A stretch of 64,000 nt of DNA from NCBI GenBank assembly GCA_024867545.1, contig JANFNE010000030.1, positions 434,001 through 498,000 on the forward strand. The letters are read 5' to 3'. Of the stretch, positions 1-64,000 are shown piece by piece. The notes under the pieces were generated by a model. That model searched no databases and was not told where the DNA came from. It was given only the letters and a program-made list of their open reading frames with translations. The stretch is from Phytopythium helicoides. Lineage: Eukaryota > Oomycota > Peronosporomycetes > Pythiales > Pythiaceae. Made by a program: the position numbers and the translations under genes. How positions within the stretch are numbered: position 1 is the first letter of the stretch; the number at the start of each line of letters is the position of its first letter.

Positions 1-311
1 ACACACATACCAACAATTCAACACACACACACCACATACCAACTCGACCACTATCGCCCTCCATCTGCTGCTCCAACGGAGCAGCAGACAAAAGTACTGG
101 ATTAGTGTCATTACGGACATCTGTTCGGACCCGCATGCATCGCCCTGTTCCATGCGTCGGATCGGATCGGATCGCTTTTGTTGGTTGTTGATGGCCTGTT
201 TATGTGTATGTGATCGTGGCTCCTGGAAAAGGATGGAGGTTGGAGCGGTGAGCGGCGGGGGTGGATGGGGAAAACAATGGAAAGTAATCCAAAGGACGGC
301 GAGACAAGAAG

Positions 312-358
<47 letters not shown>

Positions 359-515
359 AGGAGGGAGGGAGGGATGGAAGCTGAATAGGAATCAGAATGT
401 GTGGGTGATGTGTATAGGAGTGAGTAGTGTATGAATATGGGTTGGTGGTTTGTAAACAAAAAAGTATGGATTGGTGCAAAAGTGGAAAAGAAAGAAGGAG
501 GGAATGGGAGGAGCG

Positions 516-519
516 AAAA
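516..519 (-). terminator. Pol III T4 terminator of tRNA copy 1
   Basis: TTTT on the minus strand, three bases after the tRNA discriminator base; a minimal RNA polymerase III stop signal. Confidence 0.6.
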
Positions 520-522
520 GAG

Positions 523-595
523 TGGACGTTGAGGGTATCGATCCCCCTGCCTCCCGCATGCGAAGCGGGCGCTCTACCATCTGAGCTAAACGCCC
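523..595 (-). tRNA. tRNA-Ala (anticodon CGC), copy 1
   Basis: A 73-nt cloverleaf without intron. The acceptor stem GGGCGTT pairs with AACGTCC (one G-U), followed by discriminator A. The D arm contains TAGCTCAGATGGTAGAGC. The anticodon stem CCCGC/GCGGG closes the loop TTCGCAT, so the anticodon is CGC (Ala, codon GCG). The T stem GGGGG/CCCTC closes the loop ATCGATA, with A instead of the usual T at position 54. No CCA is encoded, as expected for a nuclear gene. A run of four T follows on the transcribed strand. Confidence 0.95.
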
Positions 596-1042
596 ATAAC
601 ATAACATCAAACACACACATATACAAACACAAACAAATACAAACAAACACAAACAAACACAACAACCACCACCACAACGACGACGACAAACAACAACTCA
701 ATACACACAAACAAACAAACATATTACATCAACACACATACCAACAATTCAACACACACACACCACATACCAACTCGACCACTATCGCCCTCCATCTGCT
801 GCTCCAACGGAGCAGCAGACAAAAGTACTGGATTAGTGTCATTACGGACATCTGTTCGGACCCGCATGCATCGCCCTGTTCCATGCGTCGGATCGGATCG
901 GATCGCTTTTGTTGGTTGTTGATGGCCTGTTTATGTGTATGTGATCGTGGCTCCTGGAAAAGGATGGAGGTTGGAGCGGTGAGCGGCGGGGGTGGATGGG
1001 GAAAACAATGGAAAGTAATCCAAAGGACGGCGAGACAAGAAG

Positions 1043-1089
<47 letters not shown>

Positions 1090-1246
1090 AGGAGGGAGGG
1101 AGGGATGGAAGCTGAATAGGAATCAGAATGTGTGGGTGATGTGTATAGGAGTGAGTAGTGTATGAATATGGGTTGGTGGTTTGTAAACAAAAAAGTATGG
1201 ATTGGTGCAAAAGTGGAAAAGAAAGAAGGAGGGAATGGGAGGAGCG

Positions 1247-1250
1247 AAAA
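1247..1250 (-). terminator. Pol III T4 terminator of tRNA copy 2
   Basis: TTTT on the minus strand directly after the tRNA, same position as in copy 1. Confidence 0.6.
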
Positions 1251-1253
1251 GAG

Positions 1254-1326
1254 TGGACGTTGAGGGTATCGATCCCCCTGCCTCCCGCATGCGAAGCGGG
1301 CGCTCTACCATCTGAGCTAAACGCCC
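1254..1326 (-). tRNA. tRNA-Ala (anticodon CGC), copy 2
   Basis: Same sequence as copy 1, 731 bp further on: anticodon loop TTCGCAT, G-U in the acceptor stem, T-loop ATCGATA. It is followed by TTTT at 1247-1250. Confidence 0.95.
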
Positions 1327-1957
1327 ATAACATAACATCAAACACACACATATACAAACACAAACAAATACAAACAAACACAAACAAACACAACAACCAC
1401 CACCACAACGACGACGACAAACAACAACTCAATACACACAAACAAACAAACATATTACATCAACACACATACCAACAATTCAACACACACACACCACATA
1501 CCAACTCGACCACTATCGCCCTCCATCTGCTGCTCCAACGGAGCAGCAGACAAAAGTACTGGATTAGTGTCATTACGGACATCTGTTCGGACCCGCATGC
1601 ATCGCCCTGTTCCATGCGTCGGATCGGATCGGATCGCTTTTGTTGGTTGTTGATGGCCTGTTTATGTGTATGTGATCGTGGCTCCTGGAAAAGGATGGAG
1701 GTTGGAGCGGTGAGCGGCGGGGGTGGATGGGGAAAACAATGGAAAGTAATCCAAAGGACGGCGAGACAAGAAGAGAAAGAAAGAAAGAAAGAAAGAAAGA
1801 AGGAGGGAGGGAGGGATGGAAGCTGAATAGGAATCAGAATGTGTGGGTGATGTGTATAGGAGTGAGTAGTGTATGAATATGGGTTGGTGGTTTGTAAACA
1901 AAAAAGTATGGATTGGTGCAAAAGTGGAAAAGAAAGAAGGAGGGAATGGGAGGAGCG

Positions 1958-1961
1958 AAAA
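1958..1961 (-). terminator. Pol III T4 terminator of tRNA copy 3
   Basis: TTTT on the minus strand directly after the tRNA. Confidence 0.6.
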
Positions 1962-1964
1962 GAG

Positions 1965-2037
1965 TGGACGTTGAGGGTATCGATCCCCCTGCCTCCCGCA
2001 TGCGAAGCGGGCGCTCTACCATCTGAGCTAAACGCCC
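1965..2037 (-). tRNA. tRNA-Ala (anticodon CGC), copy 3
   Basis: Same sequence as copy 1, 711 bp after copy 2; the shorter spacing comes from the shorter GAAA tract. It is followed by TTTT at 1958-1961. Confidence 0.95.
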
Positions 2038-2484
2038 ATAACATAACATCAAACACACACATATACAAACACAAACAAATACAAACAAACACAAACAAAC
2101 ACAACAACCACCACCACAACGACGACGACAAACAACAACTCAATACACACAAACAAACAAACATATTACATCAACACACATACCAACAATTCAACACACA
2201 CACACCACATACCAACTCGACCACTATCGCCCTCCATCTGCTGCTCCAACGGAGCAGCAGACAAAAGTACTGGATTAGTGTCATTACGGACATCTGTTCG
2301 GACCCGCATGCATCGCCCTGTTCCATGCGTCGGATCGGATCGGATCGCTTTTGTTGGTTGTTGATGGCCTGTTTATGTGTATGTGATCGTGGCTCCTGGA
2401 AAAGGATGGAGGTTGGAGCGGTGAGCGGCGGGGGTGGATGGGGAAAACAATGGAAAGTAATCCAAAGGACGGCGAGACAAGAAG

Positions 2485-2531
<47 letters not shown>

Positions 2532-2688
2532 AGGAGGGAGGGAGGGATGGAAGCTGAATAGGAATCAGAATGTGTGGGTGATGTGTATAGGAGTGAGTAG
2601 TGTATGAATATGGGTTGGTGGTTTGTAAACAAAAAAGTATGGATTGGTGCAAAAGTGGAAAAGAAAGAAGGAGGGAATGGGAGGAGCG

Positions 2689-2692
2689 AAAA
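2689..2692 (-). terminator. Pol III T4 terminator of tRNA copy 4
   Basis: TTTT on the minus strand directly after the tRNA. Confidence 0.6.
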
Positions 2693-2695
2693 GAG

Positions 2696-2768
2696 TGGAC
2701 GTTGAGGGTATCGATCCCCCTGCCTCCCGCATGCGAAGCGGGCGCTCTACCATCTGAGCTAAACGCCC
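2696..2768 (-). tRNA. tRNA-Ala (anticodon CGC), copy 4
   Basis: Same sequence as copy 1, 731 bp after copy 3. It is the last tRNA before the repeat breaks off at 2865. Its upstream flank is truncated about 100 bp from the gene, so this copy shows how much 5' flank survives at the array edge. Confidence 0.95.
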
Positions 2769-2954
2769 ATAACATAACATCAAACACACACATATACAAA
2801 CACAAACAAATACAAACAAACACAAACAAACACAACAACCACCACCACAACGACGACGACAAACAGAAGTCGTCATGTTGCTCGCTGCTCTCAACTTGAT
2901 CCGTTCAATGTCGTTGCTAGTTGGGTTGAACAATGCTTCCGTCGTATCTCAACA

Positions 2955-2993
2955 TTTTTTAAAAAAAAAAAAAGAAAAAAAAAAAGAAAAAAA
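2955..2993. repeat. T6 plus A-rich tract between tRNA array and SNF2 gene
   Basis: Six T followed by about 33 bases of A broken by three single G. It lies 70-110 bp upstream of the SNF2 start. It could be a nucleosome-free promoter element, or the scar of a retroposed poly(A) tail at the array boundary. Nothing else is recognisable between 2866 and 3065. Confidence 0.6.
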
Positions 2994-3065
2994 GATCGAC
3001 TTCCCGAATAGTGCGCCCTCCATTTTCTGTGGTGTCCAAGATCGAGCACTTTGAACCCGGATCCC

Positions 3066-5940
3066 ATGGCGCCGTGCTCGTGCGGGCTGCTGCCGTGCAT
3101 CTGCGTGGGCGACGAGCCGGCTGAGGACGCGCGCGCGTCGCTGCGGCGGCTGCTGGCGGCCGACGCCGCCGCCGCGTGCGCCAGCTGCATGATGCTGCCG
3201 TGCATCTGCCCGGCGGAGCCGCTGGAGGACGAGGCGACGAGCGTCGAGGCCGCGACGCCGCCGGCCGAGCCGCAGGCCGCCGACTCGGACGAGGAGCAGG
3301 AGGAGACGGACGCGTTCGGGCGCGCGCGACTCGTAGATGAAGAAGAGCTCTGGGTCGCGAGGGAGCTCAAGCGCGTGCTCAAGCCGCATCAGAAGCAGGG
3401 CGTGCGCTTCCTGCTCGACAACGTGCGCGCGCAGCGCGGCTGCATCCTCGCCGACTACATGGGGCTCGGCAAGACGCTGCAGGTCATCGCAGCCGTGCAC
3501 TCCTTCATGATCGACCAGCTGCAGGCCCGAGACGAGAGCGGCGAGGGCGAGGATGGAGGCGACAAGGCGGGAGTGCGGCCGCCAGCGACGCCGACGACCG
3601 CGATGGTGCTGTGCCCAGCCATCTGCATCCCCAACTGGGAGGCAGAGTTCAAAAAGTGGCTCAGCGCAGAGTCGCTCGAGCAGTGTCCCGTACTCGCGCT
3701 TGACTCCACGACTGGGAAGGGCACCACGGCCGGACGCATCCGCCTGCTGCAAAAGTGGAGGCGCCAGGGAGGAGTGCTGCTCATCGGGCTACGAGATGTT
3801 CCGCAGCCTGCTCAACCCGACGCTGGCTGGCGCGCTGGACCGCGAGCCGGCCTATTCAGGTCTGCACTCGCGTCGGGTCATCCACGATGGAGGTCACGGA
3901 CTCGCTCAGTGCCAAGACGCAAAAGTCCGCGCGGGAGTTTTACCAGTTCCTGTGCAACCCTGGCGCCGATCTCGTTGTGCTGGATGAGGGGCACCGAATG
4001 AAGGATCCCAGCTCGTTGCTGTGCCAGAGTGTCGCCAAGATCAAGTCACACCGTCGACTCGTTTTGACTGGTTACCCAGTTCAGGTATGTGATCAATCGT
4101 GTGTACTCTTCAATCTTGTATGAGGACGGCTCATTGATGGTATGCTTGTGATGGCAGAACTCGCTGTCCGAGTACTGGTGCATGGTCAACTTTGCCCGCG
4201 ACAATTTCTCGGGTCGTACGAGTCTTTCCGGTCGCGCTACGAGAAGCCGATCATGGAAGGCAACGCCGCCCGATCAAAGGAGTTGATCGATAAGCTGCAG
4301 GATGTAGTGCTTCGCCGCGGAAAGGCACTTCTGCGGAAGCAGCTACCGCCTAAGATGGAGTGGATCTTGTATTGCAAGTTATCTCCCATTCAGCATCGAC
4401 TGTATTGCGACTTCTTGGATTTCTATGGCGAGTCCGAAGATGGCAAGGCAAACGCAGACTTACTCACGGCATATGCCGCGTTGCTCCAGGTAATGAACCA
4501 CCCAGATATTATTTACTCAAAGCTGTGCCCGGATGAGCGGGACGCAGGGGTTGATGAGGACCCAGACCAGCTGGCACTTGGTGGCCGGATCGATGAGTGG
4601 GCTTGGGAAAGCGAGGAGCGCTTGATGGAGAAAAAGCAGCTTGCAGCTGCTCAATTGCGGAAGCGCCGCCAGAAGATCACAGACCGCCAGAAGTCCTATG
4701 AGTGGGCTCGCTCTGTCATCTTCGGCCAGACGCATGATCGCCCTTCGCGTCCACTTTCAACACAAGGGTTTACTCAGAGCATTGCCGAGCAAGCAGCCAC
4801 AATCTATCGGACGGAGGTTTTGGAGAACAGTGGCAAGATGGCCGTCCTGATGCAGATTATTGAGGAGAGTTTCGCGTGCGGAGACAAGGTTGTCGTGTTT
4901 TCACAGAGCGTGCCGACCCTGAAGGTCATTGGTGACTTCCTCCGAACGAGCCATTTCAACCCGAGTCGGGAGGCAGATCTCGAACGCAAGGCAAAGGCAG
5001 AGTCGGCGGGCGCGACTGGGAAAAAGGTAAAGCGACGTAGGATTCTGCACCATCCAAAGCGAGACCCTGCAGGAATTATTCGCAAGCGAAATGTCGAGAC
5101 TGGCACCAAGCGCCGGAAGTTCGTGACGACAACCGACGTGCAGCCAGAGACGTGGTTCCTTCAGATTGACGGGAGCACCAGCGGTGCCAAGCGAATGGAG
5201 TATATTGATGTGAGTCTCCTGTGCAAATGCCACGAGTAAGGTGCACGCATGAAAGCTGACTCAGATCTTGCTATTGCCATGCACAGCTCTTCAGTTCGGC
5301 TTCGAGTTCAGTGAAGCTGCTTCTAGTTTCGACGCGCGCGGGTGCAGGAGGGCATCAATCTTCACGCTGCTAACCGCCTGGTTCTCTTCGATGTCAGCTG
5401 GAATCCGTCAAATGACCATCAGGTATGCACTGCATCCGCATTTCATCATGGTGCAATCAGACCTTTCACTCTGGAGTTGTCCGCAGTCGATGTGCCGCTC
5501 GCATCGTATCGGCAGTCGAAGACCGGTTCACGTTTATCGCCTCGTAAGCACGGGCACTATGGAGCGCATGATCTATGAGCAGCAAATGAAAAAGGTGGAC
5601 CTCTCGACCGCAGGTGGTGGACAACAAGCAGAAGGACTCGAGCGTGGCAGCGCCATCCTCTGCCGCAGGGTTCTACTTCCACGGACGCCGTTCCGTTCAG
5701 CGGGTTCCTGCAGGCCCCAGCGCCGCCCGACGTCTCTCAGTTAGTTAAGCTTGATGAGTCGGACGTTCAGGGCGACGAAGTGCTGGTTTCGTGCATGCAG
5801 AACCTCGGCCACTGGCTGGTGGGTGCTGTTTCCTCTCTCTCTTTTTCATTCCAAATGCACTAACGCGTTCCCTCTAGGTCGACGTCCACCCCGTTCACGA
5901 GCCGCAGGAGGACAGCAGCAAGCCCATTCTGGACGAGTAA
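3066..5940 (+). pseudogene. ATRX/RAD54L2-like SNF2 ATPase, frame broken
   Basis: Chromatin-remodelling helicase of the SNF2 superfamily. N-terminal half: motif I reads ILADYMGLGKT, motif Ia ends in a CPAICIPNW segment, the Walker B box is LDEGH, followed by LVLTGYPVQ and NSLSEYW as in ATRX. C-terminal half: VVVFSQSV (motif IV), LLVSTRAG (motif V) and SHRIGSRRPVHVYRL (motif VI). Introns fit at 4086-4157, 5210-5286, 5423-5486 and 5819-5877; the last exon ends DE-stop at 5940. ATG 3066 is the first ATG in the frame. Besides introns, the protein jumps frame about six times: near 3786-3788 (extra G), 3860-3880, 4206 (missing C), 5337-5345, 5606-5614 and 5668-5671. Each jump restores a conserved motif, so family identity is firm, but whether this copy is a pseudogene or carries sequencing errors is open. 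A C-x-C...LPCIC motif occurs twice in the N-terminus. Confidence 0.8.
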
Positions 5941-6155
5941 CATCTCGAATCCCACGCGACCGATTTTGTTTTTGTTTTTGTTTTTTGTTTTGTTTTCTCT
6001 TTCCACTTTTCGGACACCCGACTGCAACTGCTTGTCAAAGCCTCCGTCCTCACATGTCGCATAGGCGCGCGCCACCTGCATGTTCCGCCGCCTTCCTCCT
6101 CGGTCGGGGACTGACTATTCCTGATTTTCGCGAGCGTCCACATTAGTCGAAAGCC

Positions 6156-6956
6156 ATGGCGAGGCAGCCCGTGGGCGTCGACGTGACGGCCCACAAGGAG
6201 CGGCGTGAGGCGGGCGACACGCGTCGCGCCCCCAAGCTGCGCGCGCGCTTCTACGTGGAGCTGGTCGTGGGCTCGAGGCACGCGAGCCACACGCGCGTGG
6301 GCTTCTCGGGCACCTTCAAGGCGCTGCTGGCGCTCCACCGCGCCTTCGAGCGCGCCTACGCGGACCAGCACGAGGCGCGCGAGCCCGCGGGCCAGCGCAG
6401 GGCCAGCGCGTCCTCCTCCTCGTCCTCCACGGCCTCGCAGTCCTCGGCGTCCTCGGCCGCGTCCTCGGGCGTGCGCAGGTTCTTCCGGCGGCTCGTCCAG
6501 CCCGACAGGCCCGCGGTGGACCAGGCGCACCGGCTCAGCTACTCTAGCACCAGCGGTGGTGCGGCGGGGCTGCCGCCCTTCCCCGCGAGCAACAAGCTGC
6601 TCGTGCGCATCGAGGGAGACGCAGGAAAAGACGACGCCAAGGTCGAGGCCAGGGCCGCCGCGCTCTTCGAGTACTACTCGCAGCTCTTCAACTCGGACGA
6701 CGGAGACCTCTTCCTCGACCTCGTCTACCAGCACGCGGCCCTCGCGGCCGACAGGAAGAAGCAGGCGCTGCAGGAGCCGAGCCCGGAGGAGGAGCAGCAC
6801 GGTCGAGGTATCTTCAAGAACCTATTGGCGCGACACGACAAGGATGGCGGGCTCGTGCCCACCAGCACCACTGTCGAGTTCCTAGAACCCGTGCACGTGC
6901 ACAAGTCCAAGTCGCACAGGGCTTCCAAGCGAGGCTCGAACCAGCGCAACCACTGA
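6156..6956 (+). CDS. PX (phox homology)-like protein with Ser-rich insert
   Basis: 266 aa, single exon. Residues 25-70 resemble the first strands and basic arm of a PX domain (ARFYVELVVG, then GFSGTFKALLALHRAFERAY). A Ser/Ala-rich insert covers about 80-110. The rest of the fold seems to resume at 140-215 with LPPFPASNK, the LPP-x-P loop typical of PX, and a helix ending LFLDLVYQHA. PX domains bind phosphoinositides on endosomes; that role here is inferred from the family. The C-terminal 50 residues are basic with no recognised domain. The start at 6156 has a good context. The gene lies 215 bp after the SNF2 stop and converges with the next gene, 151 bp away. Confidence 0.6.
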   Translation: MARQPVGVDVTAHKERREAGDTRRAPKLRARFYVELVVGSRHASHTRVGFSGTFKALLALHRAFERAYADQHEAREPAGQRRASASSSSSSTASQSSASSAASSGVRRFFRRLVQPDRPAVDQAHRLSYSSTSGGAAGLPPFPASNKLLVRIEGDAGKDDAKVEARAAALFEYYSQLFNSDDGDLFLDLVYQHAALAADRKKQALQEPSPEEEQHGRGIFKNLLARHDKDGGLVPTSTTVEFLEPVHVHKSKSHRASKRGSNQRNH

Positions 6957-7107
6957 TTGGACCGTGTATCTATTGAAGTCGACAGCGGGGCAGGTTGAAT
7001 TGCCCGCTTGTCGCGAGGTCTTTTGCCGAGGGTGTCGAGTAGGAGAGACAGGATTCCATCACATGAATCAATTTTAGTATCTTTGATTTTCACGACCTCT
7101 TCTTCGT

Positions 7108-9715
7108 CTACGGTGAACATTCTTCTCGATCGCCTTCGGTGAAGTCCGACTGATATCCGTCTTCGTACCCGCCTACATGCATCAGCTCTGAAACGGCTGC
7201 GCTATGCGGCTCGCTTCGTGAAACTTGCGCTTCATCTGAGGATGGCCGTACTTTACCAACTGATGATGCCAACGAAGAAGATGACGATAACGATGACGAT
7301 GAAGAAGATGAGTCAGCAGATGAAGATGAAGATGAAGATGAAGACGAAGACGAAGATGCGGAAGTCGACGAGGATGAAGACCGAGTTATTGCTGTTGGTG
7401 GATCTCGCGGTAGCTCTACTTCTCTGGCAGCCACTCCCAAGTCTTGATGTTCGATTGCGGTACCGACTCCCTCCGTGCTTTTGTCAACGGAGCCGCTTAC
7501 GTGGAGCTGAGCGACCTCGAGAAATTCTTCGGACGAGTCACTAACAAGATCGTTGTCGATGTCATCCTCGACCTCTTGCAGCATTCGTTCAACCTCGGCT
7601 AGCTTTTGTCGATGACTATCAGAGGCGACATCTTTTGCAACCTCCTCAACTCCCGGCTGCTTTTCAGTCGCAATATCTTCCATCGATGACGATATGTGGT
7701 CCGACCTGCTATTATCTTGCTTCACCTGATTCTCACCAGCCCCATCGACGCTTTCATGAGATGATGGCAAGCATTTTAAGAATTCACCACCGGCAGATCT
7801 CAGGGTTGACAATGAAGATTCAATAGAACGTTGCTGATTCATGTCAACGGAATCATCTTCCACACTAGGATCTGGCAACGCATCCAAGGATGCACCATTT
7901 TCGTTTGTTCGGTGAGCCTCTCTGTCCACAGTAGAAGAAGCATCGACAAAAGGAATCTGAGGAGTGTCTTCTGACGCTGCATTTGGACTCCGTGGAGTCT
8001 GAGTTTTTGTCTCCTCGTGAGATTGTGCGGTTGGTTTGATGCGCTCAACACTCGCAACAGGAACAGACACAGCTCGAGAAGTCTTTGAACGCGTAGATCC
8101 ACCACTACGCGGATGACTACGGTTCTGTGGGACTGTCTTGGGTGTCTTTGGCGCTGGAGATAATTGACTTTCGTCGCTTCTAGCAACAGAGATAGGAGGA
8201 ACTCTGTCAGATTTCGGAACCGATGGCGTGCTGGATCGTGGAGATTTCAATTTATCTCGTTGAATCGAGGCCGAACTCTCCTTCCGTAGTATGACCTTCA
8301 TATCTTCAATTGCACGAGACAAAACAACCATTCGATCCGGTGACGATGGAGTTGCATTCAACACGTGACCGTTAGTAGCGATCTGGGAGTCGTATGTTCG
8401 CTTACGCTTCTCCAATGCAAGCTGTTGCTGCAGAGTTTCTATGCGCGCCTTTAGGCTCCCTGTTTCCTGCTCAAGTTTGCTTTTTTCATGGTAAATCTTT
8501 TTGTTTTCTTGTTGTAACCTCGTGATTTGATCATTGTACGTTGCTTCAACTTCAGCAAATGAGCTTGCTTGCTCGCCGTGAGTTGCGATCTCCTGCCGCT
8601 GCCGGCCAAGTAGCGCTTGAAGGCGATAGATTTCCTGATAAAGCTGACCACGTTCTTCCTCAAGCTCCATCAGATTAGTGCTCTTGGAGCTGCTTCTTAG
8701 CGTCTGTAATGCCTCTTCGTATCCACCAAGTGTTTGTGCTTGCTGGGCAATCTTTTGACGAAGCTTCTGGATCAGGGTATTTTGCTGGCGATCCCGCTGT
8801 GCTGCATTAGACGACATGATATCATAGTTGCCAGAAACAGACCGAGCATGGAGTAAGCTTTCTATCTTTCGATCCTTGAGTGCAACTATTTCTTCAAGTC
8901 GCCGCACACGAGCGATAGCCTTTACTCGTCGCTCTTGTTCGAGTTGACAAGCCGATTTGAGCTCACTAACGATTTCAACAAGCTTGAAGTACTCATCGTG
9001 AAGTTCAGCTTGCTGAAAAATGTGCGACTTGTTATGTATCGTCGCCATGGCCGAGGCTGAATTTGGGAGGCGTTTGATGCCAGCAGGTGAGGATCGCTCA
9101 GTGCCTTGATATACCGCACGGATGCGAGGATTGACAGACTCTCTAGTTTGGCGTTTTCGACGGATTCCGGTACCAGCCGAGATAGGCCGGGAAACTCCAG
9201 TGCATCCGGTGGGCTTATCATCACGACTTCTCTCATCATCTGTCCGAAGGTAAGGTCTCGCACTAGCAGGACGAGATGGGCGAATACATGCCGATGCGGT
9301 TGTAGAACCAGGAGGCGCAGGGCCAGCAGGGTTATGTGCGTTTACCAGATAGAATTGAGGGGATTCTGAGGGCACTGGGTGACGTAATGTAGCACTTTGT
9401 GGTCGTCTAGATTCCTGCCTGCAAAACCGAGATACGTGTGAGCTAGAGTTCAATTCACTGGTCTTGGGCTAGTCCCTAACCTTTGAATCTGAGTGAGATA
9501 AGCGTCGTAGCTATCCAGGTCAATCTACCAAGGTTCAGGGTCAACTTTATATTCTACGCAGGAAATATATGATCCTTTCGCACCTCCACTTCGTCTCCCT
9601 CTTCATCACATTGAGGTGGCCTCAACCGAGATTGGGAGATGTACTCTTCATCATCAAGATACTCTTCTTCGCTTTCTGCGTTGCTGGTCCATTCATCGCC
9701 GCGACGGCGAGCCAT
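7108..9715 (-). CDS. Coiled-coil protein with Ser-rich and acidic C-terminus
   Basis: Three exons: 9715-9584, 9524-9481 and 9418-7108; all joins keep the frame. Exon 1 starts at ATG 9715 and encodes a short acidic leader beginning MARRRGDEW. Exon 3 continues with a Pro/Ser/Arg-rich region, then a long coiled coil with heptad runs of Glu, Leu and Gln (about residues 200-420 of the joined protein). A Ser/Thr-rich tail follows, with a run of more than 30 mostly Ser residues before the acidic C-terminus. No enzyme domain is visible. Gene density and neighbours such as POC5 make a cytoskeletal or basal-body role possible, but I do not recognise the family. The Ser tract is encoded largely by TCN codons and looks like an ATC/GAT-type repeat on the other strand (7270-7380). 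Confidence 0.75.
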
Positions 9716-9848
9716 CTTAGCTTGCAAGGGCAAACTGTTGGAACAGGAAAGTGATAGTTGTAATGTATTCTTAGGATCGGATCGCCTATAGTTGGATTCA
9801 CTCACAAGTGAAAAATGAAATGCTCATTCATTTCAAGGTTTTGCTTCT

Positions 9849-12369
9849 CTACACGAAAACCGAGAACGTAGTGCTAGAGCCACCCTCGATCACCTTGATG
9901 AATGGATCCTCCGAGCCGACCTGAGGAACAACAAAGACGCCCTCCGTTCCCGCAGGGGAGGCGACCTCGACATTGAGGTGGTTGCCATTGAGCTCCCATG
10001 AAACACCAAGCGAGCCATAAGGCGTCGAGACCGACGCGTTCACGCTCGACACGTTGAAGCCAGTAATGAGTGGCTCGATGATCCACGTCTTGAAGCCAAA
10101 GTCGGTCGGGCGGATACCTGCAAGGTAGTTGGTCATCACGTACGTGGGAGCAGTGGCCCATGGGTGGCTCTGTGACGAGTATTCATCAAGACCCGGGAGC
10201 AGCTTCTGGCTCACGTACTCCCATCCTCCGCCAGTGATGAGTGACTCGTTCGAGATCATGGCGTCCCAGAGGTTGTCAAGCAGGAAGTTCGCCTCCTTCG
10301 TCTGCTTCATGTGGAGCAGCGCGTTCAGCAGGAACCCGTTCGTGTTGGGCGAGATGTTGGCAGTGTCGGCAGCCGTAGTGTCGTCCTTGTAACCAGGTCC
10401 GAGCTTCAGCTCCTCCAGCTTGGCAATGCTCGAAAGAGCCTGCGTCTCGTTGGCAACACCCGAAGTGATGGCGAAGGCGATGCCGTTTACGCCAAAGTCC
10501 TCCGTAGCAGAGGTAGACAGCTGGTAAACCCCCATCGTGTCGTTCCACAGCAGCGAGTTGATCGTGTCCTTGAGGTCAGACGCGAAGTTGGCCCACGACT
10601 CCGCCGACTCCGAGTCGCCAATCGCCTCAGCAACGCGAGCCATACCGTTGAAGCACTGAACCGCAGCAGCGTTGACAGCAACACCAGCACCGGCACCAAG
10701 GAACACAATGTGTGAGTCGAGGAGGTCGATCAGACCGTTGCTAATCTGGTAGCTTTCAAGCCATGCCATGGCACGCTTGAACGAGCCCCAGTTCGTCGTG
10801 GCAAAGTCCACGTCGTTGAAGTACTCCATGTACGAAACGAAGCCAAGCAGACCAAGAATGTCGTAGTCCGGGAACGCGAGGAACGTGGAGTTCGTGCCGG
10901 CGTTAAACAGGAAAACACTCGAGTCCGGGATCGGAGACGTGTACGAGATGGGGATGAAGCCCGGGTACTGGCCCTCTGCTGACTGCCACTCGAACGCGTA
11001 CTCCCACGTGCCCTTGAGCAGCTCACTCTTGGCGTTCGTTACCGCAACAAGGCGAGTGGCATGGAAAAAGTCGCCCATCCAAATGAGACGGTCACGCTTA
11101 GCTCCATCCATGCAGACACTGCGCTTGTTAGGGAGCATGCCGTACTCGCCGAGCACGTCCTCACTCGTCATCGGGTTCGAGTACACGACGCTTCCCTGCC
11201 ATGTCCGTCACCTGACGTTTCGCACATACGCAGCCTGGTCATGCCAGCCTCCAAAGCCAATGGCACCAGCGCCAGTGGTAGTGTAGCCGTAGAAAGTGAG
11301 CTGGGCGGTCGTGAAACCGAACTCCGAGATGGTTGCATTCATGACGAGCGTGTTGTCGAGGTAGTAGAGAATGTTCTCGGCAGGTGTCGTCAACAACAAC
11401 CTTGACGTTGTGCCACTCGTTCTCCTTGACATCGAAAGGGACCTTGTACTCGCCCATGACGTACGAAGTCGCACTTGTCTGGTTCACGAAGTCAAAGCCG
11501 AAAGCAAGCTTTACAGTGTTGGCGGGGAAGAGCGTGCGGTTCACATTCGCGTACGTCGTGGCATTCGGGTACTCGGACGCGAGGTGGATCTGAATTCCGT
11601 TGCGGTTGCCCGACAGATCGTAGCCGATGGTCAGACCCGTACCCGCGCGCTCGATGTTGACCTCGTACTCGAGCGTGTAGCTCGTGAGGTTCCACGTCTT
11701 GTACGAGATGCCCGAACGCACACCCGGGACGTACGTGCCATTCTCAGAGTTCACCTGCCAGCTCGAGACCTGCGAGCCGTTGTTGAGGCAGGCAGCCGTG
11801 AGTGAGCGCGGGCCAAGCTCCCAGATCTTGTTGTACTTCTCGTTCGAGCTGACAAACTTGCCCGGAAGCGAGTCGAAGTTGTCGTAGACGTCGATGGTGG
11901 CGTTGAAGCCCACCGTGTCGAACGTCACGCTATCTCCTGAGATCAGACGAATGGTCTGCCAACGCTGGCCAGCCTGGTTCATCGCCGCCGCGAGCGTCTC
12001 ACCAGCAGCCGTCAGCTCGTACGTCTCGACGCGATGGGTGTTGGAGAGCGAGGTGGAGACACTGAACGGGCCATCCGACGTGTCACGGGTGAGAGCAGTG
12101 AACGGCTCCGAGTACTTGACCTCGACTTGCACGGGACCGGACGGGAGGTCCTTGACAGTGAAGAACGGAAGACCGGCCACCTCGTAGCCGTAGTCAAGCG
12201 TGGCCATAGGCTGCGAGGCCGACAGCTCGAAGCCCGCCGCGAATGCATCGGTTGGGATCGTGGGCTCGCTACCCAGCGCGAGCTTCTTGGGGGTAAACAC
12301 GCCGCTGGCACTGACGGTGGAGGCCACGAGCGCAGCAATCGCCGCGGTCGAGCGAAGGAACCGCTGCAT
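9849..12369 (-). pseudogene. GH78 alpha-L-rhamnosidase-like gene, damaged
   Basis: Secreted glycosidase of family GH78, expected to release terminal L-rhamnose from plant glycosides and pectin side chains. ATG at 12367-12369 opens a signal peptide (MQRFLRSTAAIAALVASTVS). The order matches the intact copies at 15552 and 42271: N-terminal beta domains, the motif CMDGAKRDRLIWMGDF (about 11070-11115), the (alpha/alpha)6 barrel, SHPWATAPTYV near 10160, and a C-terminal beta domain. Two breaks: an extra base at about 11383-11386, which shifts the frame between VVVDD and AENILYYLD, and an in-frame TGA at 11208-11210, where the alignment also suggests a compensating indel pair. Sequence divergence from the other two GH78 genes shows this is an older paralogue, not part of the recent duplication. 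Confidence 0.8.
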
Positions 12370-12876
12370 GCTTGTTGCTTTCCCTGGTCGGCTGGTCGGG
12401 GCTGTAGCTGCGATCGAGCAGATTAGGAAATGAGTCGCCGCAGCGGGATCACCATTCGTGCGTGCCGTGCCATCGCCAGGTCGTGGCCATACGGAGACCG
12501 CCACCCAATAATCAAGCTCGGGTGGTTGAGATCGGCACGCAGCGATAGCGTCAGCAACGAAGTGATCGGATACTGCGTGTCATCGACAGAGCCCAAGTGC
12601 CCGGCCACGCACATTCGACGCGGGAATGCCTCGGCACGTGTTTCCTCCTCGGCATCTGGCAATCGATCTGCTGTGGCCCCATGCAACTGTTGATGCTGGA
12701 AAGTGCAGTTCTGCTTGAAGAGCTCAGCTCTTGTGCAAATGCATAGCCGCTGCAGACTGTAGCCATGCAACGGTTTACGCCGAAGCGAGTTGAAGATGAA
12801 GCGCTTCAACGCTCACTCTCATTCGAAACCAATAGATTCAAGTTTCCTACGAAGTTATTGCATACGCTAGACACGG
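12370..12876. other. Intergenic, upstream of the damaged GH78 gene
   Basis: 507 bp between the GH78 start and the POC5 stop, both on the minus strand. It should hold the GH78 promoter and POC5 3' UTR. I see no conserved gene, RNA or clear repeat in it. Confidence 0.5.
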
Positions 12877-15047
12877 CTAGGACCTTTTCCACCGCCCAGA
12901 CATCGGCATCGATGGGCGTCGGTTGATCGGTTTTGACACCGAAGATGTGAGTGCTGATCGAAGGAACTCGACCTCGACTTGCAGTTTGGCCGAGCTCTGT
13001 CCTTGGAACCGATTATGAACCGAAGGATTTGGGTTGCTGAGCATCGAAACGTATGGCGTTGATGTTGATGATCGCCCTTGCACGCCGAGTGTCCCCATTT
13101 GATGCTGCTGCACCATCTCCGCACTGCGCAGCGTCCCTGACTGAAATGAAGTCGATGTGGGTGCACTTGTTGAAGACGAAACACTTCGAGGGCGAGCCCA
13201 CGACTGGGGCGATGGAGTGGGCTGAACCCGTGCTTGATGTGCTCGGGCCCCAACGTCATCTCTGTTGACCTTAGACACTCGAGAGTCGTCGCTAGAGAGC
13301 TTGGATGACAACTTGAGCAAGCGCTGCAGGTTACTGTCGAGGCTGTGCAATGTATCTGACGGTCTCGGGATGGGAGCAATCAGCTCTGGAGATAAACTGT
13401 CAGGATCTGCTGCGTCCAGGGATGATTCAGGTCGATGGTGGTTTTCATGGTCTGGCATGTTCTCCAGTGGGGTTCCTGTGCGAAGATCGTTGACAGAAAC
13501 TGCATCACCATCGTTTCCGACTTGGTCTTGCCGTCGTGTGTTGAATACTTGCAAGGCCTCGATGTTCATGCTAGATACCCCTCGAAGAAACACTTGGCGC
13601 AAATCTTCCTCGAGCTGCAGTCGACATTTCTTCAGCGAAGAAACTTCTCGCATGGATTCTTCCAGCTCTCGTTGGAGCTGAGCACACAGATATGAATAGC
13701 GTGAGCTGTTGTATCACACGAAATGCAGTTCGCGCACATTGCTTCCTCACCTGCTCCACCTTCAGTTGATACTCCTTGGCTACCTCCACGACGCGGCGTT
13801 CGTGCTCTGCCTGCACTTGCTCGAGCTCCCTCCTTAGAGCGTCATCTCTAGTTGATTCACGCCATTCTCGCAGCGTGAGAGAGACCAAGCGCTTTGTGTA
13901 ATGGTGATCTGCTCTTTGGATTGCGAGGCGCTTGACCTTCGCGCGCACTACGGCAGCCTCCCACGCACGAAAACAAGAAGTTATCGACTGATCGCCCACA
14001 AAGTAGGCGCGCTGTATGAATCAAGTTGCATCAGTCATCTATATCTTGTACGATCGCTTGTACATTGCATCAGCAAATCTCGCACCTCTTTTGCGCGGTA
14101 CTTTGCTGTAAACGATGTGAGCCGATCGACGACAGTCTCATAAACAGCCTCCCGCTTTTCGTGTGCCACAATTTGCTCCTTGAGCTCATCGATCTTGCTC
14201 TGTCAAGATTGAAGGAAGCGTTCAAATCGCCGTGCTCAGCCTCTCAAGTGACCTGTTGCAATGGAATACTAAAGAAAGGCAAACACACCTGAAGGAGCGA
14301 GATATCGGTCGAATGCGACGCTGCAAGCTGAAGGCGCTCCATCGTGCGTTCTTTTATGAGCCGAGACTGAAGTTCTGCGAACGCAGACTGCAATCACAAG
14401 CAGCAAGATGAGAACCCAGGTCAGATCGATCACCTAAAAAAAGCGCTAAGGTGCGTTCAGTGAAATGGATCGTCCTCAGACCAAGAGCACGTACCATAAC
14501 AACATCTTGAATCGCCTCGTGCGCAGCCGACATCTGGCCGCCAATTGCTGCGAGTTGCGGATCCAGTCTAGAGTCTCCATGGTCGCGAATATCCACTCGC
14601 TCGTGCAAATTGCCAGAAAAAGAGTCGACGCTCGTTGTACGGGACGTAGTGTGTAGGGGCAACGCAGACGACGTACTGGGAAGCTCGTCACGAGGAAGAG
14701 TAGTCATGGCGGCTCCAACTTTCAGAATTCCTTTCGGGTATGCTCTGTGCCATCATGAAATTGCGTGAGCCTTTTACTTGAACCCACATACCAAAAGCAA
14801 CGCACCTAGTGCTAGCCATACTTGAGGCCGGACTGGATGGTAGGCTTTCGTCAGACATCCAGGAGCTATCCACTTCTCGGGCCGAGTGCTCATTTAGAAC
14901 TGCGCTCTTCGATGGTGTATCTGTGTACAGCGACCGTGGAAGCAGCGACGGCGTCTCGGGAACAGGCTCGAACTCGAGCTTAGACATGGTGCGGCGCATT
15001 TGGCGCCATTCTCGATCACTCAGTTCGGTATCCTCCGAAGCCGACAT
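12877..15047 (-). CDS. POC5: POC5-like centriolar protein
   Basis: Six exons join cleanly in frame: 15047-14806, 14744-14495, 14387-14289, 14199-14086, 14011-13751 and 13677-12877, giving 588 aa. POC5 is a centrin-binding protein of the centriole inner scaffold, needed for centriole elongation. Evidence: centrin-binding-type repeats with conserved Trp (SCFRAWEAAVVRAK and LTLREWREST, encoded by exon 5), then a coiled coil leading into VFLRGVSSMNIEALQVF, the hallmark segment following the repeats in POC5. The N-terminus is acidic and Ser-rich, the C-terminal 200 residues low-complexity. The start is ATG 15047; an upstream in-frame extension has only non-ATG codons. It fits a flagellated organism and the other ciliary genes in the window. 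Confidence 0.8.
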
Positions 15048-15551
15048 GAAGGCTTGAGATGCTAGCGGCGAAGCCTTGTGCTTCCGCAGGAGACCGATGA
15101 GGGCCAACAGGCAAGAAAACCGATACTATTATTATCAATTTCTCTGGGATGAAGACTCCGCAACTTTCCTTCGGCTTCAACCTGACAACTCTTCGTCAGA
15201 CTGATCACAAGCAAGACCGAAAGGAGAAACCGAGATTTTGCGTCCAAATGAGTCTCTCACGCCAAGCGTCTCGCGAGCCTTGAAGTTTTGTCATAGTTGA
15301 ACTTTCAGCATAAACATGTCATGATACGCCGAGATTGCCAAGTACCACTCAACAATGCTCCTCTGATCACACGTATCAAAAATGAAGTGCAACGTGAATT
15401 CTCCGCAATCTTGTTGTTCTTCAACTCAGATTTGTTGCGTGGTCACGTAAAGGACACGGAACCCTACAATTGCCATTCCGCAATCCCCGAGGTCGTTTCC
15501 AATTCGTGATCTGCCCACAGTGATCTCGATATCGAATCGGGTTTCTCAACA
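15048..15551. promoter_or_regulatory. Divergent promoter region POC5 / GH78 left copy
   Basis: 504 bp between the POC5 start (minus) and the GH78 start (plus). It must carry both promoters. No motif I can name with confidence. Its GH78-proximal sequence is not shared with the inverted GH78 copy, whose homology stops at the start codon. Confidence 0.5.
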
Positions 15552-18104
15552 ATGCCAAGTCGTCGAGCTTTCACTCTCGTAGGTGCGGCACGATTGCTGT
15601 CGGCCACGACTCAAGTCGGTGCCTCCGAATCGTTCGGCGTCTTCTTGCCCAAGCAAGGCGCGCTCGGCTCTGGACCCACATTCCCGTCGGGTAACCCAGC
15701 GCTCCCGGTCTCGTTGTCGACAGCGGAGCCGTGCGTGACACTCGACTATGGATTCGAGGTTGCGGGTCAGCCCGAGTTCTCCGTGCAACGTGTCGATGGA
15801 GCGTTTGCCGAAGTCGAAGTCAAGTACTCCGAGTCGTTCACGTCACTCTCAAACGCACTCTCGGATGGACCGTTTATCTGGACTGCGCCACTCGCAAACT
15901 CCAACCGCGTCGAGACCTTCAACTTTACGTCACCGGGGACGACGACATCGATGACTCAAGGTGCTCAGCGATGGCAAACCCTGTGCCTTCTTCGTGGCGA
16001 TAACGTGACGTTCGACCGAATTGGCTTCCAAGCGACTGTGCCTGTTGTAGAAGATGTTGCCACCGATCTCCCGGGATCTTTCGTCAGCTCGGATGAAAAG
16101 CTGAACGCGATTTGGAAGCTCGGACCTCGCGCCACCAGCGTCGCGTGCATCGGTGCGCAGTCCCAACCTCCGATCTGGAGCGTCGACACAGAGAACGGAA
16201 CCCGTGTGCCTGGCACCCGTCCAGGATACTCGTACAAGACCTGGAACATGTCCAACTACGTGCTGGAGTTTGACACGTTCTTGCTTCGCGGAGGTATGCG
16301 CGTGTCACTGGGATACGACATCGCTGGGAACTCCGATGGCATCCACATGCAGCTGTCATCCGAGTACCCGGCTGATAACACCTTCAGCAATGCCAACACG
16401 ACGCTGTTCCCTCCCAATACCGTCAAGCTTGCGTACGGCAATGACTTCATCAACATCACGACGGTGACATCGTACGAGCTTGAAACCTTCGACGTGCCCT
16501 TCGCAGTCCAAGAGAACGAGTGGTACCATGTCACTGTCGATGTTGACTCGGATGCGCACCGACTCGCTTACTGGCTCAACGATACGCTTGTGTTCAACGT
16601 GAGCATCGACGAGCTCCCGAACGCTGCATTCATCAGCGACGCCAGCGTGACTGGTGCTATCGGGTTTGGTGGATGGCAAGATCAAGCTGCATACATCCGC
16701 AATGTTGTTGTCAGCGACAAAACCTCCGGCAATGTCATCTACTCGAACGACATGACCAACGAGACGAGCGTCCTGCCCGAGTTTGGCGAGCAGTCGAACG
16801 CCTACGGTGTGTGCATGGATGGTGGCAAGCGTGATCGGTACTTGTGGCTCGGCGACTTTTACCACACGGTACGAATCTTGGGTGTTGCTCAAGGCGTGGG
16901 TGATCGGGATGTAGTCACGGGAACGTGGCGCTATCTGTTCGACTTTCAGTCGAGTGCTGGTCAGTTCCCTGGTCTTGTGCCAATCTCATACGAAGCGCCG
17001 ATGCCGACGAGAGAGATTTTCATGACCAACGCCCAAAACCCCGATGCTGCTTTTCTCGTGTTCCCAGACTACGCGATTCTCGGGCTCATTTCTTTCGTGT
17101 CGTACATGGAGTACTCGGGCGATACAGCATTTGCGACCAAGTACTGGGCTGAGCTGTCGAGTGCCGTCGATTGGATCGGCACGTACAAGACCTCAAGTGG
17201 ACTACTCGACTTCTCTGCCGATCTGGTCGTGTTCCTTGGCTCTCCAGTAGGTGTAGCAGTGAACTCGGCTGCGGTGCAAACCTACCGTGGGATGGCTCGT
17301 ATTGCAACCGCACTCGGTGACTCGGAGATTGCCGCCAATTGGACGGGTCTGGCCGATGACTTGTCTACTGCAATCAACTTACATCTCTGGAACGACGACC
17401 TTGGTGTATTCGTTGATGCAACCTCGACCCCACAGCAGTACAGCGTCAGTGGAGTAGCATTTGCTGTCACTTCCGGCGTTGCCAATGACTCACAGGCGCT
17501 CTCGAGCCTCAACCTCATTGATTCGACGCTGCGAGACCCCGTTGGTATCGGATACCTCGACTCGAGTGCGACGGACAACTCGACCAAGATCTCGCCAAAC
17601 ACGAACGGATTCCTGCTTGATGCGCTGCTACAGTACGGTCTGACCGAGCCAGCCAAGTACCTGCTCAACAACTTGTGGGGAGCCATGCTCAACGACTCGT
17701 ACGGATCAGGAGGTAGCTGGGAGTACGTCGGTCAGGACTTTGCGCCTGGCTTGTCCGACTTCACTTCGCTCAGCCATCCGTGGGGAGGCGCGGCAACGTA
17801 CGCACTGACAAACTTTGTTGCTGGTATCAAGTCAGAGAGCTTTGGGTTTCAGACGTGGAGTATCAAACCACTCGCGTTGGAGTTTGGCATCACGAACGTG
17901 TCGAGCCACGTCGCCACTCCGTTCGGACCGCTTGGGGTTGAACTAGAACTCGACGACAATTCGACCGAGCTGCACGTTGTCATCACGTCGCCTGCAGGGA
18001 CCACGGGGGTCTTCGCTATCGATTTGCCTAGCAACAACTCGGCGGATTCGTTTTCACTCAACATCACTGGAGGAGCTGAGACGACATTTGTAGTTGCCTT
18101 GTAG
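15552..18104 (+). CDS. GH78 alpha-L-rhamnosidase, secreted (left-arm copy)
   Basis: 850 aa, intact single exon. Hydrolyses terminal alpha-L-rhamnosides, probably on plant cell-wall pectin or glycosides, outside the cell. A basic start followed by a modest hydrophobic stretch (AFTLVGAARLL, ending near residue 27) looks like a signal peptide. Beta-sandwich domains fill the first half. The GH78 signature CMDGGKRDRYLWLGDF sits at about residues 420-435 and carries the acidic residues expected near the active site. The helical barrel follows, then SHPWGGAATYAL at about 740, and a C-terminal beta domain. Many N-x-S/T sites suggest heavy glycosylation. It is almost identical to the copy at 42271-44823, but its upstream sequence differs, so the two are driven by different promoters. 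AATAAA at 18184 is a candidate poly(A) signal. Confidence 0.92.
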   Translation: MPSRRAFTLVGAARLLSATTQVGASESFGVFLPKQGALGSGPTFPSGNPALPVSLSTAEPCVTLDYGFEVAGQPEFSVQRVDGAFAEVEVKYSESFTSLSNALSDGPFIWTAPLANSNRVETFNFTSPGTTTSMTQGAQRWQTLCLLRGDNVTFDRIGFQATVPVVEDVATDLPGSFVSSDEKLNAIWKLGPRATSVACIGAQSQPPIWSVDTENGTRVPGTRPGYSYKTWNMSNYVLEFDTFLLRGGMRVSLGYDIAGNSDGIHMQLSSEYPADNTFSNANTTLFPPNTVKLAYGNDFINITTVTSYELETFDVPFAVQENEWYHVTVDVDSDAHRLAYWLNDTLVFNVSIDELPNAAFISDASVTGAIGFGGWQDQAAYIRNVVVSDKTSGNVIYSNDMTNETSVLPEFGEQSNAYGVCMDGGKRDRYLWLGDFYHTVRILGVAQGVGDRDVVTGTWRYLFDFQSSAGQFPGLVPISYEAPMPTREIFMTNAQNPDAAFLVFPDYAILGLISFVSYMEYSGDTAFATKYWAELSSAVDWIGTYKTSSGLLDFSADLVVFLGSPVGVAVNSAAVQTYRGMARIATALGDSEIAANWTGLADDLSTAINLHLWNDDLGVFVDATSTPQQYSVSGVAFAVTSGVANDSQALSSLNLIDSTLRDPVGIGYLDSSATDNSTKISPNTNGFLLDALLQYGLTEPAKYLLNNLWGAMLNDSYGSGGSWEYVGQDFAPGLSDFTSLSHPWGGAATYALTNFVAGIKSESFGFQTWSIKPLALEFGITNVSSHVATPFGPLGVELELDDNSTELHVVITSPAGTTGVFAIDLPSNNSADSFSLNITGGAETTFVVAL

Positions 18105-18461
18105 ACTACAGCGTAAGGTTGTATGGACTCTATAAGTCGATGATGTCTCGATAACGCTGCAGCCTACAGCCTACAGCGTCAGCAATAAACAGGTCTTTGA
18201 ATTGGATGCGGTGTCAGTGCACAAATGAACAATTGAGTCACTTCACATGTGATCGTTTGCGAGAAGAGAACTTGTTGGATCCGATTGTTTGTGTATCCGC
18301 ATCATACTACCATCGCACATCTCGAAGCTCTTGCTCACCTTACCAAACCATACCCTCAAGATCCGAGCCAAAAGCCTTCGTTCAGGCTCAGACAGCAGCT
18401 ATGATTGCTCAAGGAAGAACTTGTACGACGTCGACAGCACGAGGAAAGAAGACAACGAAGC
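18105..18461. other. Convergent 3' region, GH78 / GW gene
   Basis: 357 bp of 3' flanks. Contains a short tandem CCTACAG repeat and AATAAA at 18184-18189. The same region recurs at 22393-22750 and, inverted, at 41914-42270. Open frames run antisense through the GW gene here but are not called. Confidence 0.6.
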
Positions 18462-18698
18462 TTACCAACCCCAACCACCGAGACCCCATCCGCCAAATCC
18501 CCACCCACCACCAAAACCCCACGGTCCACCCCAACCAAATCCTGGTCCCCAAAACTCCTTGTTGGATCCTCCGGCACCTCCACCTCGAAGTGACTCTGCA
18601 CTCTTCAATTGGTTCACTGGGACGTTCGGAGACGGATCCGCCGCGACAGTGGCAGCTGCCACAACGAAGGTAGCGAGAGCGAGAGCACCAATCTTCAT
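18462..18698 (-). CDS. Small secreted Gly/Trp-rich protein (GW copy 1)
   Basis: 78 aa. A clear signal peptide (MKIGALALATFVVAAATVAA) is followed by a short polar stretch ending SAESLRG. The C-terminal 30 residues are almost only Gly, Trp and Phe with Leu/Pro: GFGWGGPWGFGGGWGFGGWG and so on, ending GWGW. There is no Cys. The SLR in the polar stretch recalls the YxSL[RK] motif of Pythium-type secreted proteins, but the Tyr is absent, so I do not call it an effector. This copy has two extra Gly compared with copies 2-4. A CGAGGAAA-N11-TTTCCTCG-type inverted repeat lies about 160 bp upstream (18858-18884). I do not know a function; a wall-associated or surface-active role is only a guess from composition. 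Confidence 0.8.
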   Translation of the reverse strand: MKIGALALATFVVAAATVAADPSPNVPVNQLKSAESLRGGGAGGSNKEFWGPGFGWGGPWGFGGGWGFGGWGLGGWGW

Positions 18699-19470
18699 GT
18701 TGGGAGTGGCTTGGAAGAGATAAAGGAGAGGAGGAAGAGGAAGAGAGCTGTGAGCTTGCAGGTGAGTTCGAGAGTGAGTGAGTTTAGTTTGTGTTTGTTC
18801 GATCAATGGTGCTTGGTGACTTGGGATTTTTCGTAGATTGTTTGAGGATGGAACTCACGAGGAAACTCGACAATGATTTCCTCGACATTGTTTGGTTCGG
18901 TCGAGAGAGAGAGAGATCACGAGGTTTCCTCGATTCGAGATTGCTGCGGCTGTCAAAGACGCTCGGGAGTTTGTTTTTATGGAGCCTGAAGGGTTCATTC
19001 CATGCTCAAGCTCGTTCGTTCGCTCGTGTGTTGAGCCTTGCTCACCGATTGGTTCATCGTGTCGAAAAGTGAGCAGATTGCAGATACAACAGCACCGCGA
19101 CGCCTTTCAGGAAAAGAAAAGTTGCCATCGGCATCAACAAACACAAACGCTCGGCTTGGCAGCAAACGCTCGGCTCGGCAGCGTGACGGATTTCAAACCC
19201 TCGACGACGAAATCTATCGCCGCCAGGTTTTGGATTCATAGTCAGGTTCATCACTGACACTTACTAACCAGATTCCAGGACACGAAACAGAAGAAGATAA
19301 CACTAACAGCAGATGCCTACGATTGTAGCAACAAAGCACAAACAGCCCATTCTCCTTTCATCAAAAAGAACAAGCAAGCAAACAAATAACCATTCCAACA
19401 CTCAAGTGTCATTCATATTCATCGTGAGAAATAATCCACTCCATACCTCTCACACGAAACACCAAGCAAC
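18699..19470. other. Intergenic: GW promoter and polyubiquitin 3' flank
   Basis: 772 bp. The half next to the GW gene is purine/pyrimidine-skewed (GA and GAGT runs) and holds the inverted repeat at 18858-18884. The rest is the 3' UTR side of the polyubiquitin gene. Repeated, diverged, at 22982-23737 and, inverted and nearly identical, at 40912-41682. Confidence 0.6.
18858..18884 (-). promoter_or_regulatory. Inverted repeat upstream of GW copy 1
   Basis: 8-bp arms CGAGGAAA and TTTCCTCG with an 11-base spacer, about 160 bp before the GW start. The same element, with spacer changes, stands 156-160 bp before every GW copy. Possible transcription-factor site; function not shown. Confidence 0.5.
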
Positions 19471-21033
<1,563 letters not shown>

Positions 21034-21655
21034 TCAGCCGAGGCGCCTGTCGCGCTTGAGCGCCGCGGACTCGTGCAGCGCCAGCGTCGCGTCGGCCGCG
21101 CGCAGCTCGGCGCCTTCTCTCGCGGGCGCTCGCTGGCGCGTGAGGCGCGCGCGCAGCACCTCGTTCCTCCCGCTCGCGCGCTTCTTCTTGGGGTCGACGG
21201 ACGAGGAGACAGGCGCCGTGGAGGACTTGGCGTCGCCGGACGCTGGCTGCTCGCCCTTGAGCACCTGCCACACCTGCACAGGGGCGTGGAGGCTTTCTTG
21301 GGGGTCTGGAGAGGGCGAAGGCGTGAGCAGCTGGAGCTTGGAGAGCAGCCCCGTGAACGGACTCGGCATGTGCACGTCCAGGCAGCGCATGGCGTCGCGG
21401 AACGGACGCGAGAAGTTGGTGCGCAGCGCGCGCCGGAGCCTGCGCCGCGTGGTGTGGAGCGCTTCGAGCTGGGAAGAGGGTGGACTGCCGCGCTGCTCGA
21501 GATGGAAGAGCTCGTCCTGCACCTCCATGAGCCGCGTCGACCACACGACGAAGAAGAAGCGCAGGAACTCCTGCTGCCCAATGCGGTGGTCGCTTGACAC
21601 GTCGATGCACGACAGCAAGAGGTAGATCTGTCGGTTGGCAAGTGGTTTGCGGGTC
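21034..21655 (-). pseudogene. 3' fragment of the giant C2/EF-hand gene
   Basis: About 207 codons matching the C-terminus of the gene at 28003-39120 (from RKPLANRQIYLLL to the stop), with scattered substitutions. It contains the last EF-hand-like segment and the basic Arg-rich tail. Homology ends abruptly at 21655 and the frame runs a few codons into unrelated sequence, so the gene body and promoter are missing. It is the inner edge of the left duplication arm. An ATG in the junction could start a short protein, but nothing suggests it is used. Confidence 0.85.
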
Positions 21656-21680
21656 ATCAAATTGCAGTCCAACACTAGAG
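21656..21680. other. 25-bp junction filler between two duplication pieces
   Basis: Sequence that matches neither the C2 gene on its left nor the GH78 fragment on its right. It marks the breakpoint where the left arm meets the third, partial copy. Confidence 0.7.
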
Positions 21681-22392
21681 CGACGACCTTGGTGTATTCG
21701 TTGATGCAACCTCGACCCCAGAGCAGTACAGCGTCAGTGGAGTAGCATTTGCTGTCACTTCCGGCGTTGCCAATGACTCACAGGCGCTCTCGAGCCTCAA
21801 CCTCATTGATTCGACGCTGCGAGGCCCCGTTGGTATCGGATACCTCGACTCGAGTGCGACGGACAACTCGACCAAGATCTCGCCAAACACAAACGGATTC
21901 CTGCTTGATGCGCTGCTACAGTACGGTCTGACCGAGCCAGCCAAGTACCTGCTCAACAACTTGTGGGGAGCCATGCTCAACGACTCGTACGGATCAGGGG
22001 GTAGCTGGGAGTACGTCGGTCAGGACTTTGCGCCTGGCTTGTCCGACTTCACTTCGCTCAGCCATCCGTGGGGAGGCGCGGCAACGTACGCACTGACAAA
22101 CTTTGTTGCTGGTATCAAGTCAGAGAGCTTTGGGTTTCAGACGTGGAGTATCAAACCACTCGCGTTGGAGTTTGGCATCACGAACGTGTCGAGCCACGTC
22201 GCCACTCCGTTCGGACCGCTTGGGGTTGAACTAGAACTCGACGACAATTCGACCGAGCTGCACGTTGTCATCACGTCGCCTGCAGGGACCACGGGGGTCT
22301 TCGCTATCGATTTGCCTAGCAACAACTCGGCGGATTCGTTTTCACTCAACATCACTGGAGGAGCTGAGACGACATTTGTAGTTGCCTTGTAG
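21681..22392 (+). pseudogene. GH78 alpha-L-rhamnosidase, 5'-truncated
   Basis: Corresponds to the last 237 or so codons of the intact GH78 genes, from the DLGVFVDATSTP segment to the same C-terminal VVAL stop, with SHPWGGAATYAL conserved. The signal peptide, N-terminal domains and the DGGKRDR motif are absent, so it cannot be an active secreted enzyme. One small deletion after the STP segment (a CA lost) also breaks the frame near 21719. The truncation point is the duplication junction at 21655-21681. Confidence 0.9.
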
Positions 22393-22750
22393 ACTACAGC
22401 GTAAGGTTGTATGGACTCTATAAGTCGATGATGTCTCGATAACGCTGCAGCCTACAGCCTACAGCTTCAGCAATAAACAGGTCTTTGGAATGGATGCGGT
22501 GTCAGTGCACAAATGAACAGTTGAGTCACTTCACATGTGATCGTTTGCGAGAAAAAAAACTTGTTGGATCCGATTGTTTGTGTATCCGCATCATACTACC
22601 ATCGCACATCTCAAAGCTCTTGCTCACCTTACCAAACCATACCCCCAAGATCCGAACCAAAAGCCTTCGTTCAGGCTCAGACAGCAGTTATGGTTGCGCA
22701 AGGAAGAACTTGCCCGACGTCGACAGCACGAGGAAAGAAGACAACGAAGC
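22393..22750. other. Convergent 3' region, GH78 fragment / GW copy 2
   Basis: Copy of 18105-18461 with a few changes. AATAAA at 22472-22477. Nothing else seen. Confidence 0.55.
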
Positions 22751-22981
22751 TTACCAACCCCAGCCACCAAGACCCCATCCGCCAAATCCCCACCCACCAC
22801 CAAAACCCCACGGTCCGCCCCAACCAAATCCTGGTCCCCAAAACTCCTTGTTGGACCCTCCGGCACCTCGAAGTGACTCTGCACTCTTCAATTGGTTTGC
22901 TGGGACGTTCGGAGACGGATCTGCCGCGACAGTGGCAGCTGCCACAACGAAGGTAGCGAGAGCGAGAGCACCGATCTTCAT
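22751..22981 (-). CDS. Small secreted Gly/Trp-rich protein (GW copy 2)
   Basis: 76 aa, the same layout as copy 1: signal peptide to about residue 20, a polar stretch (NVPANQLKSAESLRG), then the Gly/Trp/Phe tail ending GWGW. It differs from copies 3 and 4 by only two substitutions (Val to Ala in the polar part, Leu to Phe in the tail), although its flanks have drifted more. That contrast suggests the protein is under constraint. The inverted repeat lies at 23140-23166, 159 bp upstream. Confidence 0.8.
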   Translation of the reverse strand: MKIGALALATFVVAAATVAADPSPNVPANQLKSAESLRGAGGSNKEFWGPGFGWGGPWGFGGGWGFGGWGLGGWGW

Positions 22982-23737
22982 GTTGGTAATGGCTTGAAAG
23001 AGATGAAGGAGAGGAGTACGATAAGAAGAAGAGCTGTTAGCTTGGAGGCGAGTTCGAGAGTGAGTGAGTTTAGTTTGTGTTGGCTCGATCAATGGTGCTG
23101 ACTTGAGAGTTTTCGTCGATTCCTTGAGGACGGAACTCACGAGGAAACTCGACAACGATTTCCTCGACATTGTGTGGTTCGGTCGAGAGAGAAAGATCAC
23201 GAGGTTTCCTCGATTCGAGATTGCCGCGGCAATCAAAGGCGTTCGGAAGTTTGTCGTTGTGGAGGCTGAAGGTTTGATTCATGTTCAAGTTCGTTCTCTA
23301 GTTCTCTCGTTCTCTCATATGTTGAGAGTCGCCCACCGATCGGTTCATCGTGTCGAAAAAGTGAGCAGATTGCAGATGCAAAAGGACCGCAACGCTTTTC
23401 AAGAAAAGAAGGCTGGCATCGGCATCAACAAACAGAAATGCTCGTCAGCGAGAGATGGATATCAAACTCTTGATGATGACATTCATCACCACCATGTCTT
23501 GGATTGGATTCACATTCAGCACCACCACTAACATTACAACAAACAGATTCCAGGACACGAAAAAGAAGAAGACGACACACTAACATCTTGGCGCAAATGG
23601 TAGCAACAGAGCACAAACAACCACTCTCATCTCATCAAAAACAATCCACAACCATTCAATTCCAACACTCAAGTGTCATTCATATTCATCGTGAGAAATA
23701 ATCCACTCCATACCTCTCACAAGAAACACCAAGCAAC
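22982..23737. other. Intergenic: GW copy 2 promoter and polyubiquitin 3' flank
   Basis: 756 bp, a diverged copy of 18699-19470. It holds the inverted repeat at 23140-23166. No gene seen. Confidence 0.55.
23140..23166 (-). promoter_or_regulatory. Inverted repeat upstream of GW copy 2
   Basis: Arms CGAGGAAA/TTTCCTCG with an 11-base spacer that carries one change relative to copy 1; 159 bp before the GW start. Confidence 0.5.
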
Positions 23738-25060
<1,323 letters not shown>

Positions 25061-27779
25061 CTAGTTCTGCGTGGAGCTGCTGCCGCCGCTGCTACCGCCC
25101 ATGCCGCCCGCAAAGTTGAACGGCACCTTGGCAAAGTTCTGCATGTTCTTCTTGAGGCTCTCGGTCATGTCGCTCATCTTGCCCTCCATCTCGGCGATCT
25201 TGCCCGCGGGCCGGCGCTGCAGCCCTAGTGTCTCGAGATACGCGACCTGCTCGCTCTTCTTCAAGCCCTTCATATTCATGATGCTCTGGAAATCGTCCGC
25301 GTTGCCATCGGGCCACATGATCTTGAAGCTCTCAACCAGCATCTCGTTTGGTGTGCCCAGCAGCTTGAGCACGCTCTCAATCTTGGCCATTTCGCTCGTG
25401 ACAAACTTGGTGTAGCGCGCTGGGATGAGCGGCGAAGACGCCGCCGATGAGCTCACCGACTCGCTCGTGTGCAGGACTGGCAACTGCAGGAACAGCGTCT
25501 TGAGCGCATACACGTCCAGCAGCAACTGCTGCGTCGCGACCTGGTTCACCTTGCGGCACTTCATGACGGTTTGCAGCACGCGCGGCACGAAAGCTGCCGC
25601 GAACTTATCGCAGAAATTGGTAAAGTACAGTGCCGACAGCATCTGCCGAATCACCGGGACAAACACGCGCAGCTTGTCGCCCATTTGCGTCACGTACGCG
25701 CTCTCGTCTCCCACAGCCTCCCATGTCTGCCAGTTCGTGCGTGGCATAGCGCTGAGGTCGTCATCCAGGGCGGTCTCCAAACCTGCGACGATGCACTTCA
25801 TGGCTGCAGCTCCGACGTCATGGAAAGTATCCATCTCGGCAGCGAGCTCGATCGAGTCGCTGTACGCCTTGTCGATCTTGGCACGAATCACGTCTTCGAG
25901 CGATGGCAGCGTCTCGGCACAATACTCGGCAGTATTGATGACAAAGCACAGTTCTTCTTCTTGCTTGTCCGCCAATCTGATTTTGAGCGCGCTATTTGCC
26001 GCGTTGCTTCCAGATCCACCAGCCGAGTCGCCGCTTTGAGATCCACCTGCTGCGCCACCAGGAGCTGCAGCTGCCGGTAGCTTATTGAGCAATCGCTGCG
26101 AGTAGAGCTGGAAGCAGTGCTTGAATTCGTTGTGAAGGTCAAAGAACGTCTGGCCGTTCGTCAGCGCAGTGCAGCGCTTAATTGAGCTTCGGATGTACGC
26201 AAACATGTTGACCGAGCTCGAGAACACTGGGAGCTGGCCATTGCGGTCAACGACCTCCGAGCTCATGACCTCGTCAATCATTTGCTCCATGTTCTTGCGC
26301 TCGAGGCGGACGTACGCCGTCATGAATGGGTCGAAAGAGCGCGATATAATGCCTCGAATGGTGGGGAGATCCATGTCGGCGGAGCTCGCAAACACCTCGC
26401 CCTTCTTTGCCATCTCCTCCTCCAGTGCTTTTCGCTCAGCCTCGCGCTTGCGCCGCCGATGCTTTCTCTTGATACCTTCAGCCGAGTGTGGATCAATAAG
26501 TTGTCCATCCTCGTCAAATTCGTCTTCGTTGTCGACACCTCCTGGAGAGGATCCCTCGAACCGCTCCGCTACGTCTCGCTCAAACATGAGCGTTCGCTGG
26601 AGCGATTTTAGAAGCAGTGTGACGTCCATTTCCTCTGGTGTGTGAGCACCAATTTGCGCCAGCAAGTGTGTCCGAGTGGTCTCGCAGAACTGGATGCAGA
26701 TGCGGCGGCTCATAAGCCAATGGCGCGGGAAAATGCACTCCAGGCGCTCCTCAATCGTTGTCAGTAGGTGGTAAAACCACGGGTAGCGCTTGTCAGCCTG
26801 CTCAAGCCCAGCACACTCGCCGTTGTCACCAAACAGCCTGTTGTACGATACAAGTTGCTCCTCACAAAATGACCGAATGAGCTTCTCCCGAGTGGTACGG
26901 CCAAGCGCATCAACAACCGCGCACGCCGCCGACAAGTTAGTAAAGAGGGCGTTGAGCTCTTCCTCAGACGTAAAGTTCTCTTCGAGGCTCTCGAGAGGTC
27001 CGATCGAGCGAAAGTCAGCAAAGATCTGTCCGCCCATCTCTTCTTGCAGCGTTCGCACGGTCGAGTGGAGCTCAACGATCTTGCTCACGTTCGCGTACCC
27101 GTCAAAGTGCGTGAAGAGCTGGTTGACGGCCTCAAGCAGCGACGCGGCCTCTCTGTAATTGCGCTGCGAGGCCATGAGCTCGAGCTGGTCGACGGCGTTG
27201 ACGAGCATGTGCAGCCGCTTGAGCGCCGTGAGCGTCGTCTGCAGGTGTCTCTTGGCGTAGTCGAGCTGCTTGATGTCCCTGCATATCTCCTGCACCATGA
27301 CCTCGGACTGCTCGGCCTTGCCGCGAATGTCGTGGATCTTGTGGAAGAGCTGCTGCACAGCCATCTTGGCCTCCTTGAGGTCCGCGAGCGCCTGGTGGGC
27401 CGCCAGGCTCTGGTCCTGCGACGCCTGCGACAGCGCGTCGTCCAGCTCCTTCATCCGCACGCGCAGGCGGCTCACGAACGCGCCGATGTCCTCCAGGCTC
27501 TGCTCATCGGGGAAGTTGCGGTTGATGAAGTCCCGCGCGTCGAACTCGGGCCGGTCCAGCACGTCCTCAGACGGCAGCACCTGGGGGAGAAAGGCCGATT
27601 CCCGTGAGCTTCCGGCGCCGATAACTCCGCAACCACCGCGCCAATTCGGGCCTACGCACGCTCGTCAGCGTCTCCTCCACCTTCTGCGGCAGATTCAGCG
27701 CGTTTCCGTCGTCCGCGGGCGCTGCGCTGCGCTTGGCGTCGCCCGCCGCGCGGCCGCCCAGCCGCAGCAGCATCGCCAT
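25061..27779 (-). CDS. VPS53: VPS53, GARP tethering-complex subunit
   Basis: Two exons, 27779-27660 and 27580-25061 (79-nt intron, GTGCGT...CAG), joined in phase to 879 aa. VPS53 is a subunit of the GARP/EARP complexes that tether endosome-derived vesicles at the trans-Golgi. The N-terminal region shows the VPS53 pattern: FINRNFPDEQSLEDIGAFV, a coiled coil, then DIKQLDYAKRHLQTTLTALK, LHMLVNAVDQLELM and a hydrophilic helical-rod body. The C-terminal region has the conserved VMLKLLGTP-like segment (SVLKLLGTPNEMLVESFKIM). The length is usual for the family. A low-complexity acidic/basic loop with RKHRRRKREAERKA sits near the middle. ATG 27779 is the first ATG in exon 1. Divergent from the C2 gene with 223 bp between starts. 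Confidence 0.92.
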
Positions 27780-28002
27780 CTTCTCTCCCTCAAAGGATCC
27801 GCACGATTGACTTGGGAGTTGTATGCTGAGGGCAACCTCTGCAAATCGTGAGTGTACAGCATTCTTTCGTTACGGATTCGCATTGGCTACTGGTCCGTAA
27901 CGGCGCGTTGATTGGCTGGAATCTCGCACGGGTACACGAGGAACCCACACGTTTCCATAGCCAAAACCGGAGTATAAACCCTCACACGTCGCAGCTCCGG
28001 CC
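27780..28002. promoter_or_regulatory. Bidirectional promoter VPS53 / giant C2 gene
   Basis: 223 bp separate the two divergent start codons, so the promoters must overlap or be shared. A GAGTATAAACCC stretch lies about 30 bp before the C2 start. Confidence 0.5.
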
Positions 28003-31000
28003 ATGGATCTCCAAGAGGCGCAATCCCAGGTTGAAGCGATGCCGCTGCTGCGCGTCAAGGCCGAGGGCGCGCGAGGGCTGGCGGCGGCCGGAGGGCTGCT
28101 GGGCGCGGCGGACAAGAAGCCCGACCCCTATGTGGTCTTCTCGCTGGGCGGGGCGACGCGGCGGTGTGTGCACGTGGACGACGTGGAGCCGCTCGCATTC
28201 TTTGAGTGGCCGAGTGCGGAGGCCGAGTTCCCGGTGGGCAGCGAGGCGGAGCTCACGGCCGTACCGCTCGTGGTGCACGTCAAGGACAAGGATCTGGTCA
28301 AGGACAGGTTCATTGGCGGTGCGGTGGTCGACTTGGGTAAGCTGCTGGGCTCGGCTGGAGCTGATGAGGGGAACGGAGACCGCGTGCTGTGCAAGTCGCA
28401 AATGGTGCCGCTCGAGTTCGCCGACGAGAAACACAAGACCAAAAGCAAGCAACCGGGAGAGGTCAAGCTGACCATTGTGCTGGTCGATCCGAGGGCTAAA
28501 GACGTCGATAAGAAAGAGAAGCCGCAGACCTCTGAAATAGCTGGATCGCCGACACAGCCGGAGGAAACACAGAGACGCGAGCAGCCTCAAAGCGTTGCAG
28601 AGCCGTCAAACACAAATCAAGCAAAAAAGGTTGATGTGCCTGCTTCAAAAAACTCGGCTCATAAGGCTCCAGAGCCGAGCAAACCACAAGAGACAACGCC
28701 AGCCCCAAGCAAGGATGTGCAGTCTACGCTCTCAAATGTAGATGGCACTACCAACATGCAGAGTCAAGACCCAGGATCTCCAACTACCAGCACAAAGTGC
28801 CACAAGCTCTAGATCTACCCCAACCGAATCTTTGGCGGCTGCTGTTGCGCTCTCACCGCGCTCTGTACTAACACCAGCGAAGGACCATGAATCGAAACCT
28901 CTAGATCCAGTGAGCGCTTCGACTCCTACAAGCAACTCATCGATTCCAATCAAGAGGTTACATATTGAGCTTGTCTCAGCCAAAAATCTTACCAGACCCA
29001 CGAGCTTAGGCGCGCTCTTTGATAGAAAGCCTGATCCATTTGTCGTTCTCGATTTTGCGGGTATGACGATGGCTTCAACTCCTCTAAAAGACGTCGACAT
29101 CAAGCAGCCCGTACAATGGAACAACGCCATCTTGTCATTCGATATGCCAAGAGACCTAACATTGATACATCGTCCAAAGGGAGTCAATCCAGGCGGATCT
29201 CATTATACATGTCAAGGACGAAAATTTGACCAAGCCGACATATATGGGTGGTACAAAAGCAAGTCTTGAAGAGTTTTTCCTGGTCTCGACTTCAAACCGT
29301 TGGACTCCATCTCCTGCTGCTGTGAGCGGTGTCGAGCGAGTGTATCTTCTTGTGTTTGGTGATGAAAAGCTAAAGAAGAGAAAGGAGTGCGGCGAAATCA
29401 CGCTTCGATTTCGGTTTGAGCTGGAAGAGGAGGTCGCTGCCGACAACCAAAAGAATGCAGATCCCACACCTTCGGAATCAAAAGCAGAAATAGATGTCTC
29501 AAGACAACAAAATGTGAGTAATGGGCTGCCTATGCTAGCGGCAGAAGTTACTTCAGACAAGCCCCCAGTTTCTATATCGATTGCAAATGCAGAACCCGAA
29601 GAATCACAACATGTTGACTCCCAGCCAGCTGGAAAAGCGTCTTCGGTTTCTACTTTGCCAATCGAAAAATTGTGCACTGATGTTCAATCGCTGAGCGTAG
29701 AGGTATTATGTGCGCGCCAGCTCAAGAAGCCCACTGCTCCGTCTGGTCTGATAAAAGGAGCTCTAAAAGCTGTTTTTGATCGCAAGCCTGACCCTTACGT
29801 TATCTTAACTCTTCAAGGCCACCCAGCCAAAAAGACTCCGGTCGTCAAGGATGCAGATGTAGCGTTTGTTGAGTGGAAGAATGCAGTTCAAGTGTTTGTA
29901 TTCAACGAGAAGCCGTACCCTGTCGATCTGTTAGTTCACGTCCGAGATCATGACACAGTAGGTGCAGATCCGCTCATGGGCGGTACCCGTATTCAGCTTG
30001 AACCAGTTTGGAAAGCAACAACAGACTCTTCAACTACACCTGAGCTTGTAAAAACCTACCCACTAGAGTTTGCCGATGAGCAGATGACTAAACATCAGTC
30101 TTGTGGAGAGATTACACTTCGATTTCGTTGGGTCTACGCGACCGAGCCTCTTATTGCTGTAGTTCAACCTCTCCAGGAGAAAGAAACCGTGGACGAACCA
30201 CCCAAACTGATCAATTCCCTCGTACCTAGAATGGAAGCAAATCTGCTTCGGTATATGTGCTTCAATGACTTGAGGCTTGTGAACAATCCTAGTATTATCT
30301 CTACCTCTCACGATCTCTATGTGGAAATTAGTTGCTTGCCTCATGGAATGGCCCCAGAGAGTTCCAAGCAACGAGTAATGGCATCGACCGGAGTGCTGAC
30401 AGATGCAACAAAAGGGTTAGCACCAGATGGATTTGTAAAGTGGCCAGAGGATAAGCTTGTCTTGCCGGTTGTAATTCCGATCGAACAGACTAGCAGTACT
30501 CAAGACATTGTTTTCGAGCTCAAGGACAAGAATGCGATTACCAAAGATGGTCGCATCGCTCAAACTGCAATCCCATTGGCAGAGTTTCTGGCATTAAGAA
30601 GTTCACAAGAGTCATCGGCCTGTGAAATAGCGGTCAACTTGGCTCCAATGGCATCTGGTGGTGCTAGGGGTAAAATGGAGGGATTAAAGCTAGCATTGAC
30701 TACAATGGTGTCATTAGTCCAGCTTGAGTCACCTGAACTAATTGCTCCACAATCAGAAGCAGCAATTATGACTTTTTTTGCTTTGTATGGTAATATTAAG
30801 TGGGGCTCATCAGAGAAGCCGTTGGACAAGGGCATGCACTTTGGACTCTACATACAAACTGCAGGGTCAAAACCCTCCAAAGGACTGCTGTCCGTATTTT
30901 CTCGTCCACATGATGAAGACCATATTGACTTTTATCCACTCTCGTCAGATCTATCTGTAGTCGAGTGGTGCGCAGGCTTTGACACACTCGTATCAAGTAA

Positions 31001-34000
31001 ACAGCTGCAAACAGCTCGTGAAAAGGAGTCTCTGGATCTAGATATACAACTTTGGTATGTAACTGAAGGACCAAGTGGTAAACGCAAAATTTCTCCTACA
31101 ATGGTTAGCAGTTATCAACTCAGTGTATGGGAGTTCCTTTCTTACGCTCCTTCTGTGGCAGGAAGCAGTGCAATCAAGACCATTGAATTCCCTTTAGGTC
31201 ATCTGGGAGGGACGATGTTATTCAGCTATAGCACGTCCTTCAGAAAAGCTCTAGTTGAGGCAACAAGAACCTCAAAAGCGTCGTTACAAGATAAAGAGCC
31301 TCCGCTCAGCAGTGGTAACCTGCATTTGTTGGTTTTGTATGCTCAAGATTTAGTTCCCCCTGTTGGTACTGATGAAAAGGCAGGGGAGCTTGACCCCGAA
31401 GTTCGAGTTGCAATTGAACCTAAGTATGTAAAGCGCAAAGAGAACCCTGTGCGAGCCATGCTGAAGACTCGACCAATTGAAGATGCAGGTGTAACGCCAA
31501 CTTGGAACGAGTATCTTCGCCTCGAGTATCGTCTTCCATCGGCAAGCTCTACTGTCGAAGCTGCAACAATAGGGAGTGATACTTCAGCTAGTGTAATCGG
31601 AGACGATTCCACATCTGCCGTCGTGCCGGCACCAATTGTGACGGTCGGTGTGTATGACATTCAAATTGTAGGTGAGTTCTTTTGTTTCGATGTTCACTCT
31701 CATTCGAACCAAGCTCATTGGATATTCGTTCATGATACGAGTAGCCAGGTGAGCGAAATGGAAGTGCTGTGATTGGCAAGGCGGAGTTGCCGTTGAGTGC
31801 GTTTGTTCTCCCGCGTATTTCACCATCCGTGATGGAGCCCCTTCCATTCTATACGACAGTTGATCTTGTCCTCGGAGGGAAGAAAACTGGGCGGTTGACG
31901 TTTGAGGGTGTTTTTGAGCCCATTCTTACTCCTGCCCTCTCCCCTGTAGATGCTAGTTTATCATTAGAGAAGGGAGCTGCGACCTCCACTGTGACTAACA
32001 GCAAAAAATCTGAAGATGACGAAGGACCGTATCGGATACTGTGTAGAAACATTGGGCGATCGTTGAAAGACAAGGCAAAACAACTCCGAGCTGCTGATTC
32101 GGCACCGCCCGTACCAGCTGAAGAAGGAAATCAAGGTTATTTGCGACCTAGCACTCCTGGTCGGCTAGAAGTTCGCATTGAGAGGGCGATCGGAGGTTCG
32201 TTTTCTTGTGATAATGGCCCATTAATGGCACATTTGTGGGTGGCATCAGCAATAGAAGACCGGAAAGAGGTCCAGAGCCGGTCACGAGTAGCTGGCACTT
32301 CAGCAAATGTCTCGAGCGAACAGCAGCCTAAAGTTGAATGGGATTCCCAAGTCACGCTTTACACCTCCGATGTAGCAACAGATATTCTTCGAGTTGAATT
32401 GCTTTCTATGACGTACGTGACAAAACAACTCCGTGTGTGATGGTTCCTATCGTTAACCATTTTGCGTTCTGTAGAGGCAAGTCTTTGGGGTCCTTGAAGC
32501 AGCCTGTGAATAGTGTCTTGTCGAATCCAAACGGTAAAATGATCCGAGAATCGTATCAAATGATTGCTCCCATTGTATCATCGAAAACTTCCTCGGCAAA
32601 GAAAAATAAGAATGCCAGTACCAGTTTTCAAGATATTTTACAGCTTGGGATTGCATTCTATCCAGACCAGCAGATACATGAGCCTCTTATCAATTCGACA
32701 ATTCCAAAAGGCTCTACAGAAGAGATCACTTCCATCTTTCTTCAGTGCGGCCGATTTATCTTCGCTGATAGTGCGATATCAGATATTGATGGGGCCACAC
32801 TATTATGCAAAGCCGCCTTCTTTGGCAGTACAGGGCCTAATGGCGTCGCGCCAGCAGCTTTAACATCTAAATCTAACTCCGTAAAGTTAGTCAATGCGGT
32901 TCCGTACGTGGATTGGGACGACGAGCTGCTTTGTATCGAGCTTGAATGTTCACCAAGTACATTGATCGCCTCGTCGTACGCCATCGGTGCATGCCCCATA
33001 GTTCGTATTGAATTACTGCTCAATCGCAAAGAAGCACGATTTAGTGAAGTTATAGTAACTTATGAGATCTCTATAACCGGTTTGCTTCGTAGACAGTGCA
33101 CGTCCCTGACGACTTGGGCAACATTTTATACACCTACTACTTCAGAGAGACCTAAAGGCTCACTGATTGGTGTCATGAGGCTTGGAGTCGCAGCGTACAG
33201 CCGACGACTACCACGCTCAACGAATCCGTTTTCTCAAGTCTATAGTTCTGATGCTGGAAACCCAGACACTCTTACACCACTTCCCGGTATATTGTGTCTT
33301 CGATTTGTTGCTGGAAGAAACTTGACTGATGTAGATGCCAACGGTGAGCAAGATCCGTATGTGGTCGCTCGAGTTCAACCTCTACCTCGCCCAATACGAG
33401 GGCTAGATCACTATTCCTGCCAGACCAGTGTTTCATTAAACGGGGGGAGGCATCCACAATGGAACTCTCCGGTGTTTTATCTCAACAGCAGCAATATGTG
33501 GACAGACTATCTGCGCCTAGAGGTCGTGGATAGCAATGAAGAAGATCACATTCCAGACGCATCTATTGGTACGCTCAGTATTGCGCTTGCGACCTTGTTC
33601 AACAAATTCAACGCCGAAAGTTCAAACAATACAACTCAAGGAAAGACACCGTGGGAGGAAGCGTGGCTACCAATCTACTCGCTTCGAGACGTCTCAATAA
33701 AAGAGTCTGGTCTAGAGGCTGTAGAGTCTGCCGGCGATATTCGTGTGGAATACCGCTTTATCTCGCAAGAGTACTTCAAGCTCTCCCAATTGCCTTCACC
33801 TGAATCAACGTTTCCTTCGTTGTATTCGGCGGCAGGGAACGAAACAGACCCAATTGAAGTCGATACATTGCCAGGAATAAATGGATCGATTTATCTCAAC
33901 ATCATTGCTGCTCTGGATCTCCCTTGTGTTTCAGGCGCTCAGCCAGCCTTGCGGATAACTTGCCCAGAAATTGGATTTGTCCACTTAACTCCTGCCGGAA

Positions 34001-37000
34001 AGCAATCTATTCGTGACCCAGTTTGGGGCTCTGAAATCGTAGAAATACCGATTTTGTCAGCGTACCTGCAGGCAGCATCTCCAACAATATTTATTGAAAT
34101 CGTTGACCTAGCTATTCGCACAGCAAACGTCAATGCGCTTGCTGTAATCACGTTTGGCTCAGTTAAAGTCGATGCATTTATTCGCCATCCAACAGCTACA
34201 AGCTATGGCTTCTATAAACTCGGGAACGCTTCCCAAACGTGTTCATGCCTATTTCTTGGGTGTCAGTTTATTCCTACAAATCAGCTTCAAGGAATGCTCC
34301 CATTTACGAGTAAGTTATCTGACACAGAGGTAGGCAAGCTCTGTAAAAGTGGACAAATCCATATCAAAGCGGTTCAGTTCCGCTTCGAGCTGGTCAACTA
34401 CTTTCGGGAGCTGGTTATGTGCACCACTCCAAATTTGCGCTTCAAACTCCTTGCAGTCAATTCATCCCCAGACTCGGCGTCTCGATTCTGCGTGAAGGTG
34501 ACAGAAGAGGTGATTCCAGTCCCGCAAATGTGTACTTCGATTCTTGACATTGTATCGAGCGAAGGATATATTGAGTGGAGTGCGCTGGGCAAAGAAAAGG
34601 TAGACGCAAAAGAAGACAACAACGTGATTCTTTTTGATTGGAATCCAGAGCTTGGTTCTCTTAGCAGTGGTGTACAAGCAATACTTCATCAGAGGGCAAA
34701 TCCAATTCTCATATGTGAGCTTGTTCTAAACAGTGGCAAAGGCGATGCGGACAAGCCCGCCGTGAGCGTTATAGGCGAGCTGGAGCTGCCTCTTTTTGAT
34801 TTTGTACTGTTGGAGGGACATTTGTTGGGTGGATGGTACCCTTTGACAGCCCCAAAAGGAAATTCGGAACCTACAGCATATTTGCGCGAGTTGAAATCAA
34901 GCAAATGTGCGGATTTAAAGCTTGAGATCCAGTTTCTCCCTACATTGGTAGACACAGATGCCAATAAAGTTTCAGATTCGAAGGCACTAACAACCGAGTC
35001 GATTGATGTACTGGAATTTCACATCGACCGAGTAAAGGAATTTCAAGGCGCGCACTCAGGGATCTACACAGTGTCTGTTGAGCTTTTGGGATGCCGCGCA
35101 GAGACGAAGCCACCAATATCAGTGTCTATGAATTCGTTGGTATGGGGTGAAACACTAGATCTTGCATTGCCAGCAAATGCATCAATAGTTTCAAAACCTG
35201 TGACTTTCATGCTACACAATTTGTCAAATCCAGAGCAAAAATTTCTTGCTACTTGCAACTGGGTTCTTCCAGATGAGCCGAGCTCCAGTCAATCAGAATC
35301 TGTTGTACTTCAACTTTTTGATCCAGACAGGAAACAGCAGAGTTCGAGCAAGGAGGCTATTGCAGAGCTTGTTTTGAATGTTCGAAAAGCAGCAACATAT
35401 TCAGAACCTCGACCGCAAACTATCCCGCCAACGTCACTCGAAACTCAACGAAGAGGTGTCTTGTATGCCCTTTTCAATCGACCAAAGTCGAATGACAAAA
35501 ACTTATATATATCTGCAGCGTTTGTTCCCTCTACATATACGCAAGATGCGTTGATGTGCTCCAACACGCTTTCCTTGGATGGCACAAATAAGTTTTTGCC
35601 AATTGAGTATGAACGTTTCAGTGGTTTTGAGGTTACTGGCATTAGTACTTCACCACAGAAAAAGTTCGCTGTTGTCGTTCGTCCACAACCTTCGGATTCC
35701 GAAGTTGGTAACAGTGCTTTGGGATATGCAGAAATCAACGACAAAGTGCTGCGAGCACTAGAAAGTAAACCACGAGTTGAGATATTCCAAAGAATTCCAG
35801 TTCACCCATTATTGGCGCCCTCAAATCCTCAACAAGAAAAATCAGCTGCACTACCCTCAGATATAGCGGCAAGTACACTTCCATCAACGCTTTCTGCTCG
35901 TTTAGTGTTCTTAAACGTACTTCATGGCCATTTTATTGTTGCTTTCAAGTCAGCAAAGGCAGAAAAAGTGCGTCTTGAATTCTTCACCAAATTTCGGGTG
36001 GAGCTCCGTCTACTTTACTGCCGGTCAGCTTGGCAAAAATCATCTTTTGGTACCTGGAATAAGCAAAGCTCGCGTGTGGAGTGGAAAAATGAGAGCAAAG
36101 AATGCTCTATTTCTCAATCTGCAGTAAAGATTGAATTCTCAAACGAAAACATGATCGCCGAGCCTATGCTTCAACTCGTTTTAATTGGGATTGCAACCAA
36201 ACATCCGTCAAAAGGAGGTAGTAGTCAAGAAGATAGTGGTGCACGCATTGCTTTTGGTCAGCTGTCGCTGTTGAATATTCTTACTGAGCAAGATTGGAAT
36301 GGTTCACTTCTTGACCGCCCAATCCAACTGTCTTCTGTCAATACGAACTCAAAAGTAGGCGAGGGTGACGGTATTGTTGAAGTTTATGCATCCATCGGTT
36401 TTATTGGAGTGGAGGCAACAAACGATGAGATTGAAGCACAGCTCGTAAAGTCTCGCAACGAGCAAGTGCTGCTCCTAGCGGAGGGTACAGCCAAGCTAAA
36501 GAAAACCTTTGTCGTGCTTGGAGGCAGCGAAGAAACCCCTATCTCCATTAATTCGCTGAAGAAGTATCTGCTTGATGAATCCCCGGAGGACACTAATGAC
36601 CTTCTGGCAGCTCGCCAGGTAATTCTTAACGCTGCAGAACAAGAGACCGATGGGGATCTCGACCGTTTGTTTGCACTCATGGATGTCAACGGCGACGGGC
36701 AGATATCATGGTCTGAGTATACAAATCACATGCAAACACTATTCGCCCTGGCAAATACTGCGGTGATGCGTTCGCTTATAAAAGATCAAGTAACCCAACC
36801 GGCAAATCAAGAAGACATCCACGATGACGATGAGGAGGAAGAGCCCGAAGAGCCCGTGGGTACTCCAAGTGAAGGCGGGGCCGATGAAGAAGATGCTGCT
36901 GACGTTGTATCAACCAATTCAGTTTCTCGATTTGCGCAGCCAATCCCTAGTCGGTCTGACCTTGCCAGGAGAGTGGATGAGTATGAAGACTCCCCGCCAG

Positions 37001-39120
37001 TGATTAAAAAAGAAGAACAGCTATCAACAACTCGAAAGCAATCAGTACAACCACCTGGTGTAGAGCCAGCAATGGCAACCACCCGAGCTAAGGCGCAAAC
37101 TGTACTAGTCGACAATGTGAATACTTTACAAAAGAATGATGCTACGACAAAACAAAGCCTTAATCGATCGAAGCGCACAGACACAAAAACTCCGTCGCGA
37201 AAACCACTTTCGACGAACATTCTCGACTGGAAGGTTGATGAAGTGCTTCAGTGGCTGGAAGAGGAAATGGAGCTTCCTCAATATGGAGAAGGAATCATCC
37301 GAAACGCAGTAAACGGCCGACTACTGCTTACTTTAAGCGAGTCGGAGCTTGAATCGGAGCTTGGTGTCACAGCTGCTCTACACAAGAGAAAGCTGGTGAC
37401 TCACATTGCCGAGCTGCAAGAAGTAGCAGACTACCCACCTCTGCAGCGCTCGCTGGAACCAAGCGAGAACCTACGCTCAAATCGGACTAGAGCCTTGCGG
37501 ACAAACACAACAGAGACTCCATCTTTTATTCGACGCGAGCAGCTACTCTACCAGACAAGGGCAGCGGCAGCACAGCCTGAGGCAACGCCGTTCAACACAA
37601 CCAAAGTTCCAAAGAAGCGCCCCGCAGTGACTACATTAGTGTTGGATCAAAACGAACAGTCTCCGCTTACAGCAACGAAGGCAAGACCTGTGAGTTTAGC
37701 TACCGCCGACAAAAGAAACGATGAGGATCAAAGCGATGGCGAAGATGTGGGTGAGAGCTTTGCGGATGCCATGCAAGATATTCTAGAGGCAGTTGGGCCA
37801 AGTACTCCAAAGGACACTGCCTCGTCAAGGTTACCACTCGATGAACTTGAGTCAACCTCCAAGTTGTCCCCAACATTGCCAAAACTTCCTTTGATTCAAG
37901 TCGGATCCATAACAAGCACAGACGAGCTATTCGAAATTGTCAAGAACCGGATCCATCAGCTCGCTGATCAGCTCCGACCTCTCCAAACACTTCAAGACAG
38001 CGACTCTTTCAGCGACTTTGGGGAGTCAAACGACGGCGAGACTAACAACAAAGGGGACGAAGAAACCGAAGAACTCACTGGACTCCGCCTCGCTTTCAAC
38101 ACCTTGGCAAACTCACACGCTACGGAGGCCAAACTCTCGCGTTTGCGTTTTCAGAAGTCTCTTCTATCCGTACTTGCTGTTGATGCGTCCTGGCACCAGT
38201 TCGATCTGCTCTTCCGTCGTGTGGACGTCAACAATAACGCCGAGCTGTCATTCCAGGAATTCCAGAGTGTCTTCCGTCGCGCATTCATCGGCTTTGAGCC
38301 TGGAGATCTCGCGGTGCTACAGGATGCGCTCGTAGACTTTGTCATCGACCGGCTTGACTCGCAGCAGTGGACGCTGTTGGAGCTCTTCAAGGCGTTTGAT
38401 CGCGACGGCGGCGGAAAGATCTCGGTCGCTGAGTTCGGCACGCTCGTGCGGTTTCTATTTGGTCGCGCAGTGAATTCCTCCAAGAATCGCGGGCGGCCGA
38501 CCCGCAAACCGCTCGCCAACCGACAGATCTACCTCCTGCTGTCGTGCATCGACGTGTCAAGCGACCACCGCATCGCGCAGCAGGAGTTCCTGCGCTTCTT
38601 CTTCGTCGTGTGGTCGACGCGGCTCATGGAGGTGCAGGACGAGCTCTTCCATCTCGAGCAGCGCGGCGATCCACCCTCTTCCCAACTCGAAGCGCTCAAC
38701 ACCACGCGGCGCAGGCTCCGGCGCGCGCTGCGCACCAACTTCTCGCGTCCGTTCCGCGACGCCATGCGCTGCCTGGACGTGCGCATGCCGAGTCCGTTCA
38801 CGGGGCTGCTCTCCAAGCTCCAGCTGCTCGCGCCTTCGCCCTCTTCAGACCCCCAAGAGAGCCTCCACGCCCCTGTGCAGGTGTGGCAGGTGCTCAAGGG
38901 TGAGCAGCCAGCGTCCGTCGACGCCAAGTCCTCCACGGCGCCTGTCTCCTCGTCCGTCGACCCCAAGAAGAAGCGCGCGAGCGGGAGGAACGAGGTGCTG
39001 CGCGCGCGCCTCACGCGCCAGCGAGCGCCCGCGAGGGAAGGCGCCGAGCTGCGCGCGGCCGACGCGACGCTGGCGCTGCACGAGTCCGCGGCGCTCAAGC
39101 GCGACAGGCGCCTCGGCTGA
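28003..39120 (+). CDS. Giant multi-C2 / EF-hand / SAM domain protein
   Basis: About 3,650 codons; I read it as one gene with introns at 31672-31748 and 32413-32474, both phase-consistent. At least five clear C2 domains (Ca2+/phospholipid-binding) are visible: three N-terminal ones share the loop (K/R)KPDP(Y/F)V (about 28105, 29025, 29785), others are GNLHLLVLYAQDL (31315) and the very typical GILCLRFVAGRNLTD...EQDPYVV (33285). Several degenerate C2-like repeats lie between. Then follow an EF hand (DVNGDGQISWSEY, 36680), a low-complexity acidic linker, a SAM domain (LDWKVDEVLQWLEEEM, 37228), and two or three EF hands (DVNNNAELSFQEF, 38225; DRDGGGKISVAEF, 38400). No membrane segment was seen. 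The frame jumps twice near the 5' end without splice signals: somewhere in 28740-28810, and at about 29194-29198 (an extra G). A role in Ca2+-regulated membrane or scaffold function is inferred. Confidence 0.75.
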
Positions 39121-40911
<1,791 letters not shown>

Positions 40912-41682
40912 GTTGCTTGGTGTTTCGTGTGAGAGGTATGGAGTGGATTATTTCTCACGATGAATATGAATGACACATGAGTGTTGGAATGGTTATTTGT
41001 TTGCTTGCTTGTTCTTTTGATGAAAGGAGGATGGCTGTTTGTGCTTTGTTGCTACAATCGTAGGCATCTGCTGTTAGTGTTATCTTCTTCTGTTTCGTGT
41101 CCTGGAATCTGGTTAGTAAGTGTCAGTGATGAACCTGACTATGAATCCAAAACCTGGCGGCGATAGATTTCGTCGTCGAGGGTTTGAAATCCGTCACGCT
41201 GCCGAGCCGAGCGTTTGCTGCCAAGCCGAGCGTTTGTGTTTGTTAATGCCGATGGCAACTTTCTTTTCCTGAAAGGCGTCGCGGTGCTGTTGTATCTGCA
41301 ATCTGCTCACTTTTTCGACACGATGAACCAATCGGTGAGCAAGTCTCAACACACGAGCGAACGAACGAACTTGGGCATGGAATGAACCCTTCAGGCTCCA
41401 TAAAAACAAACTCCCGAGCGTCTTTGACAGCCGCAGCAATCTCGAATCGAGGAAACCTCGTGATTTCTTTCTCTCTCTCGACCGAACCAAACAATGTCGA
41501 GGAAATCATTGTCGAGTTTCCTCGTGAGTTCCATCCTCAAACAATCGACGAAAAATCCCAAGTCACCAAGCACCATTGATCGAACAAACACAAACTAAAC
41601 TCACTCACTCTCGAACTCACCTGCAAGCTCACAGCTCTCTTCCTCTTCCTCCTCTCCTTATCCCTTCCAAGCCACTCCCAAC
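40912..41682. other. Intergenic: polyubiquitin 3' flank and GW copy 3 promoter
   Basis: 771 bp, inverted near-identical copy of 18699-19470. Holds the inverted repeat at 41498-41524 and CT-rich sequence just before the GW start. Confidence 0.6.
41498..41524 (+). promoter_or_regulatory. Inverted repeat upstream of GW copy 3
   Basis: CGAGGAAA-N11-TTTCCTCG, 159 bp before the GW start; same element as in the other three copies. Confidence 0.5.
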
Positions 41683-41913
41683 ATGAAGATTGGTGCTCTC
41701 GCTCTCGCTACCTTCGTTGTGGCAGCTGCCACTGTCGCGGCGGATCCGTCTCCGAACGTCCCAGTGAACCAATTGAAGAGTGCAGAGTCACTTCGAGGTG
41801 CCGGAGGATCCAACAAGGAGTTTTGGGGACCAGGATTTGGTTGGGGCGGACCGTGGGGTTTTGGTGGAGGGTGGGGATTAGGCGGATGGGGTCTCGGTGG
41901 TTGGGGTTGGTAA
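41683..41913 (+). CDS. Small secreted Gly/Trp-rich protein (GW copy 3)
   Basis: 76 aa, identical to copy 4 (45649-45879). Signal peptide MKIGALALATFVVAAATVAA, polar stretch ending SAESLRG, then a tail of about 28 residues built from GWG/GFG/GLG units and ending GWGW. It lies between polyubiquitin (upstream, same strand) and GH78 (convergent), as in the other blocks. No family known to me; secretion is the only confident inference. Confidence 0.8.
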   Translation: MKIGALALATFVVAAATVAADPSPNVPVNQLKSAESLRGAGGSNKEFWGPGFGWGGPWGFGGGWGLGGWGLGGWGW

Positions 41914-42270
41914 GCTTCGTTGTCTTCTTTCCTCGTGCTGTCGACGTCGTACAAGTTCTTCCTTGAGCAATCATAGCTGCTGTCTGAGCCTGAACGAAGG
42001 CTTTTGGCTCGGATCTTGGGGGTATGGTTTGGTAAGGTGAGCAAGAGCTTCGAGATGTGCGATGGTAGTATGATGCGGATACACAAACAATCGGATCCAA
42101 CAAGTTTTTTTCTCGCAAACGATCACATGTGAAGTGACTCAACTGTTCATTTGTGCACTGACACCGCATCCATTCCAAAGACCTGTTTATTGCTGAAGCT
42201 GTAGGCTGTAGGCTGCAGCGTTATCGAGACATCATCGACTTATAGAGTCCATACAACCTTACGCTGTAGT
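41914..42270. other. Convergent 3' region, GW copy 3 / GH78
   Basis: 357 bp, inverted copy of 18105-18461. TTTATT at 42186-42191 is the GH78 poly(A) signal candidate read on the minus strand. Confidence 0.55.
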
Positions 42271-44823
42271 CTACAAGGCAACTACAAATGTCGTCTCAGC
42301 TCCTCCAGTGATGTTGAGTGAAAACGAATCCGCCGAGTTGTTGCTAGGCAAATCGATAGCGAAGACCCCCGTGGTCCCTGCAGGCGACGTGATGACAACG
42401 TGCAGCTCGGTCGAATTGTCGTCGAGTTCTAGTTCAACCCCAAGCGGTCCGAACGGAGTGGCGACGTGGCTCGACACGTTCGTGATGCCAAACTCCAACG
42501 CGAGTGGTTTGATACTCCACGTCTGAAACCCAAAGCTCTCTGACTTGATACCAGCAACAAAGTTCGTCAGTGTGTACGTTGCCGCGCCTCCCCACGGATG
42601 GCTGAGCGAAGTGAAGTCGGACAAGCCAGGCGCAAAGTCCTGACCGACGTACTCCCAGCTACCCCCTGATCCGTACGAGTCGTTGAGCATGGCTCCCCAC
42701 AAGTTATTGAGCAGGTACTTGGCTGGCTCGGTCAGACCGTACTGTAGCAGCGCATCCAGCAGGAATCCGTTTGTGTTTGGCGAGATCTTGGTCGAGTTGT
42801 CCGTCGCACTCGAGTCGAGGTATCCGATACCAACGGGGTCTCGCAGCGTCGAATCAATGAGGTTGAGGCTCGAGAGCGCCTGTGAGTCATTGGCAACGCC
42901 GGAAGTGACAGCAAATGCTACTCCACTGACGCTGTACTGCTGTGGGGTCGAGGTTGCATCAACGAATACACCAAGGTCGTCGTTCCAGAGATGCAAGTTG
43001 ATTGCAGTAGACAAGTCATCGGCCAGACCCGTCCAATTGGCGGCAATCTCCGAGTCACCGAGTGCGGCTGCAATACGAGCCATCCCACGATAGGTTTGCA
43101 CCGCAGCCGAGTTCACTGCAACACCTACTGGAGAGCCAAGGAACACGACCAGATCGGCAGAGAAGTCGAGTAGTCCACTTGAGGTCTTGTACGTGCCGAT
43201 CCAATCGACGGCACTCGACAGCTCAGCCCAGTACTTGGTCGCAAATGCTGTATCGCCCGAGTACTCCATGTACGACACGAAAGAAATGAGCCCGAGAATC
43301 GCGTAGTCTGGGAACACGAGAAAAGCAGCATCGGGGTTTTGGGCGTTGGTCATGAAAATCTCTCTCGTCGGCATCGGCGCTTCGTATGAGATTGGCACAA
43401 GACCAGGGAACTGACCAGCACTCGACTGAAAGTCGAACAGATAACGCCACGTTCCCGTGACTACATCCCGATCACCCACGCCTTGAGCAACACCCAAGAT
43501 TCGTACCGTGTGGTAAAAGTCGCCGAGCCACAAGTACCGATCACGCTTGCCACCATCCATGCACACACCGTAGGCGTTCGACTGCTCGCCAAACTCGGGC
43601 AGGACGCTCGTCTCACTGGTCATCTCGTTCGAGTAGAGGACATTGCCGGAGGTTTTGTCGCTGGCAACAACATTGCGGATGTATGCAGCTTGATCTTGCC
43701 ATCCACCAAATCCGATAGCACCAGTCACGCTGGGGTCGCTAATGAATGCAGCGTTCGGGAGCTCATCGATGCTCACATTGAACACAAGTGTATCATTGAG
43801 CCAGTAAGCGAGTCGGTGCGCATCCGAGTCGACATCGACAGTGACGTGGTACCACTCGTTCTCTTGGACTGCGAAGGGCACGTCGAAGGTTTCAAGCTCG
43901 TACGATGTCACCGTCGTGATGTTGATGAAGTCATTGCCATACGCGAGCTTGACGGTATTGGGAGGGAACAGCGATGTGTTGGCATTGCTGAACGTGTTAT
44001 CAGCCGGGTACTCGGATGACAGCTGGATGTGGATACCATCAGAGTTCCCAGCGATGTCGTATCCCAGTGATACCCGCATACCTCCGCGAAGCAAGAACGT
44101 GTCAAACTCCAGCACGTAGTTGGACATGTTCCAGGTCTTGTACGAGTATCCTGGACGGGTGCCAGGCACACGAGTTCCGTTCTCTGTGTCGACGCTCCAG
44201 ATTGGAGGTTGGGACTGCGCACCGATGCACGCGACGCTGGTGGCGCGAGGTCCGAGCTTCCAAATTGCGTTCAGCTTTTCATCCGAGCTGACGAAAGATC
44301 CCGGGAGATCGGTGGCAACATCTTCTACAACAGGCACAGTCGCTTGGAAGCCAATTCGGTCGAACGTCACGTTATCGCCACGAAGAAGGCACAGGGTTTG
44401 CCATCGCTGAGCACCTTGAGTCATCGATGTCGTCGTCTCTGGTGATGTAAAGTTGAAGGTCTCGACGCGGTTTGAGTTTGCGAGTGGCGCGGTCCAGATA
44501 AATGGTCCATCCGAGAGCGCGTTTGAGAGTGACGTGAACGACTCGGAGTACTTGACTTCGACTTCGGCAAACGCTCCATCTACATGTTGCACGGAGAACT
44601 CGGGCTGACCCGCAACCTCGAATCCATAGTCGAGCGTCACGCACGGCTCCGCTGTCGACAACGAGACCGGGAGCGCTGGGTTACCCGACGGGAATGTGGG
44701 GCCAGAGCCGAGCACGCCTTGCTTGGGCAAGAAGATGCCGAACGATTCGGAGGCACCGACTTGAGTCGTGGCCGAGAGCAATCGTGCCGCGCCTACGAGA
44801 GTGAAAGCTCGACGACTTGGCAT
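42271..44823 (-). CDS. GH78 alpha-L-rhamnosidase, secreted (right-arm copy)
   Basis: 850 aa, intact, nearly identical to 15552-18104; only a handful of substitutions. Same signal peptide region, CMDGGKRDRYLWLGDF motif and SHPWGGAATYTL segment (one Ala to Thr change). The start is ATG 44823, aligned with the left copy; the open frame continues upstream only through non-ATG codons. Upstream sequence differs completely from that of the left copy, starting at the start codon. Two intact and two broken GH78 genes in 35 kb point to recent expansion of this enzyme. Confidence 0.92.
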   Translation of the reverse strand: MPSRRAFTLVGAARLLSATTQVGASESFGIFLPKQGVLGSGPTFPSGNPALPVSLSTAEPCVTLDYGFEVAGQPEFSVQHVDGAFAEVEVKYSESFTSLSNALSDGPFIWTAPLANSNRVETFNFTSPETTTSMTQGAQRWQTLCLLRGDNVTFDRIGFQATVPVVEDVATDLPGSFVSSDEKLNAIWKLGPRATSVACIGAQSQPPIWSVDTENGTRVPGTRPGYSYKTWNMSNYVLEFDTFLLRGGMRVSLGYDIAGNSDGIHIQLSSEYPADNTFSNANTSLFPPNTVKLAYGNDFINITTVTSYELETFDVPFAVQENEWYHVTVDVDSDAHRLAYWLNDTLVFNVSIDELPNAAFISDPSVTGAIGFGGWQDQAAYIRNVVASDKTSGNVLYSNEMTSETSVLPEFGEQSNAYGVCMDGGKRDRYLWLGDFYHTVRILGVAQGVGDRDVVTGTWRYLFDFQSSAGQFPGLVPISYEAPMPTREIFMTNAQNPDAAFLVFPDYAILGLISFVSYMEYSGDTAFATKYWAELSSAVDWIGTYKTSSGLLDFSADLVVFLGSPVGVAVNSAAVQTYRGMARIAAALGDSEIAANWTGLADDLSTAINLHLWNDDLGVFVDATSTPQQYSVSGVAFAVTSGVANDSQALSSLNLIDSTLRDPVGIGYLDSSATDNSTKISPNTNGFLLDALLQYGLTEPAKYLLNNLWGAMLNDSYGSGGSWEYVGQDFAPGLSDFTSLSHPWGGAATYTLTNFVAGIKSESFGFQTWSIKPLALEFGITNVSSHVATPFGPLGVELELDDNSTELHVVITSPAGTTGVFAIDLPSNNSADSFSLNITGGAETTFVVAL

Positions 44824-44824
44824 T

Positions 44825-45464
44825 TCGGTGCTTGGCTTCTTCAAAACTGCAATTGGCGGTTGACGTGCTTCCAGCAAGGACAATTGAGGAATGGGTTCTG
44901 GTCCAAGGTGCGAGTTGTTGCTTGGAAGCAGCGCCACAGCCTGTGGTGATCCGACATCATCAACAGAATTGCTACTTCAAGTTAGGTGAGCCTATCTGTG
45001 CTCCAACATAATCAAGGAGCTGTCACTTCCAACATCATCAGTCATTGAACTTCAACTGAAGTTGTCCACGCAACGATCTGCATAACGGAAAAGCAATAGA
45101 ATCCGTAGCGTTGCCGCTTTTTCATGCACATCGTATCGTTGGTGTTACCGAAGCGATTGCTGGTGACACTTGATTTATGGGGCGACTTCACGGAAAATGT
45201 GAACAAAAGTTTACCTCTTCCCGTAGTGTTGTTGGCAAGGTAACCTATATTCCATAGACCTCAGAACAATAGTTCATTATTCTAGCCACTGAACAAGTAC
45301 GAAATTCACAGTGTTAATTTGCTCACACAAACAACCAAAGCATTACAGATTAACACACACATACAGATAGAGTGAGCCAGTAAGTAAGACTTCAACATTG
45401 TTTTGCCACCACAAGCATGGCGAGGTGTGGAGGCGAAAATAACAAGATTCTTCGCTAACACTAA
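44825..45464. promoter_or_regulatory. Divergent region, GH78 right copy / GW copy 4
   Basis: 640 bp of single-copy sequence upstream of both genes. AT-richer than its surroundings. No gene seen. Confidence 0.45.
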
Positions 45465-45466
45465 GT

Positions 45467-45493
45467 CGAGGAAATCATTGTCGAGTTTCCTCG
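45467..45493 (+). promoter_or_regulatory. Inverted repeat upstream of GW copy 4
   Basis: CGAGGAAA-N11-TTTCCTCG, 156 bp before the GW start. It sits at the very left edge of the duplicated segment, so the duplication kept exactly this much upstream sequence. Confidence 0.5.
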
Positions 45494-45648
45494 TGAGTTC
45501 CGTCCTCAAACAATCGACGAAAAATCCCAAACCATTGATCGAACAAACACAAACTAAACTCACTCACTCTCGAACTCACCTCCAAGCTCACAGCTCACAG
45601 CTCCCTTCCTCTTCCTCCTCTCCTTATCCCTTCCAAGCCACTCCCAAC

Positions 45649-45879
45649 ATGAAGATTGGTGCTCTCGCTCTCGCTACCTTCGTTGTGGCAGCTGCCACTG
45701 TCGCGGCGGATCCGTCTCCGAACGTCCCAGTGAACCAATTGAAGAGTGCAGAGTCACTTCGAGGTGCCGGAGGATCCAACAAGGAGTTTTGGGGACCAGG
45801 ATTTGGTTGGGGCGGACCGTGGGGTTTTGGTGGAGGGTGGGGATTAGGCGGATGGGGTCTCGGTGGTTGGGGTTGGTAA
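45649..45879 (+). CDS. Small secreted Gly/Trp-rich protein (GW copy 4)
   Basis: 76 aa, protein identical to copy 3: signal peptide, short polar stretch, Gly/Trp-rich tail. This copy stands alone, without a neighbouring polyubiquitin, and keeps only about 180 bp of the shared upstream sequence. Confidence 0.8.
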   Translation: MKIGALALATFVVAAATVAADPSPNVPVNQLKSAESLRGAGGSNKEFWGPGFGWGGPWGFGGGWGLGGWGLGGWGW

Positions 45880-46191
45880 GCTTCGTTGTCTTCTTTCCTC
45901 GTGCTGTCGACGTCGTACAAGTTCTTCCTTGAGCAATCATAGCTGCTGTCTGAGCCTGAACGAAGGCTTTTGGCTCGGGTCTTGGGGGTATGGTTTGGTA
46001 AGATGAGCAAGAGCTTCGAGATGTGCGATGGTAGTATGATGCGGATACACAAACAATCGGATCCAACAAGTTTTTTTCTCGCAAACGACCATTTGAATGC
46101 TTTACTTGCTTGTGGTACCCAGAGCTGGAGTCACTGATTTCCATGCTGGATCTTTAGACGTCATGTTCATAAATACTGAGCAACAGGTGCC

Positions 46192-46992
46192 TCAGTAGAA
46201 GCTAACTCGTCGCTGGCGATACGCTTGCCACGCGATGTGGTGCGCCGTGGCACCAGTTGTGTCGGTAGTCACCGTTGTGGTTGTGGTCGTCGACGAAGTC
46301 GCACTTGGAGCAGTAGTCGAGGTGCTCGTGCTGCTGTCCGACGGCATAGGACAGTCGTCAAAGTCGGACTGTGAGAGTGTGAATGAGGACGAGATGTCTT
46401 CATTGCTTGTAATTTTGACTTTGACGCTGTTGAGGTCAATGGCCTCACTTGGCGACACTTGGTAAAAACTCGTGACGCCGATGACGCTCGCGTCCTCGCC
46501 ATTGATCTCCATAGCCTTGATGCCGTCTCGCGAGTTGGGTACTTGAAGTGCCAGCCACAGCGGGTTGCTTCCCTCCTTCCAACAAAATTTCTCCTGCTCG
46601 TCGGGGCACGCCGTGAAGTGCCAACTGATGGCCTCGATCCGCGGGTCCCCGCCGATGACCGTGTACCACAGCGCCGTATTGAGGTCCAGGTTGCCGTGGC
46701 CGCACTCGTAGCACAAATCAGCCACGAAGGTTGTGACTGTGCCGCTCGGCCCCGTGATAGACAGGCATCGGCTGCAGCTAGCTGACTCTGCATACTGGTC
46801 GTAGTTCATAGCCACAAACAGCGACTCGTTGAGCCCGTAGGGAGCCAGCCGAGCGCTGCAACTGCCACCAATTGGCGTCGTCAGCCCGTACGTCGTCGCA
46901 TTGCCCTCGAAAACCTCGTCGGACGAGCCCAGGGCGGCTATGGGAGCCGTTAGAAGCGCCACTAGCGCCACCAACAGCAGCGAGGTCGCCAT
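46192..46992 (-). CDS. Secreted expansin-like protein
   Basis: 266 aa. Signal peptide MATSLLLVALVALLTAPIAA. Residues 27-110 form an expansin/GH45-like double-psi beta-barrel: GNATTYG, GGSCSA, VAMNYDQY, SCSRCLSITGP, TTFVADLCYECGHGNLDLN. Six or more Cys fit the disulfide pattern. Residues 120-210 resemble the second, cellulose-binding beta-sandwich (WHFTACP, LALQVPNSRDGIKAMEING, YQVSP). The tail is Ser/Thr-rich and probably O-glycosylated. Expansins loosen plant or own cell walls without hydrolysis; oomycetes have many. The start at 46992 is the only ATG that leaves a signal peptide. Confidence 0.85.
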   Translation of the reverse strand: MATSLLLVALVALLTAPIAALGSSDEVFEGNATTYGLTTPIGGSCSARLAPYGLNESLFVAMNYDQYAESASCSRCLSITGPSGTVTTFVADLCYECGHGNLDLNTALWYTVIGGDPRIEAISWHFTACPDEQEKFCWKEGSNPLWLALQVPNSRDGIKAMEINGEDASVIGVTSFYQVSPSEAIDLNSVKVKITSNEDISSSFTLSQSDFDDCPMPSDSSTSTSTTAPSATSSTTTTTTVTTDTTGATAHHIAWQAYRQRRVSFY

Positions 46993-47169
46993 GTCCGTCG
47001 TCGTTTGGAAATGACATGCAAATCGAGTCAGCGCAGGTGTTCAGTTAGTGTTTTGGGGATTGAATGTGTCTAGTTTGGGCAAATCAGCACTCTCGACTAT
47101 TAGAAATTACAGAGAAAAAAGCGTCAGGTATTCCTATCAAGATTATTTTGGGCGTGAAGCGCTTCAACC

Positions 47170-49839
47170 TCAGACCACCATGAAGCCGTCGCCCATGCCC
47201 ATGGCGTTGCCGCTGTTTGCTGAATCCTTCTGCCCCATGGCAGACATTTGTATAGCAGGAGGGCCAAGACCCATCTCCACGCCTGGAGGCATACCTAGCG
47301 GCATGCCCATACCCATTGTTGCACTGAGCGGAGTCATGGCGACAACGTCAGCGTGTGTTGCAGATGCCAATGAGGTTGACGAAGCCACGGACGTTTCGGT
47401 GGACGACATATCCTCGTCTTGCTGAGATGGAGGGCTGCTTGTAGAACTAGCGGAAGCTACGGATGGCGGGATGTAGTTGATGTCAACTAGCTCCACCTTG
47501 ACCTTCTGGCGCGCGTGGAGGATGCCCTCAAGCGCAAAATCAATCATCGTCTGGCGGTAGTCAGGTTTCTCCCAATTGAGCACAGAGAGGTCAGACGCCA
47601 TGGAACCGGGAACAGCCTCGGGCACAACACATGCGAGACCGCCGATGAACTCTTGCAGCATCCGGAATCGACCGTTCAGACACGACCACGCGAACGACAC
47701 ATCGGTCTCTCGACCATGCTTCTTGAGCACCCCGACAAGAATCGGCTCTCGCTCTACAGCAGCCACGAACTCGTCGTATTCACGAGCGATTGCTTTGATG
47801 TCATCCTCTGTAAACGTCTGGAGTAACCGCGACTCCTGTGCCGCCAGCACTGCCATGAAGGATTCCTTGCCCATTTCATACACTTCAATGGGAAGCACAC
47901 ATGGCGAGTCCACAAGTGTGCCGCCGTTTTCGGCAGTGTAATGGCGGCCGTCTTGTGCGATCGTCGTAACTCCAGAAATTATATCGACGACGAACTGGCC
48001 GACGGACTTGGAGATGTGGTGTCGCTCGACACCTCGCAGCTTATCGAACATCTCAATCGACACCGGACCGCCCTCGTTCTGGATGAATTGCTGCGCGTTC
48101 TGGAGAGTCAGCAGGAAGGAGCCAGCCGAGCATGCATCTTGCATGGCTTGGGAGTCCAATACGTCCCGACGCGTGCCGACGACATCTGCCAAGATAAGTG
48201 CGAGCTTGCTCAATTCTTGCACCTGTTCGCTCACAAGGTTGGCGCTATTCTCCATGCTTTCCAGCTTCGTCATAAAATACTCCACTTCAGCCATGACGCG
48301 GTGCATCACTGCAACGCATATCCACCACGACGCCGACGGAACTGAGTTTGGTGCAATATCATCGAGTAACTGCATAACGCCCACGCGCTGGTCGATGAAC
48401 CATTTGATCGTCTCCTTGAGTGCATGAGAAAACCCCCTCGTACCCGTGTATGCGCTCAGTAAATCGGGCAAATCGCCGCAATTGTACAAGAAGGCGTGCC
48501 TGTTACTGCTCTGCTCTTGGTCTTTTTGGTGTCGAAGAATTGAGATCACAGCTATTAACTCGTCGAGGAAAGCCTTGTGACAAAAAGCCGTAACGCAGTT
48601 CTTGACGACGAGATCGAGCTGATGCACACCACACCAAATAAGATAAAAGCCATGTCTGGGCACGAGCTTACTCAACCGCGCAGCGAGACCTTGTTGGCTA
48701 CCTGTCAGGGCGACATCGCGTCCAGTATTGGTGCCACCGTGCGTGGTAGTTCCCACTAATTTTTCTCGCCAGTTCGGATCCATCACGTCCATAAACTTCT
48801 GAATCCGTTGGAGTACCAAGAGGGCAGGATGCTGGTCGAATGTTGGAAGTGAGAATAAGTGGAAGTCTTGAAGCGCACCTCCTTGCCAAACCCGCACACG
48901 AAAGTCGAGGTAAAAAGTCGATTGGTGCTCTGCTGCATCGGTTGCGAGTGCGTATGTCCACGACGACCGCATCATAAGCGCTATTTTCTGCAAGTTGCTT
49001 GCAATCACGGCGCGGACATACCCAGCAACCTTTTGCTCGGAGCACCCGCCGTAGAATGCGAGCTTCGTCTCCTCCCTAGTGCACTGGATCATACGCGTAG
49101 CGAGGCGGAAGGACGCACCGCACGAGACGAACTTGATGGCCAGATCGTAGAGCCGTTGGTTCTTGATGGTGATGTTATAGATGTCCAGCAGTGCCTTGCG
49201 CACAAACACTGCCAGAGCCTGCTGCTTCGTCACGCCAACCTCCGCGGTGGGATCCTCAAAGAACTCGCCCAGGAGGACCTCGACGATCGCCTTTTCAATC
49301 TCTGAAATCGGCAGGCGCACTGGGCCGACGGGCTGCGGTGGGGTCGCTCCTGAAATCTCCTCCATTCCAGCGTCGCTCGCAGCCGCAATTGCAGCACTGA
49401 TCGCAGCACCAGCAGAGGCCGCGGCAGTCATGGCCTGCGCATTGGCGCCCATGGTCTGCAGCGCGGCGTCCTCGATGTAGTTGGCGAAGAACTTTTCCTT
49501 CTCCGCGTCGGAGCGGTGCTCGTACTCGGCCCACTTGAGCTTGTGGTTGATCTCGAGGTGCGAGAGGTAGTGGTCTGCGCGGAAAGGCTGGCGGAAGTAC
49601 TTGATGTTGGCCGTGGCGCGGCGCTTGCGCGTGGCGTCGGCCGCCGACTCCTTGCCGAACGCCACGCAGAACTTGCACATGACCGTCTCCACCGTCGAGC
49701 CCTTGTTGCTGCGGCTGCACACCGACAGCCCGTACTTGAGCGCGTGCTTCTCGTTAAACTTGGCCCCGCGGTCCTTGTGGCGCTTGGCTCGCGGCGCCGC
49801 GGCGCCCCCGCCCGGAGCCGCTCCCCGCGCCGCCGTCAT
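47170..49839 (-). CDS. hAT transposase-derived BED-finger protein
   Basis: 889 aa, single intact exon. N-terminal BED-type zinc finger: CKFC (about residue 55) with HYLSHLEINH (about 90-100). The middle resembles the RNase-H fold of hAT transposases: YALATDAAEHQSTFYLDF for the first acidic strand, later GTTTHGGTNTG where active enzymes usually have an Asp, then FYLIWCGVHQLDLVVKNC, the usual C-x-x-H segment. I see no C-terminal dimerisation motif with ER...FS. It ends in a Pro/Gly/Met-rich tail. No terminal inverted repeats were noticed beside it. The loss of the second Asp and the clean long frame favour a domesticated host gene, probably DNA-binding. Family assignment is by motif reading only. 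Confidence 0.65.
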   Translation of the reverse strand: MTAARGAAPGGGAAAPRAKRHKDRGAKFNEKHALKYGLSVCSRSNKGSTVETVMCKFCVAFGKESAADATRKRRATANIKYFRQPFRADHYLSHLEINHKLKWAEYEHRSDAEKEKFFANYIEDAALQTMGANAQAMTAAASAGAAISAAIAAASDAGMEEISGATPPQPVGPVRLPISEIEKAIVEVLLGEFFEDPTAEVGVTKQQALAVFVRKALLDIYNITIKNQRLYDLAIKFVSCGASFRLATRMIQCTREETKLAFYGGCSEQKVAGYVRAVIASNLQKIALMMRSSWTYALATDAAEHQSTFYLDFRVRVWQGGALQDFHLFSLPTFDQHPALLVLQRIQKFMDVMDPNWREKLVGTTTHGGTNTGRDVALTGSQQGLAARLSKLVPRHGFYLIWCGVHQLDLVVKNCVTAFCHKAFLDELIAVISILRHQKDQEQSSNRHAFLYNCGDLPDLLSAYTGTRGFSHALKETIKWFIDQRVGVMQLLDDIAPNSVPSASWWICVAVMHRVMAEVEYFMTKLESMENSANLVSEQVQELSKLALILADVVGTRRDVLDSQAMQDACSAGSFLLTLQNAQQFIQNEGGPVSIEMFDKLRGVERHHISKSVGQFVVDIISGVTTIAQDGRHYTAENGGTLVDSPCVLPIEVYEMGKESFMAVLAAQESRLLQTFTEDDIKAIAREYDEFVAAVEREPILVGVLKKHGRETDVSFAWSCLNGRFRMLQEFIGGLACVVPEAVPGSMASDLSVLNWEKPDYRQTMIDFALEGILHARQKVKVELVDINYIPPSVASASSTSSPPSQQDEDMSSTETSVASSTSLASATHADVVAMTPLSATMGMGMPLGMPPGVEMGLGPPAIQMSAMGQKDSANSGNAMGMGDGFMVV

Positions 49840-49982
49840 GCCCTTCCAGGCGCTTCCAGCGATTGCTATTTTGGGCTAACCCCGCAATTTTGGGGCGTTC
49901 GTGTGATTTTGGGCTCGTATTGTTGCAATTTTGGGTCAATCAAGAAGGAATCGCGAATTTTGGAGCAAGGCGTGCAAACGGC
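49840..49982. promoter_or_regulatory. Bidirectional promoter with five ATTTTGG repeats
   Basis: 143 bp between divergent start codons of the hAT-derived gene and a small membrane protein. ATTTTGG occurs at 49868, 49887, 49906, 49928 and 49957, all on the plus strand, spaced 19, 19, 22 and 29 bp. Such regular spacing (about two helical turns) suggests protein binding sites. Confidence 0.55.
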
Positions 49983-50650
49983 ATGAGCGGCCTGCGCGGG
50001 TGGGTGTGGACGGCCGTGGCGGTGGCGGGCACGGCCACGGCCGCCACGCTCGCCTATCGGTACATGACCCGCGATGTGCGTGAGGCTGGCGAGGCGGAGG
50101 CACAGCGAGGAGAAGCCGAGGGCGAGGAGGCCGCGTCGGAGCTCGAGGAGGATGAGGACGAGCTCGAGGAGGTCGAGCAGCAGCGGCTGGCGCTGGTCTC
50201 GCGGGAGGGGAACATGGTGGGTGCTGTGGGTTTTCGTGGCGATGGAGAGGAAGGCTGCGTTGGGGGCTGACGGGTGGGAGCATGCAGCTGCTGTCGGTGT
50301 TTGGGCTCGTGTTCCTGCTGCTGGTGGTGGCCGTGTCGATGGTCGTGAGCTGGAGCAGCGACCAGTCCGTCTCGCTGACCGAGCTGCCCATGTTCACGCC
50401 GCTCGTCTGGATCGCGATCGGCATCTTCACGGGTGCGTTGGCGTGGATTGTGTTTTGTTTTGTTTTGTTTTTTTTTTTTTTTTTTTTTTTTTATTGTAGT
50501 GCTGGAGCTTTTGGGAGATTCCGGTTTTGCTAATGACCGACTGGCTACGTGGTTTTACTTACTGCAGCGGCTACGGTTGAGGTGCTGAATCCGTCGGGCG
50601 CGTCGCCGTCGGGCATCCCAGAGAAGGTGGTCGACGACTTTGAAAAGTAG
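49983..50650 (+). CDS. Small acidic membrane protein, three exons
   Basis: Exons 49983-50216, 50288-50432 and 50568-50650 give 153 aa; all joins are in phase. Residues 6-25 (GWVWTAVAVAGTATAATLAY) are a likely first membrane helix, followed by a strongly acidic Glu/Asp segment (about 35-70). FGLVFLLLVVAVSMVV is a second helix (about 80-98), and PLVWIAIGIF a possible third. Intron 2 contains a T-rich run of about 35 bases (50456-50492). Family not recognised. Confidence 0.7.
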
Positions 50651-51109
50651 CCGCAGCTTTCAAAGCCAATAACGACGCCAACTATCTATCAACCTGCCAC
50701 ATTGACGGAAGCGTCGACTCCTCGAGTCCTGCTAGCTGTCAACGCCAACTGCTAGCTGCCATTGTTGGTTTGCTCTGTGTTCTAGCTGCCATGTCCACCT
50801 CCAAGTCTCAACGCTCGCAGCCTGGTCATCGCCTGCAGTTGAGCGATGTTGAAGCCGCACAATAACAGCCAGCTCCAGCGACGCTGATTGGCTCGGTGCA
50901 ATACCTCCACAACATAGTACCAACCAAGTACCGTAGACCAAACTTACTACAAATTCATACAAAATTACCTCTAGTATCCGATATCGTTCAGCAAAACCAC
51001 GTGGCCTGCCGGAACTGAACGCTTTTGCGTGCGTAGCTCCTCGCTCATGGCCACTTCCGATCTCGACCAGCGCCGCGCAAGCCCTTAGCTCCGCCTCGAG
51101 CCGCCTACA
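50651..51109. other. Intergenic between two small membrane-protein genes
   Basis: 459 bp. CTAGCTG(T/C)CA occurs several times (50730-50795). Otherwise nothing recognised. Confidence 0.5.
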
Positions 51110-51696
51110 ATGAGCTCCGCAGCCACAGCAGCCGCCGTGCCAGCCAAGGTGAGCGACGTACCCACGCCGGTGGCGTCCCGCTCGTCGTTGCTGGTGTCCA
51201 TGCTGCTGCAGGACGCGTCTCTGGTGAGCTCGATGCGCTCCGCTGGTTGATGATGGCAGCGATGTGTGACACTGACTGGCGATGCAATGCGCTGTGCTGT
51301 GCTGTGGGATGCGCAGCTTGTCATCTCGCTCGGGTTGCTGATTGCGGCGCTTGCGTTTGTTGTGTCGCTCGCGCTTGGTGATGAGGTCCCGCTGCTCTCG
51401 TCGCTCGTCATGATCGGCGCCGGCATGGTCGTGGGTGAGTGATCGCTGTCTTTCACATGCTAGACGGTGGATTCATGCGCTAATTGCCATGGTGATGGTG
51501 TCACTTTGTGTTTTCAGTCGGTCTGCTCAACGCCATGCTGCAGTACTCGAACCGGAAGCGCAACGCTGCACCGGGAGAGATCGTGCTGCCTCCGGGCCAC
51601 CCACCCATCCCGATGGAGACGCTCAAGAACTTTGTCGAGCTGGACGAAGACGGCAAGCCCAAGAAGCGCATCAGCAAGTGCCCGCTCGGCTTTTAA
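51110..51696 (+). CDS. Small two-helix membrane protein, three exons
   Basis: Exons 51110-51223, 51317-51434 and 51518-51696 give 136 aa, all in phase. Two membrane helices come from exon 2 (LVISLGLLIAALAFVVSLAL, then LLSSLVMIGAGMVVVG). The C-terminus is hydrophilic with VLPPGHPPIPMETLKNFVEL and ends KCPLGF. Similar in size and layout to the preceding gene, but no clear sequence relation. Family not recognised. Confidence 0.7.
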
Positions 51697-51938
51697 AGCG
51701 CGCTGAGCAGCATCTATCCTCCTCTATTCGTCCCTCTCCGTTGAATGAAGTTGTATTGTACCGTTCTTCGCCCAGTCGACTGATTAATCTCCGACTTGCC
51801 GAGATTCGGCACGAGGTCCACGCACATCTAACGTTAGCGTCGACGGGTGCGTCGCTGGCGACGTTCTTCTCGCTTCTTCTCCTTCAGCGATAGCTGCAGC
51901 GCCAACATCAAGTCCCTGTGATGCAAACGCACAGCTCA

Positions 51939-52597
51939 TTAGTTCTTCGCAGTCCTCGCTTGATCATTTGCGACGTACGGATCCTCGTCCTCCTCGTCAT
52001 CGTGCAGCTGATTTCGAGGTGCGGGTCTACCATCGCCATCGTCGTCATCCCCTGCACCGTGCTGTCCACGATGCCGAATCTCGTTCTGCACGAGCACGCC
52101 TTCAGCTTTCAACACCACCGCCAACCTCCCGAACACCAGCTTCAGTTCACCTCAAACTGCTCGGCCGACAGCGAGCCGAGCATGCGCTGGCCGCCGCGGT
52201 TGAACACCGAGTAGGCGCTCATCCCGTCCTCCTCTCCGGATCCGCTCGCCCCAACAAACAAATGCCACGCCAGCATCCCAAAGCCCGAGAGGATCACGAA
52301 CGCCGTCGTGAACTCGCTCGCGTTCTGCTCGACCCACAGCAGCGCGCGCAGCCACAGCGCCGTCACTAGCGCGTACCGCCCGATCGTCCGCCAGTGAGCG
52401 CGCAACGTGCTCGAAGCCGCACGACCAGCGGCTGCGAGCGCCTCGGGCGTCAGCGCCGCCTCCAGCCGCCGGCGAAGCGCCGCACGCGTGTCGCGGTTAA
52501 CGCGCAGGACTGGTGGGATGAACGGCACGAGCCAGTCGAGCTCCCCACGCTCTGGTCGCTGCCGTTCGCGCAGCGCTGGCTCGCCAACGCGCTGCAT
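51939..52597 (-). CDS. SAYSvFN-domain protein (SAYSD1-like), one frame break
   Basis: The SAYSvFN domain is recognised from a membrane-type helix (FTTAFVILSGFGMLAWHLFVG) followed by MSAYSVFNRGGQRMLG and SAEQFE. SAYSD1 proteins are ER-membrane factors that act in quality control at stalled, UFMylated ribosomes. Preceding residues are Arg/Ala-rich helices. The frame stops three codons after SAEQFE, but a one-base shift at about 52138-52143 continues it as LKLVFGRLAVVLKAEGVL and an acidic tail to 51939. The family usually has a short tail here, so either the stop at 52142 is real or a C is missing from the sequence. ATG 52597 is supported by a good context. Confidence 0.7.
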
Positions 52598-52664
52598 CGT
52601 GCCGACGAGCGAGGAGCTACAAACGCTTATTTCAACGGAAGATGTTGAATTGATTATGTGAAAT

Positions 52665-53222
52665 TCAGTCCGACGCCTTGGAGGCGAGCACCTTGAGGCT
52701 CGCGGTGGCGAACTCGTTCCAGCTCATGGCTGCTGGCAGCTTGGCCTTGTTGTCGTTGAACCAGCGGATGAGGTCGCGGTAGTGGAGAGGGAAGTGCGCT
52801 CGGAGATTGCTGCTGGTTTCGCTGTCTTTGAGCTGCTCGAGCAAAAAGTCGCGGGCGAGGTGCTGGCCGTCTGCGACCGCAGCGCTCTTGTGCTTCCATC
52901 GCGTCTGTAGTGCTAGCAGTCGCTTGAACACCTGCTCCACTAGTGCTCTTTTGGTCTTTTCGCGTCGGAGATCAAAGCGCCGAGCCTCGCACTGCTTTTC
53001 CAGTGCGTCCAGCTGCTCGTTGTTGCGCACCGACTCGAGCAGGAACTCGATTGGATCCAGCGGCTGAACCTCGAGCAGCCGCGTGAGCAGCAGTCGCAGC
53101 ATCTCGTTCACCTGGTGTGCGTTTGCGTACGCCTCCATGGCCTCGCGCACCTCGACGGACGCCGCGGTCTTCGCGCCATGCGACGGTGAAGTTGCCTTGC
53201 TCGACTTCGAGATCGGAGCCAT
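52665..53222 (-). CDS. RIIa/Dpy30-like docking-domain protein
   Basis: 185 aa, single exon. Residues 25-70 (VREAMEAYANAHQVNEMLRLLLTRLLEVQPLDPIEFLLESV) match the RIIa/Dpy-30 dimerisation-docking pattern: a helix, H-x-I/V, a second amphipathic helix, then P-x-DPI-x-FL. Such domains anchor proteins to A-kinase anchoring or radial-spoke-type complexes in cilia. A coiled coil rich in Arg/Glu follows, and a C-terminal helical segment. Ends at 52665. The flagellar reading is inferred from the domain and the other ciliary genes nearby. Confidence 0.6.
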   Translation of the reverse strand: MAPISKSSKATSPSHGAKTAASVEVREAMEAYANAHQVNEMLRLLLTRLLEVQPLDPIEFLLESVRNNEQLDALEKQCEARRFDLRREKTKRALVEQVFKRLLALQTRWKHKSAAVADGQHLARDFLLEQLKDSETSSNLRAHFPLHYRDLIRWFNDNKAKLPAAMSWNEFATASLKVLASKASD

Positions 53223-53968
53223 TGTGAATTACAAGGCACGCAGGAAGCGAGAACTCGTGCCTCCCCAACCGGTTGGCGCTTGTAGTGGTTTCATTGCTGA
53301 TGAAGGTTTTGGGATTCCTCTAATGATAGGCGTAAATGTGCACATGAAGGTGTTTGAACACCGAGTTATTTCGTTGAAGGGACGTGAAATCATCTGCCAT
53401 GCAATGCTGCGGTGGCTGACGGAGCTCACCTGGCCACCAACTTGAACTGAGATCGAGGCAATCTCACCTGCTGGTCAAGCCAAACTCGTCACTCGACACC
53501 AGATGCTGTTTGCCAGCTCGAGTCTCGGTCAGTTAGTGAGGAGATGATCATCACCCGCACGTAGAAACCGTGCCTCGCATCTGGGTTGGTGTAGCCATCT
53601 GCTAAGATTATCCTATTTAGAAAGGTTTATTGTGTATGAAAATGACTTGAGTTATCCAGATGTCAGACTACGTATTTACAAGGGTACTATATACTACAGG
53701 TAGTATTCAGTGTCGCCACCGCACCATCATGGCCAGCATGCGGATGCGATTCTCCGCAATTGCCTCGCGTCCGATTGCGCGTCTCTTCCTCCAGCACCTG
53801 CGTGCCTTGCTCTATGAGGCATCTGCTCATCGTCCTGCCGGCTCTGGTCCGACCCTCTCGCTTCGAGCCCCACCGATGTCGGTCGCCCTCGTAGCATTCC
53901 GCAACTTGACTGTACCATCGCAGTCGCCTCGCTCAACTAACTCGGAAGCTGCCCACCCATCTCAAACC
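53223..53968. other. Intergenic, possibly with 5' part of the PH gene
   Basis: 746 bp. From 53660 an open frame leads in phase into the PH gene with ATGs at 53660 and 53729; the latter would begin with an Arg-rich, Asp/Glu-free stretch like a mitochondrial presequence. Without conservation data I place the start at 53969. Nothing else seen. Confidence 0.4.
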
Positions 53969-54496
53969 ATGGCGACGACCGGTGGCAACGTCGAAGGATA
54001 CCTGCTGAAGTTGGAGGTTGGCGCCTATGAGGCTCGCGTCGTGTACTGTATCCTGGACGAAGGAATCCTCCGCTACTTTTCGCGCAAGGGCGGTGAGCTG
54101 CTAGGAGCAGTTCCACTCACGGGATCCAAAGTCGACGTCTTCATGCTGCCTTACGACAAGTCTAGCGTGTGCGCACACCAGTTCCGCGTGGATGCCCAAC
54201 CTCGCCCTGCCGTGTCGCCAACCAAGGGACGATCATCTCCTGTGCCGACGCCATCTCAACTTCGGCCAAAGGTCTCGATCACGCTAGCCGGGTCAACCAA
54301 GGAAATCGCAGATCAGTGGGCCATCTCGATCCTCAACTGGAACCGCTACAGCTGGGACGACCCTCAGACGCTGTGCTCATCCATTGACGAGTACGCGGTG
54401 TTGAACAATATTCTGAACCCGTCAACTAGCCTCACGTCAAAGCACAACGACACCTTCGTGCCGATTGGCGTGAGCCGTGCCGTGCAGCCGCTGTAA
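53969..54496 (+). CDS. PH-domain protein
   Basis: 175 aa from ATG 53969 (context ACCATGG). Residues 5-110 follow the PH pattern: VEGYLLKLEVG, ARVVYCILDEGILRYFSRKG, LLGAVPLTGSKVDV, then a Pro-rich loop and VSITLAGSTKEIADQWAISI with the final helix Trp. PH domains bind phosphoinositides or proteins at membranes. The C-terminal 45 residues have no known domain. An upstream extension of up to 103 codons is open (see 53223-53968). Confidence 0.7.
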   Translation: MATTGGNVEGYLLKLEVGAYEARVVYCILDEGILRYFSRKGGELLGAVPLTGSKVDVFMLPYDKSSVCAHQFRVDAQPRPAVSPTKGRSSPVPTPSQLRPKVSITLAGSTKEIADQWAISILNWNRYSWDDPQTLCSSIDEYAVLNNILNPSTSLTSKHNDTFVPIGVSRAVQPL

Positions 54497-54790
54497 ATGT
54501 ACTTTCCTATCTATTGCTAGTTGTTAGTGAACGTGAGCCTTTTGTACAAATACACTTGCAAACACAGCGCTTGTCGTTTAGCGAGTTCAAACGAATGAGA
54601 AACGATTCAGATGAAAATCCCTGCAACTGCAAATATGTCGCTACAGGACTGCAACCCAGAGCAATAGGAACCCACGAAGAAGCAGAAGGCAAAGCAGCGA
54701 GCATGAACATGCTTATAAGAGTGACCTACTTTGACTTCTGCTACGACTATCATCACTAAGGCATCATCACCTACACATTACATCTGTAAT
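54497..54790. other. Convergent spacer
   Basis: 294 bp of 3' flanks between the PH gene (plus) and the CCT-motif gene (minus). Nothing recognised. Confidence 0.5.
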
Positions 54791-56273
54791 TTACACAACT
54801 GGCGTGGGCTGCGGCATCGACGACTGCGCCGGCATCATGGGCTGCACCTGGTTGTCAAGGACATCGCCTGGGGTTCCACCTGCAGCAGCAGCTGCTGCTG
54901 CCGCAGCCTCCTCCGCTTCCATTTCTGCAAGTCGAGCCTTCGTGATGAATCGGCCATCTTCGCCGCGCTTCCGGTTCTTGGCAATGCTGTGACGGACAGG
55001 GTATGACGGCTTGTTCGACCAGTTCCGGTTTTCGCGCTTCTTGAGCCAACGCGCAATCTTCTCCTTCTTCTCCTCCTTGGAGCACGGGGGCGGATAGGAA
55101 GGCATCGGAGGAGCTGTCGTCCACTTGCCTCCCACTCTAATCTGCGCCTTGCCGTAGCCGTAGCCAGCGGAGTAGAAATCGTAGCCAGGCACCGCCGAGC
55201 CATCAGCCATGAGCGAGCCGTAAGGGTAGCCGTTCGACATGACTTGGTATCCCTGCTGCTGGTATGGGTTGAAGCCACCAGTGGTCATCCCATACATGGG
55301 CATGCCAGCACCTCCCATACGCGGATACCCATTCGGAGTCATGGAAGCTGCTGGGTATCCGGGTGTCATGCCTGGAAAACCTTGAGTCATGGCATACTGT
55401 TGCTGCTGCTGCTGAGGTATTCCGTAGCCCATGTTTGAAACCGCGGGCGGTGAGCTCATCGGTGCCATCATTCCGTTCATTGCGTTCACAGGCGACGCCT
55501 CATACGCACGCTTCATGAAGCCGTTGCGGTCTCGCAGCGGCATGTTGATCTGGGGTGCAGATGAAGCGTAGACGTTGGTTGGAGACATCTGTGGGTGATT
55601 GAACGGATCCGGCATGACAGTCGGCGGCGCCGGCGCAGGGGTGAACGCTCTTGGAGTCGTAAGCATCGGAGGGCGGGCAACCGTAGGTGACAAGTGCGTT
55701 CCAGTAGCTGGCGTCACAGTTGGAGCGGTTGGCATGCTCATCGAGTAGCTGATGTTGGCGCTAGCAGTCGAACTTTGCAGATAAGTGCTTGTGTCTTGCA
55801 CGAGCTGGCTTGAAACCGATTGCTGCTGGCTTGACATAGGATACGAGAAGGGCGTCGACGTCGGCATCGGCAGCGACATTGCGTTGACGTTGCTAGTGCC
55901 AACGCTCGAAAAGCCCTTTCCGTTTGAAGCGGCAGCAGTCGGCGTGACGTTCGTGTTCTGTTTCATAGCGCAAGCATTGTCAGCTTCACGTAGCAAAATG
56001 AAGCCTCTGAAACGGCGTCACACTTACAAAGCTGAGCTCGATGTCGTTGACAAGGCTTTCGGAAAGCCAATCACTCGTGTTGCGCTTGGAAGACGGGTTC
56101 TGCATCTCCTTGACGAGGAGATCCTTGACCGCCTGGAAGTCGCCCGTGCTGTTGTACCTGTCGAGCGCCTCCTGCAGCTGCGGTGAGTCGTTGTTCAGCA
56201 GCAGGTCCTTCAGGTGTCCTCGGTCCTCTGCACTGATGAGTCCCTTGTCCCCGAGCGACTTGATCGCCGCCAT
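54791..56273 (-). CDS. CCT-motif-like nuclear protein
   Basis: Exons 56273-56028 and 55957-54791 (70-nt intron, GTAAGT...CAG) give 470 aa. The N-terminus is helical (LLLNNDSPQLQEALDRYNST). A long Met/Pro/Gln/Ser/Tyr-rich low-complexity region follows, with a short polyglutamine. About residues 385-430 are basic: KEEKKEKIARWLKKRENRNW, then YPVRHSIAKNRKRGEDGRFITK. This resembles the CCT motif of plant clock and flowering regulators (Arg/Lys helix followed by A..R.R..GRF). A poly-Ala run lies near the end. Nuclear or transcriptional role inferred. It may be the 3' part of one gene with the feature at 56353-56839: a single missing base would join them through an intron. Confidence 0.65.
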
Positions 56274-56352
56274 TTTGCCTACCCATCCGTCAAGATCGCT
56301 GTCAGTGCAACGATCCAGCAACATGCCAACAAATCAAAGCGGCGCATCGTAC

Positions 56353-56839
56353 CAGAGATGCTGCGATAGCGCTTGTTGCCCTTCTTGCCCGAGGAGAAGC
56401 CCATGGCCCCCGCAGGCGGCGCGGCGCTTGCAATCGACCCGCTCGGCGGGGCGCTCGAGGCCACCGGTAGCGCCTCGATCTTTGGCGACGGCTGCTTCTC
56501 CGGCTCCGGCACGGACCCCACCGCCGTCGCCGCCGCACTCGCCGCCGGCTGCTGGTAGTCCTCGCCGTTGAGACAGAGCACGAAGCGGTCGTTCTCACGC
56601 ACACCGAAGCGCAGCGCGCGCGCGTTCAGCTCGGCCGCGATGCCGTCGGCCTCGCTCGGCAGCAGGAAGAGCCGCACGCGCGTGCCGTCGGCGGGCTCGG
56701 CGCGGCCCACGGCCGCAGCCATGGCGGCGATCACGGCCTTCCACGTCAGCGGCGCCGGCGGCAGCGCCACCACCTCATCGTCCGTCTCGCGGCCGACGCC
56801 GCCGTCGAACAAGCGCACGAACACTCGCGTGGAGCTCAT
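56353..56839 (-). CDS. Ubiquitin-like/PB1-like N-terminal piece, probably 5' exon
   Basis: 162 codons from ATG 56839. Residues 1-100 start MSSTRVFVRLFDG and end FVLCLNGEDY, alternating strands and helices in a way that suggests a ubiquitin-like or PB1-like fold. Then a Pro/Ala-rich linker and a basic GKKGNKRYRSIS. A GTACGA donor at 56352 and a CAG acceptor at about 56301 would splice into the frame DLDGWVGKMAAIKS of the CCT gene, but the join is off by one base. If left unspliced, the frame reaches a stop at 56279, six bases before the ATG of the CCT gene. Confidence 0.5.
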
Positions 56840-57242
56840 GGCGCGCGGGCGGCAGAAGCAGAGTGAGCCTCCGTGAGGGCGAGCGCAGGGTGGTGACGCG
56901 GCCTTTCTCGGGGTTTCCCTTAGTGGCGGAAGCAATCACGCCGACTTTTGGCGCTCAGTATATGCAGAGAAGTCCGGCTTGGGGTTGCCCTCCCCGGCTG
57001 GATGTTTTCCGCGTGATCATTGAATTGTAGAGGTGATTCAATATGTGATATCACGAAGGATAAGACGCGCGTCCAGCAGGGTACTAGAAAAAACAGGTAC
57101 GGGGTAGGGGAGAACGTGTGGCTGTCGTCATGTTGCTTTTCCACTTATTGATTTCAAAATCAATAGAATTGGCACTGTGCAGATATCTTTTTTGCCCTTC
57201 AACGAGAAAGTGCAAGCGACGACTGACTGGCAGTATTATATT
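56840..57242. promoter_or_regulatory. Divergent promoter region, CCT gene / DHHC gene
   Basis: 403 bp between divergent starts. No named motif. TATTATATT lies just before the DHHC start. Confidence 0.45.
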
Positions 57243-58604
57243 ATGGCGGCGATGACAATGGCCGACGCCGCGCGGTGCCCCGCCGGGCCGCTGCAGCAGC
57301 TCTTCTACCTGCTGCTGGTGCTCGGCGGCTACGGCGCCTTCCTGCTCTATGGCGCTCCGCGGCTGCCCACGGCCTCGCTCGGGCTCGTGCACGCGTGCGT
57401 CTCGGGCGTCGTCCGATCGACTTGGCCGGCGATGTCTCACTTGCTTTTTTTTCCCTTGGCAAGATTCGCGAGCTTCGGGGCGGTTGCGGCCGCGCTCGCG
57501 TCGTTCGCTTCCGTGTCGACGGCGCTGCCGGGCATCCTGCTGCCACGTAGGCGGGCGAGCGTGGACTTCCTGCGCTTGCAGACGTGTAAATGGTAACCTC
57601 GAGCGCTGGTAGAGACGATCGAGGTCTTCGACAACTACGAGTTCGACGGCGTGCTGTACACCAAGCGCGAGTGCTTCACGTGCGGAACCGCAAGGTGCGG
57701 CGCGTTTGCAATCACCGGCGAGATGAACGGTATCTATCCAACTCTGCCTTTTCTCACGACATCTGGTCATCAAGGCTTGCGCGCTCCAAGCACTGCTCGG
57801 TCTGCAACATCTGCGTGCCCCGCTTTGATCATCGTGAGATTGTGAGATCTGCTCGGCTGGAGCTGTTAACCGGTATTGACACCATATTTGTTGACGCGCG
57901 GCGACAGACTGCGGGTGGCTCAACAACTGCATCGGCGAAGCCAACTACCTTGCGTTTCTACGGTTCCTCGCGGTACTATTGTCTACCAATTTTGCAGAAT
58001 CCTTCTACCCCTTTTGACGTTGATCCTTCATCATGGCGACGAAGGTCAATACAGCGCTCTGCGCTTATGGCGTCTATGTGCTGTACTTCTTGTTGTACGA
58101 CGAGTACTCGCTGCTCCTGAGCGACCAGTTTCTGGACCAGGAGACCGGAGCAATTGTTGAGGGCGACCCCGTCATCGTGATTCGTTACATCATCCATGAT
58201 GAAGCCGTGTTGTTCATACTAATTTCGATGTGCGCGTTCATGGGTACGTGTTACAACTTGACTGGTTAGTTGGAATGAAAGCTGGGAGTTGACTGAACCA
58301 TTTTGCTGCAGGAGCTGGAGTTGCATGCTTTCTCGCATTTCACTGCTGGCTAGTGGCATCGAATACTACTACGAACGAGTTCTTCAAACGCCGGCGACTC
58401 CGTGGACGTTCCAAGTACAGCAAGAGAAACAACAGCGAAGGAGATGATCTCAGCGAACAGAGGAGGGCGGAATTACCACCAACGTCAAGTTCCTCTCGGA
58501 TGGGCAATCCCTATGATCTCGGATCATTTACGGCGAACATACGAGAAGTGTGGTCGCCGCGATATCTGGCCAAGCTCCGGCGACGGAAGCAGCATTCCAA
58601 CTAG
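57243..58604 (+). CDS. DHHC-type palmitoyltransferase
   Basis: Six exons (57243-57546, 57613-57694, 57775-57833, 57908-57972, 58045-58243, 58312-58604) sum to 333 aa with all phases consistent. Attaches palmitate to Cys of membrane-associated proteins. The DHHC zinc-binding domain runs across exons 2-4: CFTCGTAR, SKHCSVCNICVPRFDHH, CGWLNNCIG. The intron between 57833 and 57908 splits the catalytic DHHC between the second His and the Cys. Membrane helices lie at the N-terminus (LLLVLGGYGAFLLY; SFGAVAAALASF) and after the DHHC (YGVYVLYFLLY; VLFILISMCAF; VACFLAFHCWLV). The TTxE motif is TTNE. The DPG motif usual before the DHHC domain reads LPG. Two acceptors (57774, 58044) end in AAG and are less certain. 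Confidence 0.88.
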
Positions 58605-58768
58605 ACGATCTTGATTGGCTTGATCAAGGAGCGACAAGGTTTCAACCAAGAACTTTGTCTGCTCCAACCACAAAGCATGCAAAACCTCATCACCAAATAT
58701 AGAGTCACACAATAGCCAATGCCCACCCATTATTCACCTCATTCCTTGTAGAACCATCGATTGATGCG

Positions 58769-59929
58769 ATGCCGGCTGACAGCTCGCTTTCGCTGCTGAC
58801 GCCTGATGATGTTGTTGCGGCGGCTCGTCGGTTTAGCATTGACCTGGGTCGTGAACCCGTTTTCATTCCATTGATGAAGCAAGCTGCAACGACTCCTGCA
58901 ATGCCTTTAAGCCCGTGCGATGGTGATCCAACAGCTGAGCGAGAGGACGAGCGCTACGTACGCGATCAAATCGTGCAGCTCCGTGCGCGCACACACAATC
59001 GCGATTCCCATCCGACTTGGATGGAATTCGAGAAATCAACGTGTGATGCTGAGAGCATCGAGAAAAATCAGGGGAGCAACGTGTTCTATTACGACTTTGC
59101 CACTGGAGCTCGCCAGGACACGCATCCACTTGTACGTCTCGTTGGCGAGCCATCAGACGAAGAGCAGCAAGAGAGTGGTGCCATCGTTCCGACAGCAGTG
59201 GCCGACCCGCGAGTATTTGCTCATGCTGCTTCAATTCACAGACAACCCGCCATGAAGAAGTGCGTGTATTGGAATATTGATGTCTTACGCAGTGACTAAC
59301 TCGTCGATCTGGACAGCATTCGATCTCTCGAAATCTTGTGCTTCCAGTCGTGGTGGACTGAGACAGCAAGCAGCAGTGGAGCGCGTCATCGAGTTCAGCT
59401 TCGAATCTATTTCTCCATCCCGACGCGCCATTTCCAGGTGGCACGAGACGATTCCGACTGCGTCTTCACAATCTCGCATGTGGCGCATCCAACCACTGGA
59501 CGTGTTCTTAGCGCCTGGGATCTGCACGAGGGAGCTCGTATTTCACTTCTCGGACGGCTGACGACTCTCAAGCAAGCTACTTTGCTTACACGTCAGTGGC
59601 TAGCTATGCACGCAAAATTGTTTATGCGGGTGCGAACTCAGCTTCAAGATGAAGTAGCAAAGTACGTACTGGCGTCTCATGGACGAGCTGACAACGATCG
59701 AGGACGCGTTCTATGTGCCGACCCCCATGCACGTGAGCGCCGCGCATGGTCAACGCTCTCAGCGTCTCCATCTGTAGCGGACACTGCTAGCACGGCTGAG
59801 ATGGCAACACTATCTTTGCGCCGGCTGCTCGACGACATTCGTGGGCTCCAGGAAAAGCTGGCAGGTTTCCGTCCTGATGTTGCTCGCCGTATCTGTGCTC
59901 CTTTGTTGGAGCTTGAGGATACGTGGTAA
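58769..59929 (+). CDS. CEP164-like N-terminal/WW-related protein
   Basis: Exons 58769-59259 and 59317-59929 (57-nt intron with TGACTAAC) give 367 aa. The N-terminal pattern resembles the CEP164 family: DDVVAAARRFSIDL... for the YA-x-x-GID helix, then HPTWMEFEKS ... NVFYYDFATGARQDTHPLVRLV, a degenerate WW domain in which the second Trp is replaced by Thr. The C-terminal half has beta-rich VQLRIYFSIPTRHFQV and RVLSAWDLHEGARISLLGR and ends in helices. CEP164 is a distal-appendage protein of basal bodies; the resemblance is limited to the N-terminus, so a ciliary role is inferred. Confidence 0.55.
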
Positions 59930-60115
59930 TGGTAAACGCAAATTCCTGGAGAGCATTGGAGAGCCGATAATACATGAACACACTTTCATTTCACTGTTGG
60001 ATACTATGACTTTAACTTCACTGTAATGATGGAAGGAGCTATAAAAGGACACCCAGATATAGGAAAGTTGAGGATGCTGAGCCGGCATCCATTCCCCAGC
60101 TGACGTATAAGCAAG

Positions 60116-62374
60116 ATGACTATCACGACGCGCTCCAAGCGCGTGTCCGCATTTGCCGCGGCTGGAAATCGCCACCACCCAACACCCTCTACTGTTGGAC
60201 CAGGCGCATACTCACCCGAGAAAAACTTGACAAGCTTCCCCAATGTCGGCGAGGCAGAAGAAGACATTTTCAGATGTACCTCGGTGGCGAAGCCGCTTTT
60301 CTCTGGATTTGCAACCTCTGAAAAACGCTATCTGAACGAAAACCGCACTACGTCAGCCTTTACACCTGGTACGACTGACACAGCTAAACACCTTGGATGG
60401 AGCTACCTCTCACATGCTACGTGAACAGGGCCTGGTGCATATTTGTCGTCGCCATCTACTGCACCGGGAGCAGCCGTTCCATCAAATGTCTTCTCAACAA
60501 AGGTTACCATTGATTTTTGTCGGCTAACAGCCTATAACGCTTTGCTAACGTGGTTCTGCCGCTAGATTTCTCGTTTTGCACCAAGTGCACCAGGGTCAAC
60601 CATTTTCCGCCCGTCATCCATCCAGGATAATCCGGGGCCAGGAAGCTATGATGTCACCCCGCCTCCAGTCAGCAGCAACCAGAACAATCATGAACCATCG
60701 CCTGGGACCTCATTGCCGGTTTCCGCTATTGTGGCTGCAAACGCTGCTGGGAAAGCGTTGACAACACCTGTTCCAGCCATCCCAAAGAAAGATCAGAGCT
60801 ATGGCTATGTCCGAGGTGAGGACGGCGCTTTGAGACGCCAGGCACCACCATCATCTATTTACTCTGGGATCGGGTCGGACACGGTTGGCCCAGCTGCATA
60901 CTGTGCACATCCACCCAATTTCTATGACGCAAAGCGAAATGCAGCTCCATCCCTCCGCTCAACAGTCCAGCGAGAGGTCTGGGCCGAGAATTTAACACCA
61001 AGACGCCATGTTCCAGGTCCAGGAGCATACAACCCCCATGACGTCGATGCTCAGTCTGGCGATGAATGCGATAAAGCCAGCAGTCAGTTTGTTGCAGAGA
61101 GTGACGTGGTGAGTGGAGATGCGAGGAGTTCGCGAAAACAGCGCAGCCATCACCGACGCCGTCATAGTCAGCAGAATAGACCAAGTGCAGTATTTGCGTC
61201 CAAAGTGCCGCTACTCCCGTCCCCAAAGCCAGTGGCACAATTTGATGCCGAGCGAGATCTTGAAGTACAAGCTAGAGAAGCTCGCGCTCGACCTCGGGCC
61301 GAGGCAAGGCAGCGTCGAGCGAGGGGCAACAAAGTAGAGTCATTTGGGTCAACGACGACTCGGGTCGAGCTCACTGCTCAGCAGGATGGACCGATTGTGT
61401 TTGAGCCTACCTTTCTGACCACCCCAGGCCCAGGAATGTATCACGCGTCCGGAGAAGACAACGCCGCTCTTGCAGTATCTCTGCTAGGCAATTACGCTCC
61501 GCGTAGAGCCTCACTTCCTGCGGGACGAAGGCGGGAGATGGATGGTGTTGGGTTTTCCAGTGCGAGTGAACGCCCTTGTCTTGCAGCACCTCCAAGATCG
61601 CGCAACACGGAATCGCTTGGCCCTGGAGCATATCGTAGTGAAACACCTCGGTCACTGGATCAAACCGTTCGCTCTCGCCTTGCAGTTGGGCGGCTCGGCG
61701 TTTTTGGCTCAACTGCGCCGCGAGAAATCTGGGATGCTCTCGATCCTGTCACCGGCGGTCCGAAGCAGAAAGCTCATTTACCAGGTCCAGGGGCTTACAA
61801 CTATTCGAGTTCGTCGAGTGCTCCTGCAGATACTGGAGAAATGAGTGTCGTGGGGGCTTCATCCGCGGTGTTCAAGTCGAGCTCTTCTCGGTTCGCTTCC
61901 TCCGTGTCCAACCCTCATGTGCACCGCGTCGGAGACTGCGCAACCCCAGGAGTCGGTGAATATGATTTACTTGCAGGAAAAAGCTCGACTCATCGGCGCA
62001 AGATCGCAACTTCCCCGCAACGACATGGTGACGGTGGCCGCTCGCCGACCTCTCCCGTTGCCGCGCCTAGTGCTCCATTCCAATCTACAGTCGAGCGAGC
62101 AGTGTTTGATGCACGCGAAGCTGCCGACGTTCCAGGCCCAGGTGACTACGAGAGTGGAGGATCTGTTCTTGGTATGGCGGTGGGAGCAAATGCGACGCTG
62201 TCAGGAGCTAACGGTGGACTGACGCGATCACTGGCACCAAGGAAAACGCTTGGCAATGACCAAAGGTTCCGAGTCAAGCCGACCGTGCCGCCAGAGGTTG
62301 GGCCGGGAGCATACGTCATTCCAGGTACAGTTGGGACCAAGAGCTTCAACGTCACCATGGCAAGCAAGCAGTAA
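60116..62374 (+). CDS. Sperm-tail PG-rich repeat (SHIPPO) protein
   Basis: Exons 60116-60368, 60429-60502 and 60566-62374 give 711 aa, all in phase. At least eleven repeats of the form PGPGAY (VGPGAYSP, PGPGAYLS, PGPGSYDV, VGPAAYCA, PGPGAYNP, PGPGMYHA, LGPGAYRS, PGPGAYNY, PGVGEYDL, PGPGDYES, VGPGAYVI) are separated by 40-80 basic, Ser/Arg-rich residues. STPGR proteins of this kind line flagellar microtubules (microtubule inner proteins and related). No other domain. The first intron falls inside the second PGPGAY repeat. Confidence 0.88.
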
Positions 62375-62510
62375 CACTTAAGTTGGAAAATCACATCGAT
62401 GAAAAAACAGGATGGCCATAGGCTGCACAGCAATGTTCATCTATTTTGCTGTTTGAATAATAAGAAAGACTGGGTTGCCCAGTACATTTGGCACTACTGG
62501 CACCACCACA

Positions 62511-64000
62511 TTACGCGGATCCACGCTTCCAACGCAGGTATGCCCGGTACGCAAAGAGCAGGAAGTCGTGCTCTGTGATGAGCCCGTCGCCGTTGTAGTC
62601 CATAACCTCTAGCAGGATACCTAGCTCCTCTTCCGTTGCATAGGCGTCTGTCGTCAATCAAATATGTTAGTGCCAGAGCATACGCCAATACAATCACATC
62701 TCAACAACGCGCACGCACCACTGTCCTGCTCGGCAAGCAGCACCACAAAGCTCTCCTCCATCAGCACACCGTTCGCATTCACGTCCAGGAGCGAGAAGTA
62801 TAGTTTCAGAGCCTGCCATTGAAGCTCCGAGAAGAGGTCGGCAGGATTCGCGAGTGCTCGCTCACTATCTTGAGGCAGCCGACCCTGCAGCGTCGTAGTC
62901 AGCGCAGCAACTTGGGACATTGATCCGTTGGTGGCCGACCAATCATTCAAGCTCTTGCGCCGCGTCAACCGGCGCTCGGGCGGAGCGGTTGCTGGAGCTG
63001 GTGGAACTTGAGCAACTGCTGCCGAAGAAGACTCATCAACGGTGCTGCTGATATGCAACTCGCGCTTGTTGTCTGCCTCACCCGTGGAAATGGATCGACG
63101 CAAGAACCGACGACTGTACGCGGTGAACCAAGTCGATCGACCATCAGACGAAATCGAATGCTCTTTGGTTCGGTTTCCAAACCAGCGTTCGTACACACGA
63201 ACGACTCCGGGACAGAACTTCCACGATGGGCCAGACCGCTCGGCATGGTCGCCCGATGCATCAGAGTTCTCGCTGCTCGTCTTGCTCTTGCGCTTCTTCA
63301 TCATCTTCGACTTGGATGGAGCTGGAGCTCCAGATGCCACCGTTGGAGATCGAGTTGTGCCCTCAACCTTGATGCTTCCTCCGATCTTGACATCTAGCTC
63401 TTCACAGGGTCCCATACTGGCAGTACTACGACGGTCTGACCTTCGGTCGTCGCGGTCGGGGGCTGAATTCTCTTCTTCACGCGCACACAGTGACGACACA
63501 AGTGATAGCGACTGACTTGACTGCTGTAGTGCCAGTCGAAGCTGTCGACATAGTCGCACAAGGTCATAAAAGTCTACGGGCAGGAATGGCAAGTGCTGTG
63601 CTAAGAACGCATGCATAGCCTCGTCCTCACTCTCCCCATGAAACTCACGCTCAGGCGTGCCACTGCGGGTATGCTGCTTGTACGTCAGTAGGCTCCCAGA
63701 GTCTGCCTTCCACGCCACCTGGAGCGTCGCTCCCATGTTGTGGTTTGTGTTGCAGTACTCTGGTGCAGAGAAGACGGTAATGACTGGGGGAAGATCCAGA
63801 ATCGAGTCGCTGTCTTCGCGCTCCGAGTCGTCTTCCGTCGGCGAGTGACTAAAGTGCTCGCGGAACCCTTCCTCCTCGAGCTCATGCGCACGAATGATGG
63901 CGAGCAGGTTGTTACGCTTGAGAAACTCGCGGCATGCATGCTCATTGAACGTGAATGAGCAGCCTCGCACGCTGTTGGGTGCCCAGTCCACGTCTTGCTG
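62511..64000 (-). CDS. Calcineurin-like Ser/Thr phosphatase with EF hands (partial)
   Basis: The 5' part lies beyond the right edge. Visible exons are 64000-62719 and 62647-62511 (71-nt intron, in phase). The catalytic C-terminal half shows the PPP signatures NSVRGCSFTF, NNLLAIIRAHELEEEGF and VITVFSAPEYC, closest to calcineurin A. A long Ser/Lys-rich insert with MKKRKSK follows. Two EF hands lie at the end: DVNANGVLMEESF, lacking some loop acids, and DYNGDGLITEHDF with a full set, the latter in the last exon. This differs from animal calcineurin, where Ca2+ binding is on a separate B subunit. The protein ends WKRGSA. Confidence 0.85.

Follow-up and report, generated by a model that had tools for sequence, protein, structure and literature searches.

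An inverted segmental duplication of rhamnosidase, small secreted-type protein and polyubiquitin genes around VPS53 and a large C2 gene in the oomycete Phytopythium helicoides

Genes that lie between large, similar inverted repeats can be reoriented without being broken, as in the human inversion HsInv0389, which carries FLNA and EMD (available part of PMC3961182). The oomycete locus described here likewise holds genes between large similar inverted repeats. Inversions of the HsInv0389 type have been genotyped and are described as recurrent in that part of the paper, whereas here one orientation has been seen and a third copy adds the possibility of direct-repeat recombination. A second related system is long-tract gene conversion as set out in the available text of PMC6067765, and our locus resembles it in having homology on one side, a non-homologous joint on the other and duplication beyond the break. 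However, here the process is read from anatomy rather than observed as an event, and would have acted between inverted paralogues. The third is the concerted evolution of polyubiquitin genes (PMC10457151, again from the available part), with which our locus shares differing unit numbers, a single encoded protein and near-identical units across genes. It differs in that the genes found here are all clustered, as inverted or direct copies, within 21 kb. A literature search returned no paper joining polyubiquitin, Vps53 and an oomycete, and no title on this locus among the related-term matches listed.

The window, by which we mean the whole 64,000-bp stretch that was analysed, covers positions 434001-498000 of its contig, and genome searches were made in the 49.06-Mb, 100-contig assembly. 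Within the window the left arm (L, 15551-21655, forward strand) is the reverse complement of the right arm (R, 38499-44824, reverse strand). Global alignment of the two gave 103 mismatches in 6,095 gap-free columns (72 transitions and 31 transversions), one gap of 228 bp and seven indels of 1-6 bp; the arms are 98.3% alike and their frames are open. BLASTN of the window against itself paired 15551-20389 with 44824-39993 (97.8% identity, E = 0) and 19478-21655 with 40676-38499 (98.5% identity, E = 0). An inverted duplication with 6 kb arms had been proposed in an earlier note on this DNA, and the comparison of the window with itself confirmed its end coordinates. Segmental duplications are defined as being at least 1 kb long and at least 90% identical, and L and R pass both values in inverted orientation. 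As assembled, the locus is an inverted segmental duplication, an ordinary kind of event with an unusually legible anatomy. The spacer between the arms measures 16,843 bp. VPS53 and the C2 gene both lie in it, as the note had said of a 17 kb spacer, but it also contains a third, partial copy (T) that the note had passed over.

Read from the spacer outward, each arm carries the 3′ end of the C2 gene, a polyubiquitin gene, a gene for a small secreted-type Gly/Trp-rich protein (SSP) and a GH78-type alpha-L-rhamnosidase gene, so the gene-for-gene match claimed earlier holds. In L these are the C2 end (21034-21655, reverse strand), a polyubiquitin gene (19471-20388, reverse), an SSP gene of 78 aa (18462-18698, reverse) and an open rhamnosidase gene of 850 aa (15552-18104, forward). 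In R, beyond the C2 end (38499-39120), the polyubiquitin gene (39766-40911, forward) is followed by an SSP gene of 76 aa (41683-41913, forward) and a rhamnosidase gene, also open and of 850 aa (42271-44823, reverse). Both arm rhamnosidases have six-hairpin and C-terminal rhamnosidase domains. Translations read by eye give the SSP 76-78 residues, a signal-peptide-like start and a Gly/Trp/Phe-rich tail. The SSP region has four matches in the assembly, namely the copies in L, R and T and a fourth copy (F, 45465-46091, forward strand), which is 96% identical to that of R, forms a direct repeat upstream of the R rhamnosidase and, like T, does not figure in the note. Further rhamnosidase paralogues were also seen. 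One, diverged and in two pieces (9849-12579, reverse strand; 50% and 51% amino-acid identity to R), lies head-to-head with the L rhamnosidase, and another, at 71-72% amino-acid identity, is on contig C34.

The direction of copying can be read from the large C2/SAM/EF-hand gene (approximately 27961-39120, forward strand; main ORF 32398-39120, gene limits approximate). As previously noted, this gene is intact and continuous with the right arm, and the left arm has its 3′ end only, a stub of the last 206 codons plus stop in an open frame with no indel in 621 bp. Because within the window the C2 gene is whole only on the right, L is the derived copy over the tract that bears the stub, and the inner 4.9 kb of L at least (approximately 16761-21655) probably came from R. 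The earlier statement that the left arm is the copy thus stands for this portion at least, but probably not for the outermost 1.2 kb, which differs in its divergence, an unevenness that the note did not mention.

With gapped columns dropped, L and R differ at 42/1209 sites (3.5%) in the 5′ part of the rhamnosidase gene, 11/1344 in its 3′ part, 7/359 in the rhamnosidase-SSP spacer, 3/230 in SSP, 9/770 in the SSP-polyubiquitin spacer, 8/915 in polyubiquitin, 7/646 in the polyubiquitin-C2 spacer and 16/621 (2.6%) in the C2 end. Divergence therefore peaks at both ends of the arm, the middle segments lying at 0.8-2.0%. In the rhamnosidase gene the change point falls at 16761, and one as strong arose in 1 of 2,000 shuffles, or 3 of 2,000 when third positions only were used. 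Synonymous differences number 31/293 before this point (pS 0.106) and 9/328 after it (pS 0.027), with a Fisher p of 6.5e-5 for a split picked from the same data. Forty-two of the 53 rhamnosidase differences are in third codon positions. When the 13 amino-acid differences were compared with P0121 (alignment read by eye), 4 looked changed in R, 2 in L, and 7 were unpolarised. With four times the synonymous divergence of the remainder, the first 1.2 kb of L is probably the 5′ half of an older, resident rhamnosidase. At the other end of the arm, the C2 end (21034-21655 against 38499-39120) is more diverged than the polyubiquitin-C2 spacer that adjoins it, and may mark the edge of a homogenised tract.

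The partial copy T (21656-24655, forward strand) abuts L directly and lies inside the spacer, in the same orientation as L and the opposite one to R. It consists of a rhamnosidase 3′ fragment lacking the 5′ half (21656-22392, forward), an SSP gene of 76 aa (22751-22981, reverse) and a polyubiquitin gene (23738-24655, reverse) that adjoins VPS53. Counts of T-R differences exclude gapped columns and the 20 junction-side bases 21656-21675, which carry several changes. On this basis the differences amount to 8/884 sites (0.9%) in 21676-22560, 19/440 (4.3%) in 22561-23000 and 122/721 (17%) in 23001-23744. The best single change point, 22974, is inside the SSP gene, and none of 1,000 shuffles gave one as strong; divergence is thus mosaic in T as it is in L, with significant change points in both. 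Similarity between T and R stops at the polyubiquitin ATG, and their polyubiquitin upstream regions showed no similarity at E 0.01. In 21676-22560, T, L and R have 4, 8 and 4 private differences, roughly a star, and copying of both L and T from R at around the same date would give such a pattern.

The boundaries of the copies are of two kinds. At 21655/21656, as read from the assembly sequence, the C2 3′ end meets the middle of a rhamnosidase gene (approximately codon 608) bluntly, with no base shared. By eye, T agrees with the R rhamnosidase at 10 of its first 11 bases, after which come a few substitutions and a short insertion; of 20,000 40-mers drawn at random from the window, 11 contained a match as good. 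At the outer end, similarity between the arms begins one base before the rhamnosidase ATG. The outer flanks of L and R showed no similarity to one another at E 0.01, and pieces of them gave one match each in the assembly. A resident gene carrying its own promoter would be expected to show such a boundary, one base before the ATG and between unlike flanks. Moreover, two halves of one rhamnosidase flank the insert with order and orientation kept, 15552-16760 on one side and the 3′ half from 21656 on the other, and a single resident rhamnosidase appears to have been split by the copied tract. That tract has one homologous boundary, the switch near 16761, and one non-homologous boundary, the blunt C2/rhamnosidase joint.

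These features bear on whether the left arm could be an assembly error, in which the second haplotype of the right arm was joined the wrong way round. Alleles can differ by approximately 1-2%, which is the divergence over most of the arm, and the junctions are known from the assembly sequence alone. However, the inner joint brings together non-homologous sequences (C2 and rhamnosidase), each outer flank is found once in the assembly, and the divergence is a mosaic. Moreover, a search of the assembly with the arm's inner piece gave two matches, neither of them outside the window, and VPS53 gave one, and the prevalence of third-position differences in the rhamnosidase is unlike sequencing errors. 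An inverted misjoin of haplotypes is thus unlikely on the sequence, and we give it very little weight.

We favour, with somewhat better than even confidence, a fairly recent inverted segmental duplication made by ectopic repair copying, whose copies were kept similar by gene conversion. Long gene-conversion tracts can end by end joining, and the anatomy can be laid out in five steps. First, an older inverted pair of rhamnosidase-SSP-polyubiquitin blocks would have flanked VPS53 and C2 on both outer sides. A double-strand break would then have fallen in the left resident rhamnosidase near codon 608. Its 5′ broken end may have invaded the right-hand rhamnosidase by homology and copied approximately 4.9 kb, from the 3′ part of that gene through SSP, polyubiquitin and the region upstream of it to the final 621 bp of C2. 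Copying would have halted there, with the new end joined bluntly to the other broken end and the resident 3′ half left beyond the insert as T. Lastly, gene conversion between the three copies, including exchange of ubiquitin units, would have kept the middles of the arms alike. The first four steps are read from the anatomy, whereas the mosaic divergence and the blunt junction are present in the assembly itself.

Three observations sit uneasily with this scheme. The simplest one-ended repair predicts an old sequence on the far side of the break, but this stretch (T 21676-22560) is not in a pre-event state, the rhamnosidase 3′ half of T being nearly R-like; the right-hand broken end would need to have copied a tract as well, or conversion to have followed. 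The T-R change point lies inside the SSP gene, with the SSP stretch intermediate in divergence. Moreover, the high ends and low middle of L-R divergence would also be seen if the arm had been copied all at once and its middle then homogenised. By this account, which we hold to be possible but the less probable of the two, a single older event placed a copy of the entire right arm in the left rhamnosidase, and conversion later homogenised the middle; the near-identical units across different ubiquitin genes, which suggest exchange, speak for it too. It would, however, make the outer boundary one base before the rhamnosidase ATG a coincidence, it has to accommodate unequal synonymous differences at the two ends (raw counts of 31/293 and 8/160), and it requires loss of the 5′ half of the T rhamnosidase.

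Other origins were also considered. A transposon origin was rejected, the inner piece of the arm being without a match in the assembly outside the window, and retroposition was ruled out, as the arms include intergenic DNA and upstream regions. Beside F lies an ORF of 901 codons (47170-49875) with no Pfam match, which may be an old transposase-type protein. Besides itself it has 16 matches in the assembly, all of them weak (the best covers residues 32-751 of 901 at 25% identity), and no sign of a recent high-copy element was seen.

The polyubiquitin genes provide a further record of contact between copies. There are three, with 13 units in all (4 in L, 4 in T and 5 in R), arranged as head-to-tail 76-codon units, and each array ends Asn-stop, with Asn as a single additional residue; the 228-bp gap between L and R is one unit. 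The encoded protein is the same for all 13. Unit L1 is identical to R1, and between L2 and T3 one site in 228 differs. Such near-identical units in different genes suggest, at the sequence level, exchange among the copies. Ubiquitin had at least seven matches in the assembly, three of them the polyubiquitin genes described here and the other four on contig C35. Of those four, one is presumably fused to an L40-like tail and two we take to be pieces of one gene with an S27a-like tail, whilst the fourth is short and gave no ubiquitin reading. All polyubiquitin arrays found in the assembly (at least three genes, 13 units) therefore sit in the one 21-kb cluster.

Relatives of the spacer genes give some indication of the original order. 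The VPS53 ORF (25061-27664, reverse strand; these are ORF limits) has one match in the assembly, and next to VPS53 lies the C2/SAM/EF-hand gene, the two pointing away from each other (25061-28000). Protein matches to VPS53 reach 94% for the closest, followed by Nothophytophthora sp. (82%), Globisporangium polare (81%) and Phytophthora kernoviae (80%). In a 795-aa gene model of Pythium insidiosum (P0031), VPS53 runs straight into ubiquitin units; the model is probably two adjacent genes merged by annotation, and this adjacency agrees with the T polyubiquitin gene adjoining VPS53. The Pythium oligandrum relatives of C2 and VPS53 are numbered successively (006732 and 006733), suggesting the same VPS53-C2 neighbourhood there. 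Based on the P0031 model and this numbering, the arrangement polyubiquitin-VPS53-C2 is probably old, and the remaining copies are additions to it.

The arms may also still be in contact. L and R share six runs of perfect identity that reach 200 bp or more, with a maximum of 464, and because of these runs recombination between the arms is plausible. The note had proposed that the spacer could flip in this way. Were it frequent enough, the 16.8-kb spacer would be found in both orientations, in the population or within one diploid nucleus, a possibility that we consider unlikely, although it is compatible with the repair model. Arms of 6 kb that are 98% alike with such runs would permit it, the C2 end in L keeps its open, indel-free frame, and human inversions between large inverted repeats are often recurrent (available part of PMC3961182). 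Against this, searches of the assembly, a single one, found a single arrangement. Moreover, the C2 ends differ by 8 synonymous and 8 replacement changes (p = 0.033 against equal rates, 0.081 with transition bias), which does not establish constraint on the copy in L, and relative to P0241, the nearest relative, 3 of the 7 amino-acid differences look changed in L, 2 in R and 2 are unpolarised. That VPS53-C2 flips in living populations as a reversible cassette switch, in which C2 swaps its last 206 codons and the polyubiquitin and rhamnosidase genes trade flanks, is more doubtful still, and we think it most improbable. If the arms do cross over, C2 would gain the other 3′ end, with its 7 amino-acid differences, and the genes would otherwise remain whole. 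Recombination need not be a two-state flip, because T lies in the spacer. From the coordinates, exchange between L and T would delete or duplicate approximately 4.3 kb, and exchange between T and R would invert approximately 15 kb.

Tandem tRNA arrays were seen nearby. Window positions 1-2865 hold an array of 711-731-bp units with four tRNA-Ala (CGC) genes, which begins at or before window base 1. Elsewhere on the same contig (254314-298034; loci L025 and L026) is a longer tandem array of approximately 0.9-1.0-kb units. It gave at least 38 unit matches, scoring having covered 38 of 176 candidates, and those listed did not include the array in the window. The two loci read hold tRNA-His (GTG) and tRNA-Ala (AGC) pairs. 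Arrays of tRNA genes have been described in Phytophthora infestans, and large tRNA gene numbers in other oomycetes (available part of PMC9584435).

In summary, a block of ubiquitin, rhamnosidase and SSP genes was probably duplicated after repair of a broken chromosome. The event yields more copies, with three polyubiquitin genes, four SSP genes and two open-frame rhamnosidases, and the locus looks like a legible natural record of one repair event raising the copy number of polyubiquitin, secreted-type protein and rhamnosidase genes in an oomycete. Moreover, the locus is marked by the C2 stub and by 4 as opposed to 5 ubiquitin units, and inverted-repeat recombination could be measured there. 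If the spacer does flip, the locus would offer a testable parallel in an oomycete to the recurrent inversions between inverted repeats in mammals.
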